A stretch of DNA of 64,000 nt, from the NCBI GenBank assembly GCA_022376515.1, contig WTXI01000047.1, positions 1 through 64,000 of the forward strand, in the 5' to 3' direction. Position 1 is the stretch's first letter, and each line of letters opens with the position of its first letter. The stretch comes from Lactifluus volemus. Taxonomy: Eukaryota; Basidiomycota; Agaricomycetes; Russulales; Russulaceae. The translations under genes were made by a program, and so were the position numbers. Below the pieces are notes generated by a model. It was not told the DNA's origin, did no database searches, and saw only the letters and a program-made list of their open reading frames with translations. Shown one piece after another: positions 1 through 64,000 of this stretch.

Positions 1-654
1 TAGTAAACCAACATGTATATGGAAGATGGTAACGAATGTGAAGAGGCAGATCCAGATAACGTAATGAATGCAAGGGGATCAACAGGGTATACGGAGAACG
101 TAACGAGTGTGAAGGTGCTCGGGAAAGACAAAGTCTATATGTCTAGTCCTTGTAAAATGTTTGAAACACGCTCTAGTTCAATCCTACCATCAATTTCATC
201 AAGGTTCCCAACCTCTTCAAGGTCCTCATTCCGAATGAGACCCAGTAAACTCCATGAACCAAGGCACAGAAGCGCGCATGTGGACGTTATGCTGAGTCGG
301 CCCTGTGTATGCGAAAGGACAAGTCAGCCACGGCTGAACAAGTGTTCAACATCAACTGAGGTACCTGTAGGATGTGATAAGCTGTTGAAAGTCAAAAGAG
401 GTACCACACACCAGGAATAGTAAGGTAATCGATTGCCATCCACGAGAGATGTGGATAGGATCGGTAGGACTCTCGCTTCTCCAGCCACCAGCAAATGGGA
501 TCTGCAATATTTTTATCAGGCTTTGTACTGAGGTATTGTTCGAGTTCTTGATCTAATGTAGATGCCGATTCATCAGATGACGTCGCGGCAGGGTCTTGGT
601 CAAAGACATTGACCTTGTCCTGTTATACCTGAAAGTAAGAATAATTGACAAATA
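1..654 (-). pseudogene. hAT transposase C-terminal (hATC) fragment, copy 1
   Basis: This segment is nearly identical to 59465-60118 and is cut by the window start. Read on the minus strand it encodes the end of a hAT transposase: an acidic linker, the 'ADPICWWLEKRESY' block, 'PHLSRMAIDYLTIPG', then in a broken frame the VDVE.LFSRG / STRALLCLGSW dimerisation-domain signature. The family's C-terminal domain dimerises the transposase. Homology to the second copy stops at base 654, where a C-rich element begins. The plus-strand 135-residue ORF here is a shadow of this coding strand. The identity is secure, but the copy is dead or partial. Confidence 0.8.
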
Positions 655-968
655 GATGACGCAGGGTTAGATAATATGGCAAGGTGTAGTGGCATGTGTG
701 TAGCAGAGAGACAATAATGGAAGCAAAGAGGTAGGCAGAGGTGAAAATAGATGCTTTAATTAGATACAGTGGGGTGGCAGTGGTAACAGCAGTAGATGAA
801 GACAATGACACACACTTACCTCATAGGAGGCATGACCCCAACCCTAACCTCTAGGTACCCTGCCTGTACCCCACAAAAACCCCAACCCTAGCCTTGGGGT
901 AAGGGTTTACTGGGGTAAGGGTAAGGGTACCAATAAAAATACCCCAGGGTTACCCTTGTTGATCACTA
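655..968 (-). mobile_element. truncated inverted copy of non-autonomous hAT-type element T
   Basis: The reverse complement matches the left end of the complete element at 16654-17864. Its terminus TAGTGATCAACAAGGG lies at 953-968, followed inward by CCCTTA-type repeats and about two units of the same Pro/Leu/His-coding minisatellite. The rest is missing because the element abuts the hAT fragment at 654. No recognisable protein is encoded. Confidence 0.75.
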
Positions 969-2174
969 CCAAGAATACCTTCATTGATTTTTGATCTTGT
1001 GTTCCACATCAGGATGGAATGCAAAGGATCAGACAATAATTTCAGTGATAATGATGTAAGTACAATGATAGACACAGAAAGGTAAGCAACATGAGAATAT
1101 GCTGGTAATCATATAACTGACAGTACACACTAGAGAGGATGACAACATAGATCATTTCCATTATCAGCATGTCTTCACAATAATTTCAGAGAATATATCA
1201 ATATTCAAGTTAGACCTCAAGAAGTTCAAAAAAAATCCTGAGGCCCTTGAAAGCCTATGTGATCAGGTGCAAGAATCTTTTACACTGCCACATATTGCTA
1301 AATAAAACTTGTGTTATTACATTAGATGACAACATCACTTGGATTTGCACATTCAGATAACATCAGAATCCTTCATGAAGATGGCCTCGACTACATCACA
1401 ATCACCTAACTGAATAATGACTTAATGCCCAACATCCCTCCTCACTCATCTAAGCCAACTCACTGTGAGTGGAATCATCCTGTCCTGGCCAAGCTTCTAT
1501 GTCCTGTTGAACACCTCAAGAAATTCTGAGCACATCCAACTAGGTAAATGAGAACTATTGACATGAAACCATACCATTCGTCAGTTAGGGCCTCACCTGC
1601 ATTAATCAGAGCTTCACATCAGTCAACCAGGGTGTCATGTGCTTCCTTAAAACTTGCATCAGCCAGGCCATCATGCTGATCCACCCAAGTGTTGACCCCA
1701 CCTGTGGTAGCCAGTGTCTCACATATATCACCTTTGTCTGCATCTGCCCAATCATCACATCTATCACCACCCACAGCACAGCTCACCTTTCTATTTGTGA
1801 GCTAACCCCCTCCAACACTGTCTTCCAACATTGAGTCATATTCAACTACACCTACTGTGACCACCAGTAAGCACTGTGTAACTAGCCCAGAGCCACTCAC
1901 CTTTCCTAGCACTGAACAAACCAGGTAGTCAAAATGGTGCCACAGGTCAAAATAACATGAAAAGGTAATCAAGGCACTGATTTAGTATTAGTACTAGTAG
2001 TACAATGGACCAATTTTAAAGACAATATACTACTTACATACAATACATGTGTAAATTACAGTAAGAAACAACAGCCACAGTGAAATCTCCCACAATCTTA
2101 ATGCAATGAGTATGTATATTCAAATTAGGTACCCACAATCTCAATATACAAGCAATGTAAGCCATTGGTGTCAA
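969..2174. other. AT-rich intergenic/degenerate sequence
   Basis: I see no ORF with protein-like features, no TIR or LTR pair, and no RNA gene. The sequence is CpG-poor, like the old transposon remnants around it. Confidence 0.5.
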
Positions 2175-2379
2175 TAGGGTCATTCACAGTAGCCATTATT
2201 TAGCTTATTAATTTGGCCATTCTCATGATTCCCATCAGTTTTTCTCACCTTTTTCTTTGATTATTATCAATGATGGCAATAGAAAGATGGGAATGGAGGA
2301 AAAAAGTAAAGAAAACTGGTGGGAATCATGAGAATGGCCAAATTAATGAGCTAAATAATGGCTACTGTGAAACGCCCTA
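2175..2379. mobile_element. TIR MITE, family A copy 1
   Basis: The two ends are inverted repeats of roughly 55-60 bp: the left begins TAGGGTCATTCACAGTAGCC and the right is its complement ending in GGCTACTGTGAAACGCCCTA. The core is short, about 80 bp, with no ORF. Terminal TA on both sides would fit a TA target duplication (Tc1/mariner-type), which I infer only. A second copy lies at 7335-7531 with the same core. Confidence 0.85.
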
Positions 2380-2495
2380 ATGATAGCAATGACATTCTCA
2401 CACAAACTCAAGCTCACTTGCACACATATGAAAAAGAATGGCAACAGCTGCAATGTTATCAATGACACTCTCATGTGAGAAATCTCACTCACACA

Positions 2496-2667
2496 CATCA
2501 GGAAAACCCATCTGGCCTTAAAGTGTATTAGATGCTCCTTAAAGCTTACTTGAGTGTCTTATTGACAGTGATAAGTAGATTCTTTTACTTTCTACTGTCA
2601 ATAAGACACTCAAGTAAGCTTTAAGGAGCATCTAATACACTTTAAGGCCAGATGGGTTTTCCTGATG
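2496..2667. mobile_element. hairpin MITE, family H copy 1
   Basis: This 172-bp element is almost a perfect palindrome. It starts CATCAGGAAAACCCATCTGG and ends with the complement, with the dyad running to a central AT-rich loop near 2580-2590. There is no coding capacity. Other copies are at 5360, 22113, 23082 and 49728. The flanks of this copy do not show the 2-bp duplication seen for copies 3-5. Confidence 0.9.
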
Positions 2668-2756
2668 TTGTTACTAAGTCACTTGCTGATTCTCTCTATA
2701 CTAGGTATTAACTAGAAACTTATGATATAGTATAATGAAATCTAAGCCCAAGTAAT

Positions 2757-4083
2757 CCATTTCTTCTTGGTCTCTTACCACCACCATCATTGATTTTCCC
2801 ATGATGTTTTACCCTTCTGTTCTCTCCCAAGAATCCTATTTCCAAGCTTTTCAGGACATCATAAACAATGTCCCTAAAGCCAGAGAGGCTATTAAGGCTG
2901 CCCAGGTAGTCCTAAATGCCATTTCCTACAGCATCTCAGCCGATCACTGCCTAGGCAATGGCTCAGGCATCTTTGAAGTGGCCCTTATTGCTGCCCATCA
3001 GTCACCCCAGAAACCTTTTCCCTCCTGCTCTCTCCACAGCCACTCTCCAATGCATTGATGCACTACTAGACAAGCCTAGCAACAATTCTCAGGAATTTTT
3101 ACCTGAAAGGGTTTTTACTGAGATTCCCATTTCTCAGCCCACTCAAACACCCCCCATGGGTACTTTGGGCAGTGAGGCTGAGCCCCTGCTAGCATCCTGC
3201 TACTTCCCCCCAGGGAAGAAGCTTTTCTCTCGCAGGCCACTTACTGCAGATAATGAACTGGGCATTTTCAATATCTACAACATCTTCTGTCATTGCTGGT
3301 TCCTCTCCTGGGACCACCTCATGGTCAATGTCATCTCAGCCCAAAAGGCTAAGGATGGAAAAACTTTTTGGGTTAAGTTTGCTTCCCAGTTTCATGCCCA
3401 CCTGGTCAAGTGTGCTGTTGTGCTTGTACCTTGCCCCATCCATAAGATGAAACAGATGATGTTTGGTTTCATATTAGAGCTTAACAGGGAAGGCTCCCAA
3501 ACCTTCTTTGATCTCACCAAGGGCCTGTGGCTTGCCAGCAAGGCCCAGAAGAGGAAGAAGCAACTCTCATAGCAAAGGAATCATGCATTGAGGTGAGAAC
3601 ACTAAAAGCTAGCCAAAGAAGCTGTCTCAGGCAAACCACAACAGCAATGCCTGAAGTGCAGACATAAGTTCACCTCCTGCAAAGCTAAGAAGAGACACTG
3701 ATGCCCTTTACCATTGGAGGTGAGCAGAAAGAGCAGGGACATGAAGGACAAGGGAAATCCAAAGCCTTTACCCCTTCAAACAAGCCCAAGGCCCCCAAAC
3801 CTCCCACCACACCCCCCAAAACCCCTGTAAACCCCCCACTTACTACTGCTCTCCAGGCTGCTAAGAGCAGAGTGCCCAAAACAGAGCACCCCCTGCCTGG
3901 TGACTACATAGACTGCACATCCAACCACTGTTTGGCGATGCTCAACACCATGTCAAAGAAGTGAGTTCAGAAAGAGGTGATAGACAAAGTTACTTAGACT
4001 AGAGTAGTAGTTCTGTCTAGTTTTTGACTGCACCCCTAGACTGTTACACCCCCTCAGCACAATAGAAATCTGATTTTTTAAAA
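2757..4083 (+). mobile_element. ORF-bearing retroposon R, copy R1
   Basis: The element is bounded by a perfect 13-bp direct repeat AAGCCCAAGTAAT (2744-2756 and 4084-4096), with a T6A6 tract at the 3' end. Its 5' leader, ending in CTCTTACCACCACCATCATT before the start codon, matches the starts of R2, R3 and R4. Full-length size, a 3' A-run and a long TSD are the marks of LINE-type target-primed insertion. No reverse transcriptase is present, so it must be mobilised in trans (inference). Confidence 0.85.
2801..3964 (+). pseudogene. R-family zinc-finger protein, decayed (R1)
   Basis: The ATG at 2801 opens a frame that shifts near 3040 into the frame ending at 3572, with a last piece at 3701-3964. 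The conserved core (about 3250-3560) reads NELGIFNIYNIF, then WFLSWDHLMVNVISAQKAKD, FHAHLVKCAVVLVP, and MMFGFILELNREG. It is followed by a basic stretch and a CxxC zinc finger (CLKCRHKF) whose next conserved codon is TGA. A Pro/Lys-rich tail follows. Function is unknown; a nucleic-acid-binding role is only suggested by the finger and basic region. Frameshifts and stops make this copy inactive. Confidence 0.7.
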
Positions 4084-4096
4084 AAGCCCAAGTAAT

Positions 4097-5359
4097 TAAA
4101 ACACATCATCACAAAGGGCTAATCATCTAACAGGCATTCACCAGCTTTCTGTCTTTACAGGCATTAGCAAATGCTCTGCTTTTATAAAATAAGCTAAACT
4201 TACCCAGCCTAGAGCAACTTAAGAGCCAATGGATGACAGTGTGGTTATCCACATGACAGTCTACATCAGGAAAACCCAAGGTTGCTTAAAGGTGCTTAGT
4301 GGTCTTAATAGTCTTAAATTTACTTTTTTACTTAATTTTGCTTGATGAAAATTTTATTTAAGCACAATTAAGCAACTTAAGCAGGCTCAACATGCTCAGC
4401 ATAACAATCTGCATGCTTCAGGGCTGATATGGGAGTCTGGCCCCTATTAGTAGTGAGTGCTACAGTTTTAGTGGTCAGTGGGATCCTCCCTCTGATAAGA
4501 TGGGCTATCATCTCTTTCAGTGCTTTCTCTCCAAGCTTCTAACTCCCCTTGTCAGATTAGCCCTCTTACTTTTTCTCTCTCCTTTGCTTTAGCTTTTGAA
4601 TAACATCACCCCTTCTAGTCTTGCTCTCACACTTCATCCCTTTTTACTTACTCACCCTGTGCCCTTTCCTTTCTCTTTTTTTTATGTTTCTTTTCTGTTT
4701 TCTCTTCATGGCCTTTTCTTGCTACCCTGTATAGTAGCCCTTTTTCTCTGTGTACTATCTGTATAGTAGTCTATTCTCTTCATGTACCATCCATGTTATC
4801 CAGCCTTTAACTGTGCCTGCTTGCTCCAATGTCACATGTTCTGGGACCTGAGGGTTCAGCCTCCCTATCCTGTCACTCCACTTTGATGCCACATGTAAGC
4901 CATCATAGTGAGGTATGATGATTAGTGGCTTTAGATCAGGATCTGTCCAACAGTCCATAGTAAAGAAAATCTTTCTAATAGATTGTAGCTAATAATCAAA
5001 TACTTAAATATAAATTAATTCCCTTTACTGTATTGGCTACACACCTGCATATGGGCTGTGAGATATTCAAAGTGCTCAGCCTGTAGCTCCAAAATGCAAT
5101 TGCTAATTATTATACAATAGGGAATATTGACTCTAACTTAGGCTCCAAGTCAGCAATCTCTAGAGACCTTTGAATTGCCCCTTGCTGCCAGTGACTCAGA
5201 AAGAACACCTGAGTTATTATATCCTCAGGCTCAAAGACCTCAAAATGCCCTCATAGACCCTTATCCCCCTACACCTAGCTAGAGCAGCCTAAGGTGTCAG
5301 CAATGAGCAGAGCAGTAAGAGGCCATTTCTCCTGAGCCAGAGTCTGGGCTAGCAGGCAA
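4097..5359. other. degenerate sequence with an old H-like MITE
   Basis: A diverged family-H left end (CATCAGGAAAACCC) begins at 4264, followed by inverted GCTTAA/TTAAGC motifs to about 4400. A 67-codon minus-strand frame at 4755-4958 has no recognisable homology and is probably fortuitous. The rest is CpG-poor with no supported gene. Confidence 0.4.
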
Positions 5360-5488
5360 CATCAGGAAAACCCATCTGGCCTTAAACTGTATTAGATGCT
5401 TCTTAAAGCTTACTTGAGTATCTTGTGATGTTGATAAGTAGATCCTTCTACTTACCAACATTGAGGATCTACTTATGAACATCTCAAG
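5360..5488. mobile_element. hairpin MITE family H copy 2, right end lost
   Basis: The left arm starts CATCAGGAAAACCCATCTGG and the dyad partner of the inner arm follows the centre (about 5455), but the outer right arm is absent. The element joins directly to Copia gag sequence at 5489, so a deletion or rearrangement removed its right end. Confidence 0.75.
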
Positions 5489-5757
5489 ATGAACTGGCAG
5501 TCATGGCCATCATTAGGGCGCTTCCACACTCCTTTGACAACATTGTTCACACCATCTCCGTCCTGGACAAGTTTCACAAGCCATCTGTCATCCAGTCACT
5601 CAGTAACATGGATCAGACACATTCAAACCTCTGTGGGACCACCTCTGCCTTCTCTGTATCATCTCCTGCACCCAGATCGTCCTCCAAGCCTTCCCAAGCG
5701 TCCTCCCTTCCTTCACAATCCACCTCTCCTCAAAACTCACAGAATAGGACCTTCACT
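5489..5757 (+). pseudogene. Copia-1-type gag fragment
   Basis: The frame at 5503 gives AVMAIIRALPHSFDNIV, then ISVLDKFHKPSVIQSL and SNMDQTHSNL, and a Ser/Pro linker. This matches residues of the Copia-1 gag at 12750-13090 with few changes. The fragment stops just before the zinc knuckle, where an LTR begins. The LTR is inverted relative to this gag fragment, so the arrangement is secondary, not a normal 5' end. Confidence 0.8.
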
Positions 5758-5977
5758 TGTTTTAACTGGAGCTGTGAAGGGCCCTTGAGTCACAGAGGAC
5801 CAAGAGGACTGCAGTGGAGAGAATGAGACTATATTAACCAAAGACAATGATAACAACTGACCTGCAGTGGAGAGAATGAGACTGAAGTCCCCAAAACTCC
5901 GTCCACTGCAGTAAAGGCAAGCCTGACTAAGCATATACTAAATAAGGGAGGCAAACAGTCAAAGAAGTGTTGGGCTG
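5758..5977 (-). repeat. Copia-1 LTR copy, end lost
   Basis: This sequence matches the Copia-1 LTRs at 9069 and 13743. It begins TGTTTTAACTGGAGC and is recognisable to about 5977, but lacks the terminal AGCCCAAATAACA. It carries the LTR's two direct sub-repeats (CTGCAGTGGAGAGAATGAGA). The strand given is the sense of the parent element. Confidence 0.85.
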
Positions 5978-5996
5978 ACATTGAATAATTGTAGCT

Positions 5997-6674
5997 GTGC
6001 TGTGTATAGAATGCAAGATATATCTACATTGCATGAGAGTGTCTCTGAAGAACCTACATGCATACAATCACCTATCCACTACACCTATTAGATTGGCTCA
6101 CAAACCAGCTCAGATTGACATTGCAAAGAGTGTGCATGCTAGTGTTATTGATCCTTACACCATCTCATTCAACTTTATGGGTGGCAACAAGCAGCAACAA
6201 GAAGAGATAATAGAGATATTAGAAACACAGGAGCAGGCACAAGGCTCTCCTCCTTCCCCAGATAGTCCCATTTCATGCCTAGATGCACAAAATCAGTGTG
6301 ACACAATGAATTCTTCTAAGGCATCTGGTACATCATGGTGCCCAGTTTGCAGATCACCTGTGCCATTCCCACTTCCCACCTCACTGTTGGCAGTGCAAGT
6401 GCCACACACAAAGTTTCCCCAGCCTAGTCTATCATGTAGAGATCAAGAAACACAGACAGATTTTCCTGATTCTAGAATCTTGCATAGATTGCATGCCCCA
6501 CATCATCATTCCTGCACCTTGTGCGAAGTCCAGGCCTCTCATGGCTTTCAATCTCATTCTGACATGTGCTGTGTGGCACATGCAGATACAGTCCATGCTT
6601 TACACAATGTGCATCTGAATCACTGCACATTGTACATGATACATGTATCACACCAAGTGCATCCAATTCCTTGA
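5997..6674 (+). CDS. hypothetical Cys/His-rich frame, uncertain
   Basis: The frame runs 225 codons. It holds a CPVCRSP motif and a C-terminal half unusually rich in Cys and His (CTLCEV, CCVAHADTVHALHNVH). I recognise no family. The start is arbitrary and there is no sign of splice sites or a homologue elsewhere in the window. It could be a remnant of an element-encoded protein or a chance frame in repetitive CAT/TGC-rich DNA. Confidence 0.25.
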   Translation: MLCIECKIYLHCMRVSLKNLHAYNHLSTTPIRLAHKPAQIDIAKSVHASVIDPYTISFNFMGGNKQQQEEIIEILETQEQAQGSPPSPDSPISCLDAQNQCDTMNSSKASGTSWCPVCRSPVPFPLPTSLLAVQVPHTKFPQPSLSCRDQETQTDFPDSRILHRLHAPHHHSCTLCEVQASHGFQSHSDMCCVAHADTVHALHNVHLNHCTLYMIHVSHQVHPIP

Positions 6675-6863
6675 ACATTGTGTACAGTATACACTTCATA
6701 CAATATATACTGTGCACATTCTGTCCCTACTCCTCTGCCAGCCACACTAGAGCCATTGCAAATAACTATCAATGGCCAAAGCTTGACACAGATCATTCAA
6801 GAAGTGTAAGAAAACAGTATGAGGGAGGCCACTCCTTTTCCTCTTACCACCATCATCTCACTC

Positions 6864-7307
6864 ATGCCTCGCCAGAAATGTATACTGTCCCCTCCTGTGG
6901 ACTCTGCCCACCCCACCCCCCTTCCTGCTCTTCACGAACTTATCCTTTGCTCACCTGAACCCCCTCCCTCCACATTTGAAGACTTGAAGTTTTTTCTCTC
7001 TGACTTCCCCAGCCTTGCTAATAGGGCTCTTGTTAAGGACTGCCTGGAGACCTCTGCTCTCCTGTGTGATTTTTTTCAAGTCCTCCATGGCTGTTTGCCC
7101 TTCCTGCCCCCTCCTCCTCCTCCCCCTCCCTCCTCCTTCCCACCTTTGGACCTCTCTGTGATCCAGAACACCCTCCAGTTGCTCTCCATGGCAATGGCTA
7201 ACCTCCAGAAAAAGGTCAATGCCCCTGCCCCCCCTGCCCTGAAAGCCCATGTCACTGCCAAGCCTCCAGCCAAAGCCACCCCTAAAGCCCCCTTACTTAG
7301 GCCCTAG
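6864..7307 (+). CDS. hypothetical Pro-rich protein with R-like 5' leader
   Basis: The ATG at 6864 gives about 147 residues: a hydrophobic/acidic segment (FEDLKFFLSDFPSLANRAL), a run of eight prolines, a short amphipathic helix ending in MAMANLQKKV, then an Ala/Pro/Lys tail. The bases before the ATG (CCTCTTACCACCATCATC) closely resemble the 5' leader of the R retroposons. The helix plus Ala/Pro/Lys tail recalls N-termini of fungal LINE ORF1 proteins, but this is weak. A longer in-frame start at 6819 is possible. Confidence 0.35.
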   Translation: MPRQKCILSPPVDSAHPTPLPALHELILCSPEPPPSTFEDLKFFLSDFPSLANRALVKDCLETSALLCDFFQVLHGCLPFLPPPPPPPPSSFPPLDLSVIQNTLQLLSMAMANLQKKVNAPAPPALKAHVTAKPPAKATPKAPLLRP

Positions 7308-7334
7308 CTTACCAGCTTGAACTTAAGCCTACAA

Positions 7335-7531
7335 TAGAGTCATTCACAGTAGCCATTATTTAGCTCATTAATTTGGCCACTCTCATGATTTCCACTAGTT
7401 TTTCTCACCTTTTTCTTTGATTATCATCAATGATGGCAATAGAAAGATGGGAATGGAGGAAAAAAGTAAAGAGAACTGGTAGGAATCACCAAATTAATGA
7501 GCTAAATAATGGCTACTGTGAAATGCCCTGA
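7335..7531. mobile_element. TIR MITE, family A copy 2
   Basis: It has the same inverted ends and core as 2175-2379 (CATTCACAGTAGCCATTATT on the left, its complement on the right). About 10 bp are deleted in the right arm (GGAATCACCAAATT) and there are scattered transitions. Confidence 0.85.
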
Positions 7532-7917
7532 TACAAGCTTACTGTTCTAAGAGACCTCACTCTTCATTTCTGAACCTCTTAGACCTCTGATCCCTGTCTC
7601 ATGCTGTCAGTAATGCTGCAAGTTACTGCTGATACTCTGTCAAGTGTCTCTTGACTTAGTACTTCTGGAACCTGACCCTTATGGACTGACATCACTAAGG
7701 TTTTCCTGAACCACCTGACTCTACCAAGAGCATAGGAACTGCTCATTCCTAACAAGATGGGTTTTCCTGATGTACTGTAAGTTTTCTATCACTTTATAGA
7801 TCATCTCATATACACTACCTGACCAGCTTCTCCATCACTTGGGGTGCTACAAGCAGGCTTCTTGTAGTGTCTTGAACTACATCATCTACTGAAGACAGTC
7901 AAAATGACACTGTGGCA
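7532..7917. other. no gene seen; terminal scrap of an H MITE
   Basis: The only recognisable item is a family-H right terminus (AAGATGGGTTTTCCTGATG) at 7754-7772 with no matching left arm. Confidence 0.4.
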
Positions 7918-7922
7918 GCTTC

Positions 7923-8165
7923 TGTTTTAACTGGAGCTGTGAAGGGCCCTTGAGTCACAGAGGACCAAGGGGACTGCAGTGGAGAGAATGAGACTATATT
8001 GACCAAAGACAATGATAACAACTGACCTGCAGTGGAGAGAATGAGACTAAAGTCCCCAGAACTCTGTCCACTGCAGTAAAGGCAAGCCTGACTAAGCATA
8101 TACTAAATAAGGAAGGCAAATAGTCAAAGAAGCATTGGGCTGACACTACAGTAGCCCAAATAACA
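7923..8165 (-). repeat. solo LTR of Copia-1 family with intact TSD
   Basis: A complete 243-bp LTR (TGTTTTAA...AATAACA on the plus strand) is flanked by a perfect 5-bp duplication GCTTC (7918-7922 and 8166-8170). Its boundaries define the LTR ends used for the Copia-1 element. It is a product of LTR-LTR recombination. Confidence 0.93.
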
Positions 8166-8170
8166 GCTTC

Positions 8171-8634
8171 AATAACTTGCACAGGGACAAAAGGTACATT
8201 CTTATAAAAGCCAGTACAGCAACCATATTTTCCTCAATATTAGCACTAGGCACAACTAGGCACAGTTTGCTATTTTTTCTCCAACAAACTCTGTAGCTTA
8301 GTCATATGCTTCTAACCTTTTCTCTTTCTTTTATTTGTTCAATTTGATTTATTGTATGTTTGGGGGGGGGGGAAGCTAGGTACAGGGTTGGTAACCCTAA
8401 TCATATCTGGTGCAGATCTGTTCATCACAAAGCCCCCTGTTGGGAGTTGTAGCTTCTCTTTCTCCCACCTGGGCCAACTGGACTTATGATAATGAGTCTG
8501 CACTCATTGCTTTTCTTATTGAACACAAAGCTAAAGGTGGGGATGACGCAAATTTCAAATCATCCATTTAGAAAGCTGCCACTGCAAAGATGGCAAAGCA
8601 TCCTACAGATGGAGCCCCCAAGCTTGCAGAATTA
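8171..8634. other. no gene seen
   Basis: The interval contains a run of ten G residues near 8361. I see no supported ORF or RNA gene. Confidence 0.4.
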
Positions 8635-8877
8635 TGTTATTTGGGCTACTGTAGTGTCAGCCCAATGCTTCTTTGACTATTTGCCTTCCTTATTTAGTAT
8701 ATGCTTAGTCAGGCTTGCCTTTACTGCAGTGGACAGAGTTCTGGGGACTTTAGTCTCATTCTCTCCACTGCAGGTCAGTTGTTATCATTATCTTTGGTCA
8801 ATATAGTCTCATTCTCTCCACTGCAGTCCCCTTGGTCCTCTGTGACTCAAGGGCCCTTCACAGCTCCAGTTAAAACA
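8635..8877 (+). repeat. solo LTR of Copia-1 family, inverted
   Basis: A complete 243-bp LTR lies in the opposite orientation to 7923-8165 (TGTTATTTGGGC...TTAAAACA). Its flanks AATTA and ACTAC do not match, so it either lost its duplication or arose by rearrangement. Confidence 0.9.
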
Positions 8878-9068
8878 ACTACGCTTCAGCAAGGCATGTG
8901 AGGAACTGTATGCACATACAAAATGAATATGGATAGTATCACCTTGATGCTACAAGGCAATCTCATGCTGAGGCCACTTGACATCTTATCTTCAATCACT
9001 GTCATTATATTTATCAGTTGAGGAAAATTGTTGCTTTCTCAGCTTTGCACATTGTTCTATGTCTGATA

Positions 9069-9300
9069 TGTTTTGACTGGAGCTGTGAAGGGCCCTTGAG
9101 TCACAGAGGACCAAGGGGACTGGAGTGGAGAGAATGAGACTGTATTGACCAAAGACAATGATAACAACTGACCTGCAGTGGAGAGAATGAGACTAAAGTC
9201 CCCAGAACTCTGTCCACTGCAGTAAAGGCAAGCCTGACTAAGCATATACTAAATAAGGAAGGCAAATAGTCACAGAACCGTTGGGCTGACACTACAGTAG
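9069..9300 (-). repeat. Copia-1 3' LTR (end-truncated)
   Basis: It is homologous to 13743-13985 from TGTTTTGACTGG onward, lacking CCCAAATAACA at the inner edge. The junction with the coding region creates the artificial read-through MAADIFT-TVVSAQ. Confidence 0.9.
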
Positions 9301-10593
9301 TGAAGATATCAGCAGCCATTTCAGAAGTAGAAACAAATGTGGGTGTAATAAAACTGTCCTGAACAGCATCTCTCAACCAAAATAAGCGAAGAGAAAGATG
9401 CTTCATCTTGCTGTGATGCTCTGGGTTCTTGCTCACAGCAATGGCGCTCTGATTGTCCATTCTGAGCAATGATGGTCCAGAGATCAAGTATCCAAGCTCC
9501 CCCATGAACTGACGCATCCAAAGGATCTCCTTTCCGGCCTCAACAGCAGCAATGTGCTCTGCTTCAGTGGTGGATAGAGCAACAAGTGCCTGAAGCTTAG
9601 AGCTCCAGGAGACTGCACCAGTGCCAATCTTGACCACAAACCCTCCAGTGGACTTCCCATTGTCAGGATTGCCTCCATGGTCCGAATCAGAGTAAGTGAT
9701 GAAGGGCTCTGGACTGTCAGAAGGCTGATAGACGAGCTTGTAGTCCATTGTGCCCTTGAGATAGTGCAAAACATGCTTGACAGCTTGCCAGTGCTGAAGA
9801 CCAGGATTGGAGCTGAATCTGGCAAGAATCCGGCAGAGTAGGCAATGTCTGGCCTTGTGGTGACAGCCAGATACATGAGGGACCCAACAATGGAGATATA
9901 GGGAAGTTGGCACATCTCAGCAGCTTCTGCATCGCTCTGAGGGGACATGGAGGTGGAAAGGCATGATCCAGGGTTGAGAGGAGTGGAGACAGGCTTACAA
10001 TCATGCAGACCATGCTCCTGGAGGAGGTTGGCAATGAACTGGCTCTGAGAGAGGGAAAGGGAATGTTTGGAGCGGTCTCTGTGAATCTCCATGCCCAGGA
10101 GTTGGGTAGTGGCTCCAAGATCACGGAGTTTGAAGTGAGAAGACAGCTCCTGAATCACTGAGTCAATCTGGGCACCATCTTTGCAGGCAAGGGTGATATC
10201 ATCCACAAAGACAGGCATTAGGATGCGCACATCGCCTCTGAGGTAGATATACAGTCCATGGTCGGACTGGACGCGTTGGAAGCCCATAGACTTGAGCACA
10301 GAGTAGAGGGTCTGGTTCCAAACTCGACCAGCTTGCTTCAACCCATACAATGACTTCCTCAACCTACACACATGGTCTGGTCCACCAACCTCAAATCCCT
10401 CAGGCTGCTGCATGTAGATCTCCTCCTCAAGAGTGCCATTCAGATAGGCATGAGAGATGTCCACAGAACGGAGCTCAAGGTCCTCCAAGGCAGCAATGGC
10501 AAGGATGATTCTGATGGTGGAATAGTGAACAGTGGGGGCAAATGTCTCCTTGAAGTCAAAGCCAGGGCGCTGGGAGTAGCCTTTTGCGACCAA
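9301..10593 (-). pseudogene. Copia-1 reverse transcriptase and RNase H
   Basis: The RT frame (10593 to about 9860) holds DFKETFAPTV, SAYLNGTLEEEI-type and YGLKQAGRVWNQTL motifs, and the catalytic box FVDD (VFVDDITLAC). RNase H follows in another frame (from 9913): YSDSDHGGNPDNGKS, STTEAEHIA, MDNQSAI, and a C-terminal MAADIFT. In the family these copy element RNA into cDNA and degrade the template. A frameshift separates RT from RNase H, and RNase H loses its end at the LTR fusion. Confidence 0.88.
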
Positions 10594-10658
10594 TCTGGCC
10601 TTGTAGCGTTCAAGGGAGCCATCAGCATTTTACTTGACCTTGAAGAACCATCTGGAGC

Positions 10659-12160
10659 CTATTGCACGCTTCCCAGGGGGCAACTTGACAACTTCCCAAG
10701 TGCCATTGACGCTGTGGGCCTCCATCTCTTCTTCACAAGCTTTGTGCCACAGATCTGCATCAGAGCGTCGCTGAGAGAGCTTATAGGAAGGGGTTCAGCT
10801 ACAGAGGCTCCATGGGCGTTCAGGAGGTCAAGGGGATCATCAGATGATTCCTCCTCTTCATCACTAGATGGAATGGTCGGAGTAGGCTCTCTGTGTTGTC
10901 TGTAGCGCTGTGGGACAGTCCATTGCTCAGCTAACCACTCCTCCCTAGGAAGTCTGAGGCGCTGGGGCGTGAGGGAAGAGTGTCTGAAGGTGCTGGTGAA
11001 GGAGATGGACTGATTGGAAGTGAATGGATGAGAAAGGAGTGCTAGGAGATGGATGGTGTGATGAGGAAGGTGAAGGATCGGAGTCTGGCTCAGCAGTGTA
11101 GAAGGGAGCAGATGGAGGTGTCTGAGGGCGAACTGAAGGCAGATCAGATGAAGTAGACGCATCTCCCCCATGAGCTGGCGTCTGTGAGAGCTCAGAATCA
11201 CTAGGGGCGTCAGGGAGCAGCTCAGGAAGCGCAACAAGAGGGGTAGGAGCCTCCAGAAGGGAATTGAGGCGAGGGGGTGGGATGAAAGGAGTAGAGTGCT
11301 TCTGAAGCATGAAAAAGCGTTCATCAAAGTCAGCTCTCTCTGAGATGATCACCTTCTTGGTCACTGGATTGTAGAACTTCCAAGCCTTGTAGCCATCAGG
11401 GTATCCAATGAAGACACACTTCTCCATGTGCACTCCAAGGCTGCCAAGTGGACGCTTGTCCTCTGAATGAGAACATAAGCTGTGCAGCCCCAAACTCGGA
11501 GCCTAGAGACGTCTGGCTTGGACCCAAGGAATGCCGGTGAGGTGTAGAATCAGAGAGAGTAGAAGTGGTGATCCTGTTGCTGATATGAATGAATGAAGCC
11601 AAGGCCTCTCCCCAGAAAGATGGTGGCATGCCAGACTCATGAAGCATACAGATAATGCCCTCCTCCATCGTCCTATTAGCCCTCTCAGCGACCCCATTCT
11701 GCTGTGGACGATTCCTAGCTGTGTGCTGCCTCTGGATGCCATGATCAATGCAGAAGTTGTCAAACTCCCTAGACATGTACTCCCCTCCCTTGTCATCTCT
11801 AAGCGTCCCAATCCTCTGTCCTGTGACGTTCTCTGCCCATGCCTTGAACTGTTTGAAGGCAGAGAATGTCTCAGATTTGCGCTTCAACAGATAGACAGCC
11901 TTAAAGCGAGAGAAGTCATCAATGAAGGTAACCCAGTAGCGAAATCCCTGATGAGTTAACACCTTCACAGGCCCATGGAGATCACTGTGGATGAGTTGGA
12001 GGGGTCTAGATGCTCTAGAGGTCGATGGAGGGAACGGATCTGTGTGCATCTTGCCAGCTTTACAGGCTTCACATACCGGATCAGGATCAGCATGAGAATC
12101 AAGCTTGAATCCAGTCACCAGGTTACCTGAGAGCAGCTTCTTGACCCCAGCAAGGTGTTG
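10659..12160 (-). pseudogene. Copia-1 integrase and linker
   Basis: The GAG-pre-integrase zinc region (CHQHLAGVKKL...VCEACKAGK) starts near 12160, where an in-frame TGA replaces the Arg of WHRRL. The catalytic core follows: D in IHSDLHGP, D in LRDDKGGEY, E in NGVAERANR (DDE). Near 11480-11560 the frame shifts into FIGYPDGYKAWKFYNP, and then the Ser/Pro-rich linker leads to RT. The domain order PR-IN-RT-RH is diagnostic of Ty1/Copia. Confidence 0.88.
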
Positions 12161-13602
12161 GTGACAGAGGCGTCAATGCCAAAGGTCCAGTCCATAGGGA
12201 GAGTGGTAGAAGATGAGAGGGACGCAAATTGCTCCACTGGAAGTGTTTCCCCAGCCAGAAATGCAGCATTTGAAGGAGTGTCCACCTTTGCCTGAATGAC
12301 AGTGTGTCCATCCCTGATGAAGTTGAGGGTGTCCCTCACAATGGAGATAGTGAAAGAGTGATGCATTGTGAGATATAGGACAGAGAACAGATTACTGGAG
12401 AGGGAGGGAACATATAGCACATTTGTGAACTCTAGAGGCGCCATCGCCTGCCCATCCACCACAGGATTGAAGCGAACCGACCCAACACCTTCAGAATACA
12501 GCACAGATCCATCAGCTAGGCGAATGGGGATCCTGTGGGGCACCAAATTTCGCAGCCAATGATGGTTGAATGTCATATGAGCTGAGGCGCCAGTGTCTGC
12601 GTTCCAGGAGGTGTGAGAATGAGGAATAGGTGTGGCAGAGAAGAGAGCACTTGCAGAGGCAATGGAAGCGTTCTGAGGCGCAGCAGGAGCGGACTGAGAG
12701 TCAGTGGAAGCAGGGGCAGCAGTAGAGGGCAAGGGAGAGCCAAATTGATGAGTCAACTTCTCCTTGAGGAAGCATTTGGCCTCACTATGGCCAAGGTGAG
12801 AGCAGAAGTCACATTTGGGGCGAGTGGAGGCCCTATTCTGTGAATTTTGAGGAGAGGTGGATTGGGATGGAAGGGAGGACGCCTGGGAAGGCTTGGAGGA
12901 CGATCTGGGCACAGGAGATGATGCAGAGAAGGCAGAGGTGGTCCCAGAGAGGTTTGAATGTGTCTGATCCATGTTTCTGAGTGACTGGATGACAGATGGC
13001 TTGTCAAACTTGTCTAGGATGGAGATAGTGCGAACAACGTCGTCAAAGGAGTGTGGGAGCGCCCTAATGATGGCCATGACTGCCAGTTCATCATAGAGGT
13101 TTTCCAGAGTGAAGGAAGATGGAGAAAGAGACTTGATGACCCTGATGTGCTCATCCACCTTGTTGATGAGGGAGTCTAGGGGCTCTGAGTCGTCTTTCTG
13201 GATGGAAAGGAGGGTGTGGTAGGCATTGAAGCGAGGGGCAGTCCTCTGTTGGATGAAGGAGGCCTTCAGAACGTCCCAAATCTTGATAGGATCGTCCTCA
13301 CAGTCCCTAATGAGCACCTTGACATCATGAGTCATAGCAGTCTTCAGCGCACCAGCAGCCCTCTCAGCCTTAATCTCCCATCTCTCCAACTTGTCCTCAT
13401 CCATAGCAACAGCAGGGGTGATGAGTTGGCCCTGGGAGTCTCTGACCTCGGGTTTTGGAGCTGGTTTCTTCTCCTGGCCTGAAACAAGACGCCAGAGACC
13501 ATTGAGTTGAAGCCAGGACTTGATATCATCAGCCCAAAGTCGATAGTTTTCGCTTGTGAGGGGAGAAATCGAGGAAATCGAGGATTCCTTGGTAGAAGAC
13601 AT
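12115..13602 (-). CDS. Copia-1 gag-protease
   Basis: A 495-codon frame starts at the ATG at 13602. The N-terminal gag (about residues 10-215) includes LTSENYRLWADDIKSWL and LDKFDKPSVIQSL. A Ser/Pro linker leads to a CCHC knuckle CDFCSHLGHSEAKC near residue 265. The aspartic protease motif is DTGASAHMTF (about 340). Gag forms the particle and the protease processes the polyprotein. This segment alone is open; the downstream pol is not. Confidence 0.85.
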   Translation of the reverse strand: MSSTKESSISSISPLTSENYRLWADDIKSWLQLNGLWRLVSGQEKKPAPKPEVRDSQGQLITPAVAMDEDKLERWEIKAERAAGALKTAMTHDVKVLIRDCEDDPIKIWDVLKASFIQQRTAPRFNAYHTLLSIQKDDSEPLDSLINKVDEHIRVIKSLSPSSFTLENLYDELAVMAIIRALPHSFDDVVRTISILDKFDKPSVIQSLRNMDQTHSNLSGTTSAFSASSPVPRSSSKPSQASSLPSQSTSPQNSQNRASTRPKCDFCSHLGHSEAKCFLKEKLTHQFGSPLPSTAAPASTDSQSAPAAPQNASIASASALFSATPIPHSHTSWNADTGASAHMTFNHHWLRNLVPHRIPIRLADGSVLYSEGVGSVRFNPVVDGQAMAPLEFTNVLYVPSLSSNLFSVLYLTMHHSFTISIVRDTLNFIRDGHTVIQAKVDTPSNAAFLAGETLPVEQFASLSSSTTLPMDWTFGIDASVTNTLLGSRSCSQVTW

Positions 13603-13730
13603 GGTGTAGGAAGGTGTCGGAGGATGAGAAGGATGTTTTTGAGTGATTTTGAGAGAGTGAGAGGCAAAGAGGAGTAAAAATGAGTGGAAGCGTTCAAATG
13701 GGAGTGAAAGGCGTCTATTGATGCAGGGCA

Positions 13731-13742
13731 GGGCCCATAACC
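13731..13742 (-). other. Copia-1 primer-binding site, copia-type
   Basis: Directly inside the 5' LTR the minus strand reads GGTTATGGGCCC. Drosophila copia has this same sequence at its PBS and primes from an internal (5'-half) fragment of initiator tRNA-Met. The position and sequence support the same priming mode here. Confidence 0.7.
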
Positions 13743-13985
13743 TGTTTTAATTGGAGCTGTGAAGGGCCCTTGAGTCACAGAGGACCAAGGGGACTGCAGT
13801 GGAGAGAATGAGACTATATTGACCAAAGACAATGATAACAACTGACCTGCAGTGGAGAGAATGAGACTGAAGTCCCCAGAACTCTGTCCACTGCAGTAAA
13901 GGCAAGCCTGACTAAGCATATACTAAATAAGGGAGGCAAACAGTCAAAGAAGCGTTGGGCTGACACTACAGTAGCCCAAATAACA
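13743..13985 (-). repeat. Copia-1 5' LTR
   Basis: This complete 243-bp LTR ends in TG..CA and matches solo LTRs 7923-8165 and 8635-8877. It contains a ~23-bp direct sub-repeat (CTGCAGTGGAGAGAATGAGA). Confidence 0.93.
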
Positions 13986-13997
13986 GTAGTTTCATCT

Positions 13998-14261
13998 GTG
14001 TTGTACCACATCTTGTTATACTGTACAACTTGTAAACAAAAACATGAGAATACAACAAGGCTATCAACAGCTACTCCAGCTGTGTTAGACACAACAATTC
14101 CCATGATACTGGACCAATCCAGAGATTATTGGCAAGTGAATGGAGAGGAGGATGAGGACTCGATTTCTCAAGTTCTCACAAACATTGCCCACAAATTGTA
14201 ACAAGGGTACGATTGCCATTTGTCAAAACACCAGAGGGCTTGAAAAGTAACCCATTGTATG
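13998..14261 (+). other. possible gene fragment interrupted by R2
   Basis: A 67-codon frame (YWQVNGEEDEDSISQVLTNI) ends at 14201. A neighbouring frame continues as RVRLPFVKTPEGLKSNPLYE up to the R2 target duplication. The sequence looks coding but I recognise no family, and the region beyond R2 does not give a clear continuation. Confidence 0.25.
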
Positions 14262-14273
14262 AGTCATGCACTT

Positions 14274-15592
14274 TTTTTTTTATAAAATCAAATTTGTATA
14301 GTGCAGGGGTGTATGTAACGAGGTACTTCCTACAAGAGAGTTGGTACCAGAAGGTCCAAAGTGTCACCCAGACACACTGCATCTAGACCCTGACAGAACT
14401 ACAGCTCAAGGTTTATCAATCACTGATTCCATCACCCTCTGCCTCATGCCCCTCTTTGCTGCAGTGTTTAGCCAGTTTGAGTGACAGGCTGGGGGAGTCT
14501 CCACATTCGGCTGCTCAAAGAAGGTTGCTGGCCCTGCAGCCACTACTGCGGTCTTGGGTGTGCACTGCTTGGCTGCCTCGAGGGGGGTAGTGGGTGGTGG
14601 GTTGACTTTGAAGGTGGGGGGTGCGGTAGGGGCTTTAGGTGGAGCCTTCAGCTTGTTTGAGGTGGCGGGGGGTTTGGATTTACCCTTACCCTTGGTCTCT
14701 CCTCCCTTTCCACTTGCCCCCTTGGAAATAGGGCATCAGTGTTGCTTCTGAGCCTTATGGGAAGCGAACTTACATCTGCACTCCTTGCAGGCATGTTGTG
14801 ACTTGCCAGTGGCGGCTTCTTCGGCAGCCCAGCATTGTTGCCTTGATGTGCGATTCCTTTTCCATGCAAGGCGTTTCTTCTCCTTCTGGGCCTTCAATGC
14901 GAGGCTCGGGCCCTTTGTGAGGTTGAAAAAGGCTTTGGGGGCCTCTCTGTTGAGTGTGTCTAAGACGTATGTGAACATCACCTTTTTCACCTTCTGAAGG
15001 GGGTGAGGTACAAGCGCAACAGCACACTTGACCAGGTGAGCGTGGTATGGGGGAGTAAACTCAACCCAAGAAATTTTCCCATCCTCGGCCTTTTGGGCTG
15101 AGATGATGTTGGCCATGAGGTGGTCCTGAGAGAGGAACCATCAACGATGGAAGGTGTTGTGAATGTTGAACACAGAGAGCTCATTATTCACAGTAAGTGC
15201 CCTGTGTGGGGTTAGTTTCTCCTTTGGGGGGTAGTAAACAGGTTCCTGCAGGGGTCTACCCCCCTTGCCAGCCATATCTGCTGGGGGGGTATCAACTTGG
15301 GGGTTGAAGAGGGTTGTGAAATGGGGGTCCCAGTAAAAACTGGTGGTGAAAAATCCTGGGAATTGGTGTCAGCCTTGTCCTGTGAGCCTGAGGGCTGGGG
15401 AGGTGCCACAGAGGGAGTAGAAAGGTTGGAGGATCTTGCGATCGCCATCTCTGCCTGCTTCCGGCTGGCTACCCATAGCGTGGAGCCCAGGTTGCCAAGC
15501 TTAAGGGAAGGGGAGAAAGGGGAGGGAGACAAAGGGGGGGAGGACATCGTCAAAAAATCGATGGTGGTGGTAAGAAGTCAAGAAGGCTTGTA
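14274..15592 (-). mobile_element. ORF-bearing retroposon R, copy R2
   Basis: A perfect 12-bp direct repeat AGTCATGCACTT lies at 14262-14273 and 15593-15604. On the minus strand the element starts with the shared leader (CTTCTTGACTTCTTACCACC) and ends in an A10 tail next to the duplication. It is 1319 bp, the same size class as R1 and R3. These are hallmarks of target-primed reverse transcription. Confidence 0.9.
14396..15553 (-). pseudogene. R-family zinc-finger protein, decayed (R2)
   Basis: The N-terminal half (15553-15212) has the SQDFSPPVFTGTPISQP motif shared with R3 and R4. The core (15116-14736) reads MANIISAQKAEDGK, YHAHLVKCAVALVP, KVMFTYVLDTLNRE, then a basic stretch and the finger CKECRCKFASHKAQKQH, followed by TGA where R4 has Arg. 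Past the stop, the same frame gives the Lys/Pro-rich tail (NPPPTTPLEAAK). Inactivated by stops and frameshifts; function unknown. Confidence 0.75.
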
Positions 15593-15604
15593 AGTCATGC
15601 ACTT

Positions 15605-16645
15605 CATGCGTGTATGTTGGTTGTAATCACTGACTGTTAGGTATATCCTTGATATTCTTTGTGTAGATGTTATGTTCTCCTTTGTTGACTTTGCATGCAC
15701 AAACAGTACATACTTTGCTCATTAGTTTTGAAGGTTGGGTCAAATTGTAAAAATTACTAGGCTGAAATGACTGGAGGAAAAGCTGCTACAGGATTTTCCT
15801 CATTGACTTCAATTGGTTCAAACTGTTAAAATTGAACAACAATATTAGCATTTGATTAATTTTTTATAGCACCATAAACATTGAGATACCAAGATGTATA
15901 GTAATTGCTTCAATTTGAAGCACATAATCTTTCTAATTATATCCATTTCTGACAGGAGTCTCTTTAAAGATCAACCATTGTCATTTTTCCAACAATGAAT
16001 ACTAAAGTGTCATTTGGAACATTTGATCAATTGGTGATTAGGAAATAATAAAGCAACACTTTGTAAATCTTTGTTTTTGTTGTCTTCACCAGTACAAACA
16101 AAAATGTTAGCATCAAATGTAAGTGTCTTGAGCTTCTCTGTACTGAAAACTGATCGAGGATCATGATATGAAATAAGACCATATATAATACTTGATCCTG
16201 TCATCAGGATGTCATGAGTTTACAGTGTGGGAAAAAACACAGATTCCTGTTACAAAACTAGATGTCACTGAGAGACAAAGACAAAATTGTGAGCTGCTTG
16301 ATCCTTCAGATGCTCTTAATAAAAGATCAAAACCAAACATGCAATTGGATCACATCCAATTCTTGTACTTTCTTTACATCTAAGATCATTCTGAATTTAT
16401 CCTTTTGGCACTGCCTGATTTGATTTCCTTCGTTAATGCATTGGATCATTGACAAAAACATACCCACTACTGCTAGTGCCTGGACATTGACAATAAGTCA
16501 AATTGACTCACCACATGATTCACAAACAATAAAACTGTTTTGATCACCTGTATGAAAAATTGGATATTTCATCTGTAACTCAATTTAACAAAAAAAAATC
16601 ACCACACAATCTGATCAAACTAGCAAAAACCCATGCTTTGCACAG
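15605..16645. other. AT-rich sequence without recognised gene
   Basis: Short frames exist on both strands (a 64-codon minus frame at 16010-16204, a 63-codon plus frame at 16192-16383), but none shows a known motif. I cannot assign function. Confidence 0.35.
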
Positions 16646-16653
16646 AGTATTTC

Positions 16654-17864
16654 TAGTGATCAACAAGGGTAACCCTGGGGTATATTTATTGATACCCTTA
16701 CCCTTACCCCAGCAAACCCTTACCCCAAGGCTGGGGTTGGGGTTTTTGTGGGGTACAGGCAGGGGTACACAGACCTGACCAGGAGGTTAGTGTTAGGGTC
16801 ATGCCTCCTATGAGGTAAGTGTGTCACTGTGTGTGCCATTGTCTCCACCTACTGCTGCTGCCACTGCCACCCCACTGCACCTAATTAAAGCATCTGTTTC
16901 CACCTCTCCCTGTCTCCTTGCTTCCATTATTGTCTTCCTGCGGCATGTGCACTTCTGCACTTTGCTAAAACATCCATTATTACCTCATCTACCCTCCTGT
17001 TGTTTATCTCACCTACATTCTGCCCACATGCCACTGCGCCTCATCACAGCATCCATTTCTGCCTCTGCCTTCCTCCTTGCTTCTCTTATTGACTCCCTGC
17101 TGCATGTGTGCCACTGCGCCTCACCATATCATCTAACCCCACCTCATCTATCATTCTATTGCCTCTCTCGCTTCCCTGCCACGTGTGCGCTACTGTGCTT
17201 CTCCACAGCATCCATTTCTGCCTTGTCTACTCTGCTGTTGTCTCCCCCACCTCTCTTCTGCATGCACACCACTGCATCTCATAAAAGTGTTCATTTCTGC
17301 TGCCTCCTCATCACCCTGCTCCTCTGGCCCCTTCCCTACTGTGCATGCCACTGCACCTTGCCACAACATCCACTCCTGCCAGCTCTGCCCTCCTGCTGTT
17401 CCCCTTGCCTCACTGTCATGTGCACACCACTGCACATTGCCATAGCGTCCACTCCCTCCTTCTCTGCCACCCTGTTATTCACCTTGCCTCCTTGCTGCGT
17501 GCGCGCCACTGTGCATTGCCATAGCATCCATTCTCATCTCCCCCACCCTTCTGTTGTTTTTCTTGCCTCCCTGCCATATGCACACCACTGCATCTCATCA
17601 CAGCATCCATTTCCACCACTACCTCCCCCCCTGTTTCTTTGATTGCTTCTCTGAGTATGCCTGGGCCCCTACTAACACATCCCCCCTGTTGCATCCTCAG
17701 ACATCTCCTCTGTTATTCCCCTATTGTCTCCACCTGCTATGGCATCTGGGGTATCTCTGGGGTCTGGGGGTCTGTTGGGGTATGTGAAGACATACCCTTA
17801 CCCTTACCCCACAGTTACCCTACCCTCAAACCCCAGGGGTTTGAGATACCCCTGTCAATCACTA
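16654..17864 (+). mobile_element. non-autonomous hAT-type element T, complete
   Basis: An 8-bp duplication AGTATTTC (16646-16653 and 17865-17872) flanks imperfect terminal inverted repeats TAGTGATYRACARGGGTA. Inside each end are CCCTTA/TAAGGG-type short repeats. The middle (about 16830-17660) is a C-rich minisatellite with ~80-bp units that stays open as a 273-codon Pro/Leu/His frame. That frame is periodic low-complexity, so I do not call it a gene. An 8-bp TSD is characteristic of hAT transposons. A truncated inverted copy lies at 655-968. Confidence 0.85.
16830..17660. repeat. minisatellite inside element T
   Basis: Units of about 70-90 bp repeat the pattern ACTGCACCTC...CATCCATTTC...CCTCC...CTTCC. 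They are diverged but recognisable through the whole interval, and the same unit occurs in the partial copy at 655-830. Confidence 0.75.
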
Positions 17865-17872
17865 AGTATTTC

Positions 17873-18256
17873 AGGCTGCTAGCATGTATTGGTGATGGTC
17901 AGATGATGCTGGTTTCTGTTAGAGAGTGCCATTTGGTGACAAAATATTTCAACTCTGTTCAGTGCAGTGGAAACTCTGTTCCTGTCACAGATTAGCATTT
18001 ATTTGCTCTCATATTTGTTATTCAAAGAGGTAAATTCATGTACAGCAAACTAAGATGACCAAGTGGTCATGCACCCTGTGAGGAGTTATTAACCAATCAG
18101 TGTTGAGTAAGTCCAATCCACTAATCAGAGCTTAAGGACAGCCCTCAAGCTCTGATTGGTCAATATGCATATTCTCAGTCATTCACAACAACTGGAAAAC
18201 TCACTATGATTGGGAACATGTTGTTAAGAAACAACAGGAAGGACAAAGTGATATTG
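17873..18256. other. intergenic with a small stem-loop
   Basis: No gene is seen. An 11-bp inverted repeat AATCAGAGCTT / AAGCTCTGATT (18123-18133 and 18147-18157) with a 13-nt loop could fold, and a related CCAATCAG motif occurs just upstream. Confidence 0.4.
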
Positions 18257-18798
18257 TGGGGGACCTTGTACCTGAACCACCACCATGGTTCAGACGCTCC
18301 CACACAAATGCATAGGCAGGGTTGGGCTGTGCTACATGCTCACCCACAGTGACCACCATCACCACCCCCCCCCCCAGGAGTCCACACCTTCAAAATAAAC
18401 TTGCAATGTAAAGCACACAAACCCCTTATAATAAACAGAGTAAACACGCACACCACCATGCACACCAACCCCCCCAGAGAGAAAAGTAGATACATCCAAC
18501 CAACTAGACCCTAGTCGTACACACAAAACCAAAACCCCAAAGTACCTTACCTCACCAAAACACCCAAGAAAAGACTAACACAACCACCCTCCCCCCCCCC
18601 CCCAACAAGAAACCTGAAAACCCAAACATGATACCATACCCCCCTATGCCCCAACACGTGTTGCCTCGCCAACACTAAACCAAAAATATCCAACCCACCA
18701 AGGCACCCCCCCCTACCAACACACAACTGCCAGTCAAAACCACCCACCCAAAACCCCAACCAAACCCAACCACCACCAACACCCCCTCTAACTCCAAC

Positions 18799-20245
18799 AT
18801 GGACAACAACATAGATCCCATGCTTACTGATAAACCAGGTACCCCCACACCCAATGGAGATAATAAAAGAAAATGGACTCTCTTGGACCCCATCATGGAA
18901 CTAACCCCCAAAAGGCCCAATGAATTCACCCCCCTCACCCCACCCTCCTTCACAATCCACACTGCATGTTTCCTCAGAGAACCTAGAAGTGAATCTCCCC
19001 CCTCTCTACTCTCTTCCTGCACAGAAATACTCAAGAGGAAAAAACAACAGTATAAACCATCCCCACCCCAAGAACCCACCCAGCCCCCCCAGAGCATGTA
19101 CAGCCTAAAACCCAGCAAACAGAACATATAGCCCAAGACCTACTAACAACCAACACAAGCGAACCAGCAAACACCACAGTATCACTAGCTAAGCCAAAGA
19201 ATGCTGAGATGATGGCCCACCTAGCAGCAGTCATAATGAGAGGAAACCAGAAACCACAGGGAGCCACAAAACCCAACCCAAAGGAATGTTACCTAGACAC
19301 CAAAATGCCCGAGATACATGAAGAAAACCCCATGGGAATCCTCAAAAATGTTGACCCTGACCAGATCAATGACTGGACCTACAAAGTCACCACCAGGAAA
19401 ATCCTTGCCCAACCCTTTAACATGGAGGTGCACTATATCCCTAACCACCCAGAAATTGCAAATAACCTCATGATAGCAATTAAGGAAATTATGGGCCTAA
19501 CCAAAGTCTCTGTTGCAGAACTGGTCAAGGATCCCAAAGCTGGAACCAATAACAGACCCCCAATAGCCTTCCTCATCCATGACCTATTGCACAATGACTC
19601 TTCTCACAGACAGATACATATGGGTATCCCACAACCTTACCTTCGAAGTCTCGCCCTTTCTCCTGAAGAGGCCCTCCCTTTTCTTCTCCCCACGGGGTCT
19701 GGCAACCTGCTCAGAAAAACACATCAAGGAACTCGTTCTAGGGACCTAAAAAGATCCTACCTCCAAAACCTTCTTCAATAACATCCTCCGGAACACCCCC
19801 CCCATATACCAGATCGCACTATACCACGAAATCAACAAGTTCATCGACTTAATCTACATAAAACTGCTCAGAATCAAAACAGAAGGGGGCCGTGACAACC
19901 TCTACTTCAATGTCTACATAAACAGGTCCCTTCTACCTAATGCTGAGATCTGGCTAGACACTTGGAACTTCCTCTGCAAATGCAATTACTGCTCCCCAAC
20001 CTTAGACTGAGGCCAGGTCATCTTCAATACTTTCCACTGCTACCTCTGCCACAGTAAAGACCACCTAAAGAGACTCTGTCCCTTCCCCAAAATACTGGGC
20101 TAGAAGGACCCAAGGAAACCCAACCAACCAGATTGTATCCCACCCAGGAAGAACACCAACAGCGCATACCTTTCCCTCCCCAACCCAGGTGGCCCTTGTG
20201 GAAACCACCCAGCCCTGAGAAGGAGCATAAATAGAAACCTCCTGT
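18799..20245 (+). pseudogene. LINE ORF1 (gag-like) with CCHC knuckle
   Basis: The start at 18799 (MDNNIDPMLTDKPGTPTPNG) leads through Pro/Thr-rich sequence. A frame from 19209 gives a folded-looking segment (DPDQINDWTYKVTTRKILAQ, NNLMIAIKEIMGL), then a frameshift near 19600. A CCHC knuckle CYLCHSKDHLKRLC lies at about 20039-20080. Such ORF1 proteins bind element RNA. Several stops and shifts show decay. Confidence 0.65.
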
Positions 20246-21315
20246 AATTAGCATCCTAAGCAAACTCTATAAAAGACTCTATATAGATAATAAGTACATA
20301 GCTGAGGCCTAAATAAACCCCATCTCAGATGAACTAACCAACCCTGAAATAAACCCCCATGAGCGCACACCTACCTGAAGTAAACTACCCCCCATGCAAA
20401 CACCACGCAACATACAACCCCCCAAACTTAAGAGCACTGGGTGAAAGCCCTACACATGAACACCACGTGACAGAAAACCCAAACACTGAAATAAACATAA
20501 CCAGTGCAAACCACGCCCCCACGAACATCATGCACTGAGAATAAACAATACAGCCATAAGAGAAAATCCCATGAACACACACAACACACACCACCACCCT
20601 GCAGACTCAGCTGCACAAGTAATTCAAAACGACAACTCAACCCATGAAATACAGAGCCCCACCTCCAAAAGGAAAAGGAAGGAGAAAACACACCAACAAA
20701 AAAATTGCCTCCATAAACATGAATAGCTTGCACATCAACAATGAAAACAGAAACACCTTCAAAAAGTGGACAGAAATCAACACAACAATGAAAAAGGAAA
20801 GCATACCGATCCTTACTATCCAAGAAACACACCTAGATGACACCCTCACCCTAGAAGTGCAAGAGATCTTCAGCAGAAGATTACAGATACATAACTCTGA
20901 AAGTGAGCTCTCACCAAGGACAACAGCAGGTGTAGCCTTTGTAATAAATAAAAACTTGATTGACGTGCACAACCTCAAAGTACACATGATAATCCCAGGC
21001 TGTGCCCTATAGCTGAAAATAAAATGGCATGAATCTGAAGAAACTAAACTCACCAACATATATGCACCCAACAACAGAGTGGAACACAGCTTCTTTTGGC
21101 CAAACCTTGACACACAGAGGATCAGACTCAGAATTCCCAAACCAGACTTCCTTCTAGGAGACTTTAACCTTACAGAAGAAGCAATAGATAGAGCTCCACC
21201 CAAACTAGACAACACAAACACTGTTGAAGCCCTCAGAACACTAAGACAAAGCCTCGATGTCATCAACTTATGGAAACATGAACATCCAGGAACCCAAGAA
21301 TACATATACCACGCA

Positions 21316-21912
21316 TGTTAAGGTTCCAAGTGGGACCTTTGTACGAAGTGTATGTTTGTTTGTAAAGTCGTGGACAAGACTTGCAAGATGTGCAAGTCAA
21401 GATCAAAGGTTTGATAGAGATGAGACTTAGTAAATGACTAAGTCAAGAGCGTTTCAGAGGTCAAGGGCTTTTGGGCTCAGGGGTGAGAGCAAAAGTGTCA
21501 AGAAGTCAAAGAGCATGATGTCAAGAGGGTTCTCTCAGGTCTGATGCTTCTAGGCAAGCAAGGTTCTAATAGATAGAAGGACTTGGATTGTGAAACAAAA
21601 CTGAGACTTAAGGTCTCTAGGGCAGAAAGTACAGGGTTTATATATATGAAGACAAGGCTATGTGCACAGCCGTAGGGGCTGTGACCTTTGTACAGCTTTC
21701 AGGGTTTGAAACATGTTTCAGGAATCAGTGAGTTATCCTGTGCATGTGGCTGTTACTTGTGGCTGTATGGTGCCGTGTGAGGCTGTATTGTGAGAGAAAT
21801 AAGTAAGTGATCTGAAACAAAGCGATCAGCAGTCCATTTGTATAAGTAGAAATGAATTATCAGTCTGAAAAATGTATAGTATGAGTCAACAAGCATGTGT
21901 CAGTCCATAACA
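21316..21912 (-). repeat. solo LTR family S, copy S1, in the LINE
   Basis: TGTTAAGG...CCATAACA, 597 bp, splits the endonuclease codons YIYHA and STTHNEN of the LINE. The flanks ACGCA and GCACA match as a 5-bp TSD with two transitions. The sense strand is taken from a TATATAAA box visible in copy S5. Confidence 0.85.
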
Positions 21913-22112
21913 GCACAACACATAATGAAAATAAAATAAAATCCAGGTTAGACAGAATATACATCGTGAATGCCAAAACAAAACTCACCTTTAACTGGTT
22001 TATTGGCCCCAGCACAGTCCCAACCAATCACTGGTTAATCTCAATATGCTACGTACCCACAAATTCCACTCTCCAAGGCAATGGAAGATGGATGTGGCCA
22101 CTATGTGCCCTA

Positions 22113-22287
22113 CATCAGGAAAACCCATCTGGCCTTAAAGTGTATTAGACACTTCTTAAAGCTTGCTTAAGTGCCTTATTAACAGTGGTAAGCAGAAGGA
22201 TCTACTTACCACTGTCAATAAGACACTTAAGTAAGCTTTAAGGAGCATCTAATAATACACTTTAAGGCCAGATGGGTTTTCCTGATG
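22113..22287. mobile_element. hairpin MITE family H copy 3
   Basis: A complete palindromic element CATCAGG...CCTGATG flanked by TA on both sides (22111-22112, 22288-22289), a 2-bp target duplication. It lies inside LINE ORF2. Confidence 0.9.
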
Positions 22288-23081
22288 TAAATAACAAAAA
22301 ACTGATGAATAAAATACAAAAACTTGGTAAAGCCCTAGAAAACAAGTTAGACACCCTTAACCCTGAAAACCAACATGAAACCAACGTGCAAACCCTATGG
22401 CCCCAGTTCAAAACGAACATAATGACTCACACAAAAGCTGAAACCTCTGCAGCACACTACAGATGAGCCTTGAAGATAAAAAAACCTGAACCAAAATCAG
22501 GAACACATCCTCCAAGACAATGATTTCGAGAACAACCCTAAACTCCAATGGGAGGAAGCCTTTCTAGCAAACAAACTAGCACATCTGGCAAGATTAAACA
22601 GCTCAGACCAAAGAGCAAAAACAAATGCCAAAATCTCTCTACAAGGAGAAAGACTCGGCGCTGTGTGAGCAAATGTGGCCAAAGCAAAGAAACCTAAAGT
22701 GAACATAAGTAGACTGAAATCCTTGAATGAAAGCAGGCCCTGCTACAAAACAAAAACTAAGAAAATGGCAAAACTTGCAAAGGAATACCACAAAAACCTA
22801 CAATCAAAAGATCTTCACCATTTCAGCAATGACACAGAATGATCTCTCGCTGAACAACAGATTCTCCAACAGATCCCTATCAAACAGAAACTTCACAACC
22901 TGGAATCATCACCCCTACAGTCTGGAATAACACAGAGAGATATTGAAAATACCATCAAGAAAGCAAAATGTGGCTCTGTGACGGGATTAGATGGCTGCTC
23001 TCACAAGCTATGGAAAACACTTCTCCAGAACCATGAGTCAGCAAAAAAAACACCATAGACCAGCATTTAACATTGTAAAAA

Positions 23082-23254
23082 CATCAGGAAAACCCATTTG
23101 GCCTTAAAGTGTATTAAATGCTCCTTAAAGCTTACTTAAGTGTCTTATTGACAGTGATAAGTAGAAGGATCTAATTACCAATGTCAATAAGACACTTAAG
23201 TAAGCTCTAAGGAGCATCTAATACACTTTAAGGCCAGGATGGGTTTTCCTGATG
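23082..23254. mobile_element. hairpin MITE family H copy 4
   Basis: A complete palindromic element flanked by AA on both sides (23080-23081, 23255-23256). It lies inside LINE ORF2 just before the RT core. Confidence 0.9.
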
Positions 23255-23885
23255 AACACTAACCAGAGTCTTCCAAGATATACAAACCCACAGAATCGAC
23301 ACACACCTAAACTTCACTAAAGGCTGGATGTGCCCAATCTATAAGAAAAAAGATAAGACGAACATTGAAAACTACTGCCCAATCACCCTTCTAAACACTG
23401 ACTACAAACTACTCATCAAAGTGCTCTCCCTATAACTGTCAGCCGTAATCAACCCCCTAATACACAAAGACCAAGCAGGCTTCATACCTGGATGCTCCAT
23501 ATTTGACCACATAAGGCTCACGAAAGTAATGACCAAATATACTAAAATGACAAAAGAAAATGGCACTGTAATAGCCCTGGATCAGGAGAAAGCATATGAC
23601 AAAATCTCTCACTCCTATCTCTGGAAAACACTCAAAGCCTTCAACATCCTCCCCATGATTTAGAAACACAGTTAAAAACCTGTATAATAATGCAACCACA
23701 GTAGTTGCAATCAACAACATGTTCAGTAAACCTTACCAAGTGACCAGGGGCATCCACTAAGGAGATCCTCTATCCTGCCTCCTCTTTAACCTGGCAATTG
23801 AACTGATGGTATACATGATACACAGAAACCCCAACCTAAAAGGGTTCAATATCCCAAACACCCTGGAACCCTTGAAAATTGGACT

Positions 23886-24320
23886 TGTCAGTAATCGACT
23901 ACCAGGGAGCCAGGGGAGGTGTGATGTTTTCTATAAGGGTTGAAGAAGTTGGCATCAGCTTTGGAGGGTTGGATGATTTGCTGGAGGGAGAGGTTAAGGT
24001 CCACAGATTGGATTTCCTCTCAAGTATATGGGAGCAAGGTGACTGGTGAATTAGTAATGGGAGGGGCAGATGGTCTCTTGACAAAAGGTCTTGTGTTGGC
24101 TATGGTGGATGTAGGTGACATGAATCTGGCATCCCAGGAAAAACTCAAAGAAGTAGTGTGTGGTAAAGGAGGGTTCTCTAAAGAGGGAGCAAAGCTACAT
24201 TGTTCTTTCCCCAAGTTCTCTTGCCTTATTATAATCCTTCTAGTCTTTGTTGGGTTTTGTTTGTAGAACTCCTCTACTAGGTCCTCCGCATGCACTTGCT
24301 TAGCTGGTTCCCAGGTGTTA
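23886..24320 (-). pseudogene. Gypsy-2 chromodomain end and Pro-rich tail
   Basis: The minus strand reads NTWEPAKQVHAEDLVEEFYK, the end of a chromodomain (which binds modified histone and steers integration), then a Ser/Pro-rich tail to about 23890. It is cut on its upstream side by LTR S2. The integrase C-terminus and first half of the chromodomain are missing. Confidence 0.75.
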
Positions 24321-24890
24321 TGTTAAGGTTCCAAGTAGGACCTTTGTACAAAGTGTATGTTTGTTTGTGAAGTCGTGGACAAGACTTGCAAGATGTGCAA
24401 GTCAAGGTTAAAGGTTCAATAGAGAAGAGACTTAGTAAACAACTAAGTCAAGATTGTTCAGAGGTCAAGAGCTTTGGGCTCAGGGATGAGACCAAAGATT
24501 TTAAGAAGTTGAAGAGCGTGATGTCAAGAGGGTTCTCTCAGGTCAGATGTTCCTAGACAAGCAAGGTTCTAATAGATAGAAGACTTAGATTGTGAAACAA
24601 AACTGAGACTTAAGGTCTCTAGAGCAGAAAGTACAGGGTTTAAATATAAGAGATGAGGCTATGTGCACAGCTGTAGGGGCTATGACCTTTGTACAGCTTT
24701 CAGGGTTTGAAACATGTTTCAGGAATCAGTGAGTTATCCTGTGCATGTGGCTGTTACTTGTGGCTGTACAGTGCTGTGTGAGGCTGTATCATGACAAAAA
24801 TAAGTAAGTGATCTGGAACAAAGCAATCAGCAGTTCATTCACATAAACAAAAAAGTCTGCAGAAATGAGTCAGAAGTCTGAAAATGTATA
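24321..24890 (-). repeat. LTR family S, copy S2, end degraded
   Basis: It starts TGTTAAGGTTCCAAG and follows S1 closely to about 24890, but the terminal CCATAACA is lost and unassigned sequence of ~55 bp leads into integrase codons. Confidence 0.8.
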
Positions 24891-24945
24891 ATATATACTG
24901 TAGTGCACATGAACGTTGAACTAAGTGTGTGATGTATGTGTATGA

Positions 24946-25543
24946 TGTATATCCACACTCAATTTGGAGGTATTGTTTTAGCCACTGATTTGTTTGCTCT
25001 GATTGCCTGTCTGTCTGGGGATTGTATGCTGTACTGATGTTCTGGTCAATTCCCAATTGATGGCACAACTTCCTTGTCCATTCTGAGGCAAAATGTGGGT
25101 CTTGGTCTGAGATCACCCATTTTGAGGGTCCAAAGTGGGGGAACACCTCCTTGGCATAACACTTGGCAATCCCCTTGCTATCAATGGTCTTGTTACAGGG
25201 GATGAAAAAGGCTGCTTTACTGCAGTCGTGGTCAGTGATCATCAGGATGCTGTCATACCCTTGTAACTCTGGGAGGTCTGTGATCAGGTCTAACACAATC
25301 ATTGAGTAGGGGGCATGGCTTTGTTTTGGTGGGATGGGTACTAGGAGAACCTTAGGTTTGGTTGTGCCACTCTTTGTACTTTGGCAAGTGATGCATCCTT
25401 GCATGTATCAAGTCATGAAAGCTTGCATGGTGGGCTACCAATAGCCTTTAGTAATCATGGACCAAGTCCTTAGAATTCCCAGGTGCCCTGCTATTTAATG
25501 ATCATAATACATTTGAAGGATACTTTGTTATACTGCAGGGTCT
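24946..25543 (-). pseudogene. Gypsy-2 H2C2 zinc region and integrase core
   Basis: The minus strand shows GHLGI-type H2C2 remains, CITCQSTKSG, DLITDLPELQGYDSI, SDQDPHFASEWT and TDRQSEQTNQW, the DDE-type integrase signatures close to Gypsy-1. Integrase inserts cDNA into the host genome. Stops lie upstream of 25404, and the C-terminal part is missing beyond QYLQIE. Confidence 0.8.
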
Positions 25544-25632
25544 TGTTAAGGTTCCAAGTGGGACCTTTGTACAAAGTGTATGTTTGTTCATAGAGTTGTA
25601 AGCAAGACTTGCAAGACATGCAAGTCAAGATC

Positions 25633-26007
25633 TGTGAAGTTTTGTGACTCAGCATAAGAAATAGAAACACTACTATATTGCTGTCTAACCTGTGAAGTTT
25701 TGTGACTACGACAATGAGTTTCTAAGCTATGACTAAGAGAACAAAAAAGAGGCTCACCTTAGCGTAAGAAATAGAAATGCTGAGGAAAAGAGGTCACAAT
25801 GGCGACAAATTTAAGTCTTTCAAGTCCTTGAGTATCATGTGAAAAATGGGTGGGGCAGAAGGTCCCAGAAATCATCCAAGGGGGAGAAAGCAAAACCTAG
25901 TAAGGTATCAAAGAGTAAAAAAGGTTATAGTAAAGGAGCAATGGCCACGATTCGTCGATGGTTCGTGTGCAGCCGCTTTAGGGCTGGCCCAAGATCATAC
26001 TCTAACA
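25633..26007 (-). repeat. Copia-2 3' LTR
   Basis: 375 bp, TG..CA ends, near-identical to 39005-39379. It contains a direct sub-repeat TGTGAAGTTTTGTGACT. Confidence 0.95.
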
Positions 26008-26014
26008 CACCCCC

Positions 26015-28588
26015 TCAGTCCTGAAAGCGCAAGCCAAGCTCATGTGAAAGTTGCCCATGCTTCTCGTGTACTAACCCCTTTGTGAATATATCGGCGATCT
26101 GATTGTTGGTGGGCACGTAGGTGAGATCAATGTCGCCAGTGGCGACTCTCTCATGCAAGAAGTAGTGTTGTAAGTTGATGTGTTTCGTGTGATCATGAAA
26201 TTCAGGGTTTCGAGCGATCACAATAGCGGACTGGTTGTCCATGTACAAAGTAGTCGGGAGTGAAAGGTCGAGGTTGAGCTCTTGTAAGAGACATCGTAGC
26301 CAAATCACTTCCTTGGCAGCGTAAGCGGCTGCGACATACTTAGCTTCAGTGCTTGATAGTGCGACCGACGTTTGCTTCTTCGAGCCCCAACTAATCACAC
26401 CCCCTCCAAGCATAAAAGCAAAACCAGAGGTGGACTTTCTGTCGTTAATGTCGCTGGCCCAGTCAGCATCCACAAAACCGTGCAAGGTAGTGCTGTTAGG
26501 GGCCCCACGCCGAAAAGTGAGATGCAAAGATGAGGATCCCCATAGGTACTTAAAAACTCAGTCGAGGGAGTGGAAATGAGATAAGCCAGGCGTGGTGTTA
26601 TGCCATCCAAGAGCTGACACAGTGTAGGCAAGGTCAGGGTGCGTGCCAACCATAAGGTACATGAGTGCTCTGACAGCACTTTGATAGAGTTTCATGTTGG
26701 ATTCAGGCTGTGACAATTTGCGAAGGTGCTCATTGGCGATGGCGGGAGTAGAGACGGGATGAATGGAAGACTTTCCAAAGCGCTCAAGGACTTCATTTGA
26801 GTACTTCTCTTGCGAGAGAGAGATAGAGCCGGTGTCGCGATTGTGGGTGACGTGCATGCCAAGGATCCAGGTGAGGTTCCCAAGGTCGGTCATCTCATAG
26901 TACTGGCAGAGGAGAGCCTTGTCCCGCTCTATCTCAGCAAGGCTGCTGGAGGCCATTGTGATGTTATTCACATAAAGTGCGATAATAGAGGTGTGGGGAT
27001 TAGCGAAGTGGACGAAAACAGCATAATCAGATTGTGTATTCTGATATCCCATGGAAGTGAGGTGCACCTTGATATTTTCATCCTATACGTACCCACCTTG
27101 CTTTGTCCTGTAGACGGCCTTGATGAGTCACAAGACCATGCTGTCGGGGATGTTGAAACCTGGGGGAGGACTCATAAAAATTTCCTCCTTAAGCGTACCA
27201 TTCAAATATGCTGATTTGACGTCCATTTGGTGTAACTCAAAATCCCTCTCCGCAGCAATTGCAAGTATGGTGCAGAGGGAGATGAGTTTTGTGACAGGCA
27301 CGAAAGTTTCATCAAAATTGACGCCCTCGATTTGCGTGAATCCTTGAGTGATGACTTGGGCTTTGTACTTCTGTATGCTACTGTTGGGCCCACGCTTGAT
27401 GTGGAAGACCCAACAGCTGCCGACGATCTTGCAGCCGCAAGGGCATGGTATGACCTTGTAAATGCCCATTTGCTTGAAGGCGATACACTCGTTTTCGCAC
27501 GTGAGTCTCCACTTGGCTGCATCTGGTTGAGCCATAGCCTCATCGAAAGTACGAGGATCACTCCCAATTTCGGTTTTGGCAACACTAGCATGCATGGGGG
27601 ATTTGTGTTTGTATGAACTCATGTCGTAGCGATGGTTGTCATCACGAGTCGGTGTGTGGGTTATGCGTTTCAGGCGGGCATCTGCGAGAGGGGGTGCGAG
27701 AGGAGGAATTGCAGGTTGCATGTTGTCTCCTTCGATCACAGCATCCCCTTTGTCATTGTTATCATTGTCGTCAATCACGAGGCATTCGTGGGTCAGCCCC
27801 CCTTCATTAAATACAACATCACAAGAATAGTAGATTTTGTGAGTGGGGCGATGAACAAGTTTGAAGGCTTTATAATTTGCCGCAAGCTCAAGGAAGATGT
27901 ACAGCTTGGAATGGAAGGATAGTTTAGAGCGATAATCCTCAGGGACATGCATGTGTGCCTTGCACCCAAAGATTTGGAGTTGTGAGATGTTGGGCTTGTT
28001 GCCACTCCAGGACTTTTCTGGGATAACGTTGTGAAGTGAAACAGAAGGGGAAAAATTGTGGAGGATGGCAGCATATTGGAGAGTGTCGTACCAGAAAGAT
28101 TGGGGGAGGTTGGTGTCATTCAGCATTGCTCGCACCCTGTCCAATAGGGTGTGATTCATGCGTTCTGCTACGCCATTATGCTCAGGCATGTCAGCAGTAG
28201 TAACTTCTTGCCGAATACCCTTTTCTTTGAAATAACAGGTAGAAATGTTTCCGGTGTACTCTCCTCCACCATCTGATCTCAGAACTTTGAGTGTCTTCCC
28301 AGTATCATGTTCAGCTCGTGCCATGAAAATCTTCAAGTAATGAAGAAGGTAAGACTTGCGTTTGAGCCCTGCGATGTAGACTTTTTGCAATTTGTTGTCT
28401 GTGAACATTGTAAAGTACTCGTATCCCTCACAGGACTGAGTTGGGAGTTTGCTGCAGATATTGGAGAACACGCGGCTGAGCACTTTGGTAGCATGCGTGT
28501 TGGTCGATTTTGCAATATCGATATGGCTTTGCTTCCCAATAAGGCAAGGCTCGCAGATCATCATAATATCCAGGGGTCCCTCTATAGT
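26015..28588 (-). pseudogene. Copia-2 integrase, reverse transcriptase, RNase H
   Basis: Integrase begins just after the Gypsy-1A insertion: CEPCLIGKQ, TMFTDNKLQKV (the first Asp context diverged), LRSDGGGEYTGN, HNGVAERMNHTL. RT follows in frame (KAQVITQGFTQIEGVNFDETF, MDVKSAYLNGTLKEEI) to a stop at 27128. The rest, in other frames, has ALYVNNITMAS, where the normal catalytic YVDD is YVNN. RNase H (26527-26015) is intact: VDADWASDINDRKSTSG, SSTEAKYVAA, MDNQSAIVIA, and QIADIFTKGL at the end. Confidence 0.9.
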
Positions 28589-28736
28589 TGTTACGGTTAT
28601 GCGGGCCGCCCGGCCCATTTCTTACTGTTTTCCGTCTGATTTTCGACTTGTGTTGTGACCTAGGATCCCTTTCCTTGGCCAGCCCCTTCTCTGTTCCGCT
28701 TCTAGGGGCTGTGCGTCGCCGTTTTGGACGTGTATT

Positions 28737-28835
28737 TGACTCAGGGATCATGACTCAAATCTTGAGTCAGCGTTCTTGACTCAGATCTTGAGTCAGACGC
28801 ACTGAGTCAGTTCTTGAGTCATCAGAACTGACTCA
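28737..28835 (+). promoter_or_regulatory. eight TGASTCA (bZIP/Gcn4-AP-1) boxes
   Basis: Perfect TGACTCA/TGAGTCA heptamers start at 28737, 28751, 28763, 28777, 28789, 28803, 28815 and 28829, about 12-14 bp apart. They lie ~75-175 bp upstream of the TATA-like box. TGASTCA is the binding site of Gcn4/AP-1-type bZIP activators. The same array is in the 3' LTR and in copy B (53620-53718). Confidence 0.8.
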
Positions 28836-28910
28836 GGTCCTTAGTCAATAGTCTTGACTTCGCTACTGTACTGTGACCTTTGTAGGATAGTTGGCTGGCC
28901 CTCTGTACGC

Positions 28911-28944
28911 ATAAATAGGGCCCTGTAGACGAGCTAAAGCCCCA
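28911..28944 (+). promoter_or_regulatory. Gypsy-1A core promoter and inferred start site
   Basis: ATAAATA at 28911 is followed 33 bp later by AGCTTCAGCTT (28944-28954). The complementarity of this 11-mer to the PBS places the RNA 5' end at or very near 28944 if priming follows the Tf1 mode. Confidence 0.6.
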
Positions 28945-29527
28945 GCTTCAGCTTTGTCTAGAATCGCAGTTCATTGTCTCCTGCTCACACTCGCATCGCA
29001 TCTTCCTCCTCTCTTCTTGTGAATCCCCTCTTCGTACCTTGATCCAGGTACTCCGCGCCACGATCAGACATCTGTGAACTTGTTCCATTTCTGTGCAACA
29101 AGTCCCCAGACGCCTGAACCCTAATACGAACGCGCTGTGAGAAGTAGTCCCCACTTCTCACCCCGCGTCCGCCCTCGAACCTTAGTTCAACCTCTCACGA
29201 GTGTCCTTGGAAGGCGAGCATCTCTTGCATTCCAATTACACTCGCGCCCGTGTTGCGGTTGAACCTACACATTGTCATTAACCCATCTGCCACCGTCTAT
29301 CCTCTTTGGGAACGGTAACTCCGACCATCGCGTGCGCCGGCCCGCTAGTCCGTCTCGCGCGATACAGACACCCAGGGTTCGCACAGTCAAGTCTACTCCA
29401 CACAGGACCTTGCCTGCGCGTGCTAGAATCGACTATTTGGTGTTGCTAGTCTTGTCCGACTCGCCACAGCAAATAGCCAACCAGAACGACGCTCACTTCG
29501 AGCCACGGTCCCTGCGAACCGAGACAT

Positions 29528-29538
29528 AAGCTGAAGCT
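29528..29538 (+). other. Gypsy-1A self-complementary primer-binding site
   Basis: One base after the LTR the sequence AAGCTGAAGCT is exactly complementary to AGCTTCAGCTT at the inferred RNA 5' end (28944-28954). In Schizosaccharomyces pombe Tf1, the first 11 nt of the RNA fold back onto the PBS and prime reverse transcription without a tRNA. The length and location match that mechanism. Confidence 0.75.
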
Positions 29539-29678
29539 CCTACCCCTCCACTTCTTCGTCATAAGAAGTGTACCCCGAACGAACCAGACCGTTGCCCACT
29601 TTCTTTTCAGGCCGAGAAAGTGTGTGCCAGAGTGCACAGAAATTTTTCGTTCCTCTTGCTAGAGTGAACAACTTATAG

Positions 29679-31643
29679 GCTACTGAGACCGCTCCTCTTG
29701 CGAAGAGTGGGCGATTGATCGACAAAACGGCTTCCATAACTGTTGGTTGGACCTCAGAAAAGGGGAAGCTCTCCAGAGTCAAGACCAGAGACGCACCAGA
29801 CCTCCCAGACCACGTAGTTGGGCACACCTTTTGGATAGAACGTCAAGAAAACCCCAAGCAAAGTGCCTATTGGGCTTTTGACAAAGGAGATCCACACGGG
29901 CCCATCGAGTTTATCAACCAGAAGTGGTATCACGTCGAGTGGTTTGATAAACAACAGACTTACGCGACAGAGATAGGGAGATACATCACAGACGACGACA
30001 TCACACGATTTGAACTCGGCTGGTGGAAACCAAGTGATCCACAGCACCCAGACTATCCAGTACACGCACTGTCCTTGACACCGGCAGGCTCAGGATCTGG
30101 AAGTACCCCAGAACGACCCGAAGCACTTTCACCTAGTGGACAATTATTTGAACCGGTCTATCAAGCCGCACAACCTCCTTTGACCAGTGTTCCCCCTGGA
30201 ATTCATCAGCAGCTTGAACCAACCTCGACGTTGCAAGTGCCCCCAGTACAAAAACAAATGGAATCGCCATACTCCGACATCAGTGTGTCAATGGTGACAG
30301 ACCCAACCACTGGAATGTTGGTAGATCCCACCATGTTTCCAGCCGCTCTCTCCCCCTCTCCACAACCTCATCCTAGTGTGCCTAGTGGTAGTGCGTTCAT
30401 CAGGTCAGCTGCAGTCAGCACTGCCATTACCGCACCAACAGCACTAGCTGGCATCACAGGATTCAGCTCCTCTGGGCAACCTGGAGGAGGACCTCCGGCT
30501 GGGGTACAGCCGGGAGGAAGTGGAGGCGGAGGAGGAGGCGGTGGAGGCGGTGGTGGAGGTGGAGGCGGGGGAGGAGGCGGAGGAGGAGGAGGAGCTCCCC
30601 CTCCGGGAGGACAAGCAGCAGGTGGTCAACCACACCAACCTTCAGCCCTCTATGGCACGATCCCTGAAATTTTCAATGGGGATCGTGACGACCTCGCACG
30701 CTTCCGTCGCGCCTTCTCGGTCTTTTGGGAAATGAACCGGGACCACCCCTCCATAAGCAACCCTTACCTGCGGGTCCTCACCTGTATAGGAAGGATCCGA
30801 GGCAAGGCGGTCGACCAATGGGTCGATGGAATCATTCAGCCTCTCATGAATGGAGTGGCGATGTGGCGACAGCATCCACACCACCTCCTAGCCACTGATC
30901 CAAACAATGAAATGGTTTGGACGAACTTCGACAACGCATTCAGAGCACAGTTCGAGAACACTGTGGCCAGAGAGGAGGCGTTGGGAAGCCTGCTCGCCCT
31001 GGAAATGCAGGGGGAGGACCTCAAAACATACATCAATAACTTCAACACGCTAATCGCTCTTGCCAAGTGGGGTTCAAACGAGCAAGGAACCCTCCTTCGA
31101 TTCAAGGATGGGCTGAAGCGAGCCCTCCGCGAGAAGATCATTGATTTTGAACCCACCTTGCCCGACACTCTGGCGGGATGGCAGGCAGCGGCCCTGAGGC
31201 GTCAAGGAAGGTACATCGAAGCCAGAGCCACCTCTGGAGACAGGCCAGGCCAGGACTTCCGCCGACGCCTTGCGGCAGCCTTGGGAAGGTACCAGCCGGG
31301 CAGACAAGTGAAGCCACGGCCCTCAGATGCCATGGATGTGGATGCTATTCGCACAGGAGGGCCTACACCTGAAGAAAAGAAGAAGCTACGGGCGGAAGGA
31401 CGTTGTTTCATCTGCCGTCGGCAGGGCCACATAAGTAGCTCATGCCCTGAGAAGAAAAAGAGCCAGCACAAGGACAGCAGGCCTGCACAGCGCCCCGCCG
31501 CAGTGCGGGCTGTCGAAGAAGAAAGAAAGGAAATCACCCGTGACCAGCTTATGGACGGACTTATGAAGTTGTCTGACGACGACAAGGAACGCTTTATCAA
31601 GGATATGGTTGACTCCACCGACTCTGCGCCCCAGGATTTTTGA
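29679..31643 (+). CDS. Gypsy-1A gag
   Basis: The frame is open from 29679 to TGA at 31641-31643, but the first ATG is at 30258 (Met about residue 182 counted from the near-cognate TTG at 29715). N-terminal part: HTFWIERQENPKQSAYW and FINQKWYHVEWFDKQQ, a compact domain of unknown fold. A ~30-residue polyglycine stretch is encoded near 30520-30590. The capsid-like retrotransposon gag domain follows (IPEIFNGDRDDLARFRRAF to about 31240), then the CCHC knuckle CFICRRQGHISSSC near 31405. Gag packages RNA. The start is unresolved: non-AUG, spliced, or AUG 30258. Confidence 0.9.
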   Translation, partial: ATETAPLAKSGRLIDKTASITVGWTSEKGKLSRVKTRDAPDLPDHVVGHTFWIERQENPKQSAYWAFDKGDPHGPIEFINQKWYHVEWFDKQQTYATEIGRYITDDDITRFELGWWKPSDPQHPDYPVHALSLTPAGSGSGSTPERPEALSPSGQLFEPVYQAAQPPLTSVPPGIHQQLEPTSTLQVPPVQKQMESPYSDISVSMVTDPTTGMLVDPTMFPAALSPSPQPHPSVPSGSAFIRSAAVSTAITAPTALAGITGFSSSGQPGGGPPAGVQPGGSGGGGGGGGGGGGGGGGGGGGGGGGAPPPGGQAAGGQPHQPSALYGTIPEIFNGDRDDLARFRRAFSVFWEMNRDHPSISNPYLRVLTCIGRIRGKAVDQWVDGIIQPLMNGVAMWRQHPHHLLATDPNNEMVWTNFDNAFRAQFENTVAREEALGSLLALEMQGEDLKTYINNFNTLIALAKWGSNEQGTLLRFKDGLKRALREKIIDFEPTLPDTLAGWQAAALRRQGRYIEARATSGDRPGQDFRRRLAAALGRYQPGRQVKPRPSDAMDVDAIRTGGPTPEEKKKLRAEGRCFICRRQGHISSSCPEKKKSQHKDSRPAQRPAAVRAVEEERKEITRDQLMDGLMKLSDDDKERFIKDMVDSTDSAPQDF

Positions 31644-32185
31644 AGAGCTCGTGCCGCGCGACCTGGGTACGAGCCTTAGGACTGAAACGAATGTACATTA
31701 GCTATGCCAATGCCAATGCTTTGAATTTGCCCATTTCGTTTTCAAATGTCCACAAAACGGTCGCAGATGTCGCCTTAGTCGACAGTGGAGCCACGGAAAA
31801 CTTCCTTGATCACCGCACAGTCCGCCGATGGGGACTCAGCACTCATAAACTCCCTCACCCCCGCTACGTCTACAATGTGGATGGAACCCAGAACCAAGCT
31901 GGGACACTCACGGAGTACTGTGTTCTTCACTGTGTCGTAGGAGACAAGGACACCCTCCAGCGGTTCTACATCACCAATCTTGGCAAGGATCGCGTACTCC
32001 TGGGGCACCCTTGGCTTTCAGAGTTCAATCCTCGCATCGATTGGACCAAGGGGCAAGTGCAGAATGGGGAGTACGGATCGAAACCAAGTGGAGGAAGTTC
32101 CAGCGCCCTCGTCAGATACACAAAGACAGGGAGAAGGAACCAGCACGCATTGATCGCACCAATGTGGCCCAGGAATGGGCCATAA
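31644..32185 (+). CDS. Gypsy-1A aspartic protease, -1 frame to gag
   Basis: The frame overlaps the gag stop (GGATTTTTGA) and reads VALVDSGATENFLDHRTVRR, the retropepsin active-site motif, then RFYITNLGKDRVLLGHPWL and FNPRIDWTKG. It matures the polyprotein. Genuine reading passes into the pol frame (again -1) near 32060, because the downstream homologous sequence (VRIETKWRKF) is in that frame. The residues after that in this frame are probably not used. Confidence 0.8.
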
Positions 32186-35100
32186 AAGCACACCAAGAGC
32201 AGGTAGCCAGTGGGGAAAAACGCGAGGTGTTACCACCCCAGTACCAGGACTATGCGGACGTCTTTGACGAGGAGAAGTCCCATCGCTTCCCACCTTCACG
32301 ACCAGAAGATCATGCCATTGTCTTGAAGGAGGACGCCCCAGCTACCATCAATTGTAAAGTCTATGCCCTCACAAGGGAAGAGAGGGAAGCGACCCAGAAA
32401 TTCTTAAAAGAGAATGAACAGTGGGGATTCATCGAAAAATCCAACTCTCCTTGGTCAACTCCTTGGTTCTTCATAAAGAAGAGAGATGGGAGCCTTCGAC
32501 CCATCCAGGACTACAGGGAGGTGAACAGTTGGACGATTCGAGATGTGTACCCCATCCCTCGCATCGAACAAATTCTGGAAGCACTGCATGGACGCACTCT
32601 CTTCACGGCATTAGACATTCGTTGGGGCTATCATAACATCCAGATTCGTCCTGAGGATCGATGGAAGGCCGCGTTTAAGACTCCCTTTGGCCTGTACCAA
32701 CCAAAGGTGATGCTCTTTGGCCTCCAGAACTCTCCGGCCACCTTTCAGCGTTGCATGGATCGGGTCTTTGCTAAGATCATGAACCGCTACCCCGGGAAGG
32801 TGTTCGTGTACATGGACGATGTCTTGGTGGCCACAGGGGGAGATGTGGAGGAACACAGGAGGATAGTCCGAGAAATCCTCGAGATGTTCCGCCAAGAATC
32901 CTTCTTCCTCAAACTGTCGAAGTGCAAGTTTGAGCAGACCAGCATTGACTACCTTGGCATCCGCGTGGAACATGGGACTATCCGCATCGATCCTACGAAG
33001 AGGAAAGGACTATCTCAATGGCCTCGAACCTTGTCTTCAGTGAAGGAGGTCCGGAGCACGCTTGGTGTTTTGGGGTACCAGAGACCATTCATTCCCCACT
33101 TTGCACATCTTGCGGCGCCACTCACTGCTTTACTGAAGAAGGGACGACCATTCAAGTGGACGGATGAGTGCACCAAGGCCTTGGATGCACTCCTCCAGAT
33201 CATAGAGTCCGATCCTGTCCTCCAAAGACCTGACTATGACCGCCCCTTCGAGATGGAGGTGGACGCGTCCCAGTATGCCACTGGGGCTATCCTCTACCAA
33301 CGAAATGACAAACAGAGGCTCTGTCCAGTGGGCTACCACTCCCAGACGTTGAACGAAGCTGAGAGAGGGTATGACGTCCATGACAGAGAGCTCTTGGCGG
33401 TAATTCGGGGTCTGCGACGATGGAGACACTTGTTCCTCTCCTCTCCCTTCACTGCCGTTGTGCACACCGATCATAATAATCTTCGATACTACCGGCAACC
33501 CCAGAGAATCAACCGACGCGTGGCAAGGTACCTTAGTGACCTTGCAGACTACAATTACAAGCTGGTGCACCGCCCAGGCAAGCTGAACAAGGCTGACGCG
33601 CTGTCCAGACCACCAGGAGTGGACGAAGGGAAACACGATAACGAAAACACCCTTGTCCTACCTGACAAACTCTTTGCGCGGGCAGTGGAGGTCACTGGAC
33701 TTGAGCAGCAGGTTTGGGATTGGCAAGCACGCACACCGAACTACTTCACGGAGCTGCACCGCTCCTACCCGCTCGATTCAGTGAATCACCACTGGGTGCA
33801 CCAGGGGAGACCTGTGGTTGCAGACCGGGAAGATCTGAAGCGACAGATCCTACATGAATACCATGACCACGCCTTGGCTGGGCATCCAGGCATTGCCACG
33901 ACGCTTCAGAAGGTGTCTGAAGACTACTGGTGGCCGACGATGCGACAGTTCGTTCAGAACTATGTCAAGGGTTGTGCAACTTGCCAAATGACGAAACCCA
34001 ATACTGTGAAACCCAAACCACCGTTGATGCCGATCACTGCTGAACCGAAGGCAATCCCTTTCCAGACCATTTCCCTTGACCTCATCACCGATCTCCCGGT
34101 CTCAAAGGGATACGACTCGATCCTCACAGTAGTGGACCACGATTGCTCGAAGGCAGCCTTCTTCTTGCCCTGTCAGAAGACAATTGACGCAGAAGAAGTG
34201 GCCCAGCTCTATGTGGAACACATCTTCCCTCTCTTTGGCTGCCCCCACCACGTCATCTCGGACAGAGATCCCCGTTTTACTGCACACTTCACCCGCCAGA
34301 TGTGTGAACTGCTAGGAATCACACAGAACATCAGCTCGGCTTATCATCCGCAGACTGATGGACAATCAGAACGCGCTAATCAGTGGGTGGAACAGTATTT
34401 GCGGATCTATGGAAGCAGCCAACAAGACGACTGGGCAAACCTTCTTCCTCTTGCCCAATTTGTTCACAACTCCTGGCCAAATGCGAGCACAGGGAAGGCT
34501 CCCTGTGAGCTCTTGTGGGGCGCAAACCCAATCATCCACCCCTCCGGAAAAAGCACAAATATCCCAGCGTTACATCAAAGACAAATGTGGCTTAAGGAGG
34601 CTAGGGAGCGCGCCCAGGATGCTATCAGAAAAGCGCAGGAACTGTGGTTAAAAAGGCGCCAGAGAAAGAAGGGTCAAAGGCACTTCTACCCATTCGAAAA
34701 AGGACAACAAGTGTTGTTGGAGGGAACAAACCTAAAGACAATCTATCCGTCCGCAAAGTTGGGACCCAAAAGATATGGTCCATTTCCCATCATCGACGTC
34801 ATTTCCCCAGTAGTGTACCGCCTCCAGCTCCCCCCACACTGGCGCATTCACAATGTCTTCCACGCGTCCTTGTTAACACCTTACAAGGAGACGGAAGAGC
34901 ATGGGCGCAACTTCGCAGAGCCGCCACCTGATCTGATGGAAGGCGAACCAGAATATGAGGTGGAGCAGATCATTGATGCGCGCAAGAAAGGGAAGGCAGA
35001 AAAGCTTGAGTATCTCCTTCGTTGGAAGGGATATTCACCCGCTCATGATAGTTGGGAACCCGCCGACAATGTGAAGGCTCCGGAGCTCATTAAGGAGTTC

Positions 35101-36084
35101 TATCAGCGCAACCCCAATGAGATAGGGGGAGGAAGGATAAAAGCGAAGAGGAAGAGACGAATCCGCACCATCGTCACCCCCACTACCTCCTCCTCCATGA
35201 GTAATGCCTTACAACTTGCGTTCCAGTACCCCAACTCGGAGGATGACTACCTCCAACTCCTCGACTCGTCGTTCAACTCCCTCGCGGTCTGCGAGGGGGG
35301 AGAGTGGCCCCCCTCAGAGGCGTCCCTTACCAAGGACACCCCAGCAGAACCAGCCCAGATCAGCGCCTCCACCGTACAGGAGGACCACCCACTCGCCTCG
35401 CCGCAGTCCCTCGTACCATCCGAGGACCCCATCTCCTCTCCCAGGTCCGACGCCGCCTCCCCAACTCTCGCCTATCCAGGAAGCCCTGGAGACGCTGGCA
35501 GCGGACATGAGGTTCCAGCCAGAAGTCATGTCGCTGGAGACCCCCACGCGCTGCGATCCGAATCCCCTCACGATCCCTGGAAGGTCTTCAGCTGGGCCCA
35601 ACCTTCTGCAGGTGACGGTGCTCATCAACTCCAGGGGATACGTGCAGCAGATGGGGACGGCCTACGTTCACTCATCGTCGCGTCTTCGTCGCATGGGGGG
35701 CCGTCTGGTGGTGATTCCGGAGTCAGCCCTCTGAGAATCACTGGCAAGCGCAAGAGGAGGGGGAAGAAGTCATATTATTGCGGCAAGTGCAACAAGGACG
35801 GGGTGGACCACAAGTACGAGAACTGTCCTTTGTGGAGGGAGTGCCTCTATTGCCAGAAGAGAGGGCACTACTCCCACGACTGTCACCACCCCCATACGCG
35901 TTGCACTGTCTATAGGTGCCGGGTCTTCCCTGACCACCAGTACTATGGGAGGAACTGTCCTGTCAAGGCCACGGAGTTGCGGCCCGTTACTCATCTTTGG
36001 GATGAATATGACGCAGATGACGTCGATGCAGGTGAGGCGCTTTGGGATGACATTGACTGGGAGTCCATGGACAGGGGTGACTGA
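32060..36084 (+). CDS. Gypsy-1A pol: RT, RNase H, integrase, chromodomain, C-terminal zinc knuckles
   Basis: The single open frame extends 32011-36084. RT: PWFFIKKRDGSLRPIQDYRE, LFGLQNSPATFQR, catalytic YMDD (VFVYMDDVLVA). RNase H: EVDASQYATGAILYQ, DRELLAVIRGLRRW. Integrase: H2C2 (HDHALAGHPG..CATCQ), DLITDLPVSKGYDSI, SDRDPRFTAHFT, TDGQSERANQW. Chromodomain: EYEVEQIIDARKKGK to WKGYSPAHDSWEPADN (about 34950-35090). After it comes a ~300-residue Ser/Pro-rich tail ending in Cys/His motifs (YYCGKCNKDGVDHKYENC, CLYCQKRGHYSHDC). All catalytic residues are present, so activity is plausible. Confidence 0.95.
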
Positions 36085-36106
36085 GGCGCATGGTGGTACA
36101 TGCGCC
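36085..36106 (+). other. perfect stem-loop between pol stop and PPT
   Basis: GGCGCATG (36085-36092) pairs fully with CATGCGCC (36099-36106) around a 6-nt loop. It abuts the stop codon (36082-36084) and lies 1 nt before the polypurine tract. In copy B one arm has C-to-T, which keeps a G-U pair. Confidence 0.7.
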
Positions 36107-36107
36107 T

Positions 36108-36118
36108 AGGAGAGAGGG
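36108..36118 (+). other. Gypsy-1A polypurine tract
   Basis: AGGAGAGAGGG lies 3 bp upstream of the 3' LTR, the expected plus-strand primer position. Confidence 0.85.
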
Positions 36119-36121
36119 TAC

Positions 36122-37059
36122 TGTTACGGTTATGCGGGCCGCCCGGCCCATTTCTTACTGTTTTCCGTCTGATTTTCGACTTGTGTTGTGACCTAGGATC
36201 CCTTTCCTTGGCCAGCCCCTTCTCTGTTCCACTTCTAGGGGCTGTGCGTCGCCGTTTTGGACGTGTATTTGACTCAGGGATCATGACTCAAATCTTGAGT
36301 CAGCGTTCTTGACTCAGATCTTGAGTCAGACGCACTGAGTCAGTTCTTGAGTCATCAGAACTGACTCAGGTCCTTAGTCAATAGTCTTGACTTCGCTACT
36401 GTACTGTGACCTTTGTAGGATAGTTGGCTGGCCCTCTGTACGCATAAATAGGGCCCTGTAGACGAGCTAAAGCCCCAGCTTCAGCTTTGTCTAGAATCGC
36501 AGTTCATTGTCTCCTGCTCACACTCGCATCGCATCTTCCTCCTCTCTTCTTGTGAATCCCCTCTTCGTACCTTGATCCAGGTACTCCGCGCCACGATCAG
36601 ACATCTGTGAACTTGTTCCATTTCTGTGCAACAAGTCCCCAGACGCCTGAACCCTAATACGAACGCGCTGTGAGAAGTAGTCCCCACTTCTCACCCCGCG
36701 TCCGCCCTCGAACCTTAGTTCAACCTCTCACGAGTGTCCTTGGAAGGCGAGCATCTCTTGCATTCCAATTACACTCGCGCCCGTGTTGCGGTTGAACCTA
36801 CACATTGTCATTAACCCATCTGCCACCGTCTATCCTCTTTGGGAACGGTAACTCCGACCATCGCGTGCGCCGGCCCGCTAGTCCGTCTCGCGCGATACAG
36901 ACACCCAGGGTTCGCACAGTCAAGTCTACTCCACACAGGACCTTGCCTGCGCGTGCTAGAATCGACTATTTGGTGTTGCTAGTCTTGTCCGACTCGCCAC
37001 AGCAAATAGCCAACCAGAACGACGCTCACTTCGAGCCACGGTCCCTGCGAACCGAGACA
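36122..37059 (+). repeat. Gypsy-1A 3' LTR
   Basis: 938 bp, essentially identical to the 5' LTR (one G-to-A change noticed at 36231). It is flanked by TSD ATAGT. Confidence 0.96.
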
Positions 37060-37064
37060 ATAGT

Positions 37065-37862
37065 CATCCCCTTAACAAGTCCATTTTCTGCCATTTGTAC
37101 CACAGCTCTGATGTTAGCGTGACCAAGACGGCGGTGCCAGGTGGTGAGAGTGGCAGTGGAGCCGGCGCTCTCAGTAAGAAAGGTGACTTCGGTTAGTAGA
37201 GACAACTCTTCATTTTTGTGGGGAAAGGTCCATACATTCGCAATGCGTACATTCTCCGGGGTGATGGTCTGGATGTCCATGATGTAAAGGTTTGAGGACA
37301 TTTGACCCTGGCAGGTGATGGTGCTAGACTTGTCGTGGAGGGAGCACGATGTGTCACTAAAGAGCAGGCTAGTGCCATGCTGAGCGAGGTATGACACAGA
37401 AAGGAGGTTGCCATAGAGGTCAGGGATGAATAGGACTTCTTGAAAGATTGCTGTTTTCCATGTGCTATTGGCACGCATATGGACGCAAATGCGACCGACG
37501 CCTGTGGCCAGGATGGACCAAGCATCTCCAAGAGTGACTTTGATGGGAGAGGAGAGGGGAACAAAGTGTGTGAACCATAAGCAGTTGCACGACATGGTAC
37601 ATGATGTGCCTGAATCAAGTATCCAGGATTCAAGTAGAGAGCAGGAGTGAAGAGGGTGAGTAGCATAGAGGAATATTTCCTTGTCAGATTGCGAAGGGAT
37701 GGTGACTTTTGTAGAAGCGGGTGCAGGAGCAGAGATGGGGGCTGAAGTGGATGTAGTGGCAGGTGTTGCCGTCGCGGTCTTCGCTTCCTTCTCCTTCTGT
37801 GCCTTAAGCTTATGACATTCACTGACATCATGTCTGGTGAAGTTGCAATGAGTACACTTCTT
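37065..37862 (-). pseudogene. Copia-2 zinc knuckle, protease and pre-integrase
   Basis: The minus strand reads CTHCNFTRHDVSEC (CCHC), a Thr/Ala/Pro linker, protease motif WILDSGTSCTM, then LTTWHRRLGHANIRAVVQMA (GAG-pre-integrase), and stops at the Gypsy-1A target site. The frame is open from about 37830 to 37065. Continuation is at 28588 on the other side of Gypsy-1A. Confidence 0.85.
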
Positions 37863-37868
37863 CTTCTG

Positions 37869-38945
37869 CTAATCTTTGTGTTTGTTCTGTTCTCCTTTCC
37901 CTTTGTCCTTCTCCAAATCCTTCTTATCGCTCTTCTTTTTGTTGTCCTTGCCTTTTTGGGCTACCTTTGCGTAGAACACAGCTGCCCTGTCACCCAATTC
38001 TTGTATGCGTGAATCTTCGTCAGTGAGGATGTGCAACTTTATGTTTTCAGGAGTTTGCTCTGCTGGGGTGAGATTGTTGAGAATGATTTTAAGCATCCTG
38101 TGGGGCACAGGAAGAGTGTTGGTAATGGCAAGGGCGATCTGCTGAGGGGTGAAGGGGGAGCCAGCCTTGGCTAGTTGATGTGAGGTGTCGATCATGGCGT
38201 TGATCTGTGGTTCCAGGGGTTTAGCATCATTTAGAGGTGTGCTGAGGAGTTGGGTCATCAATTGAGAGAGTTTATGACTTCCACGACCCTCAAAACGAGC
38301 AGCAAGACAATCAAGACAGTCTTTGGCCATCTGCGCGTGGAAAATAAGATGAGCCGATTCCCCAGTGAGAGACAACGCAATGAGAGAAAAGGCTTGCTGG
38401 TCCTTCTCGTCCCAGGCAGCAGCTTCGGCAGGGTAGACAAGAGGATGTGGGCGCAGGTCGACAAGGACAGTCAGGAGTCTATAGCTTCTTAGAACTACGC
38501 GCATATGGAATTGCCAGATGAAGAAGTTGCTGCCATCTTGCTCGAGTGGTGGGATATTGTAGCATTGCGATATGACCATCAGGCCAGGCACAGTGGGAGG
38601 CAAATGAGCTGGTGGGACCAAGAGAGGCAGATTTGGAGCTGGTGGAATCAGAGGTTGCTGGTGCACCCATGGAACCACAGCCTGATGATGCACTGGTTGG
38701 ATCAGAGGGATCAGGACAGGTTGGTGCATGGGCGGGATCGCATGATGCAGGAAAGGCTACAGTGTATCGTCTGGGGTACTAGCCGCCGAGGACAAGGCAG
38801 AGATGTGCACAGAACTGTAGAGAGAGCCATGGACAGAACCTTGAGCAGAACTGTGAAAAGAACTGGCAGGCCTGGCGACAGTGTTGTTGTCAGCTGGGTT
38901 AAAGAGTTGCAGAGGCGTAACAGGGTGTGCAGCGGCTTGGCTCAT
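37869..38945 (-). pseudogene. Copia-2 gag
   Basis: Begins MSQAAAHPVTPLQLFNPADN at 38945. An in-frame TAG at 38757-38759 (likely CAG-to-TAG) breaks it, and the frame then continues from 38729 for 286 codons. Core: PPLEQDGSNFFIWQFHMRVV, AWDEKDQQAFSLIALSL, CLAARFEGRGSHKLSQLM, a UBN2-like gag. It ends in a Lys/Asp-rich stretch with a stop just before the zinc knuckle. Confidence 0.8.
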
Positions 38946-39004
38946 GCTACGTGTGATTGGCGACAGTGTGGTTGGACTCAGACAGAGACTCAGGTCTCGT
39001 AATC

Positions 39005-39379
39005 TGTGAAGTTTTGTGACTTAGTGTAAGAAATAGAAACACTACTATATTGCTGTCTAACCTGTGAAGTTTTGTGACTACGATAATGAGTTTCTAAGCT
39101 ATGACTAAGAGAACAAAAAAGAGGCTCACCTCAGCGTAAGAAATAGAAACACTGAGAAAAAGAGGTCGCAATGGCGACAAATTTAAGTCTTTCGAGTTCT
39201 TGAGTATCATGTGAAAAATGGGTGGGGCAGAAGGTCCCAGAAATCGTCCAAGGGGGAGAAAGCAAAACCTAGTAAGGTATCAAAGAGTACAAAAGGTTAT
39301 AGTGAAGGAGCGATGGCCACAATTTGTCAATGGTCTGTGCACAGCCACTTTAGGGCTGGCTCAAGATCATACTCTAACA
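39005..39379 (-). repeat. Copia-2 5' LTR
   Basis: 375 bp, pairs with 25633-26007. TSD AGATC follows at 39380-39384. Confidence 0.95.
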
Positions 39380-39892
39380 AGATCAAAGGTTCAGTGAAGA
39401 TGAGACTTAGTAAACGACTAAGTCAAGAGCATTTCAGAGGTCAAGGGCTTGGGCTCAGAAATGAGACCAAGGTTCAAGAAGTTGAAGAGTATGATGTCAA
39501 GAGGCTTCTCTCAGGTCTGATGCTTCTAGGCAAGCAAGGTTCTAATAGATAGAAGACTTGGATTGCGAAACAAAATGAAGACTTAAGGTCTCTAGGGCAG
39601 AAAGTACACGGCTTATATAAAAGAGAATGAGGCTATGTACACAGCCATAGGAGCTGTGACCTTTGTATAGCTTTCAGGGCTTGAAACATGTTTCAGGACA
39701 TGTGGCTGTTACTTGCAGCTGTACAGTGCTGTGTGAGGCTGTACCATGAGAAAATAAGTAACTGATCTGAAATAAAGCAATTGGCAGTTCATTCATATAA
39801 GCAAGGAGTCAGTAGAAATGGGTCAAGAGTCTGAAAACGTACCATATAAGTCAGTAGTCACGTGTCAGGCCATAACAGGTCTTCTGGGATGG

Positions 39893-41201
39893 GCTTTTTT
39901 TTTTTTAATAACTTTTTTTAAGCGATTTCAGGGTACATACATCCTATAGACCACGTTTAAGTCCTGACAGTACCACTACTCAAGTCCTGTCACGTTACTG
40001 AGTCCATTAGCCCTCTCCTGGTCCTTCACTTCTTCTTAGTGTTAAGCTGAGTTGAATGTTGGTCGGAGGTACCCTTGGAACGCTGGTCGGACACAAACTC
40101 TCTAACCAAAGTGCGGAGTGGGGCAGGACCTGTTGATGCCACCTCGACAGTGCTAGATGGAGTGTTTGGCCATTTGTAGGTGCTTTGCTTCTTCTTTTTC
40201 TTTAGAGCTTTAGTCTTGAGTGTCGTTGCAGTTTGCAGGGCAGTGGTGGCCAATGGAGTGACCATGTTAGAGGGGGCAGTGGGAGGATTAGGGGGGCCTG
40301 GCTTGTCCAGCCTAGTGCGGGTGGAGGTTCTACCCTTGCCTTTTGTGTCCCCACTCTTTCTGCTCTCCTCCATGGAAATAGGGCATTGGTGTTACTTTGC
40401 AGCTTTGCAGGATGCGAACTTCCATCTGCAGGTTGGGCATTGCCATTGTGGTCTGCCATTAACAGCTTCTTCGGCTGCTTTTCAGCGATCTTGCCTTGAT
40501 GTGCAGTTCCTTTTCCGTGACAGTCGCCTCTTCTCCTTTTGTGCCTGTGTAGCTCTCTGCTGGCCTTTTGAGAGATTGAAAAAGGCTTGAGGGCCTTCCC
40601 CATTAAGAAGCTCTAAGATATATCCGAACATCACCTTTTTCACCTTATCGATAGGGCAAGGCACAAGTGCGACAGCGCACTTGACCAGGTGAGCGTGAAA
40701 CTGGGGAGCAAACTCAACCCAAGAAAATTTTCAGTCTACTGCCTTTTGGGCTGAGAGGGCATTGGCCCTGAGGTTGTCCACAGAGAGAAACTAATGGTGA
40801 CAAAAGGTGTTGAGGATGTCAAAAATGGAGAGTTCGTCATCCCCAGAAAGTGCCTTCTTCTTTACAAGCCTTTTTCCCAGGAGGGAAGTAGCGAGGTTCG
40901 AGGGAGGGCTCTGCCCTGCCAGCCAACGTATCCAAGGTGGGCGTTTGAATAGGCTGAGAAATGGGAGTCTTGGTGAAAACCCATAAAGGTGAAAAATCAT
41001 GAGAATTGAAAGGGCCAATCTCGTCCTGCGGTCTTGACAGGGGCTTGAGTGGGGGCCGTGTTCCTGTGAGAGACTGGGGAGGTGCCATAGAGGGAGAGGG
41101 AGGGGGAAACTGAAACCTGGGGGTTGCAGTGGGTGTAACGGGGGGGGAAGTCATCGTGGGAAAAATCAACGGTGATGGTGGTAAGAGACAAAGAAGGAAT
41201 G
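39893..41201 (-). mobile_element. ORF-bearing retroposon R, copy R3
   Basis: The flanking repeat TCTGGGATGG (39883-39892 and 41202-41211; extendable to 12 with one mismatch) and an A12 tail on the minus strand (39895-39906) bound the element. The minus-strand start (CTTTGTCTCTTACCACCATC) is the shared R leader. Removing it restores Gypsy-2 reading NQMAIP-EDPAV. Confidence 0.88.
40026..41154 (-). pseudogene. R-family zinc-finger protein, decayed (R3)
   Basis: Starts MTSPPVTPTATPRFQFPP at 41154. KTPISQPIQTPT and DDELSIFDILNTF, FHAHLVKCAVALVP and VMFGYILELLNGEGPQAFF mark the shared core. The zinc finger CPTCRWKFASCKAAK is followed by TAA, then HQCPISMEESRK and a Lys/Pro tail (40373-40026) in the same frame. 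Further stops lie at 40482 and in the core. The predicted role is nucleic-acid binding at most; unknown otherwise. Confidence 0.72.
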
Positions 41202-41724
41202 TCTGGGATGGCCATCTGATTATGATGATACCACTTAGTCCCAAAGCATGTCTGGCACTTCTGTACTCCTTTCATTCTTGTCTATTCCTCCAACTGTTGT
41301 TGATGTCTTTCTTGGGCATGCTCCACTTCTTGTTCCAGCGACTGTTCCTTCATGAAGAGGTACACAAAAAGTTTCAGGGGTAGAACCAGTATGTCCTTAT
41401 GGTCATTTTCCCCTTGGTCACACCTGGGTTGTCACAATAGTGGGTCAGCCTTATTAGTTTTTCCTGGCCAGTGCACAATCTTCATATTATATTTCACCAT
41501 TTTTGGGATGTATCTTACCACTCTTCTACTAATTTTGTGGGCCTCTTGATAATATTAGAGGTTAGCATGGTAGCTAACAACTGTGATGGTGTGTGGGAAG
41601 CTCAGCAAGAGATGTCACTAGTGTTCTAAGCCTCAGATCATTGCTAGCAACTCCCAATCATAAATGTCATAGTTTCTCTCTACCTGATTGAATGTCCATG
41701 AGTAGTATCCTACTGGACACAGTC
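41202..41724 (-). pseudogene. Gypsy-2 RNase H and linker
   Basis: The minus strand reads RLCPVGYYSWTFNQVERNYD, IYDWELLAM, KIVHWPGKTNKAD, with several stops. It continues to NQMAIP at the R3 site. The homologous order in Gypsy-1A confirms identity. Confidence 0.75.
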
Positions 41725-42329
41725 TGTTATGGACTGACATGTACTTGCTAACTCATACTATACATTTTTGGACTGATGACTCATTTCTGCTAACTCCCCT
41801 GCTTATGTGAATGGACTGCCAATCACTTTGTTTTAGATCGCTTACTTATTTCTCTCATGATACAGCCTCGCACAGCACCATATAGCCACAAGTAACAGCC
41901 ACATGCACAGAATGACTTGCTGATTTCTGAAACATGTTTCAAACCCTGAAAGCTGTATAAAGGTCACAGCTCCTATGGCTGTGCACATAGTCTTGTCTTC
42001 TCCTATATAAACGCTGTACTTTCTGCCCTAGAGACCTTAAGTCTCAGTTTTGTTTCACAATCCAAGTCTTTTATCTATTAGAACCTTGCTTGCCTAGAAG
42101 CATCCAACCTGAGAGAACCCTCTTAACATCACTCTTCATAACTTCTTGACACTTTGGTCTTATCCCTAAGCCCAAAGCCTTTGACCTCTGAAACACTCTT
42201 GACTTAGTTGTTTACTAAGTCTCATCTTTATCAAACCATTGATCTTGACTTGCACGTCTTGCAGGTCTCATTCACGACTCCACAAATGAATGTACACTTT
42301 GTACAAAGGTCCCACTTAGAACCTTAACA
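41725..42329 (+). repeat. solo LTR family S, copy S5
   Basis: TGTTATGGACTG...CCTTAACA, 605 bp, TSD CAGTC/CAGCC (one transition). A TATATAAA box near 42004 gives the sense strand. It splits Gypsy-2 between RNase H and the RT connection. Confidence 0.88.
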
Positions 42330-42612
42330 CAGCCTCTGGTCCTTATCTGGTTGGTGGAGAATGGCCCCACTTGCATACTACTGTGAAACATTGACTTCTA
42401 GTACAAATGGTTCAGTTAGGTTAGGCCTCTGTAGGACGAGATCACTAGTGACTGCTTTGATCAGTTGATCCATAGCCTTTGTGCACTCTTTCATCCATTT
42501 GAACTTGGTTGTTTTCTTTAATAGGTTAATTAGGGGTCTAGCAATATTGGCAAACCCAGGGATAAGTTGTTGCTGGTAGCCCAAGACCCCAAGAGTGCTG
42601 TGAACCTCTCAT
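42330..42612 (-). pseudogene. Gypsy-2 RT thumb / RNase H start
   Basis: The minus strand reads EVHSTLGVLGYQQQLIPGFA, ARPLINLLKKTTKFKW, ECTKAMDQLIKAVTSD, FVLEVNVSQ. It continues the frame from 50709 after removing LTR S4. Confidence 0.8.
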
Positions 42613-43391
42613 TGTTATGGACTGACATGTAACCACTAACTTATACTATACGCTTTCAGACTGACATCATGAAAACTTCCCAAAATAGGGATTGCTAGGG
42701 ATTACTAGAGATTGCAATCCCTTGTCCACATTTATAATCCAGTTAATAATATTGTTTGAACAATACCTCCCACCTCAATTATGGCCATTTTGCATCATCT
42801 AGGGATTTTTGAGATCATCTTGGGATTATTAAGACTATCTAGGTATTGTATGACTAACAAGTTATTACAATCCCTTGCAATCCCTTATAATCCCTTTTTA
42901 TAAATTATTAAATATTAAAAACTCGGATTTAAGCTTAACTTGTGAGCTATATCCTAAACCCATGAAATGATAAGGGAAATACATGGTCTTATTCTAATCT
43001 TGCTCAAGTAAGAATTTCTCACATTCACTCACATAATCAGCTCTTACATGGACAGAAGTTGGCTATCTCAGGGTTTGAACTCTCAGGCTTACAAAAATCA
43101 CTCAATTCTACATGCCATTTCACCACAACATTTCACAACCTATCAACAAGTATGTATTACATCACCAAGTGGTGGGCTTGGAGGTCCAACAGCAATAATA
43201 ATGACGATGCTGCCATTGTGGTTGAGGTTGAGGTAGCGGGCAAAGGCACAGTGATCATTAGATGCACAAAGTTTCCATGATCCACACTGGACCAACTTGA
43301 GTGACATGAGAAAGGATTTACATCCATCGAATAGTTGTTGTTGCCACCACTCAGGAATGACAACAGGTTTGGGTCAACGTGACGAAGTGGA

Positions 43392-43737
43392 TCATGGCTT
43401 CACCTCCCTGTGCTGTGCTGAGGAGGACAGGGAGTGAGTAATCAGGGTTGACCAGTCAGATGATTTCATGCCAGGCCTTAGTATAAAGTGGAAATGACCA
43501 GTGGTTTGAGCAGGGGCTCCACACAGGCAGGTTGGTGGAGGGCAGGTTGGGTCAATTTTGCAGTGTAGGAGCCAATGAAAGCGTGGCCCGTGATGTAGTG
43601 GATGAGGGTGGTAAAGACCACTCAATTGCAACCTTTGGAGCCTTTGATGGCAGAACAGAGAGGGCAACTTTGAGAGTGGTGGTCATTGTTTCTTGAGTGG
43701 GTGCCCCATGTGTTGATGGCAGTGGTATTTGCTGCAT
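43392..43737 (-). pseudogene. possible LINE C-terminal zinc tail
   Basis: The minus strand contains DPTCPPPTCLCGAPAQTTGHFHF, a Cys/His pattern resembling the zinc-binding tail after LINE reverse transcriptase/RNase H. It is short and the frame is broken around 43560. A minus-strand frame of 222 codons at 43748-44416 lies beside it, but I cannot assign it. Weak identification. Confidence 0.35.
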
Positions 43738-44599
43738 GGCGTGTGGCTCACTGTGGTTGGATGGGAGGGGGCATGTGGTGATTGTGTTTGAGGTGTTGGC
43801 AGGCTATGATTTTTAGGTTCCTGTTTAATGAGAGAATATTGTCAGCGGTCTGTCTGAAAGAGAGTGAGAGGAATTGGCCCAGGTATGGGCTGGGTTTGAG
43901 TATGTCTGAGATGACTGTGGGGTTTGAGGAGAGAGATACCAGTACCATTAACCCAAGAGGCCTGTTGGACCTCACTGGCAAGGAAACAAGGAGGCTAGAA
44001 AGTGTCAGCGACTCTGGTTTTATGGTGACAGGTGGCTCCTGGTGGTCTAAGGAAAAGAACAGGGACACTCTCACCAGGGACTTGAGAAATGAGGACTGGC
44101 AACCTTCTGCTTCATGCTCTATTGGTGCTGGGGTATACACCCTTGATTGGCTTTGGCTTGGCAGTGGAGGTGGGGTGAGCTGCCCTGGCCCAGGGGAACC
44201 ATTGCAAAGCGGAGGCGCAATGAAATGTGGTTTCTCACTCTTACCCCAACTTGGGACATGGTCCAAGTGAAAAGATGAGGTGACGTCCCAGAAACCAGAG
44301 GTTTTCTGTTTTCTCTGTGGAGGTTTGTTAACAGCAATCTCTGTTGTGGAGGTGGCGGCAGTTGAACCAAAGACCAAAGAGAACAAGCTGCACGCAGCCA
44401 CCATCCTGATATACAAAGGGGAAGTGCTGAAACAAGCACAGTTGACTCGGAGGGCTCTGACAGACAGAATATATAAATCTGTGCTGGTAGAGATGAAGCA
44501 TCATGGTACAGAGAAGACACAGATGTCGAAGGAGATGATGGTGTGCCAAAGGTCTTCAGAAGATTGATGTTGACCAGGAGTTAAATTGAGAACCATTCA

Positions 44600-45129
44600 C
44601 TCATAAAAGGTATCTGGTTCGAGTAGGACTGTTCTGTTCAGCTTCCTTGTCTGTTTGTGTTGTCACAGTCAGGTCACCGTAGCATGGTTTCTCTGGTTCG
44701 GAGTTGCGCTGACTAAGCAGAATGACAAAGCGGCCGCAAGGACTAAGACGCAAAGGTCTAGTCAAAAGGTTCAAGAGTAGAAGACTTGGCTGTGGCATGA
44801 TCTACACAAGTCTTTAGAGGCTTTACTCAAAGAGGAAGCAGTCTTTCAGAGGAGAAGAGGAAGGGAAGGCCTAAGCCACTTGTATTGCTCGCTGTATTGA
44901 CTGCCTGAGTTCTACAGAAGAACGAGCTTAAGGCCCATCTCAAAGATACAAGGGATATATATACTGAGGTAGCGAATCGTACTAGAATGTTCAGGGATGT
45001 ACCTGTAAATGTATGGGAGCGTATGGAACAGACCAGAAGGCTACGGAAACTGGTAGAAGGTGGAAGAATTGTCCAACGTATTGATGAGTAAGAGAAGGAA
45101 AATGATGAGTCAGGGTCACCTGTGACCGT
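44600..45129. other. E' interior without recognised gene
   Basis: Only short frames are present; I see no motif. Part may be 3' flank of the coiled-coil gene that follows on the minus strand. Confidence 0.3.
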
Positions 45130-46101
45130 CATGTCATGTTACTGTAACATGTGTGTCCTCGGCTTCCACATGGCACGCTCCACCTCTTCGGCCTTGCGGT
45201 CACTCTGTGCTTGCCCCAAACGCACCTCCACTACCATGGTATTAGCTTGGTCGAATAGTGCAGCCCTGATGTCATCCAGGTCCTTCTCAATGTCAGCTCA
45301 AGCGCTCTCCGCCTGACTACATCGCGCGCATCCTTGGTAGCTTTCTCCATGAGACGCATAAGCTTGGAAGTGACTTGTGACTTTTCAACCAAGAGGCCAG
45401 CATTAAGGGCAGACAGGTGCTGTGAATGCTCCAGCTCAAGCTGGGATATTTTGAGCTTCGCTTCTATCTTGTCGAACTGAGAGGAGGCACACTCTTCTCA
45501 TGAGAGAATGAAACAAACATCCATGAAAAAGAAAGCTCACTCTTGTCCCTTTGGGTAATGGGATGGTTCAACAGACTGTTCTTTCTTCAACATCCCAGAC
45601 TGTCATGCTCTCGTCGATCTCACATTCCATGACCTTGACGGACTTTGAGCTGACTTCAGGTCAGGCAAGAAAAGGATGATGTGACGTTTATATCTTCTTT
45701 CACAACTCCTGGAATGTCAAACTTGGCGGTGACCTGTTTGCGTCGAGGGCAAGCTCAAAATATGGTCGTGATAAGCACGTTGATTCTGGTGCCATCAGGA
45801 GAATCCTTGAATTTGATACTATGAGAAGGAAACGTAGGTCGTATCATTCACTCTCGCACATGTGTGAATGTAAATGGCTCACATCGATTTTTGCCTCCTT
45901 AACAGAGGTGCTGGAGAAGGCATGTGTCTGACTGGCAGTGTAGACAGTTCTAGCAGCAAGCCTCTTAAAGGTGAATGGGTAATTAGAGGAGATCGCTCCC
46001 TCTGCAGTGACTTGATCTTTGAAGGAGAGGCTGCCATTTTGTGTTCCTTAGCCTTGCATACCGTGCTCCACACTTGGTTCAGTGACTCTGAGTCATCAGA
46101 A
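45130..46101 (-). pseudogene. E' cargo gene: coiled-coil protein, interrupted by E
   Basis: The minus strand near 45500-45140 reads FDKIEAKLKISQLELEHSQH, LVEKSQVTSKLMRLMEKATK, then after a 1-nt shift ADIEKDLDDIRAALFDQANT, a heptad-rich coiled coil. A probable intron (GTGAGC...TCTCAG) precedes it. A further upstream frame, SDDSESLNQVWSTVCKAKEH (46101 down), continues across the E insertion into LNELLGWGPVT at 49256-49300. I recognise no family. Frameshift and insertion inactivate it. Confidence 0.5.
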
Positions 46102-46498
46102 GTCATCGCGAAAACTTCTCAAATTAGGGATTGCTAGGGATTACTAGGGATTGCAATCCCTTGTCCACATTTATAATCCAGTTAATAAAATTGTTTGAAC
46201 AATACCTCCCACCTCTATTTCGGCCATTTTGCATCATCTAGGGATTTTTGAGGTTATCTAGGGATTTTTAAGATTATCTAGGGATTGTATGACTAACAAG
46301 TTATTACAATCCCTTGCAATCCCTTGTAATCCCTTTTTATAAATTATTAAATATTAAAAACTCGGATTTAAGCTTACTTTGCGAGCTATATCCTAAACCA
46401 ATGAAATGATAAGGGAAATACATGGTCTTATTCTAATCTTGCTCAAGTAAGAATTTCTCACATTCACTCACATAATCAGCTCTTACAAGCACAGAAGT

Positions 46499-46566
46499 TG
46501 GCTATCTCAGGGTTCGAACTCTCAGGCTTACGACAATCACTCAAATCTATAATACCATTGCACCAC
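46499..46566 (-). other. tRNA-like Pol III A/B boxes in the E left arm
   Basis: On the minus strand TGGTGCAATGG (46555-46565) fits an A box, and AGTTCGAACCC (46510-46520), 35 bp further on, fits a B box. The intervening sequence does not fold into a convincing cloverleaf. The same boxes, B box mutated at its CpG, are in E' (43071-43124). Confidence 0.35.
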
Positions 46567-46596
46567 AACAATTCACAACCTATCAACAAGTATGTA

Positions 46597-48240
46597 TTAC
46601 ATCACCAAGCGGTGGGGCTCGGAGGTCCAACGGCAATAATGACAACGATGCTGCCATTGTGGTCGAGGTTGGGGTAGCGGCAGCATAGGTGACGACGTCG
46701 TCTTTCGGAGCGTAGATGTGGAGACCTGGCTTGCTCGATGCGAGTGATCCTGCGATTCTGACGATGTAGCAGAACGCGGAAGTTTCGCAGGGGTTCGCGG
46801 TGGAGGTGGAAGCGCGGTTTGCAATTCGGCCGGAGTCTCAGCACGAAGAGGGGGTTGACTGGCGTGCGACGCTGTTGAGACTATTCGTCCTTGCGGTTGT
46901 GACTCTGGGATAGACAGTACCTCCCCAGGAGAAACGGTTGAGGACTGGAGTATGACTTCTTCGTGCTGCTCCTCCAGAAGTTCCATGATACGCTGGCCCA
47001 GGTTCCGTTTCACGCTCGGAGTCGATGTCCTTGTGCCCGGACTCGAACTAGACAGAGCAAAAGACGGCCCCATACTTCCCGAAGAAGACATTGTCGCGTG
47101 GGATGATGTGTGAAACGAATGGGAGGGGGTGTTGTTAAGAGAATGATCCACGGCCTCCTTTAACAGTGCCTTGCGCCACGCCTCTTCATCTGGGTCTAGA
47201 GACCAGAGACCAGGGCTACCGGGAGGCAAACGCTCTGCAAGCACCGCAGCACCAAGGGAACTTTCAACTCCCAAACCTCGCAGTGCCGATGCTTGGAATG
47301 CAAACGGCGAATTTTCAGAGGGCGGCGGAAGATCAACGGCATCCGTTGGATCGATATAGTCGTTGATGTGCTCGGTGCCTTGTTGTTTTGGATCAACTCG
47401 CATCTTGAGCTCTTGCTCAGCCTGCGCTGCAGCCAACGCCAAGTCGTCGACCTTCTCGCGGACTACAGCCACTCGTGAAGCATGTCCGGCTAAGGTAGGG
47501 GTAACGGGGCCACGTGGGACTGGGTCCGCATGAGATTTTGGCGTCCGCGATGATGCAATAGTCGAATCTGCAGTAGTCCTGAGCCTCGGTGGGCCAACTT
47601 GAGTGACGTGACCAGTCGGCGAGTTTGGCTTCGGACGCGTCTTCCCCACACGAAAGATATCCAAAAAGGCTGGGCCAACAGACTTCGCCGGCTTCTTGGA
47701 AGACGCCGCGACGGGAGACGCAAAATCGGAGGGCGATGGCTTGGAGTGGGCAGGCGGTAAAAAATAGTTGTTGCTGAGCAGAAGACGAAGCCGATACGAA
47801 ACGTCATCACCTGATACTCGTCATATGGTTCATCTGGGTCAACGGACGAGATATGATTGTCCTGGAAGGAGTCGACGATGGAACGCGGTGAGGAAGGTGA
47901 CTCGGTGCCAGAAATAGTGGATGAAGACAGCGGATACACAGAAGACGCTGTGCCAGATTGGAACGTCTGACTGGACTCTCGAAGTCGCTGGCGAGCCTCC
48001 CGAAGTGAGGTGAAATGGGGCATAGTCTGCATTTCGCCGAGGGTAGTAAAAAAGGCATTGGTGTGCCCTGACGACGACGATGACAGACGAAAGGCATCAC
48101 GGGGGACGCTCGACCCGCGTTTGCGCCGCGGCGGCTAAAGAAATAAACATTAGCCCTTTTTTTTTAAACGAGAGGGGAAGGTTGATACGTACTGTTGAAT
48201 GCTCAATCTTTATAGCTCGAGACCGCCACGAGCTCTCCAT
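46597..48240 (-). CDS. E cargo gene, ~504-residue Ser/Pro-rich protein
   Basis: Proposed exons on the minus strand: 48240-48193, 48134-47811, 47739-46597. Introns: GTACGT...TTTAG (58 nt) and GTGATG...CCAAG (71 nt), both keeping phase. The protein starts MESSWRSRAIKIEHST, then has a basic patch PPRRKRG, long Ser-rich disordered stretches, and two helical acidic segments (VREKVDDLALAAAQAEQELK, RIMELLEEQHEEVI). An upstream ATG frame at 48425 (MATADELLAESPPLLP, 71 codons) may be a 5' exon. I recognise no family; a nuclear or DNA-binding role is only guessed from the basic patch. Exon 1 and the last intron acceptor are the least certain. Confidence 0.55.
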
Positions 48241-48654
48241 GTCATCCATCGCCTTCCACCTGGGTTAGGTACAATATCTGGGTGAGAATTGTCTTGCAGT
48301 AGTGTCGCTACGCGTAGGGGCGAGCGCGGGGGACGGGAAGGCGCGGCCGCCGAGGGCGAGCCATCGGGTGACATTGTAGGAAGAAGAGGGGGGGACTCAG
48401 CAAGCAGCTCGTCAGCCGTTGCCATTTGAGCCTCAAGGCCTCTGTTACTCGCAGGGCTCCTGTCTCGATGGGAGGATACCGTGACAGTGTGTGGGTGGCC
48501 TTTGATGCGCGGTCAATGCGACAGGGGAAGTAAAGGAGAGGGAGATAGAATCAAGGGCTGCTTGAATGCAGCGTGCGAGTCTTGGTGGCGGTGGAAGGAG
48601 AAAGTGGCAAACGGTAATTTGTGCACGTGAACACAAATGTCCAGGGCTGTAGCC

Positions 48655-48672
48655 CACTTACTATATATAGTG
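48655..48672 (-). promoter_or_regulatory. TATA box of the E cargo gene
   Basis: CTATATATAG lies about 420 bp upstream of the proposed start at 48240 (235 bp from the alternative at 48425). The identical motif and context recur in E' at about 49480-49490. A CACGTG E-box sits ~35 bp downstream. Confidence 0.5.
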
Positions 48673-49727
48673 TCACTTACGCGACTTTGCCTCTCTTTCT
48701 CCTTCCACTATGTCGTTCCAATATTATTCCCCTCATGGACCCAATATATAACAAATGTATTCTATATAGTAATATACAAGCTGTTAACTCAATTATAAAG
48801 TCAAAACAAGAGTTAAAAAAAATTACCTGTGTGAGACATGACTGTAAAGGAGCTGTCCCGACGAAAATTACAAAAGCAATACCTTGTAAGATAAGATTAA
48901 CCATGCAAGGCATTGTTATCCCAAGTTACTGATAACGATACCTTGATGTGGTAATCTTGTCATTATCAGGGATTGTCACCCCAAGTTGTTATCGACAATA
49001 CCTTGACATGATAATCTTATCATCATCAGGGATTGTTATCCCAAGTTATTACTAGGTCAATACAATCTTATCATTATCAGGGATTGTTATCCCAAGTTAT
49101 TATCAACAATCCCTGGTCAAAATATTATTATTATAAAAATATATTACAAGGTATGACAAGGGATTGCAATAACTTGTTAGATAATATTAAATGATAATCC
49201 CAAAATGGCCAGGGTTACCCTTGTCAAACATTTTTCCAGAAGTTTCCGCGATGGTCACAGGGCCCCAGCCAAGGAGCTCGTTGAGGCTTGAGAACAAAAG
49301 GGAGAAGTTAAAAAGGCCTTGGATGAACGGTCAATGTGACAGGGGAAGTAAAGGAGAGGGAGATAGAATCAAGGGCTGCTTGAATGCAGTGTGTGAGTCT
49401 TGGTGGCGGAGTGGAAGGAGAAAGTGGCAAATGGTTATTTGTGCACGTGAACACAAATGTCCAGGGCTGTAGCCCACTTACTATATATAGTGTCACTCAC
49501 ACGACTTTGTCTCTCCTTCTCCTTTCACATGTCATTCCAATACTATTCCCCTCATGGACCCAATATATAATAAATGTATTCTATATAGTAATATACAAGC
49601 TGTTAACTCAATTATAAAGTCAAAACAAGAGTTAAAAAAATTTACCTGTGTGAGACATGACTGTAAAGGAGCTGTCTTGATGAAAATTACAAAAGCAATA
49701 CCTTGTAAGATAAGATTAACCATGCAA

Positions 49728-49898
49728 CATCAGGAAAACCATTTGACCTTAAAGTGTATTAGATGCTCCTTAAAGCTTACTTAAGTGTCTTATTGACAGT
49801 GGTAAGTAGATCCTTCTGCTTACCACTGTCAATAAGACACTTAAGCAAGCTTTAAGAAGTGTCTAATACACTTTAAGGCCAGATGGGTTTTCCTGATG
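49728..49898. mobile_element. hairpin MITE family H copy 5, with empty-site proof
   Basis: A complete palindrome CATCAGG...CCTGATG, flanked by AA on both sides (49726-49727, 49899-49900). The paralogous arm of E (48900-48915) has CATGCAAGGCATTG without the element, proving insertion with a 2-bp AA duplication. Confidence 0.95.
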
Positions 49899-50708
49899 AA
49901 GGCATTGTTATCCCAAGTTACTGATAACAATACCTTGATGTGGTAATCTTGTCATTATCAGGGATTGTCATCCCAAGTTGTTATTGACAATACCTTGAGA
50001 TGATAATCTTATCATCATCAGAGATTGTTATCCCAAGTTATTATTGACAATCTCTGGTCAAAATATTATTATTATAAAAATATATTACAAGGTATGACAA
50101 GGGATTGCAATAACTTGTTAAATAATATTAAAAGATAATCCCAAAATGGCCAGAGTTACCCTTATTTCCATTGACTCCCTTGTTTATGTGAATAGACTGC
50201 CGATCGCTTTGTTTCAGATTGCTTACTTATTTCTCTTATGATACAGCCTCGCACAGCACTGTACAGCTGCAAGTAACAGCTACATGTACAGGATGACTTG
50301 CTGATTCCTGAAACATGTTTCAAGCCCTAAAAGCTGTACGAAGGTCACAGCCCCTACGGCTGTGTACATAGCCCTGTTTTCTTATATATAAAACCTGTAC
50401 CTTCTGCCCTAGAGACCTTAAGTCTCAGTTTTGTTTTGCAATCCAAGTCTTCTATCTATTAGAACCTTGCTTGCCTAGAAGCATTCAACCTGAGAGAACC
50501 CTTTTGACATTACCTTTTATGACTTCCTGAACCTTGATCTCATTCCTGAGCCCAAGCCCTTGACCTCTGAAATGCTCTTGACTTAGTTGTTTACTAAGTC
50601 TCATCTCTATCAAACCTTTGATTTTGACTTACACATCTTGCAAGTCTTGCTTACAACTTCACGAATAAACATACACTCTGTACAAAGGTTCCACTTGGAA
50701 CCTTAACA

Positions 50709-52505
50709 CCCATACTGACTTTAGCTGGCATGGCCAATCTGCTAGTCCATGTTTCTTGCTAGGGTTGATGCAAATGGTGCCTTGGTTGATCATGTATTCT
50801 AGAAACTCAATCTCTTTCTTGGCAAACTGACATTTCTCTGGCTTCAGGAAGAGTAATTCCATTTCTAAGATTTCTAGATATTCTTTTGTGATTTGATTAT
50901 GCAGTGCTAGGTTGTCAGGGGTTACGATAAGGAAGTCGTCTAAGTACCAATGGACCCAGTGGGGGTACTTCTTCTTTAGATTGGCAAAAATGCGGTCTGC
51001 CATCCTTTAAAAAGCGGCTGGTGCATTGCATAGTCCAAAGGGCATAACTTTAGCTTCAAAAAGTCCTTCATTCATTTTTACCACTGTAATCCACTGACTG
51101 TCCAGGTGGATTCGAATATTGTAGTATCCATCTCTAATGTCAAACTTGGACATTAGTTTAGCATCTCCCATTTGGTTGAAAATGGTGTCAATGCAGGGGA
51201 GGGAGTAAACATCTTTTACTGTCTATTCATTCACTTTTCTATAGTTGTAGACTGGCCTCAGCTTCCCATCCTGTTTCTTGATGTAGAGGAAGGGGCTGGA
51301 CCATGCTGATTTTGACCTTGTGATATAGCCCTTGGCTTGTTGTTCTAAAAGGAACGTCTTCATGGATTTGGTTTCTTCTGTAGTCAACTTGTACGTTTTA
51401 CAGTTGATTGTTTTTGGGGCATCTGGCAGTAGTGTGATGACAAGGTCTTCTGGTTATAAAGGGGGGAAGTGCTTTACCTCTTCTTTTGAAAAGACCTTGG
51501 CATATTTCTGAAATTGTTCTGGGACTATCACCTTGTTTTGCCCTTTTCCTTCCTGCTATGCCCACTGTTGACTAAAGCTTGTTTTGCACACCTTCATTCT
51601 TTTTGTGGCCCACTTTAACTTCCAACTTTTCCCAGTGGTGGAAAATTTGATGGGCAGTCCACAAATCTTGCTCTCTTTCCAGTTTATCTGGGGATCGAAT
51701 TCCCACAACCAAGGGTATCCCAAGATGAGCCTATTCTCCCCAAGGTTCATGATAAAGAAGATTTGGGCAGCCTCTCTTCGTCCTTTCAAGACATTGAGGA
51801 GGCAATAACTTGTTACCTTTCCATCCTGATTTTCTGTTCCATCAACATTGAATACTATTCATGGCTCTTAAAGGTCTATTAACCCAAGGCCTAGCTTCTC
51901 CACCATCCTTGGATCAATAAAATTTTCAGTAGTACCACTATGGAGTAGTGCTTTTTCAGCAGCTGTCTTAGTTGTGCTTGTGAATGATAGGGGAACATCC
52001 AGTGTATTGGTTCTCAAGATACAACATATTTGAGTAAAATGGGCTTGTACCCAGGCTACATGGGTTAAGCCATTCAAAAATTCTCTTCTTCTACCAGTCT
52101 ATTTAGAGCCCCATCAAAGGCTCCTTTTCCCAGTTTGGCTTGAATGGCTCTGAGCATAGCAATGGGGTTATTATCATCATCACCAAACTGTGTGGTTTCA
52201 TCATCCTTCTTCTTGCTAGCTCTGGCCCTAGGTTGTTGTGCTGGTTTGGGATTGTTTTGTCCTTTCTTTTTAAGGCAATCCCTGGAGAGATGGCCTTGCT
52301 TCTTACAGAAGAAGCACTGCCCTTTCTTTCTTAGGCTTTGTTTTTTATCTGCTTTTGCTAAGTCAGTTCTGATGACATCAATGTCCATGGCCCAGGGGTC
52401 TTTCTGGGAAGTGGTCTCCATCTTGTTCATGAGCTGGCTAGCCCACCTAGGGACATCCTTTTGGAAACTAATTTTATGTTTCATGTCACGGTTCACAGGA
52501 ACCAT
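50709..52505 (-). pseudogene. Gypsy-2 gag, protease and RT
   Basis: Gag end: WASQLMNKMETTSQKDPWAM, knuckle CFFCKKQGHLSRDC, LAKLGKGAFDGALNRL-type tail. Protease region: stops around 52070-51870, then IFFIMNLGENRLILGYPWLW. RT: WSSPFLYIKKQDGKLRPVYN, MPFGLCNAPAAF, HWYLDDFLIV (YLDD). Multiple stops and shifts; low CpG. It is cut at 52484 by a Gypsy-1-type LTR. Confidence 0.82.
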
Positions 52506-52990
52506 GGCTCAAAGTGAGCTTTGTTCAGTATCAGCAATTTATGGTGACAAGGTGGACAAGTCTTGGCATCCCAAATAGTTAACAAAGAATGTGCAGATAA
52601 ATTCCTGTGAGAGATAGACTTGACTGTGTGAACTCTCAGGTTTGTATTGTGTGAGGTGGGTAGTATGGGCCAGTACACATGATAGTTGGAGTTACCATTC
52701 CCAAATAGGATAGATGGTGGCAGATGGACAAAGGACAGTCTGTAAATTTAGCTGTAACACAAGTGCAAGTGTATTTAGAGTAAAAGGGCACTTTCACTTG
52801 CAAAGACACTTATGAGAGGTTGAACTGAGGTTTAATGCAAACGGGGAGTGAAGGATTTGAACAACTCTTCACAACACATTTGTATTAGGGTTCTAGATGT
52901 CTGTGAGCTTGTTTACAGTGGTGCAAACAGGCGAACAGATGTCTGATTGTGGCACGAAGGTACCTTAACCAAAGGTATGAAGAGGGGATT
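52484..52990 (-). repeat. old Gypsy-1-type LTR fragment (LTR C)
   Basis: TGTCACGGTTCACAGG... parallels LTR B but is more diverged, and stops at GAGGGGATT where LTR B begins. It interrupts the Gypsy-2 gag. Confidence 0.8.
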
Positions 52991-53864
52991 TGTCACGGTT
53001 CACAGGGACCATGGCTCGGAGTGAGCTTCAATTAATCAATGAAGGATGCGCAGGTGAGTTCCTGTGAAGGATAGACTTGACTGTGCAAACTCTCGGTTCT
53101 GTATCGCGTGAGGCGGGTAGTACGGGCCGGCACACGCGATGGTCAGAGTTACCATTCCCAAAGAGGATAGATGGTGGCAGATGAACGAAGGACGATCTGT
53201 AAGTTCAACCGCAATGCAGGCGCGAGTGTGATTGGAATGCAAGGGATGCTCGCCTTCCAAGGACACTCGTGGGAGGTTGAACTAAGGTTTGTGCGAAATG
53301 AAGGGGGAGGAATTAGACAATCCTTCACCCTTGATTTTGTACAAGGTTCAGGGTGTCTGTGAGCTTGTTTACAAGGGCGTAAACAGGCTAACAGATGTTC
53401 TGATTGTGGCGTGAAGGTACCTTAACCAAAGGTACAAAGAGGGGATGCACAAGAAAAGAGAGGGAGATTGAGTGTCAAGCAACAACTGTGATTCTTGACG
53501 AAGCTGAAGCTGGGGCTTTAGCTTGTCCATAGGGCCCTATTTATGTGTACAGAGGGCCAGCCAACTATCCTACAAAGGTCACAGTAAAGTAGCAAAGTCA
53601 AGACCATTGACTAAGGACCTGAGTCAGTTCTGATGACTCAAGAACTGACTCAGTGCGTCTGACTCAAGATCTGAGTCAAGAATGCTGACTCAAGATTTGA
53701 GTCATGATCCCTGAGTCAAATACACATCCAAAATAGCGATGCACAGCCCCTAGAAGACAAACAGAGGGGGCTGGCCAAGGAAAGGGATCCTAGGTCATAA
53801 CACAAGTCGAAAAATGGACGGAAAGCAGTAAGAAATGGGCCAGACGGCCCGCATAACCGTAACA
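52991..53864 (-). repeat. Gypsy-1B 3' LTR (LTR B)
   Basis: 874 bp, homologous to the Gypsy-1A LTR in reverse, ending CCGTAACA. All eight TGASTCA boxes survive at 53620-53718 with the same total span (99 bp) as in 1A, as do the TATA-like box and AGCTTCAGCTT. Confidence 0.92.
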
Positions 53865-53901
53865 GCACCCTCTCTCCTAGGCGCATGTACCACCATGCAC
53901 C

Positions 53902-56900
53902 TCAGTCACCCCTGTCCACAGATTTCCAGTCAATGTCTTCCCAAAGCGCCTCACCTGCATCTATGTTGTCTGTGTTGTACTCATCCCAGTGATGAGTAAT
54001 GGGCTGCAACTCCGTGGCCTCGACGGGACATTTTCTCCCATAGTATTGATGGTCAGGGAAGACCCGGCACCTGTAGATGGTGCAACGCGCATGGGGGTGG
54101 TGACAGTCGTGGGAGTAGTGTCCCTTCTTCTTGCAATAGAGACACTCCCTCCACAAGGGGCAATCCTCGTACTTGTGGTCCACCCCGTCTCTGTTGCACT
54201 TGCCACAGTAGAAGGAACGCTTGCCCTTTCTTTTGCGCTTATCCATGATCCTCAGAGGGCTGACTCTGGAATCACCACCAGATGGCCCCCCATGTGACGA
54301 AGATGCGACAACGGGTGAACGTAGGCTGTCCCCATCTGCTGCACGTATCCCCTGGAATTGATAAGCACTGTCACTTGCAGAAGGTTGGGCCCAGCTGAAG
54401 ACCTCCCAGGGATCATGAGGGGATTCGGATTGCAGCGCGTGGGGGTCTCCAGTGACATGACCTCCGGCTGGAATCTCATGTCTGCCGCCAGGGACTCCAG
54501 GGCTTCCTGGATAAGCGAGAGTTGGGAAGGCAGCGTTGGACCTGGGAGAGGAGATGGAGTCCTTGGGTGATATGAGGGGCTTCGGCGAGGCTCTTGGCGA
54601 GGCAAGCAGGTGGTCCTCCTGTACAGTGGAGGTGCTGATCTGGGTTGGTTCTGCTGGGGTGTCCGTGGCAAGGAACGTCTCTGAGAAGGACCACTCCCCT
54701 CCCTCACAGACTGCGAGGGTGTTGAACGACGAGTCGAGAAGTTGGAGGTAGTCCTCCTCTGAGTTGGGGTATTGGAACGCAAGTTGTAAGGCATTACTCA
54801 TGGAGGAGAAGATAGTAGGAGTGGTGATGGTGCAGATTCATCTTTTCCTCCTCGCTTTTATCCTCCCTCCCCCTATCGCATTGGGGTTGCGTTGATAGAA
54901 CTCCTTAATGAGCTCTGGAGCCTTCACATTGCCAGCGGGTTCCCAACTATCATGAGCAGGTGAATATCCCTTCCAACGAAGGAGATACTCAAGCTTTTCT
55001 GCCTTCCCTTTCTTGTGCACATCAATGATCTGCTCCACCTCATATTCTGGTTCGCCTTCCATCAGATCAGGTGGTGGTTCTGCAAAGTTGCACCCATGCT
55101 CTTCCGTCTCCTTGTAAGGTGTTAACAAGGACGCATGGAAGACATTGTGAATGCGCCAGTGTGGGGGGAGCTGGAGGCGGTACACCACTGGGGAAATGAC
55201 GTCAATGATAGGGAATGGACCATATCTTTTTGGTCCCAATTTTGCGGACGGGTACATTGTCTTTAGGTTTGTTCCCTCCAACAATACTTGTTGTCCCCTT
55301 TCGAATGGATGGAAGTGTCTTTGACCCTTCTTTCTCTGGCGTCGTTTCAGCCACAGTTCCTGCACCTTTCTGATACCATCTTGAGCGTGTTCCCTAGCCT
55401 CCTTCAGCCACATTTGCCTCTGATGCAATGCAGGGACATTTGTGACCTTTCCAGAGAGGTGAATGATTGGGTTTGCGCCCCACAAGAGCTCGAAGGGTGT
55501 CTTCTTTGTGCTTGCATTTGGCCAGGAATTGTGGACAAATTGGGCAAGAGAAAGAAGGTTTTCCCAGTCGTCTTGTTGGCTGCTTCCATAGATTCGCAAG
55601 TATTGCTCCACCCACTGATTAGCGCGTTCTGATTGTCCATCAGTCTGCAGATGATAGGCGGAGCTGATGTTTTGTGTAACTCCTAGCAGTTCACACATTT
55701 GGCGGGTGAAGTGCGCAGTGAAACAGGGATCTCTGTCCGAAATGATGTGATGGGGACAGCCAAAAAGAGGGAAGATGTGTTCCACATAGAGTTGAGCCAC
55801 TTCCTCTGCGTCAATTGTCTTTTGACAGGGCAAGAAGAAGGCTGCCTTCGAGCAATCATGGTCCACTACCGTTAGGATTGAGTCATATCCCTTTGAAACT
55901 GGGAGATCGGTGATGAGGTCAAGTGAAATTGGCTGGAAGGGGATTGCTTTTCGTTCAACAGTGATTGGCATTAGCGGGGGCTTGGGTTTTACAGTATTGG
56001 GTTTCGTCATTTGGCAAGTTACACACCCTTTGACGTAGTTCTGAACATATTGCTGCATTGTTGGCCACCAGTAGTCCTCTGACACCTTCTGAAGTGTTGT
56101 AGCGATGCCAGGATGTCCAGCCAAAGCATGATCATGATACTCATGTAAGATCTGTCGCTTAAGATCTCCCTGGTCCACGACTACTGGTCTTCCCTGGTGC
56201 ACCCAATGGTGATTCACTGAATTAAGTGGGTATGAGCGATGCAGCTCTGCAAAGTAGTCCAGTGTGCGTGCTTGCCAATCCCAGACTTGCTGCTCGAGAT
56301 TACTGACTTCTGTTGCCCACGCAAAGAGTTTGTCTGGGAGGACAAGGGTGTTTTCATTATCATGCTTCCCTTCGTCCACCCCTGGTGGTCTAGACAACGC
56401 GTCAGCCTTGTTCAGTTTGCCTGGGCAGTGCACTAGCTTGTAATTGTAGTCGGCAAGGTCACTGAGGTACCTTGCTATGCATCAATTGATTCTTTGAGGT
56501 TGCCGATAATATCGAAGGTTATTGTGATTGGTATGGACAATGGTGGTAAAGGGGGAGGAGAGGAACAGATGTCTCCATCGCCGCAGACCTCGAATCACCG
56601 CCAAAAGTTCTCTATTATGGACATCGTACCCTCTCTCAGCCTCATTCAACGTTTGAGAGTGGTAGCCCACTGGGCAAAGTCTTTGCTTGTCATTTCGCTG
56701 ATAGAGGATGGCCCCAGTGGCATACTGAGACACATCTACCTCCATCTCAAAAGGGCGGTCATAGTCAGGTCGTTGGAGGACAGGGTCGGACTCTACAATC
56801 TGGAGGAGTGCATCCAAAGCCTTGGTGCACTCATCCGTCCATTTAAATGGTCGTCCCTTCTTCAGTAGGGTCGTGAGCGGGGCTGCGAGGTGTGCGAAGT

Positions 56901-57462
56901 GGGGAATGAATGGTCTTTGATATCCCAAGACCCTAAGTGTGCTCTGTACTTCCTTTACTGAAGATAAGGTTCGAGGCCATTGAGACAGTCCCTTCCTCTT
57001 TATGGGGTTGATGCGGATGGTTCCCTGCTCCACACAAATGCCAAGGTAGTCAATGCTGGTTCGCTCGAACTTGCACTTCGACAATTTGAGGAAGAAGGAT
57101 TCTTGGCAGAACATCTTGAGAATTTCTCGAACTATCCTCCGATGCTCTTCCATGTCTCCCCCAGTGGCAATCAGGATGTCATCCATATATACAAACACCT
57201 TCCCTGGGTAGCGGTTCATGATCCTAGCAAAGACCTGGTCCATGCAACGCTGGAAGGTGGCTGGAGAGTTCTGGAGACCGAAGAGCATCACCTTCGGCTG
57301 ATACAGACCAAAGGGAGTCTTAAACGCAGCTTTCCATCGATCCTCAGGATGAATTTGAATGTTGTGATAGCCCCAATGAATGTCTAATGCTGTGAAGAGG
57401 GTGCGCCCATGCAAGGCTTCCAAAATTTGCTCAATGCGAGGGATGGGGTACACATCTCGCAC
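53902..57462 (-). pseudogene. Gypsy-1B pol (RT to C-terminal zinc knuckles)
   Basis: A single frame homologous to Gypsy-1A pol, with YMDD (VFVYMDDILIA), RNase H, integrase DDE, chromodomain (EYEVEQIIDVHKKGK) and the C-terminal CGKCNRDGVDHKYEDC motifs. Only two stops interrupt it, at the INRR site (about 56480) and at 54838-54840; both are CGA in 1A and TGA here. The 5' part is cut by the hAT insertion at 57463. Confidence 0.93.
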
Positions 57463-57947
57463 TAGGGATTGGCACGGGTGAACCCGTGGGTGCCGAGAGG
57501 CTGACCCACACCCATACCCATACGGGTGAATGACCCATCAACCCATGGGTCGTTCTGATAGGTTAGCGTGGGTTAAGATGGGTCATGGGTCACCCACATG
57601 GGTAGCACTTGAATTGTGAATATGTACAAGTCAAAAATCTTAATTAATAAATCACTCAAAGGTTCACTCAGACTGCCTAGCAGTAACTTTCATTGATGGA
57701 TAAACACATGTATTCTTAGTGTTGCTGTGCCTCAGCTTGGTAAGCCACAACTTTTTCTGCCGCAACTTCATGGCTCTTAGTCGACTTGGGCCACACAAAT
57801 AAAGAAATTTCCTTTTCTTTTTTTTCCACACCCCCTAAGTTATACCAGCAATACAATCTATTGCAAGTGGAAGGTATGTATGTAAGTTCCTCATGGAAGT
57901 CCTTAAATCCCTCTGCACACCAATTGATCTTCGCCTCGTCCGCTCAC

Positions 57948-58338
57948 CTCAAACGCTCGATCAAGCCTCCCCTTGGCCTTAGCATCAAGTGCCTCCCTCA
58001 CACGCAACAGCTTCATAACAGCATCTCTAGCACGTCCTGGAGCACGACCCATCCACTCATAGTGTCGGATTATGTCACTGGCGGCTGTTTCAAGTGAACG
58101 TGCACACTCTCCACCACCACTGGGTGCGGCCAACGGGTGCGGCCAACGTTGTGCCAAAAGCCACGGCAAGGCTGTTAATGACAGTAGTATACTCTCCCAC
58201 GAGATTGTAAAGCTTTATGGCCTGGAGGACGAGGTCGCTTTCCTCCACCTGCCGCGCTGCAAGGACAAAAATCTCTGCATTGAGTTCATGGGTATCACTG
58301 AGCTTAAGTAGTGGTGTCACTTGCTCGATGACACCTGT
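57948..58338 (-). pseudogene. Nic96/Nup93-like nucleoporin exon inside the hAT
   Basis: The minus strand reads AARQVEESDLVLQAIKLYNL, VGEYTTVINSLAVAFGTTL, then after a frame change SGGGECARSLETAASDIIRH and DAVMKLLRVREALDAKAKG, which I recognise as the C-terminal part of fungal Nic96, a linker nucleoporin of the nuclear pore. The segment is bounded by a splice acceptor (GATGCAG, 58339-58345) and a donor (GTGAGC, 57942-57947), so one genomic exon was captured. A 13-bp tandem duplication (58122-58134/58135-58147) causes the frameshift. Not functional. Confidence 0.65.
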
Positions 58339-58399
58339 CTGCATCCAGTAAGTAACTTATGCAAAACTACACAAAGAAAAAGGACCTACAAAGCGCATT

Positions 58400-59460
58400 C
58401 CATCTGCATGAAAACTGCCAACAAGTTCATCCCACACAGGACCGGCATTAGCAAGTAATAACACACAAGCTGTGGCAAGGATAGGGCCACAGGGAGGTGG
58501 CGGTGGTGGTGGCGGTGCAGGAGGTTGAAAATGTGCAGGAGGTGGAAAATGCGCGGGAGACGCAGGAGGCATAGGATGGGAGGCATGGCAAGTGCGAGAG
58601 ATGCAGGACGCACGGGAGATGCAGGAGGAGGTGGTGCAGGCAGGGAGGTGGTGGCGCAGGAAGAGGCAACGGAGGCGGAGGTGAAAAAAAATAAGGATAG
58701 GAGTTAGGACACGTTGGGGCGGGGAAAGCAGCGTGACAACGTACCAGGGAGGGGGTGCAGAAGGCGTCAGTATAGGCAGCATGATGCTGTGGACTGCCCT
58801 GTCCAGGAGGCGCGCGATGCGGAGGAGCTAAAAGCAGAAGGCAGCACAGGAGGCACAGGAGGACACGGCGGAGGTAGAGGCACAGGAGGAGAGGAGGCGG
58901 AGGAGGCAGCAGTGGGATGTGTTGGGGCGACAATGCACACAGGAGGCAACACAGTCGTGGTGGCAAGAAGGTGGTGGGGACGTGGAGACATGTGGCAGTG
59001 CCAGACAGGGAGCGGTGATGACAGCAGAGGCCACGACAGAGATGGCGACAGAGAGGGACAGAGGGGCCCGCTACTGAATTTGTCTGTTCCTGGCACCGTC
59101 TCTGCATCTGTGTTGCATCGTAGAGAGGTAGTAGATTGAAGTGCCAGCAAAGAAAGGTTCGAAATTTGAAGGGGCCAAGGGCCAACGAGACATGTGCCGT
59201 GCATGATAGGGTGAATGGGGCGTCAGGGCCCCAGCTGGCTGGTGATCTAGAATATTGCAGAAATGCCAAAGAGAGTGGTGAGAGTGGGCAAGCGATGCAA
59301 GCTGAAGGGGGAAGTTGCAAAGTGAGTGAAAGAATGGATGGAGAAGAACAAAAAAAAAAATCATGCGGTGCCACTGCCACTACCATTGCTTGGGCAGCGC
59401 CACTACCACTGCTGCCGCTCAGGCCCACTTGCACCTATTCAGTCAAGACAAATTGTTCTT
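58400..59460. repeat. GC-rich low-complexity/minisatellite region in the hAT
   Basis: Repeats of GCAGGAGG, GGAGGTGG and GGCACAGGAGG-type units dominate. The long minus-strand frame (328 codons, Pro/Leu/Cys/His) is a by-product of the repeat. No gene is supported. Confidence 0.6.
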
Positions 59461-59464
59461 CTGA

Positions 59465-60118
59465 TAGTAAACCAACATGTATACGGAAGATGGTAACGAA
59501 TGTGAAGAGGCAGATCCAGATAACATAATGAATGCAAGGGGATCAACAGGGTATACGGAGAACGTAACGAGTGTGAAGGTGCTCGGGAAAGACAAAGTCT
59601 ATATGTCTAGTCCTTGTAAAATGTTTGAAACACGCTCTAGTTCAATCCTACCATCAATTTCATCAAGGTTCCCAACCTCTTCAAGGTCCTCATTCCGAAT
59701 GAGACCCAGTAAACTCCATGAACCAAGGCACAGAAGTGCGCGTGTGGACGTTACACTGAGTCGGCCCCATGTATGCGAAAGGACAAGTCAGCCACGGCTG
59801 AACAAGTGTTCAACATCAACTGAGGTACCTGTAGGATGTGATAAGCTGTTGAAAGTCAAAAGAGGTACCACACACCAGGAATAGTAAGGTAATCAATTGC
59901 CATCCGCGAGAGATGTGGATAGGATTGGTAGGACTCTCGCTTCTCCAGCCACCAGCGAATGGGATCTGCAATATTTTTATCAGGCTTTGTACTGAGGTAT
60001 TGTTCGAGTTCTTGATCTAATGTAGATGCCGATTCATCGGATGACATTGCGGCAGGGTCTTGGTCGAAGACATTGACCTTGTCCTGTTATACCTGAAAGT
60101 AAGAATAATTGACAAATA
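59465..60118 (-). repeat. hAT 3' segment duplicated at 1-654
   Basis: Nearly identical to window bases 1-654 with scattered transitions. It contains the hATC coding part and 3' UTR. The right limit is where the two copies diverge (AATA then G versus A). Confidence 0.9.
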
Positions 60119-60185
60119 AAGGGTTTCACTCACCTTGACATTCTGGGAAATGCGGCTAGCTGAATTGTTTGTGTTGGCTTCCTCT

Positions 60186-61621
60186 GTGAATGAACTTTTC
60201 TCTGTTGAGACGGGTTCCGGGGATCGCCCGATATACCGTGTTGTAACTATACAGTGTCTGCTATGTAGAGCTACTCATGCAGTTTGTCCAATAACCCTCT
60301 CCTTGTCCTGCGTTTCATCTCGGTGTTAAGTCGCGACGAGCGGCGGTCGGAGGTCATCTCGTGTGGCTGGTCGGAGGCTAGCACTCTGCCTAACGTGCGA
60401 TTGGGGACATGCGTTGCCGCACTTTCCCGGGGGCCAGGAGTAGTCGTTGTCGGTGTCGGTTCTTGAGGCTTCGATGTCGAGCTTGACTTCTTCTTCTTTT
60501 TCGATGGATGTTGGTCTTGCGTCTTCTTAGCCTGAGATTGAGCGGTGGTCATGGTGCTGACAGGGGGGTTGGGGGGGGCGTCTCGAGTCTTGGGGGCCGG
60601 CTTGTTCGGTTTCGGGGCAGCTCTGGACTTGCCTTTGCCGCTCGCCTCCCCACTCTCGTCGCCATCCTCCTTGGAGAAAGGGCATCGGTGTCACTTGGCG
60701 GCCCTGCGTGTCGCAAACTCCCGCTTGCAGAACTTGCATGACCGTTGTGGTTTGCCATTAGCTGCCTCGACGGCGGCTTTCCGGCGCTCCTGCCTCGATG
60801 CGCGATTCCTTTTCCATGCAAGTTGCCTCTTCTCCTTCAGAGCCAGAGATGCCACTCTCTGTCCCTTAGCGAGATCGAAAAAGGCTTGAGGGCCTTCTCC
60901 GTTAAGAAGCTCTAAGATGTATCCAAACATCACCTTTTTCACCTTGTTGAGGGGGCGAGGTACAAGTGCAACAGCGCACTTGACCAGATGAGCGTGGAAC
61001 TGGGGAGCGAACTCAACCCAAAAAAATTTTCCATCTTCGGCCTTTTGGGCCAAAATGACGTTAGCCACGAGGTGGTCCCGTGATAAGAACCAGCAGTGAC
61101 GGAATATATTGTGGATGTCGAACACTGAGAGTTCGTCAGCCACAGAAAGAGCCCGACGGGTTGGGGGTTTGCCCTTTGCCCTAGGGGTCGTGCCCGCCTG
61201 CCCTTCGCCCGGAGAATCACCGATGGGCTCAGGGTGTGGAGTGTTGGGCTGTGAAACGGGGGTCCCAGTGCAAAACGGTGTAAAAGGCGACTGGGAATTT
61301 GATGTGCCAGCCTCGCCAAGCGAGCTCGGGGGCTCGGTGGGGGCTACAGAGGGAGTAGGAGGGGGGTCAACGGCTTGGGGAACGAAGGCGGCTCTAAGGG
61401 CTGCCTCCACCATGTCCGAACCATCGCCTAAGCGATGTCCTTGCTGGATGTCTTCTGGGAGTGAGCAGATAACTTCCACAGCCACGTTTATTGCTTGGTC
61501 TGTGCCTGGAACGCCTAGAATGCGGTCGTCCTTGGCTTTGTCGAAGGACTGAAAGTCGAGAATGGGGGGATAAGGCATTGAGAAAATTTTCAATGATGGT
61601 GGTAAGAAGTCAAGAAGGCTT
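60186..61621 (-). mobile_element. ORF-bearing retroposon R, copy R4 (youngest)
   Basis: A perfect 15-bp duplication GTGTTGGCTTCCTCT (60171-60185, 61622-61636) flanks the element. The shared leader (CTTCTTGACTTCTTACCACC) marks its 5' end. It is CpG-rich, 1436 bp, and lies inside the hAT transposase gene between EEANT codons. The 3' end lacks a clear A tail (AGAAAAGTTCATTCAC). Confidence 0.92.
60271..61578 (-). CDS. R-family zinc-finger protein, best-preserved copy (R4)
   Basis: The ATG at 61578 gives 295 codons to a TGA at 60691-60693. The same frame then runs open to 60271 (435 codons in all if the stop is discounted). Order: N-terminal region MPYPPILDFQSFDKAKDDRI; acidic/Ser-Pro linker; core DELSVFDIHNIF..WFLSRDHLVANVILAQKAED, FHAHLVKCAVALVP, VMFGYILELLNGEGPQAFFD; basic patch AWKRNRASRQERRK; zinc finger C-x2-C-x12-H-x-C (CKFCKREF...HRC); Lys/Pro/Ser tail ending RRTRRGLLDKLHE. 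The stop falls inside the finger at a position that is CGA-derived in all copies. No known family is recognised. The long frame upstream of 61578 into hAT codons is an insertion artefact. Confidence 0.75.
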
Positions 61622-64000
61622 GTGTTGGCTTCCTCTCCACCTGAGATATCGCTACTATCATTAGGAAGTGGCAAGAAGTGCCAGTACGAGCACACGAGCC
61701 CTTCCTGGACCAACTCCCTTGAGGTCTGAATCCATTCGTCATCCCAGCCTGCCTTCTTAAAGTAGTGAAGCTTGTAACGGGGATCCAGGACTGATAAGGA
61801 AAATGAGTGGGATAGGGATTGATAAAAAGCTTGGTAACTCACCCATTGCAATTCGATACACCTCCATGTCATCTGTGAGCGCATAGTACTTGTTGAGGGT
61901 TGACTTGGCAGAGATAATGGTAGCACATATAGCAACATTGAGTGACTCATCCTTAAGACGAGTGGTGAAATATTCATCAATTTTGTCCATGGCAGGGATA
62001 ACCTTCTGGAGGTTCGGTGAGGCGCGCAAGAAGAATAAGGTACCATCTTTCAGATACTGAGGAACAAGGGCGAGAAGGATCATGGGCAAAAGGAGGGTTC
62101 GACCATTGGAGGCCAACAATCAAGGGAACATGGGTTGAAAAAAAAAGTTCAGTGGCGTATCCGTCAGATGAACTCGGCGAGAACTTGCCTTGAGGACTTT
62201 CATTACGTCTTCTGCCAACACCCACTCCGACTCATCGAGCTCAAACTCACGCAGTCCATTGCTCCGATCTGAGGTAAGCTCCTTCAATGCCACTTTATAC
62301 TCAATAGCAAAGCTCATCATGTCATATGTTGAGTTCTACCATGTTTTAACATCCCGCGGCATGATGTGAATTTTCAAGTTGAGGTTCTCAAGCACCGCTT
62401 TCCAAGCCGGCAGAAGTTTCATCGTCGAATGGACAATTTTAAAAGCCAGCTTGCGGAGCTTGGGGAAAATTTCAGAAGGTGCTACAGTATGTTGTCAAAT
62501 AACTTACCTTGACGAGCACGTGGGTGATGGGAACAACTTTTTCTTGAAGCTCCTTGACTTCGCCTGGTGCCATGTCAACCTTATTGACCCATTCTTCAGT
62601 ATTGTCGTCATCATCCACCTCATCCCCTTCAAGTCCGAGGTTCCGATCCCTTTCTTTCTGAGTCAATGCCTCCTCTGCAATGGTCCCTTCCGCGAGCTCT
62701 ATAAGGTCACCAAGTACTTCGCGTTCACAATCGGTTAAGTCCTCGGACTTTCTTTCTGGAAGCTCAAACATCTTTAGTAGTGACTTTGCAACAAGGTTTA
62801 AGATGTGAAGAAAGCAGCATGTCTGATTGACCTTGTGGAATGAGGGCATATGCTTCTGCATTTCCTCAACCATTGTGTCATTATTTGAGACATTATCACA
62901 TGTTATGGACAGGATCTTGAGCCCAGGTAAGTGTTATCAACTCTCTTTCATTAGGTGTTGACTTACTTTTCGATCAATGCCGAAGTCACGCAGGATTTTT
63001 TCGACCGCGGCTGCCAAATTCGAGCCGGTATGTGACTATTTTCGACATCAATCAATGCGGCCTTTCCAGGTAATTCAACTTGCCTCTGGAACCTCAATAA
63101 TATCAAGTACAAGGGAAGCCATGGCACCATTCAATTCCAAGTGAACTGTCACTGCAACATAGGCATGATGGTTAGGTGATGTCCATGCATCTGTGGCAAA
63201 GTTAAGTCGTCTTTCGTAATTCTGTAACGGTGCGTTTAATCAAATATCTTCCCATTTTGTAGATCTAACCTACTTGGAGTAGGCCCGCAATCCTGGTGCG
63301 TGTGTGCGCGAATATCAATTTCACGTCACGCGTGACAGTAGAAGTGGACAGGATGTATAACTCAGGGCACCCGGTCTTCATCAATACCTTAAATCCTCGA
63401 TCCTCAACTACTTGGAAGGGACGAGCACTCTCCGACACCCAACATACTATCTTGGCCCTATTTTGTGTCACGTAAGCCTATTATCTTGCCTCGTAAATTT
63501 TGACTTACTTGATTTCTATCTTAGTGTGATTGCGTGCCATGTAAGCGGGTTTCCCTTTCCCCATCTTCATGAATGACGCCGTAATTGTTCCCGAGAGGTT
63601 GAACGGCTCCAGGACGTCTTTCCTTGCCTTGCTGATGGATCCACATTGGATTGCCATTTGATATGCCTCCTCCCCCCAGCAGGACTTTGTGTGACGTGAG
63701 AGATTTCCAGTAGATGAACGATCTGATTCAGAATCTTGATAGCGGCAGCATTTGTATTTGCATCCAGCACGTGCACATTTAAAGGTATGTACCTTGCGAC
63801 CGCTGATATATTCGATGCATGGGATTGGTTCATAGAAGGAGTATGTTGGAGATTTCCATATGGACATCAGTTTTTCTGTCCTTATCTGTGAGTAACCTAA
63901 TTTTGTGATGTTACATTAGATACTGACGGAGTTCCTTTTTGTCATCTTCATCCCTAGTCACGCTGTTGGAACCCTTTTGCGTCTTCAAGGCCCTGGTCTT

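What the first reader, a model, noticed from the sequence alone, without database searches (positions are those of the whole stretch)
2757..61621. R: a full-length, non-autonomous retroposon carrying its own zinc-finger ORF, four copies in 64 kb
Copies at 2757-4083, 14274-15592, 39893-41201 and 60186-61621 share the same 5' leader, size (1.31-1.44 kb) and ORF. Each is bounded by a different target duplication of 10-15 bp, and R2 and R3 have clear 3' A tails. SINEs do not usually encode protein, and LINEs encode RT; R encodes neither RT nor endonuclease. R is either a parasite of a LINE or a repeatedly retroposed host gene.
Basis: partly seen in the sequence, partly recalled or inferred. Interest (0 to 1): 0.87.

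Follow-up and report, generated by a model that had tools for sequence, protein, structure and literature searches.

The report
Protein-coding retroposon lacking reverse transcriptase
A mushroom genome carries about a hundred copies of a short jumping element that makes its own protein but no reverse transcriptase, apparently copied by the genome's LINE elements while natural selection keeps its protein intact.

Summary
R1-R4 lie at the stated coordinates, share a 5' leader and a homologous ORF, show no RT or endonuclease, and are bounded by exact 10-17 bp duplications. R1-R3 are decayed; R4 has one TGA in its finger. The genome is that of Lactifluus volemus. It holds at least 103 R loci; 35 have a stop-free match in a frame of 360 codons or more. 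Exact duplications bound 28 of 33 distinct sites read. Four of five subfamilies have intact copies. In 6 of 10 pairs there are clearly fewer amino-acid changes than a CpG-aware null expects. Two subfamilies end like resident LINEs (0-3 of 1000 shuffles); three do not. Those LINEs carry their own, unrelated ORF1. Named homologues are Lactifluus, Lactarius and Russula. No intron-bearing parent was seen. Best reading: an ORF-bearing, RT-less parasite of LINEs, a new variant of the HAL1/SINE kind whose protein is not visibly LINE-derived. The protein's role is inferred. Open point: three Lactarius gene models join R to LINE sequence.

The parts
2757..4083 (+). R1: decayed copy with leader, interrupted ORF, A-rich tail; tail 45-mer scores as LINE-A type
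2744..2756 (.). R1 target-site duplication, 5' copy (13 bp)
4084..4096 (.). R1 target-site duplication, 3' copy
14274..15592 (-). R2: interrupted ORF, poly(A) tail, LINE-like 3' end
14262..14273 (.). R2 target-site duplication at the 3' end of the element (12 bp)
15593..15604 (.). R2 target-site duplication at the 5' end of the element
39893..41201 (-). R3: interrupted ORF, A-rich tail, 3' end not significantly LINE-like
39883..39892 (.). R3 target-site duplication at the 3' end of the element (10 bp)
41202..41211 (.). R3 target-site duplication at the 5' end of the element
60186..61621 (-). R4: member of the subfamily with the most similar copies, no poly(A) tail
60274..61578 (-). R4 ORF, 435 codons aligned to P0001 at 92% identity, one TGA at 60691-60693
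60682..60738 (-). R4 zinc-finger-like stretch (C-x2-C-x12-H-x-C in intact relatives); carries the TGA
61579..61621 (-). R4 5' leader, shared across subfamilies
60169..60185 (.). R4 target-site duplication at the 3' end of the element (17 bp)
61620..61636 (.). R4 target-site duplication at the 5' end of the element; overlaps the leader by 2 bp

Best explanation
R is a family of RT-less, protein-coding non-LTR retroposons. Steps shown here: elements of about 1.3-1.5 kb start at one conserved leader, which 31 of 33 fetched copies reach; they carry one ORF whose amino-acid sequence is conserved by selection; they are flanked by 10-18 bp target duplications; some subfamilies end in the 3' terminus of LINEs of the same genome followed by poly(A). 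Steps inferred: RNA polymerase II transcribes a copy from a promoter in or near the leader; the mRNA is translated; the R protein (long basic helix followed by a C-x2-C-x12-H-x-C finger) binds the RNA that encoded it and helps it compete for a LINE's endonuclease and reverse transcriptase, which insert it by target-primed reverse transcription.
For: At least 103 loci on 66 contigs, 35 with a stop-free match in a frame of at least 360 codons. 31 of 33 fetched copies have the leader. Exact duplications at 28 of 33 distinct sites. CpG-aware null: amino-acid changes 52 against 87+-5.2 expected (L007/L015) and 27 against 52+-3.9 (L030/L087), 0 of 2000 simulations each; clear in 6 of 10 pairs. Tail 45-mers of six copies of the R2-like and R1-like subfamilies match LINE 3' ends (0-3 of 1000 shuffles; L029 CAGCGCTATATAAACTTGATTC against L082 CAGCGCTATATAAATGCTGATTC). 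LINEs with long open frames exist, and their ORF1 has CCHC knuckles and no similarity to R. No tRNA or Rfam match in the window and no A or B box in R1-R4. C-x2-C-x(11-13)-H-x-C occurs in 85 of 94 homologues, the LINE/gag-type knuckle in 0 of 94.
Against: Tails of the R3-like, 500-aa and R4-like subfamilies do not match the LINE ends read (333-980 of 1000 shuffles as good), and all but one (L016) of the R4-like ends read lack poly(A), so the helper of the youngest subfamily is unidentified. Four of ten pairs give no clear excess of silent changes (L002/L003, L004/L003, L015/L019; L008/L013 weak). Selection also fits a host function. Transcription, translation and RNA binding were not observed. 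Three Lactarius gene models join R to LINE sequence.
Confidence: 0.7

Rival explanations
1. R is a derivative of an autonomous LINE: an extra 5' ORF, or an ORF1 replacement, that became solo by internal deletion, as HAL1 did from L1. The parent may survive in Lactarius.
For: P0121 (L. pseudohatsudake, 939 aa) is R followed by a LINE ORF1 with CCHC knuckles; P0065 and P0067 are R followed by a LINE ORF2 C-terminal region (P0067 against L084, E 7.5e-24). The three share an R C-terminal stretch found in no other protein held.
Against: No R locus of 103 in L. volemus has an endonuclease match downstream on its strand within 12 kb. The LINEs read there have their own ORF1; L089 shows no R upstream of a LINE-B ORF1 over 1.4 kb. 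Other long R gene models join F-box, NACHT, gypsy or unnamed sequence, so gene models merge R with whatever lies beside it.
Confidence: 0.15
2. R is a host gene of Russulaceae whose mRNA is retroposed again and again; the intact copies are retrogenes.
For: Purifying selection and poly(A) with duplications fit processed retrocopies; homologues occur in three genera.
Against: Copies keep one fixed 5' leader and four subfamilies have intact copies. In most loci listed the match spans the core in one piece, so no intron-bearing copy stood out. LINE-type terminal sequences before the poly(A) are not expected of a host mRNA.
Confidence: 0.12
3. R is an LTR-element or DNA-transposon derivative.
For: Some copies lie in or beside LTR elements (by my reading, L017 and L023 have gypsy-type sequence upstream; the gene model P0019 includes an RNase H domain of LTR-type RT).
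Against: No terminal repeats seen in R, duplications of variable length (10-18 bp), poly(A) in most subfamilies.
Confidence: 0.02

Closest known systems
HAL1 (half-L1) of mammals
   Same: Non-autonomous non-LTR element that encodes a protein but no RT (PMC5753468, passages read).
   Different: [quoted passage not shown] the R protein shows no similarity to the ORF1 of the LINEs read in its genome and has a different finger.
SINE/LINE pairs with shared 3' ends
   Same: The 3' end of R2-like and R1-like copies resembles that of resident LINEs, followed by poly(A), as in SINE/LINE pairs (PMC3747384, passages read).
   Different: R encodes a conserved protein of about 380-460 aa and shows no pol III boxes.
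Eg-R1 of Blumeria
   Same: Fungal, RT-less, without A and B boxes; pol II transcription is supported for Eg-R1 (PMC6022598, passages read).
   Different: Eg-R1 gives a 74-aa peptide, discussed by its authors as neo-functionalisation of a non-coding retroelement; R has a long ORF with signs of purifying selection and homologues in three genera. Transcription of R was not tested.
EKA family of Blumeria
   Same: A large fungal family of retroelement-derived ORFs (PMC4641428, abstract and outline read).
   Different: EKA genes derive from truncated LINE ORF1; most R copies fetched are full-length units with their own leader and ends.
LINE-mediated chimeric retrogenes of Magnaporthe
   Same: Other transcripts are carried by a fungal LINE, with 14-bp duplications in the tripartite case (PMC2104539, abstract and outline read).
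   Different: Those are products of template switching; R is a coding family with intact, dispersed copies.

Membership tests
HAL1-like (ORF1-only LINE derivative) | Encodes no RT or endonuclease | tested here: met
   One long ORF; no Pfam RT or EN match for P0001-type protein or 94 homologues
HAL1-like (ORF1-only LINE derivative) | Its protein is the ORF1 of a LINE | tested here: inconclusive
   No similarity of P0001 (best E 2.0, six LINE loci) to LINEs A-D; Lactarius fusions unresolved
SINE | Pol III promoter from tRNA, 7SL or 5S RNA | tested here: not met
   No Rfam or tRNA match in the window; no A box in the first 150 bases and no B box (1 mismatch allowed) in R1-R4
SINE | 3' end shared with a resident LINE | tested here: inconclusive
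   Met in R2-like and R1-like copies, not in R3-like, R4-like or 500-aa copies
LINE-mobilised retroposon | Target-site duplications of variable length | tested here: met
   28 of 33 distinct sites, 10-18 bp
LINE-mobilised retroposon | Helper LINE present with open frame | tested here: met
   59 endonuclease matches, open frames up to 1485 codons
LINE-mobilised retroposon | Mobilised by that LINE in cells | not testable with these tools
   Needs a retrotransposition assay
Processed retrogene of a host gene | Intron-bearing parent | tested here: inconclusive
   None stood out among the 103 merged loci; only one species' DNA was searched

The most novel reading that the evidence does not exclude
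R is a semi-autonomous class between SINE and LINE: an element that supplies its own cis-acting RNA-binding protein, not derived from a LINE, to steer its RNA into a foreign LINE's replication machinery, and has apparently done so since before the Lactifluus, Lactarius and Russula lineages split.
Probability: 0.35. Interest if true: 0.8.

Novelty: new variant of a known kind. Interest (0 to 1): 0.58.

Why it matters
Why would a parasite that borrows reverse transcriptase keep a protein? Selection on R's ORF in several subfamilies suggests that the protein acts mainly for the copy that encodes it, otherwise broken copies would spread equally. R therefore offers a compact system for testing cis-preference and template choice by LINE enzymes. 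The genome-derived homologues listed with a name are called only 'hypothetical protein', so the family seems not to be annotated as mobile.

Tried and rejected

Limits of the counts. For one search I pasted 103 of 134 rows, 32 of 107 and 9 of 108, leaving out rows that I judged to be further pieces or repeats of loci already listed, and merged them to 103 loci; this is a lower bound. The 33 fetched copies are the 30 best protein matches plus three chosen ones, so they are biased to intact copies. Of 216 homologues and 345 only 120 each were listed; every listed row with an organism name is Lactifluus, Lactarius or Russula; the rest were not seen. It also gave five subfamilies with intact copies; one search showed that L027, the R1-like copy, shifts frame after the finger, hence four.
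Full report
Observation. R1-R4 were read directly. The leader TTCTTG(A/G)CTTCTTACCACCA(T/C)CA, or a close variant, begins each copy. Exact duplications of 13, 12, 10 and 17 bp bound R1-R4, and tblastn with four R proteins finds no fifth copy in the window. The four belong to different subfamilies (73-79% DNA identity in their longest pairwise alignments). R1-R3 are interrupted; R4 has one TGA, at 60691-60693, inside the finger.

Host. The protein search returned R proteins named as Lactifluus volemus; P0001 lies on a contig of 659157 bases, the length of contig C46 of the window's assembly (62.4 Mb, 628 contigs).

Copy number and state. Three protein searches of the assembly (134, 107 and 108 matches) merge, from the rows I entered, to 103 loci on 66 contigs. 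In 35 of them a stop-free match lies in an open frame of at least 360 codons. Subfamilies by protein tree: R4-like (P0001, P0002), R2-like (P0020), R3-like (P0016, P0013), R1-like (P0017) and a 500-aa group (L088), all in one clade of 13 L. volemus rows (support 100/100), apart from 23 Lactarius, Russula and L. subvellereus rows. Complete open ORFs were read in four of the five (L007, L087, L086, L088). The R1-like copy L027 is open for 427 codons but shifts frame after the finger. Named genera in the homologue lists are Lactifluus, Lactarius and Russula only (120 rows listed in each).

Ends. Of 33 fetched copies 31 have the leader; L019 and L022 do not. In L003 the leader lies about 1 kb before the rest, so that something is inserted between. 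Counting shared sites once (L005/L006/L025 and L017/L023) and adding R1-R3 (R4 is L001) gives 33 distinct sites. Exact duplications of 10-18 bp were found at 28; L017, L019, L021, L022 and L024 show none. The duplications of L009 and L088 were taken next to the element, since the script's longest match lay elsewhere. In L013 and L015 (read) a run of T lies between the duplication and the leader. Tails: A-rich or poly(A) in R1, R2, R3, L016, L027, L028, L029, L030, L086, L087 and L088; the R4-like ends read, except L016, have none and finish GTTCATTCAC, GTTCACACTC, GTTCACACAC or near variants.

Link to LINEs. PF14529 gives 59 matches, with open frames up to 1485 codons. By eye I sort the LINEs read into families A (L061, L064, L081, L082), B (L073, L078, L083-L085, L089), C (L074, L080, L091) and D (L071, L090). 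Their 3' ends before the A run are ...TATATAAATGCGGATTC (or GCTGATTC)...ATACAAATTCGGATTC...ACAATAAATTCCAATTC and ...GATATAAATGCTGATTT. Tail 45-mers of L087, L029, L030, R2, L027 and R1 score above dinucleotide shuffles (3, 0, 0, 1, 1 and 0 of 1000 as good); those of L086, R3, L088, L016, R4 and L008 do not (333, 915, 747, 980, 926 and 885 of 1000). L028 ends CTATATAAACTTGATTC before its A run but was not in that test. So a LINE-type end is shown for two subfamilies and not for the other three.

R is not the ORF1 of these LINEs. The LINE ORF1s contain CCHC knuckles. P0001 gives no meaningful tblastn match to six LINE loci (best E 2.0), and of 120 R proteins only P0065 and P0067 match the LINE loci held, through their non-R ends. 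No R locus has an endonuclease match downstream on its own strand within 12 kb; in the one same-strand pair (C33) R lies downstream of the LINE.

Selection. NG86 ratios: 0.08-0.15 among L007, L009, L010 and L012; 0.25-0.43 between subfamilies, with 0.55 for L027/L086, where the frame shift of L027 inflates the figure; higher in some close pairs (L002/L004 0.84, L003/L004 0.70). A null that keeps each pair's mutation classes, CpG transitions included, expects more amino-acid changes than observed in L007/L009, L010/L012, L030/L087 and L007/L015 (0 of 2000 simulations as low), L007/L002 (1 of 2000) and L011/L014 (19 of 2000); L008/L013 is weak (71 of 2000); L002/L003, L004/L003 and L015/L019 show none (328, 683 and 280 of 2000). 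The pairs are not all independent, only copies with long open frames were used, and L004 and L019 include some codons upstream of the R start. The pattern fits source lineages under constraint with some copies already drifting.

Protein. 435 aa in P0001. Many near-invariant residues between 150 and 260, then C281, C284, F288, H297 and C299; C-x2-C-x(11-13)-H-x-C in 85 of 94 homologues and C-x2-C-x4-H-x4-C in none. AlphaFold2: confident N-terminal helices and a core of two helices, a beta hairpin and two helices, then a long helix 236-274 rich in K and R. No known fold was recovered. RNA binding is my inference from the basic helix and finger.

Lactarius joins. Of nine long proteins with R, P0121 continues into a LINE ORF1 and P0067 into a LINE ORF2 C-terminus; P0065, found, is similar to P0067. 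The others join an F-box-like protein (P0130, P0154), a NACHT-like protein (P0153), an RT-type RNase H (P0019) or unnamed sequence (P0137, P0155, P0156) (the F-box and NACHT names are partly my reading of the sequences and recalled meanings of Pfam codes). Gene models merge neighbours, so the LINE joins may be neighbours, nested copies, template-switch chimeras like those of Magnaporthe (PMC2104539, abstract), or an autonomous parent.

Verdict. R works like a SINE or HAL1, most likely moved by LINEs in trans, but is neither by definition: it has no pol III head, and its protein is not visibly a LINE ORF1. New variant of a known kind.

Noticed in passing
window 28736-36380: A gypsy-type element with chromodomain; the same tandem-repeat block occurs at 28736-28847 and 36269-36380 with identical consensus units, probably in its two LTRs, which would suggest a young insertion.
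   Followed up: partly
window 53634-57462: A second, minus-strand relative of that gypsy element, its pol region split over several ORFs.
   Followed up: no
window 60694-62046: R4's frame is open upstream into an unrelated ORF that by eye resembles an hAT transposase; Pfam gave no match. R4 may lie inside an old DNA transposon.
   Followed up: partly
L088 (C379:16650-18450): An intact-ORF R copy lies inside what by eye are WD40-type repeats, with a 16-bp duplication.
   Followed up: no
L005, L006, L025: One R insertion with identical near flanks and duplication on three contigs (C120, C344, C334): duplicated segment or allelic contigs.
   Followed up: no
L013, L015: A run of T between the target duplication and the R leader: an odd 5' junction in two copies.
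   Followed up: no
P0121, P0065, P0067: Lactarius gene models joining R to a LINE ORF1 or to a LINE ORF2 C-terminus, sharing one R C-terminal stretch.
   Followed up: partly
P0036 (Lactifluus subvellereus): In the protein tree it falls with Lactarius and Russula rows, not with L. volemus; long branch, unsure.
   Followed up: no
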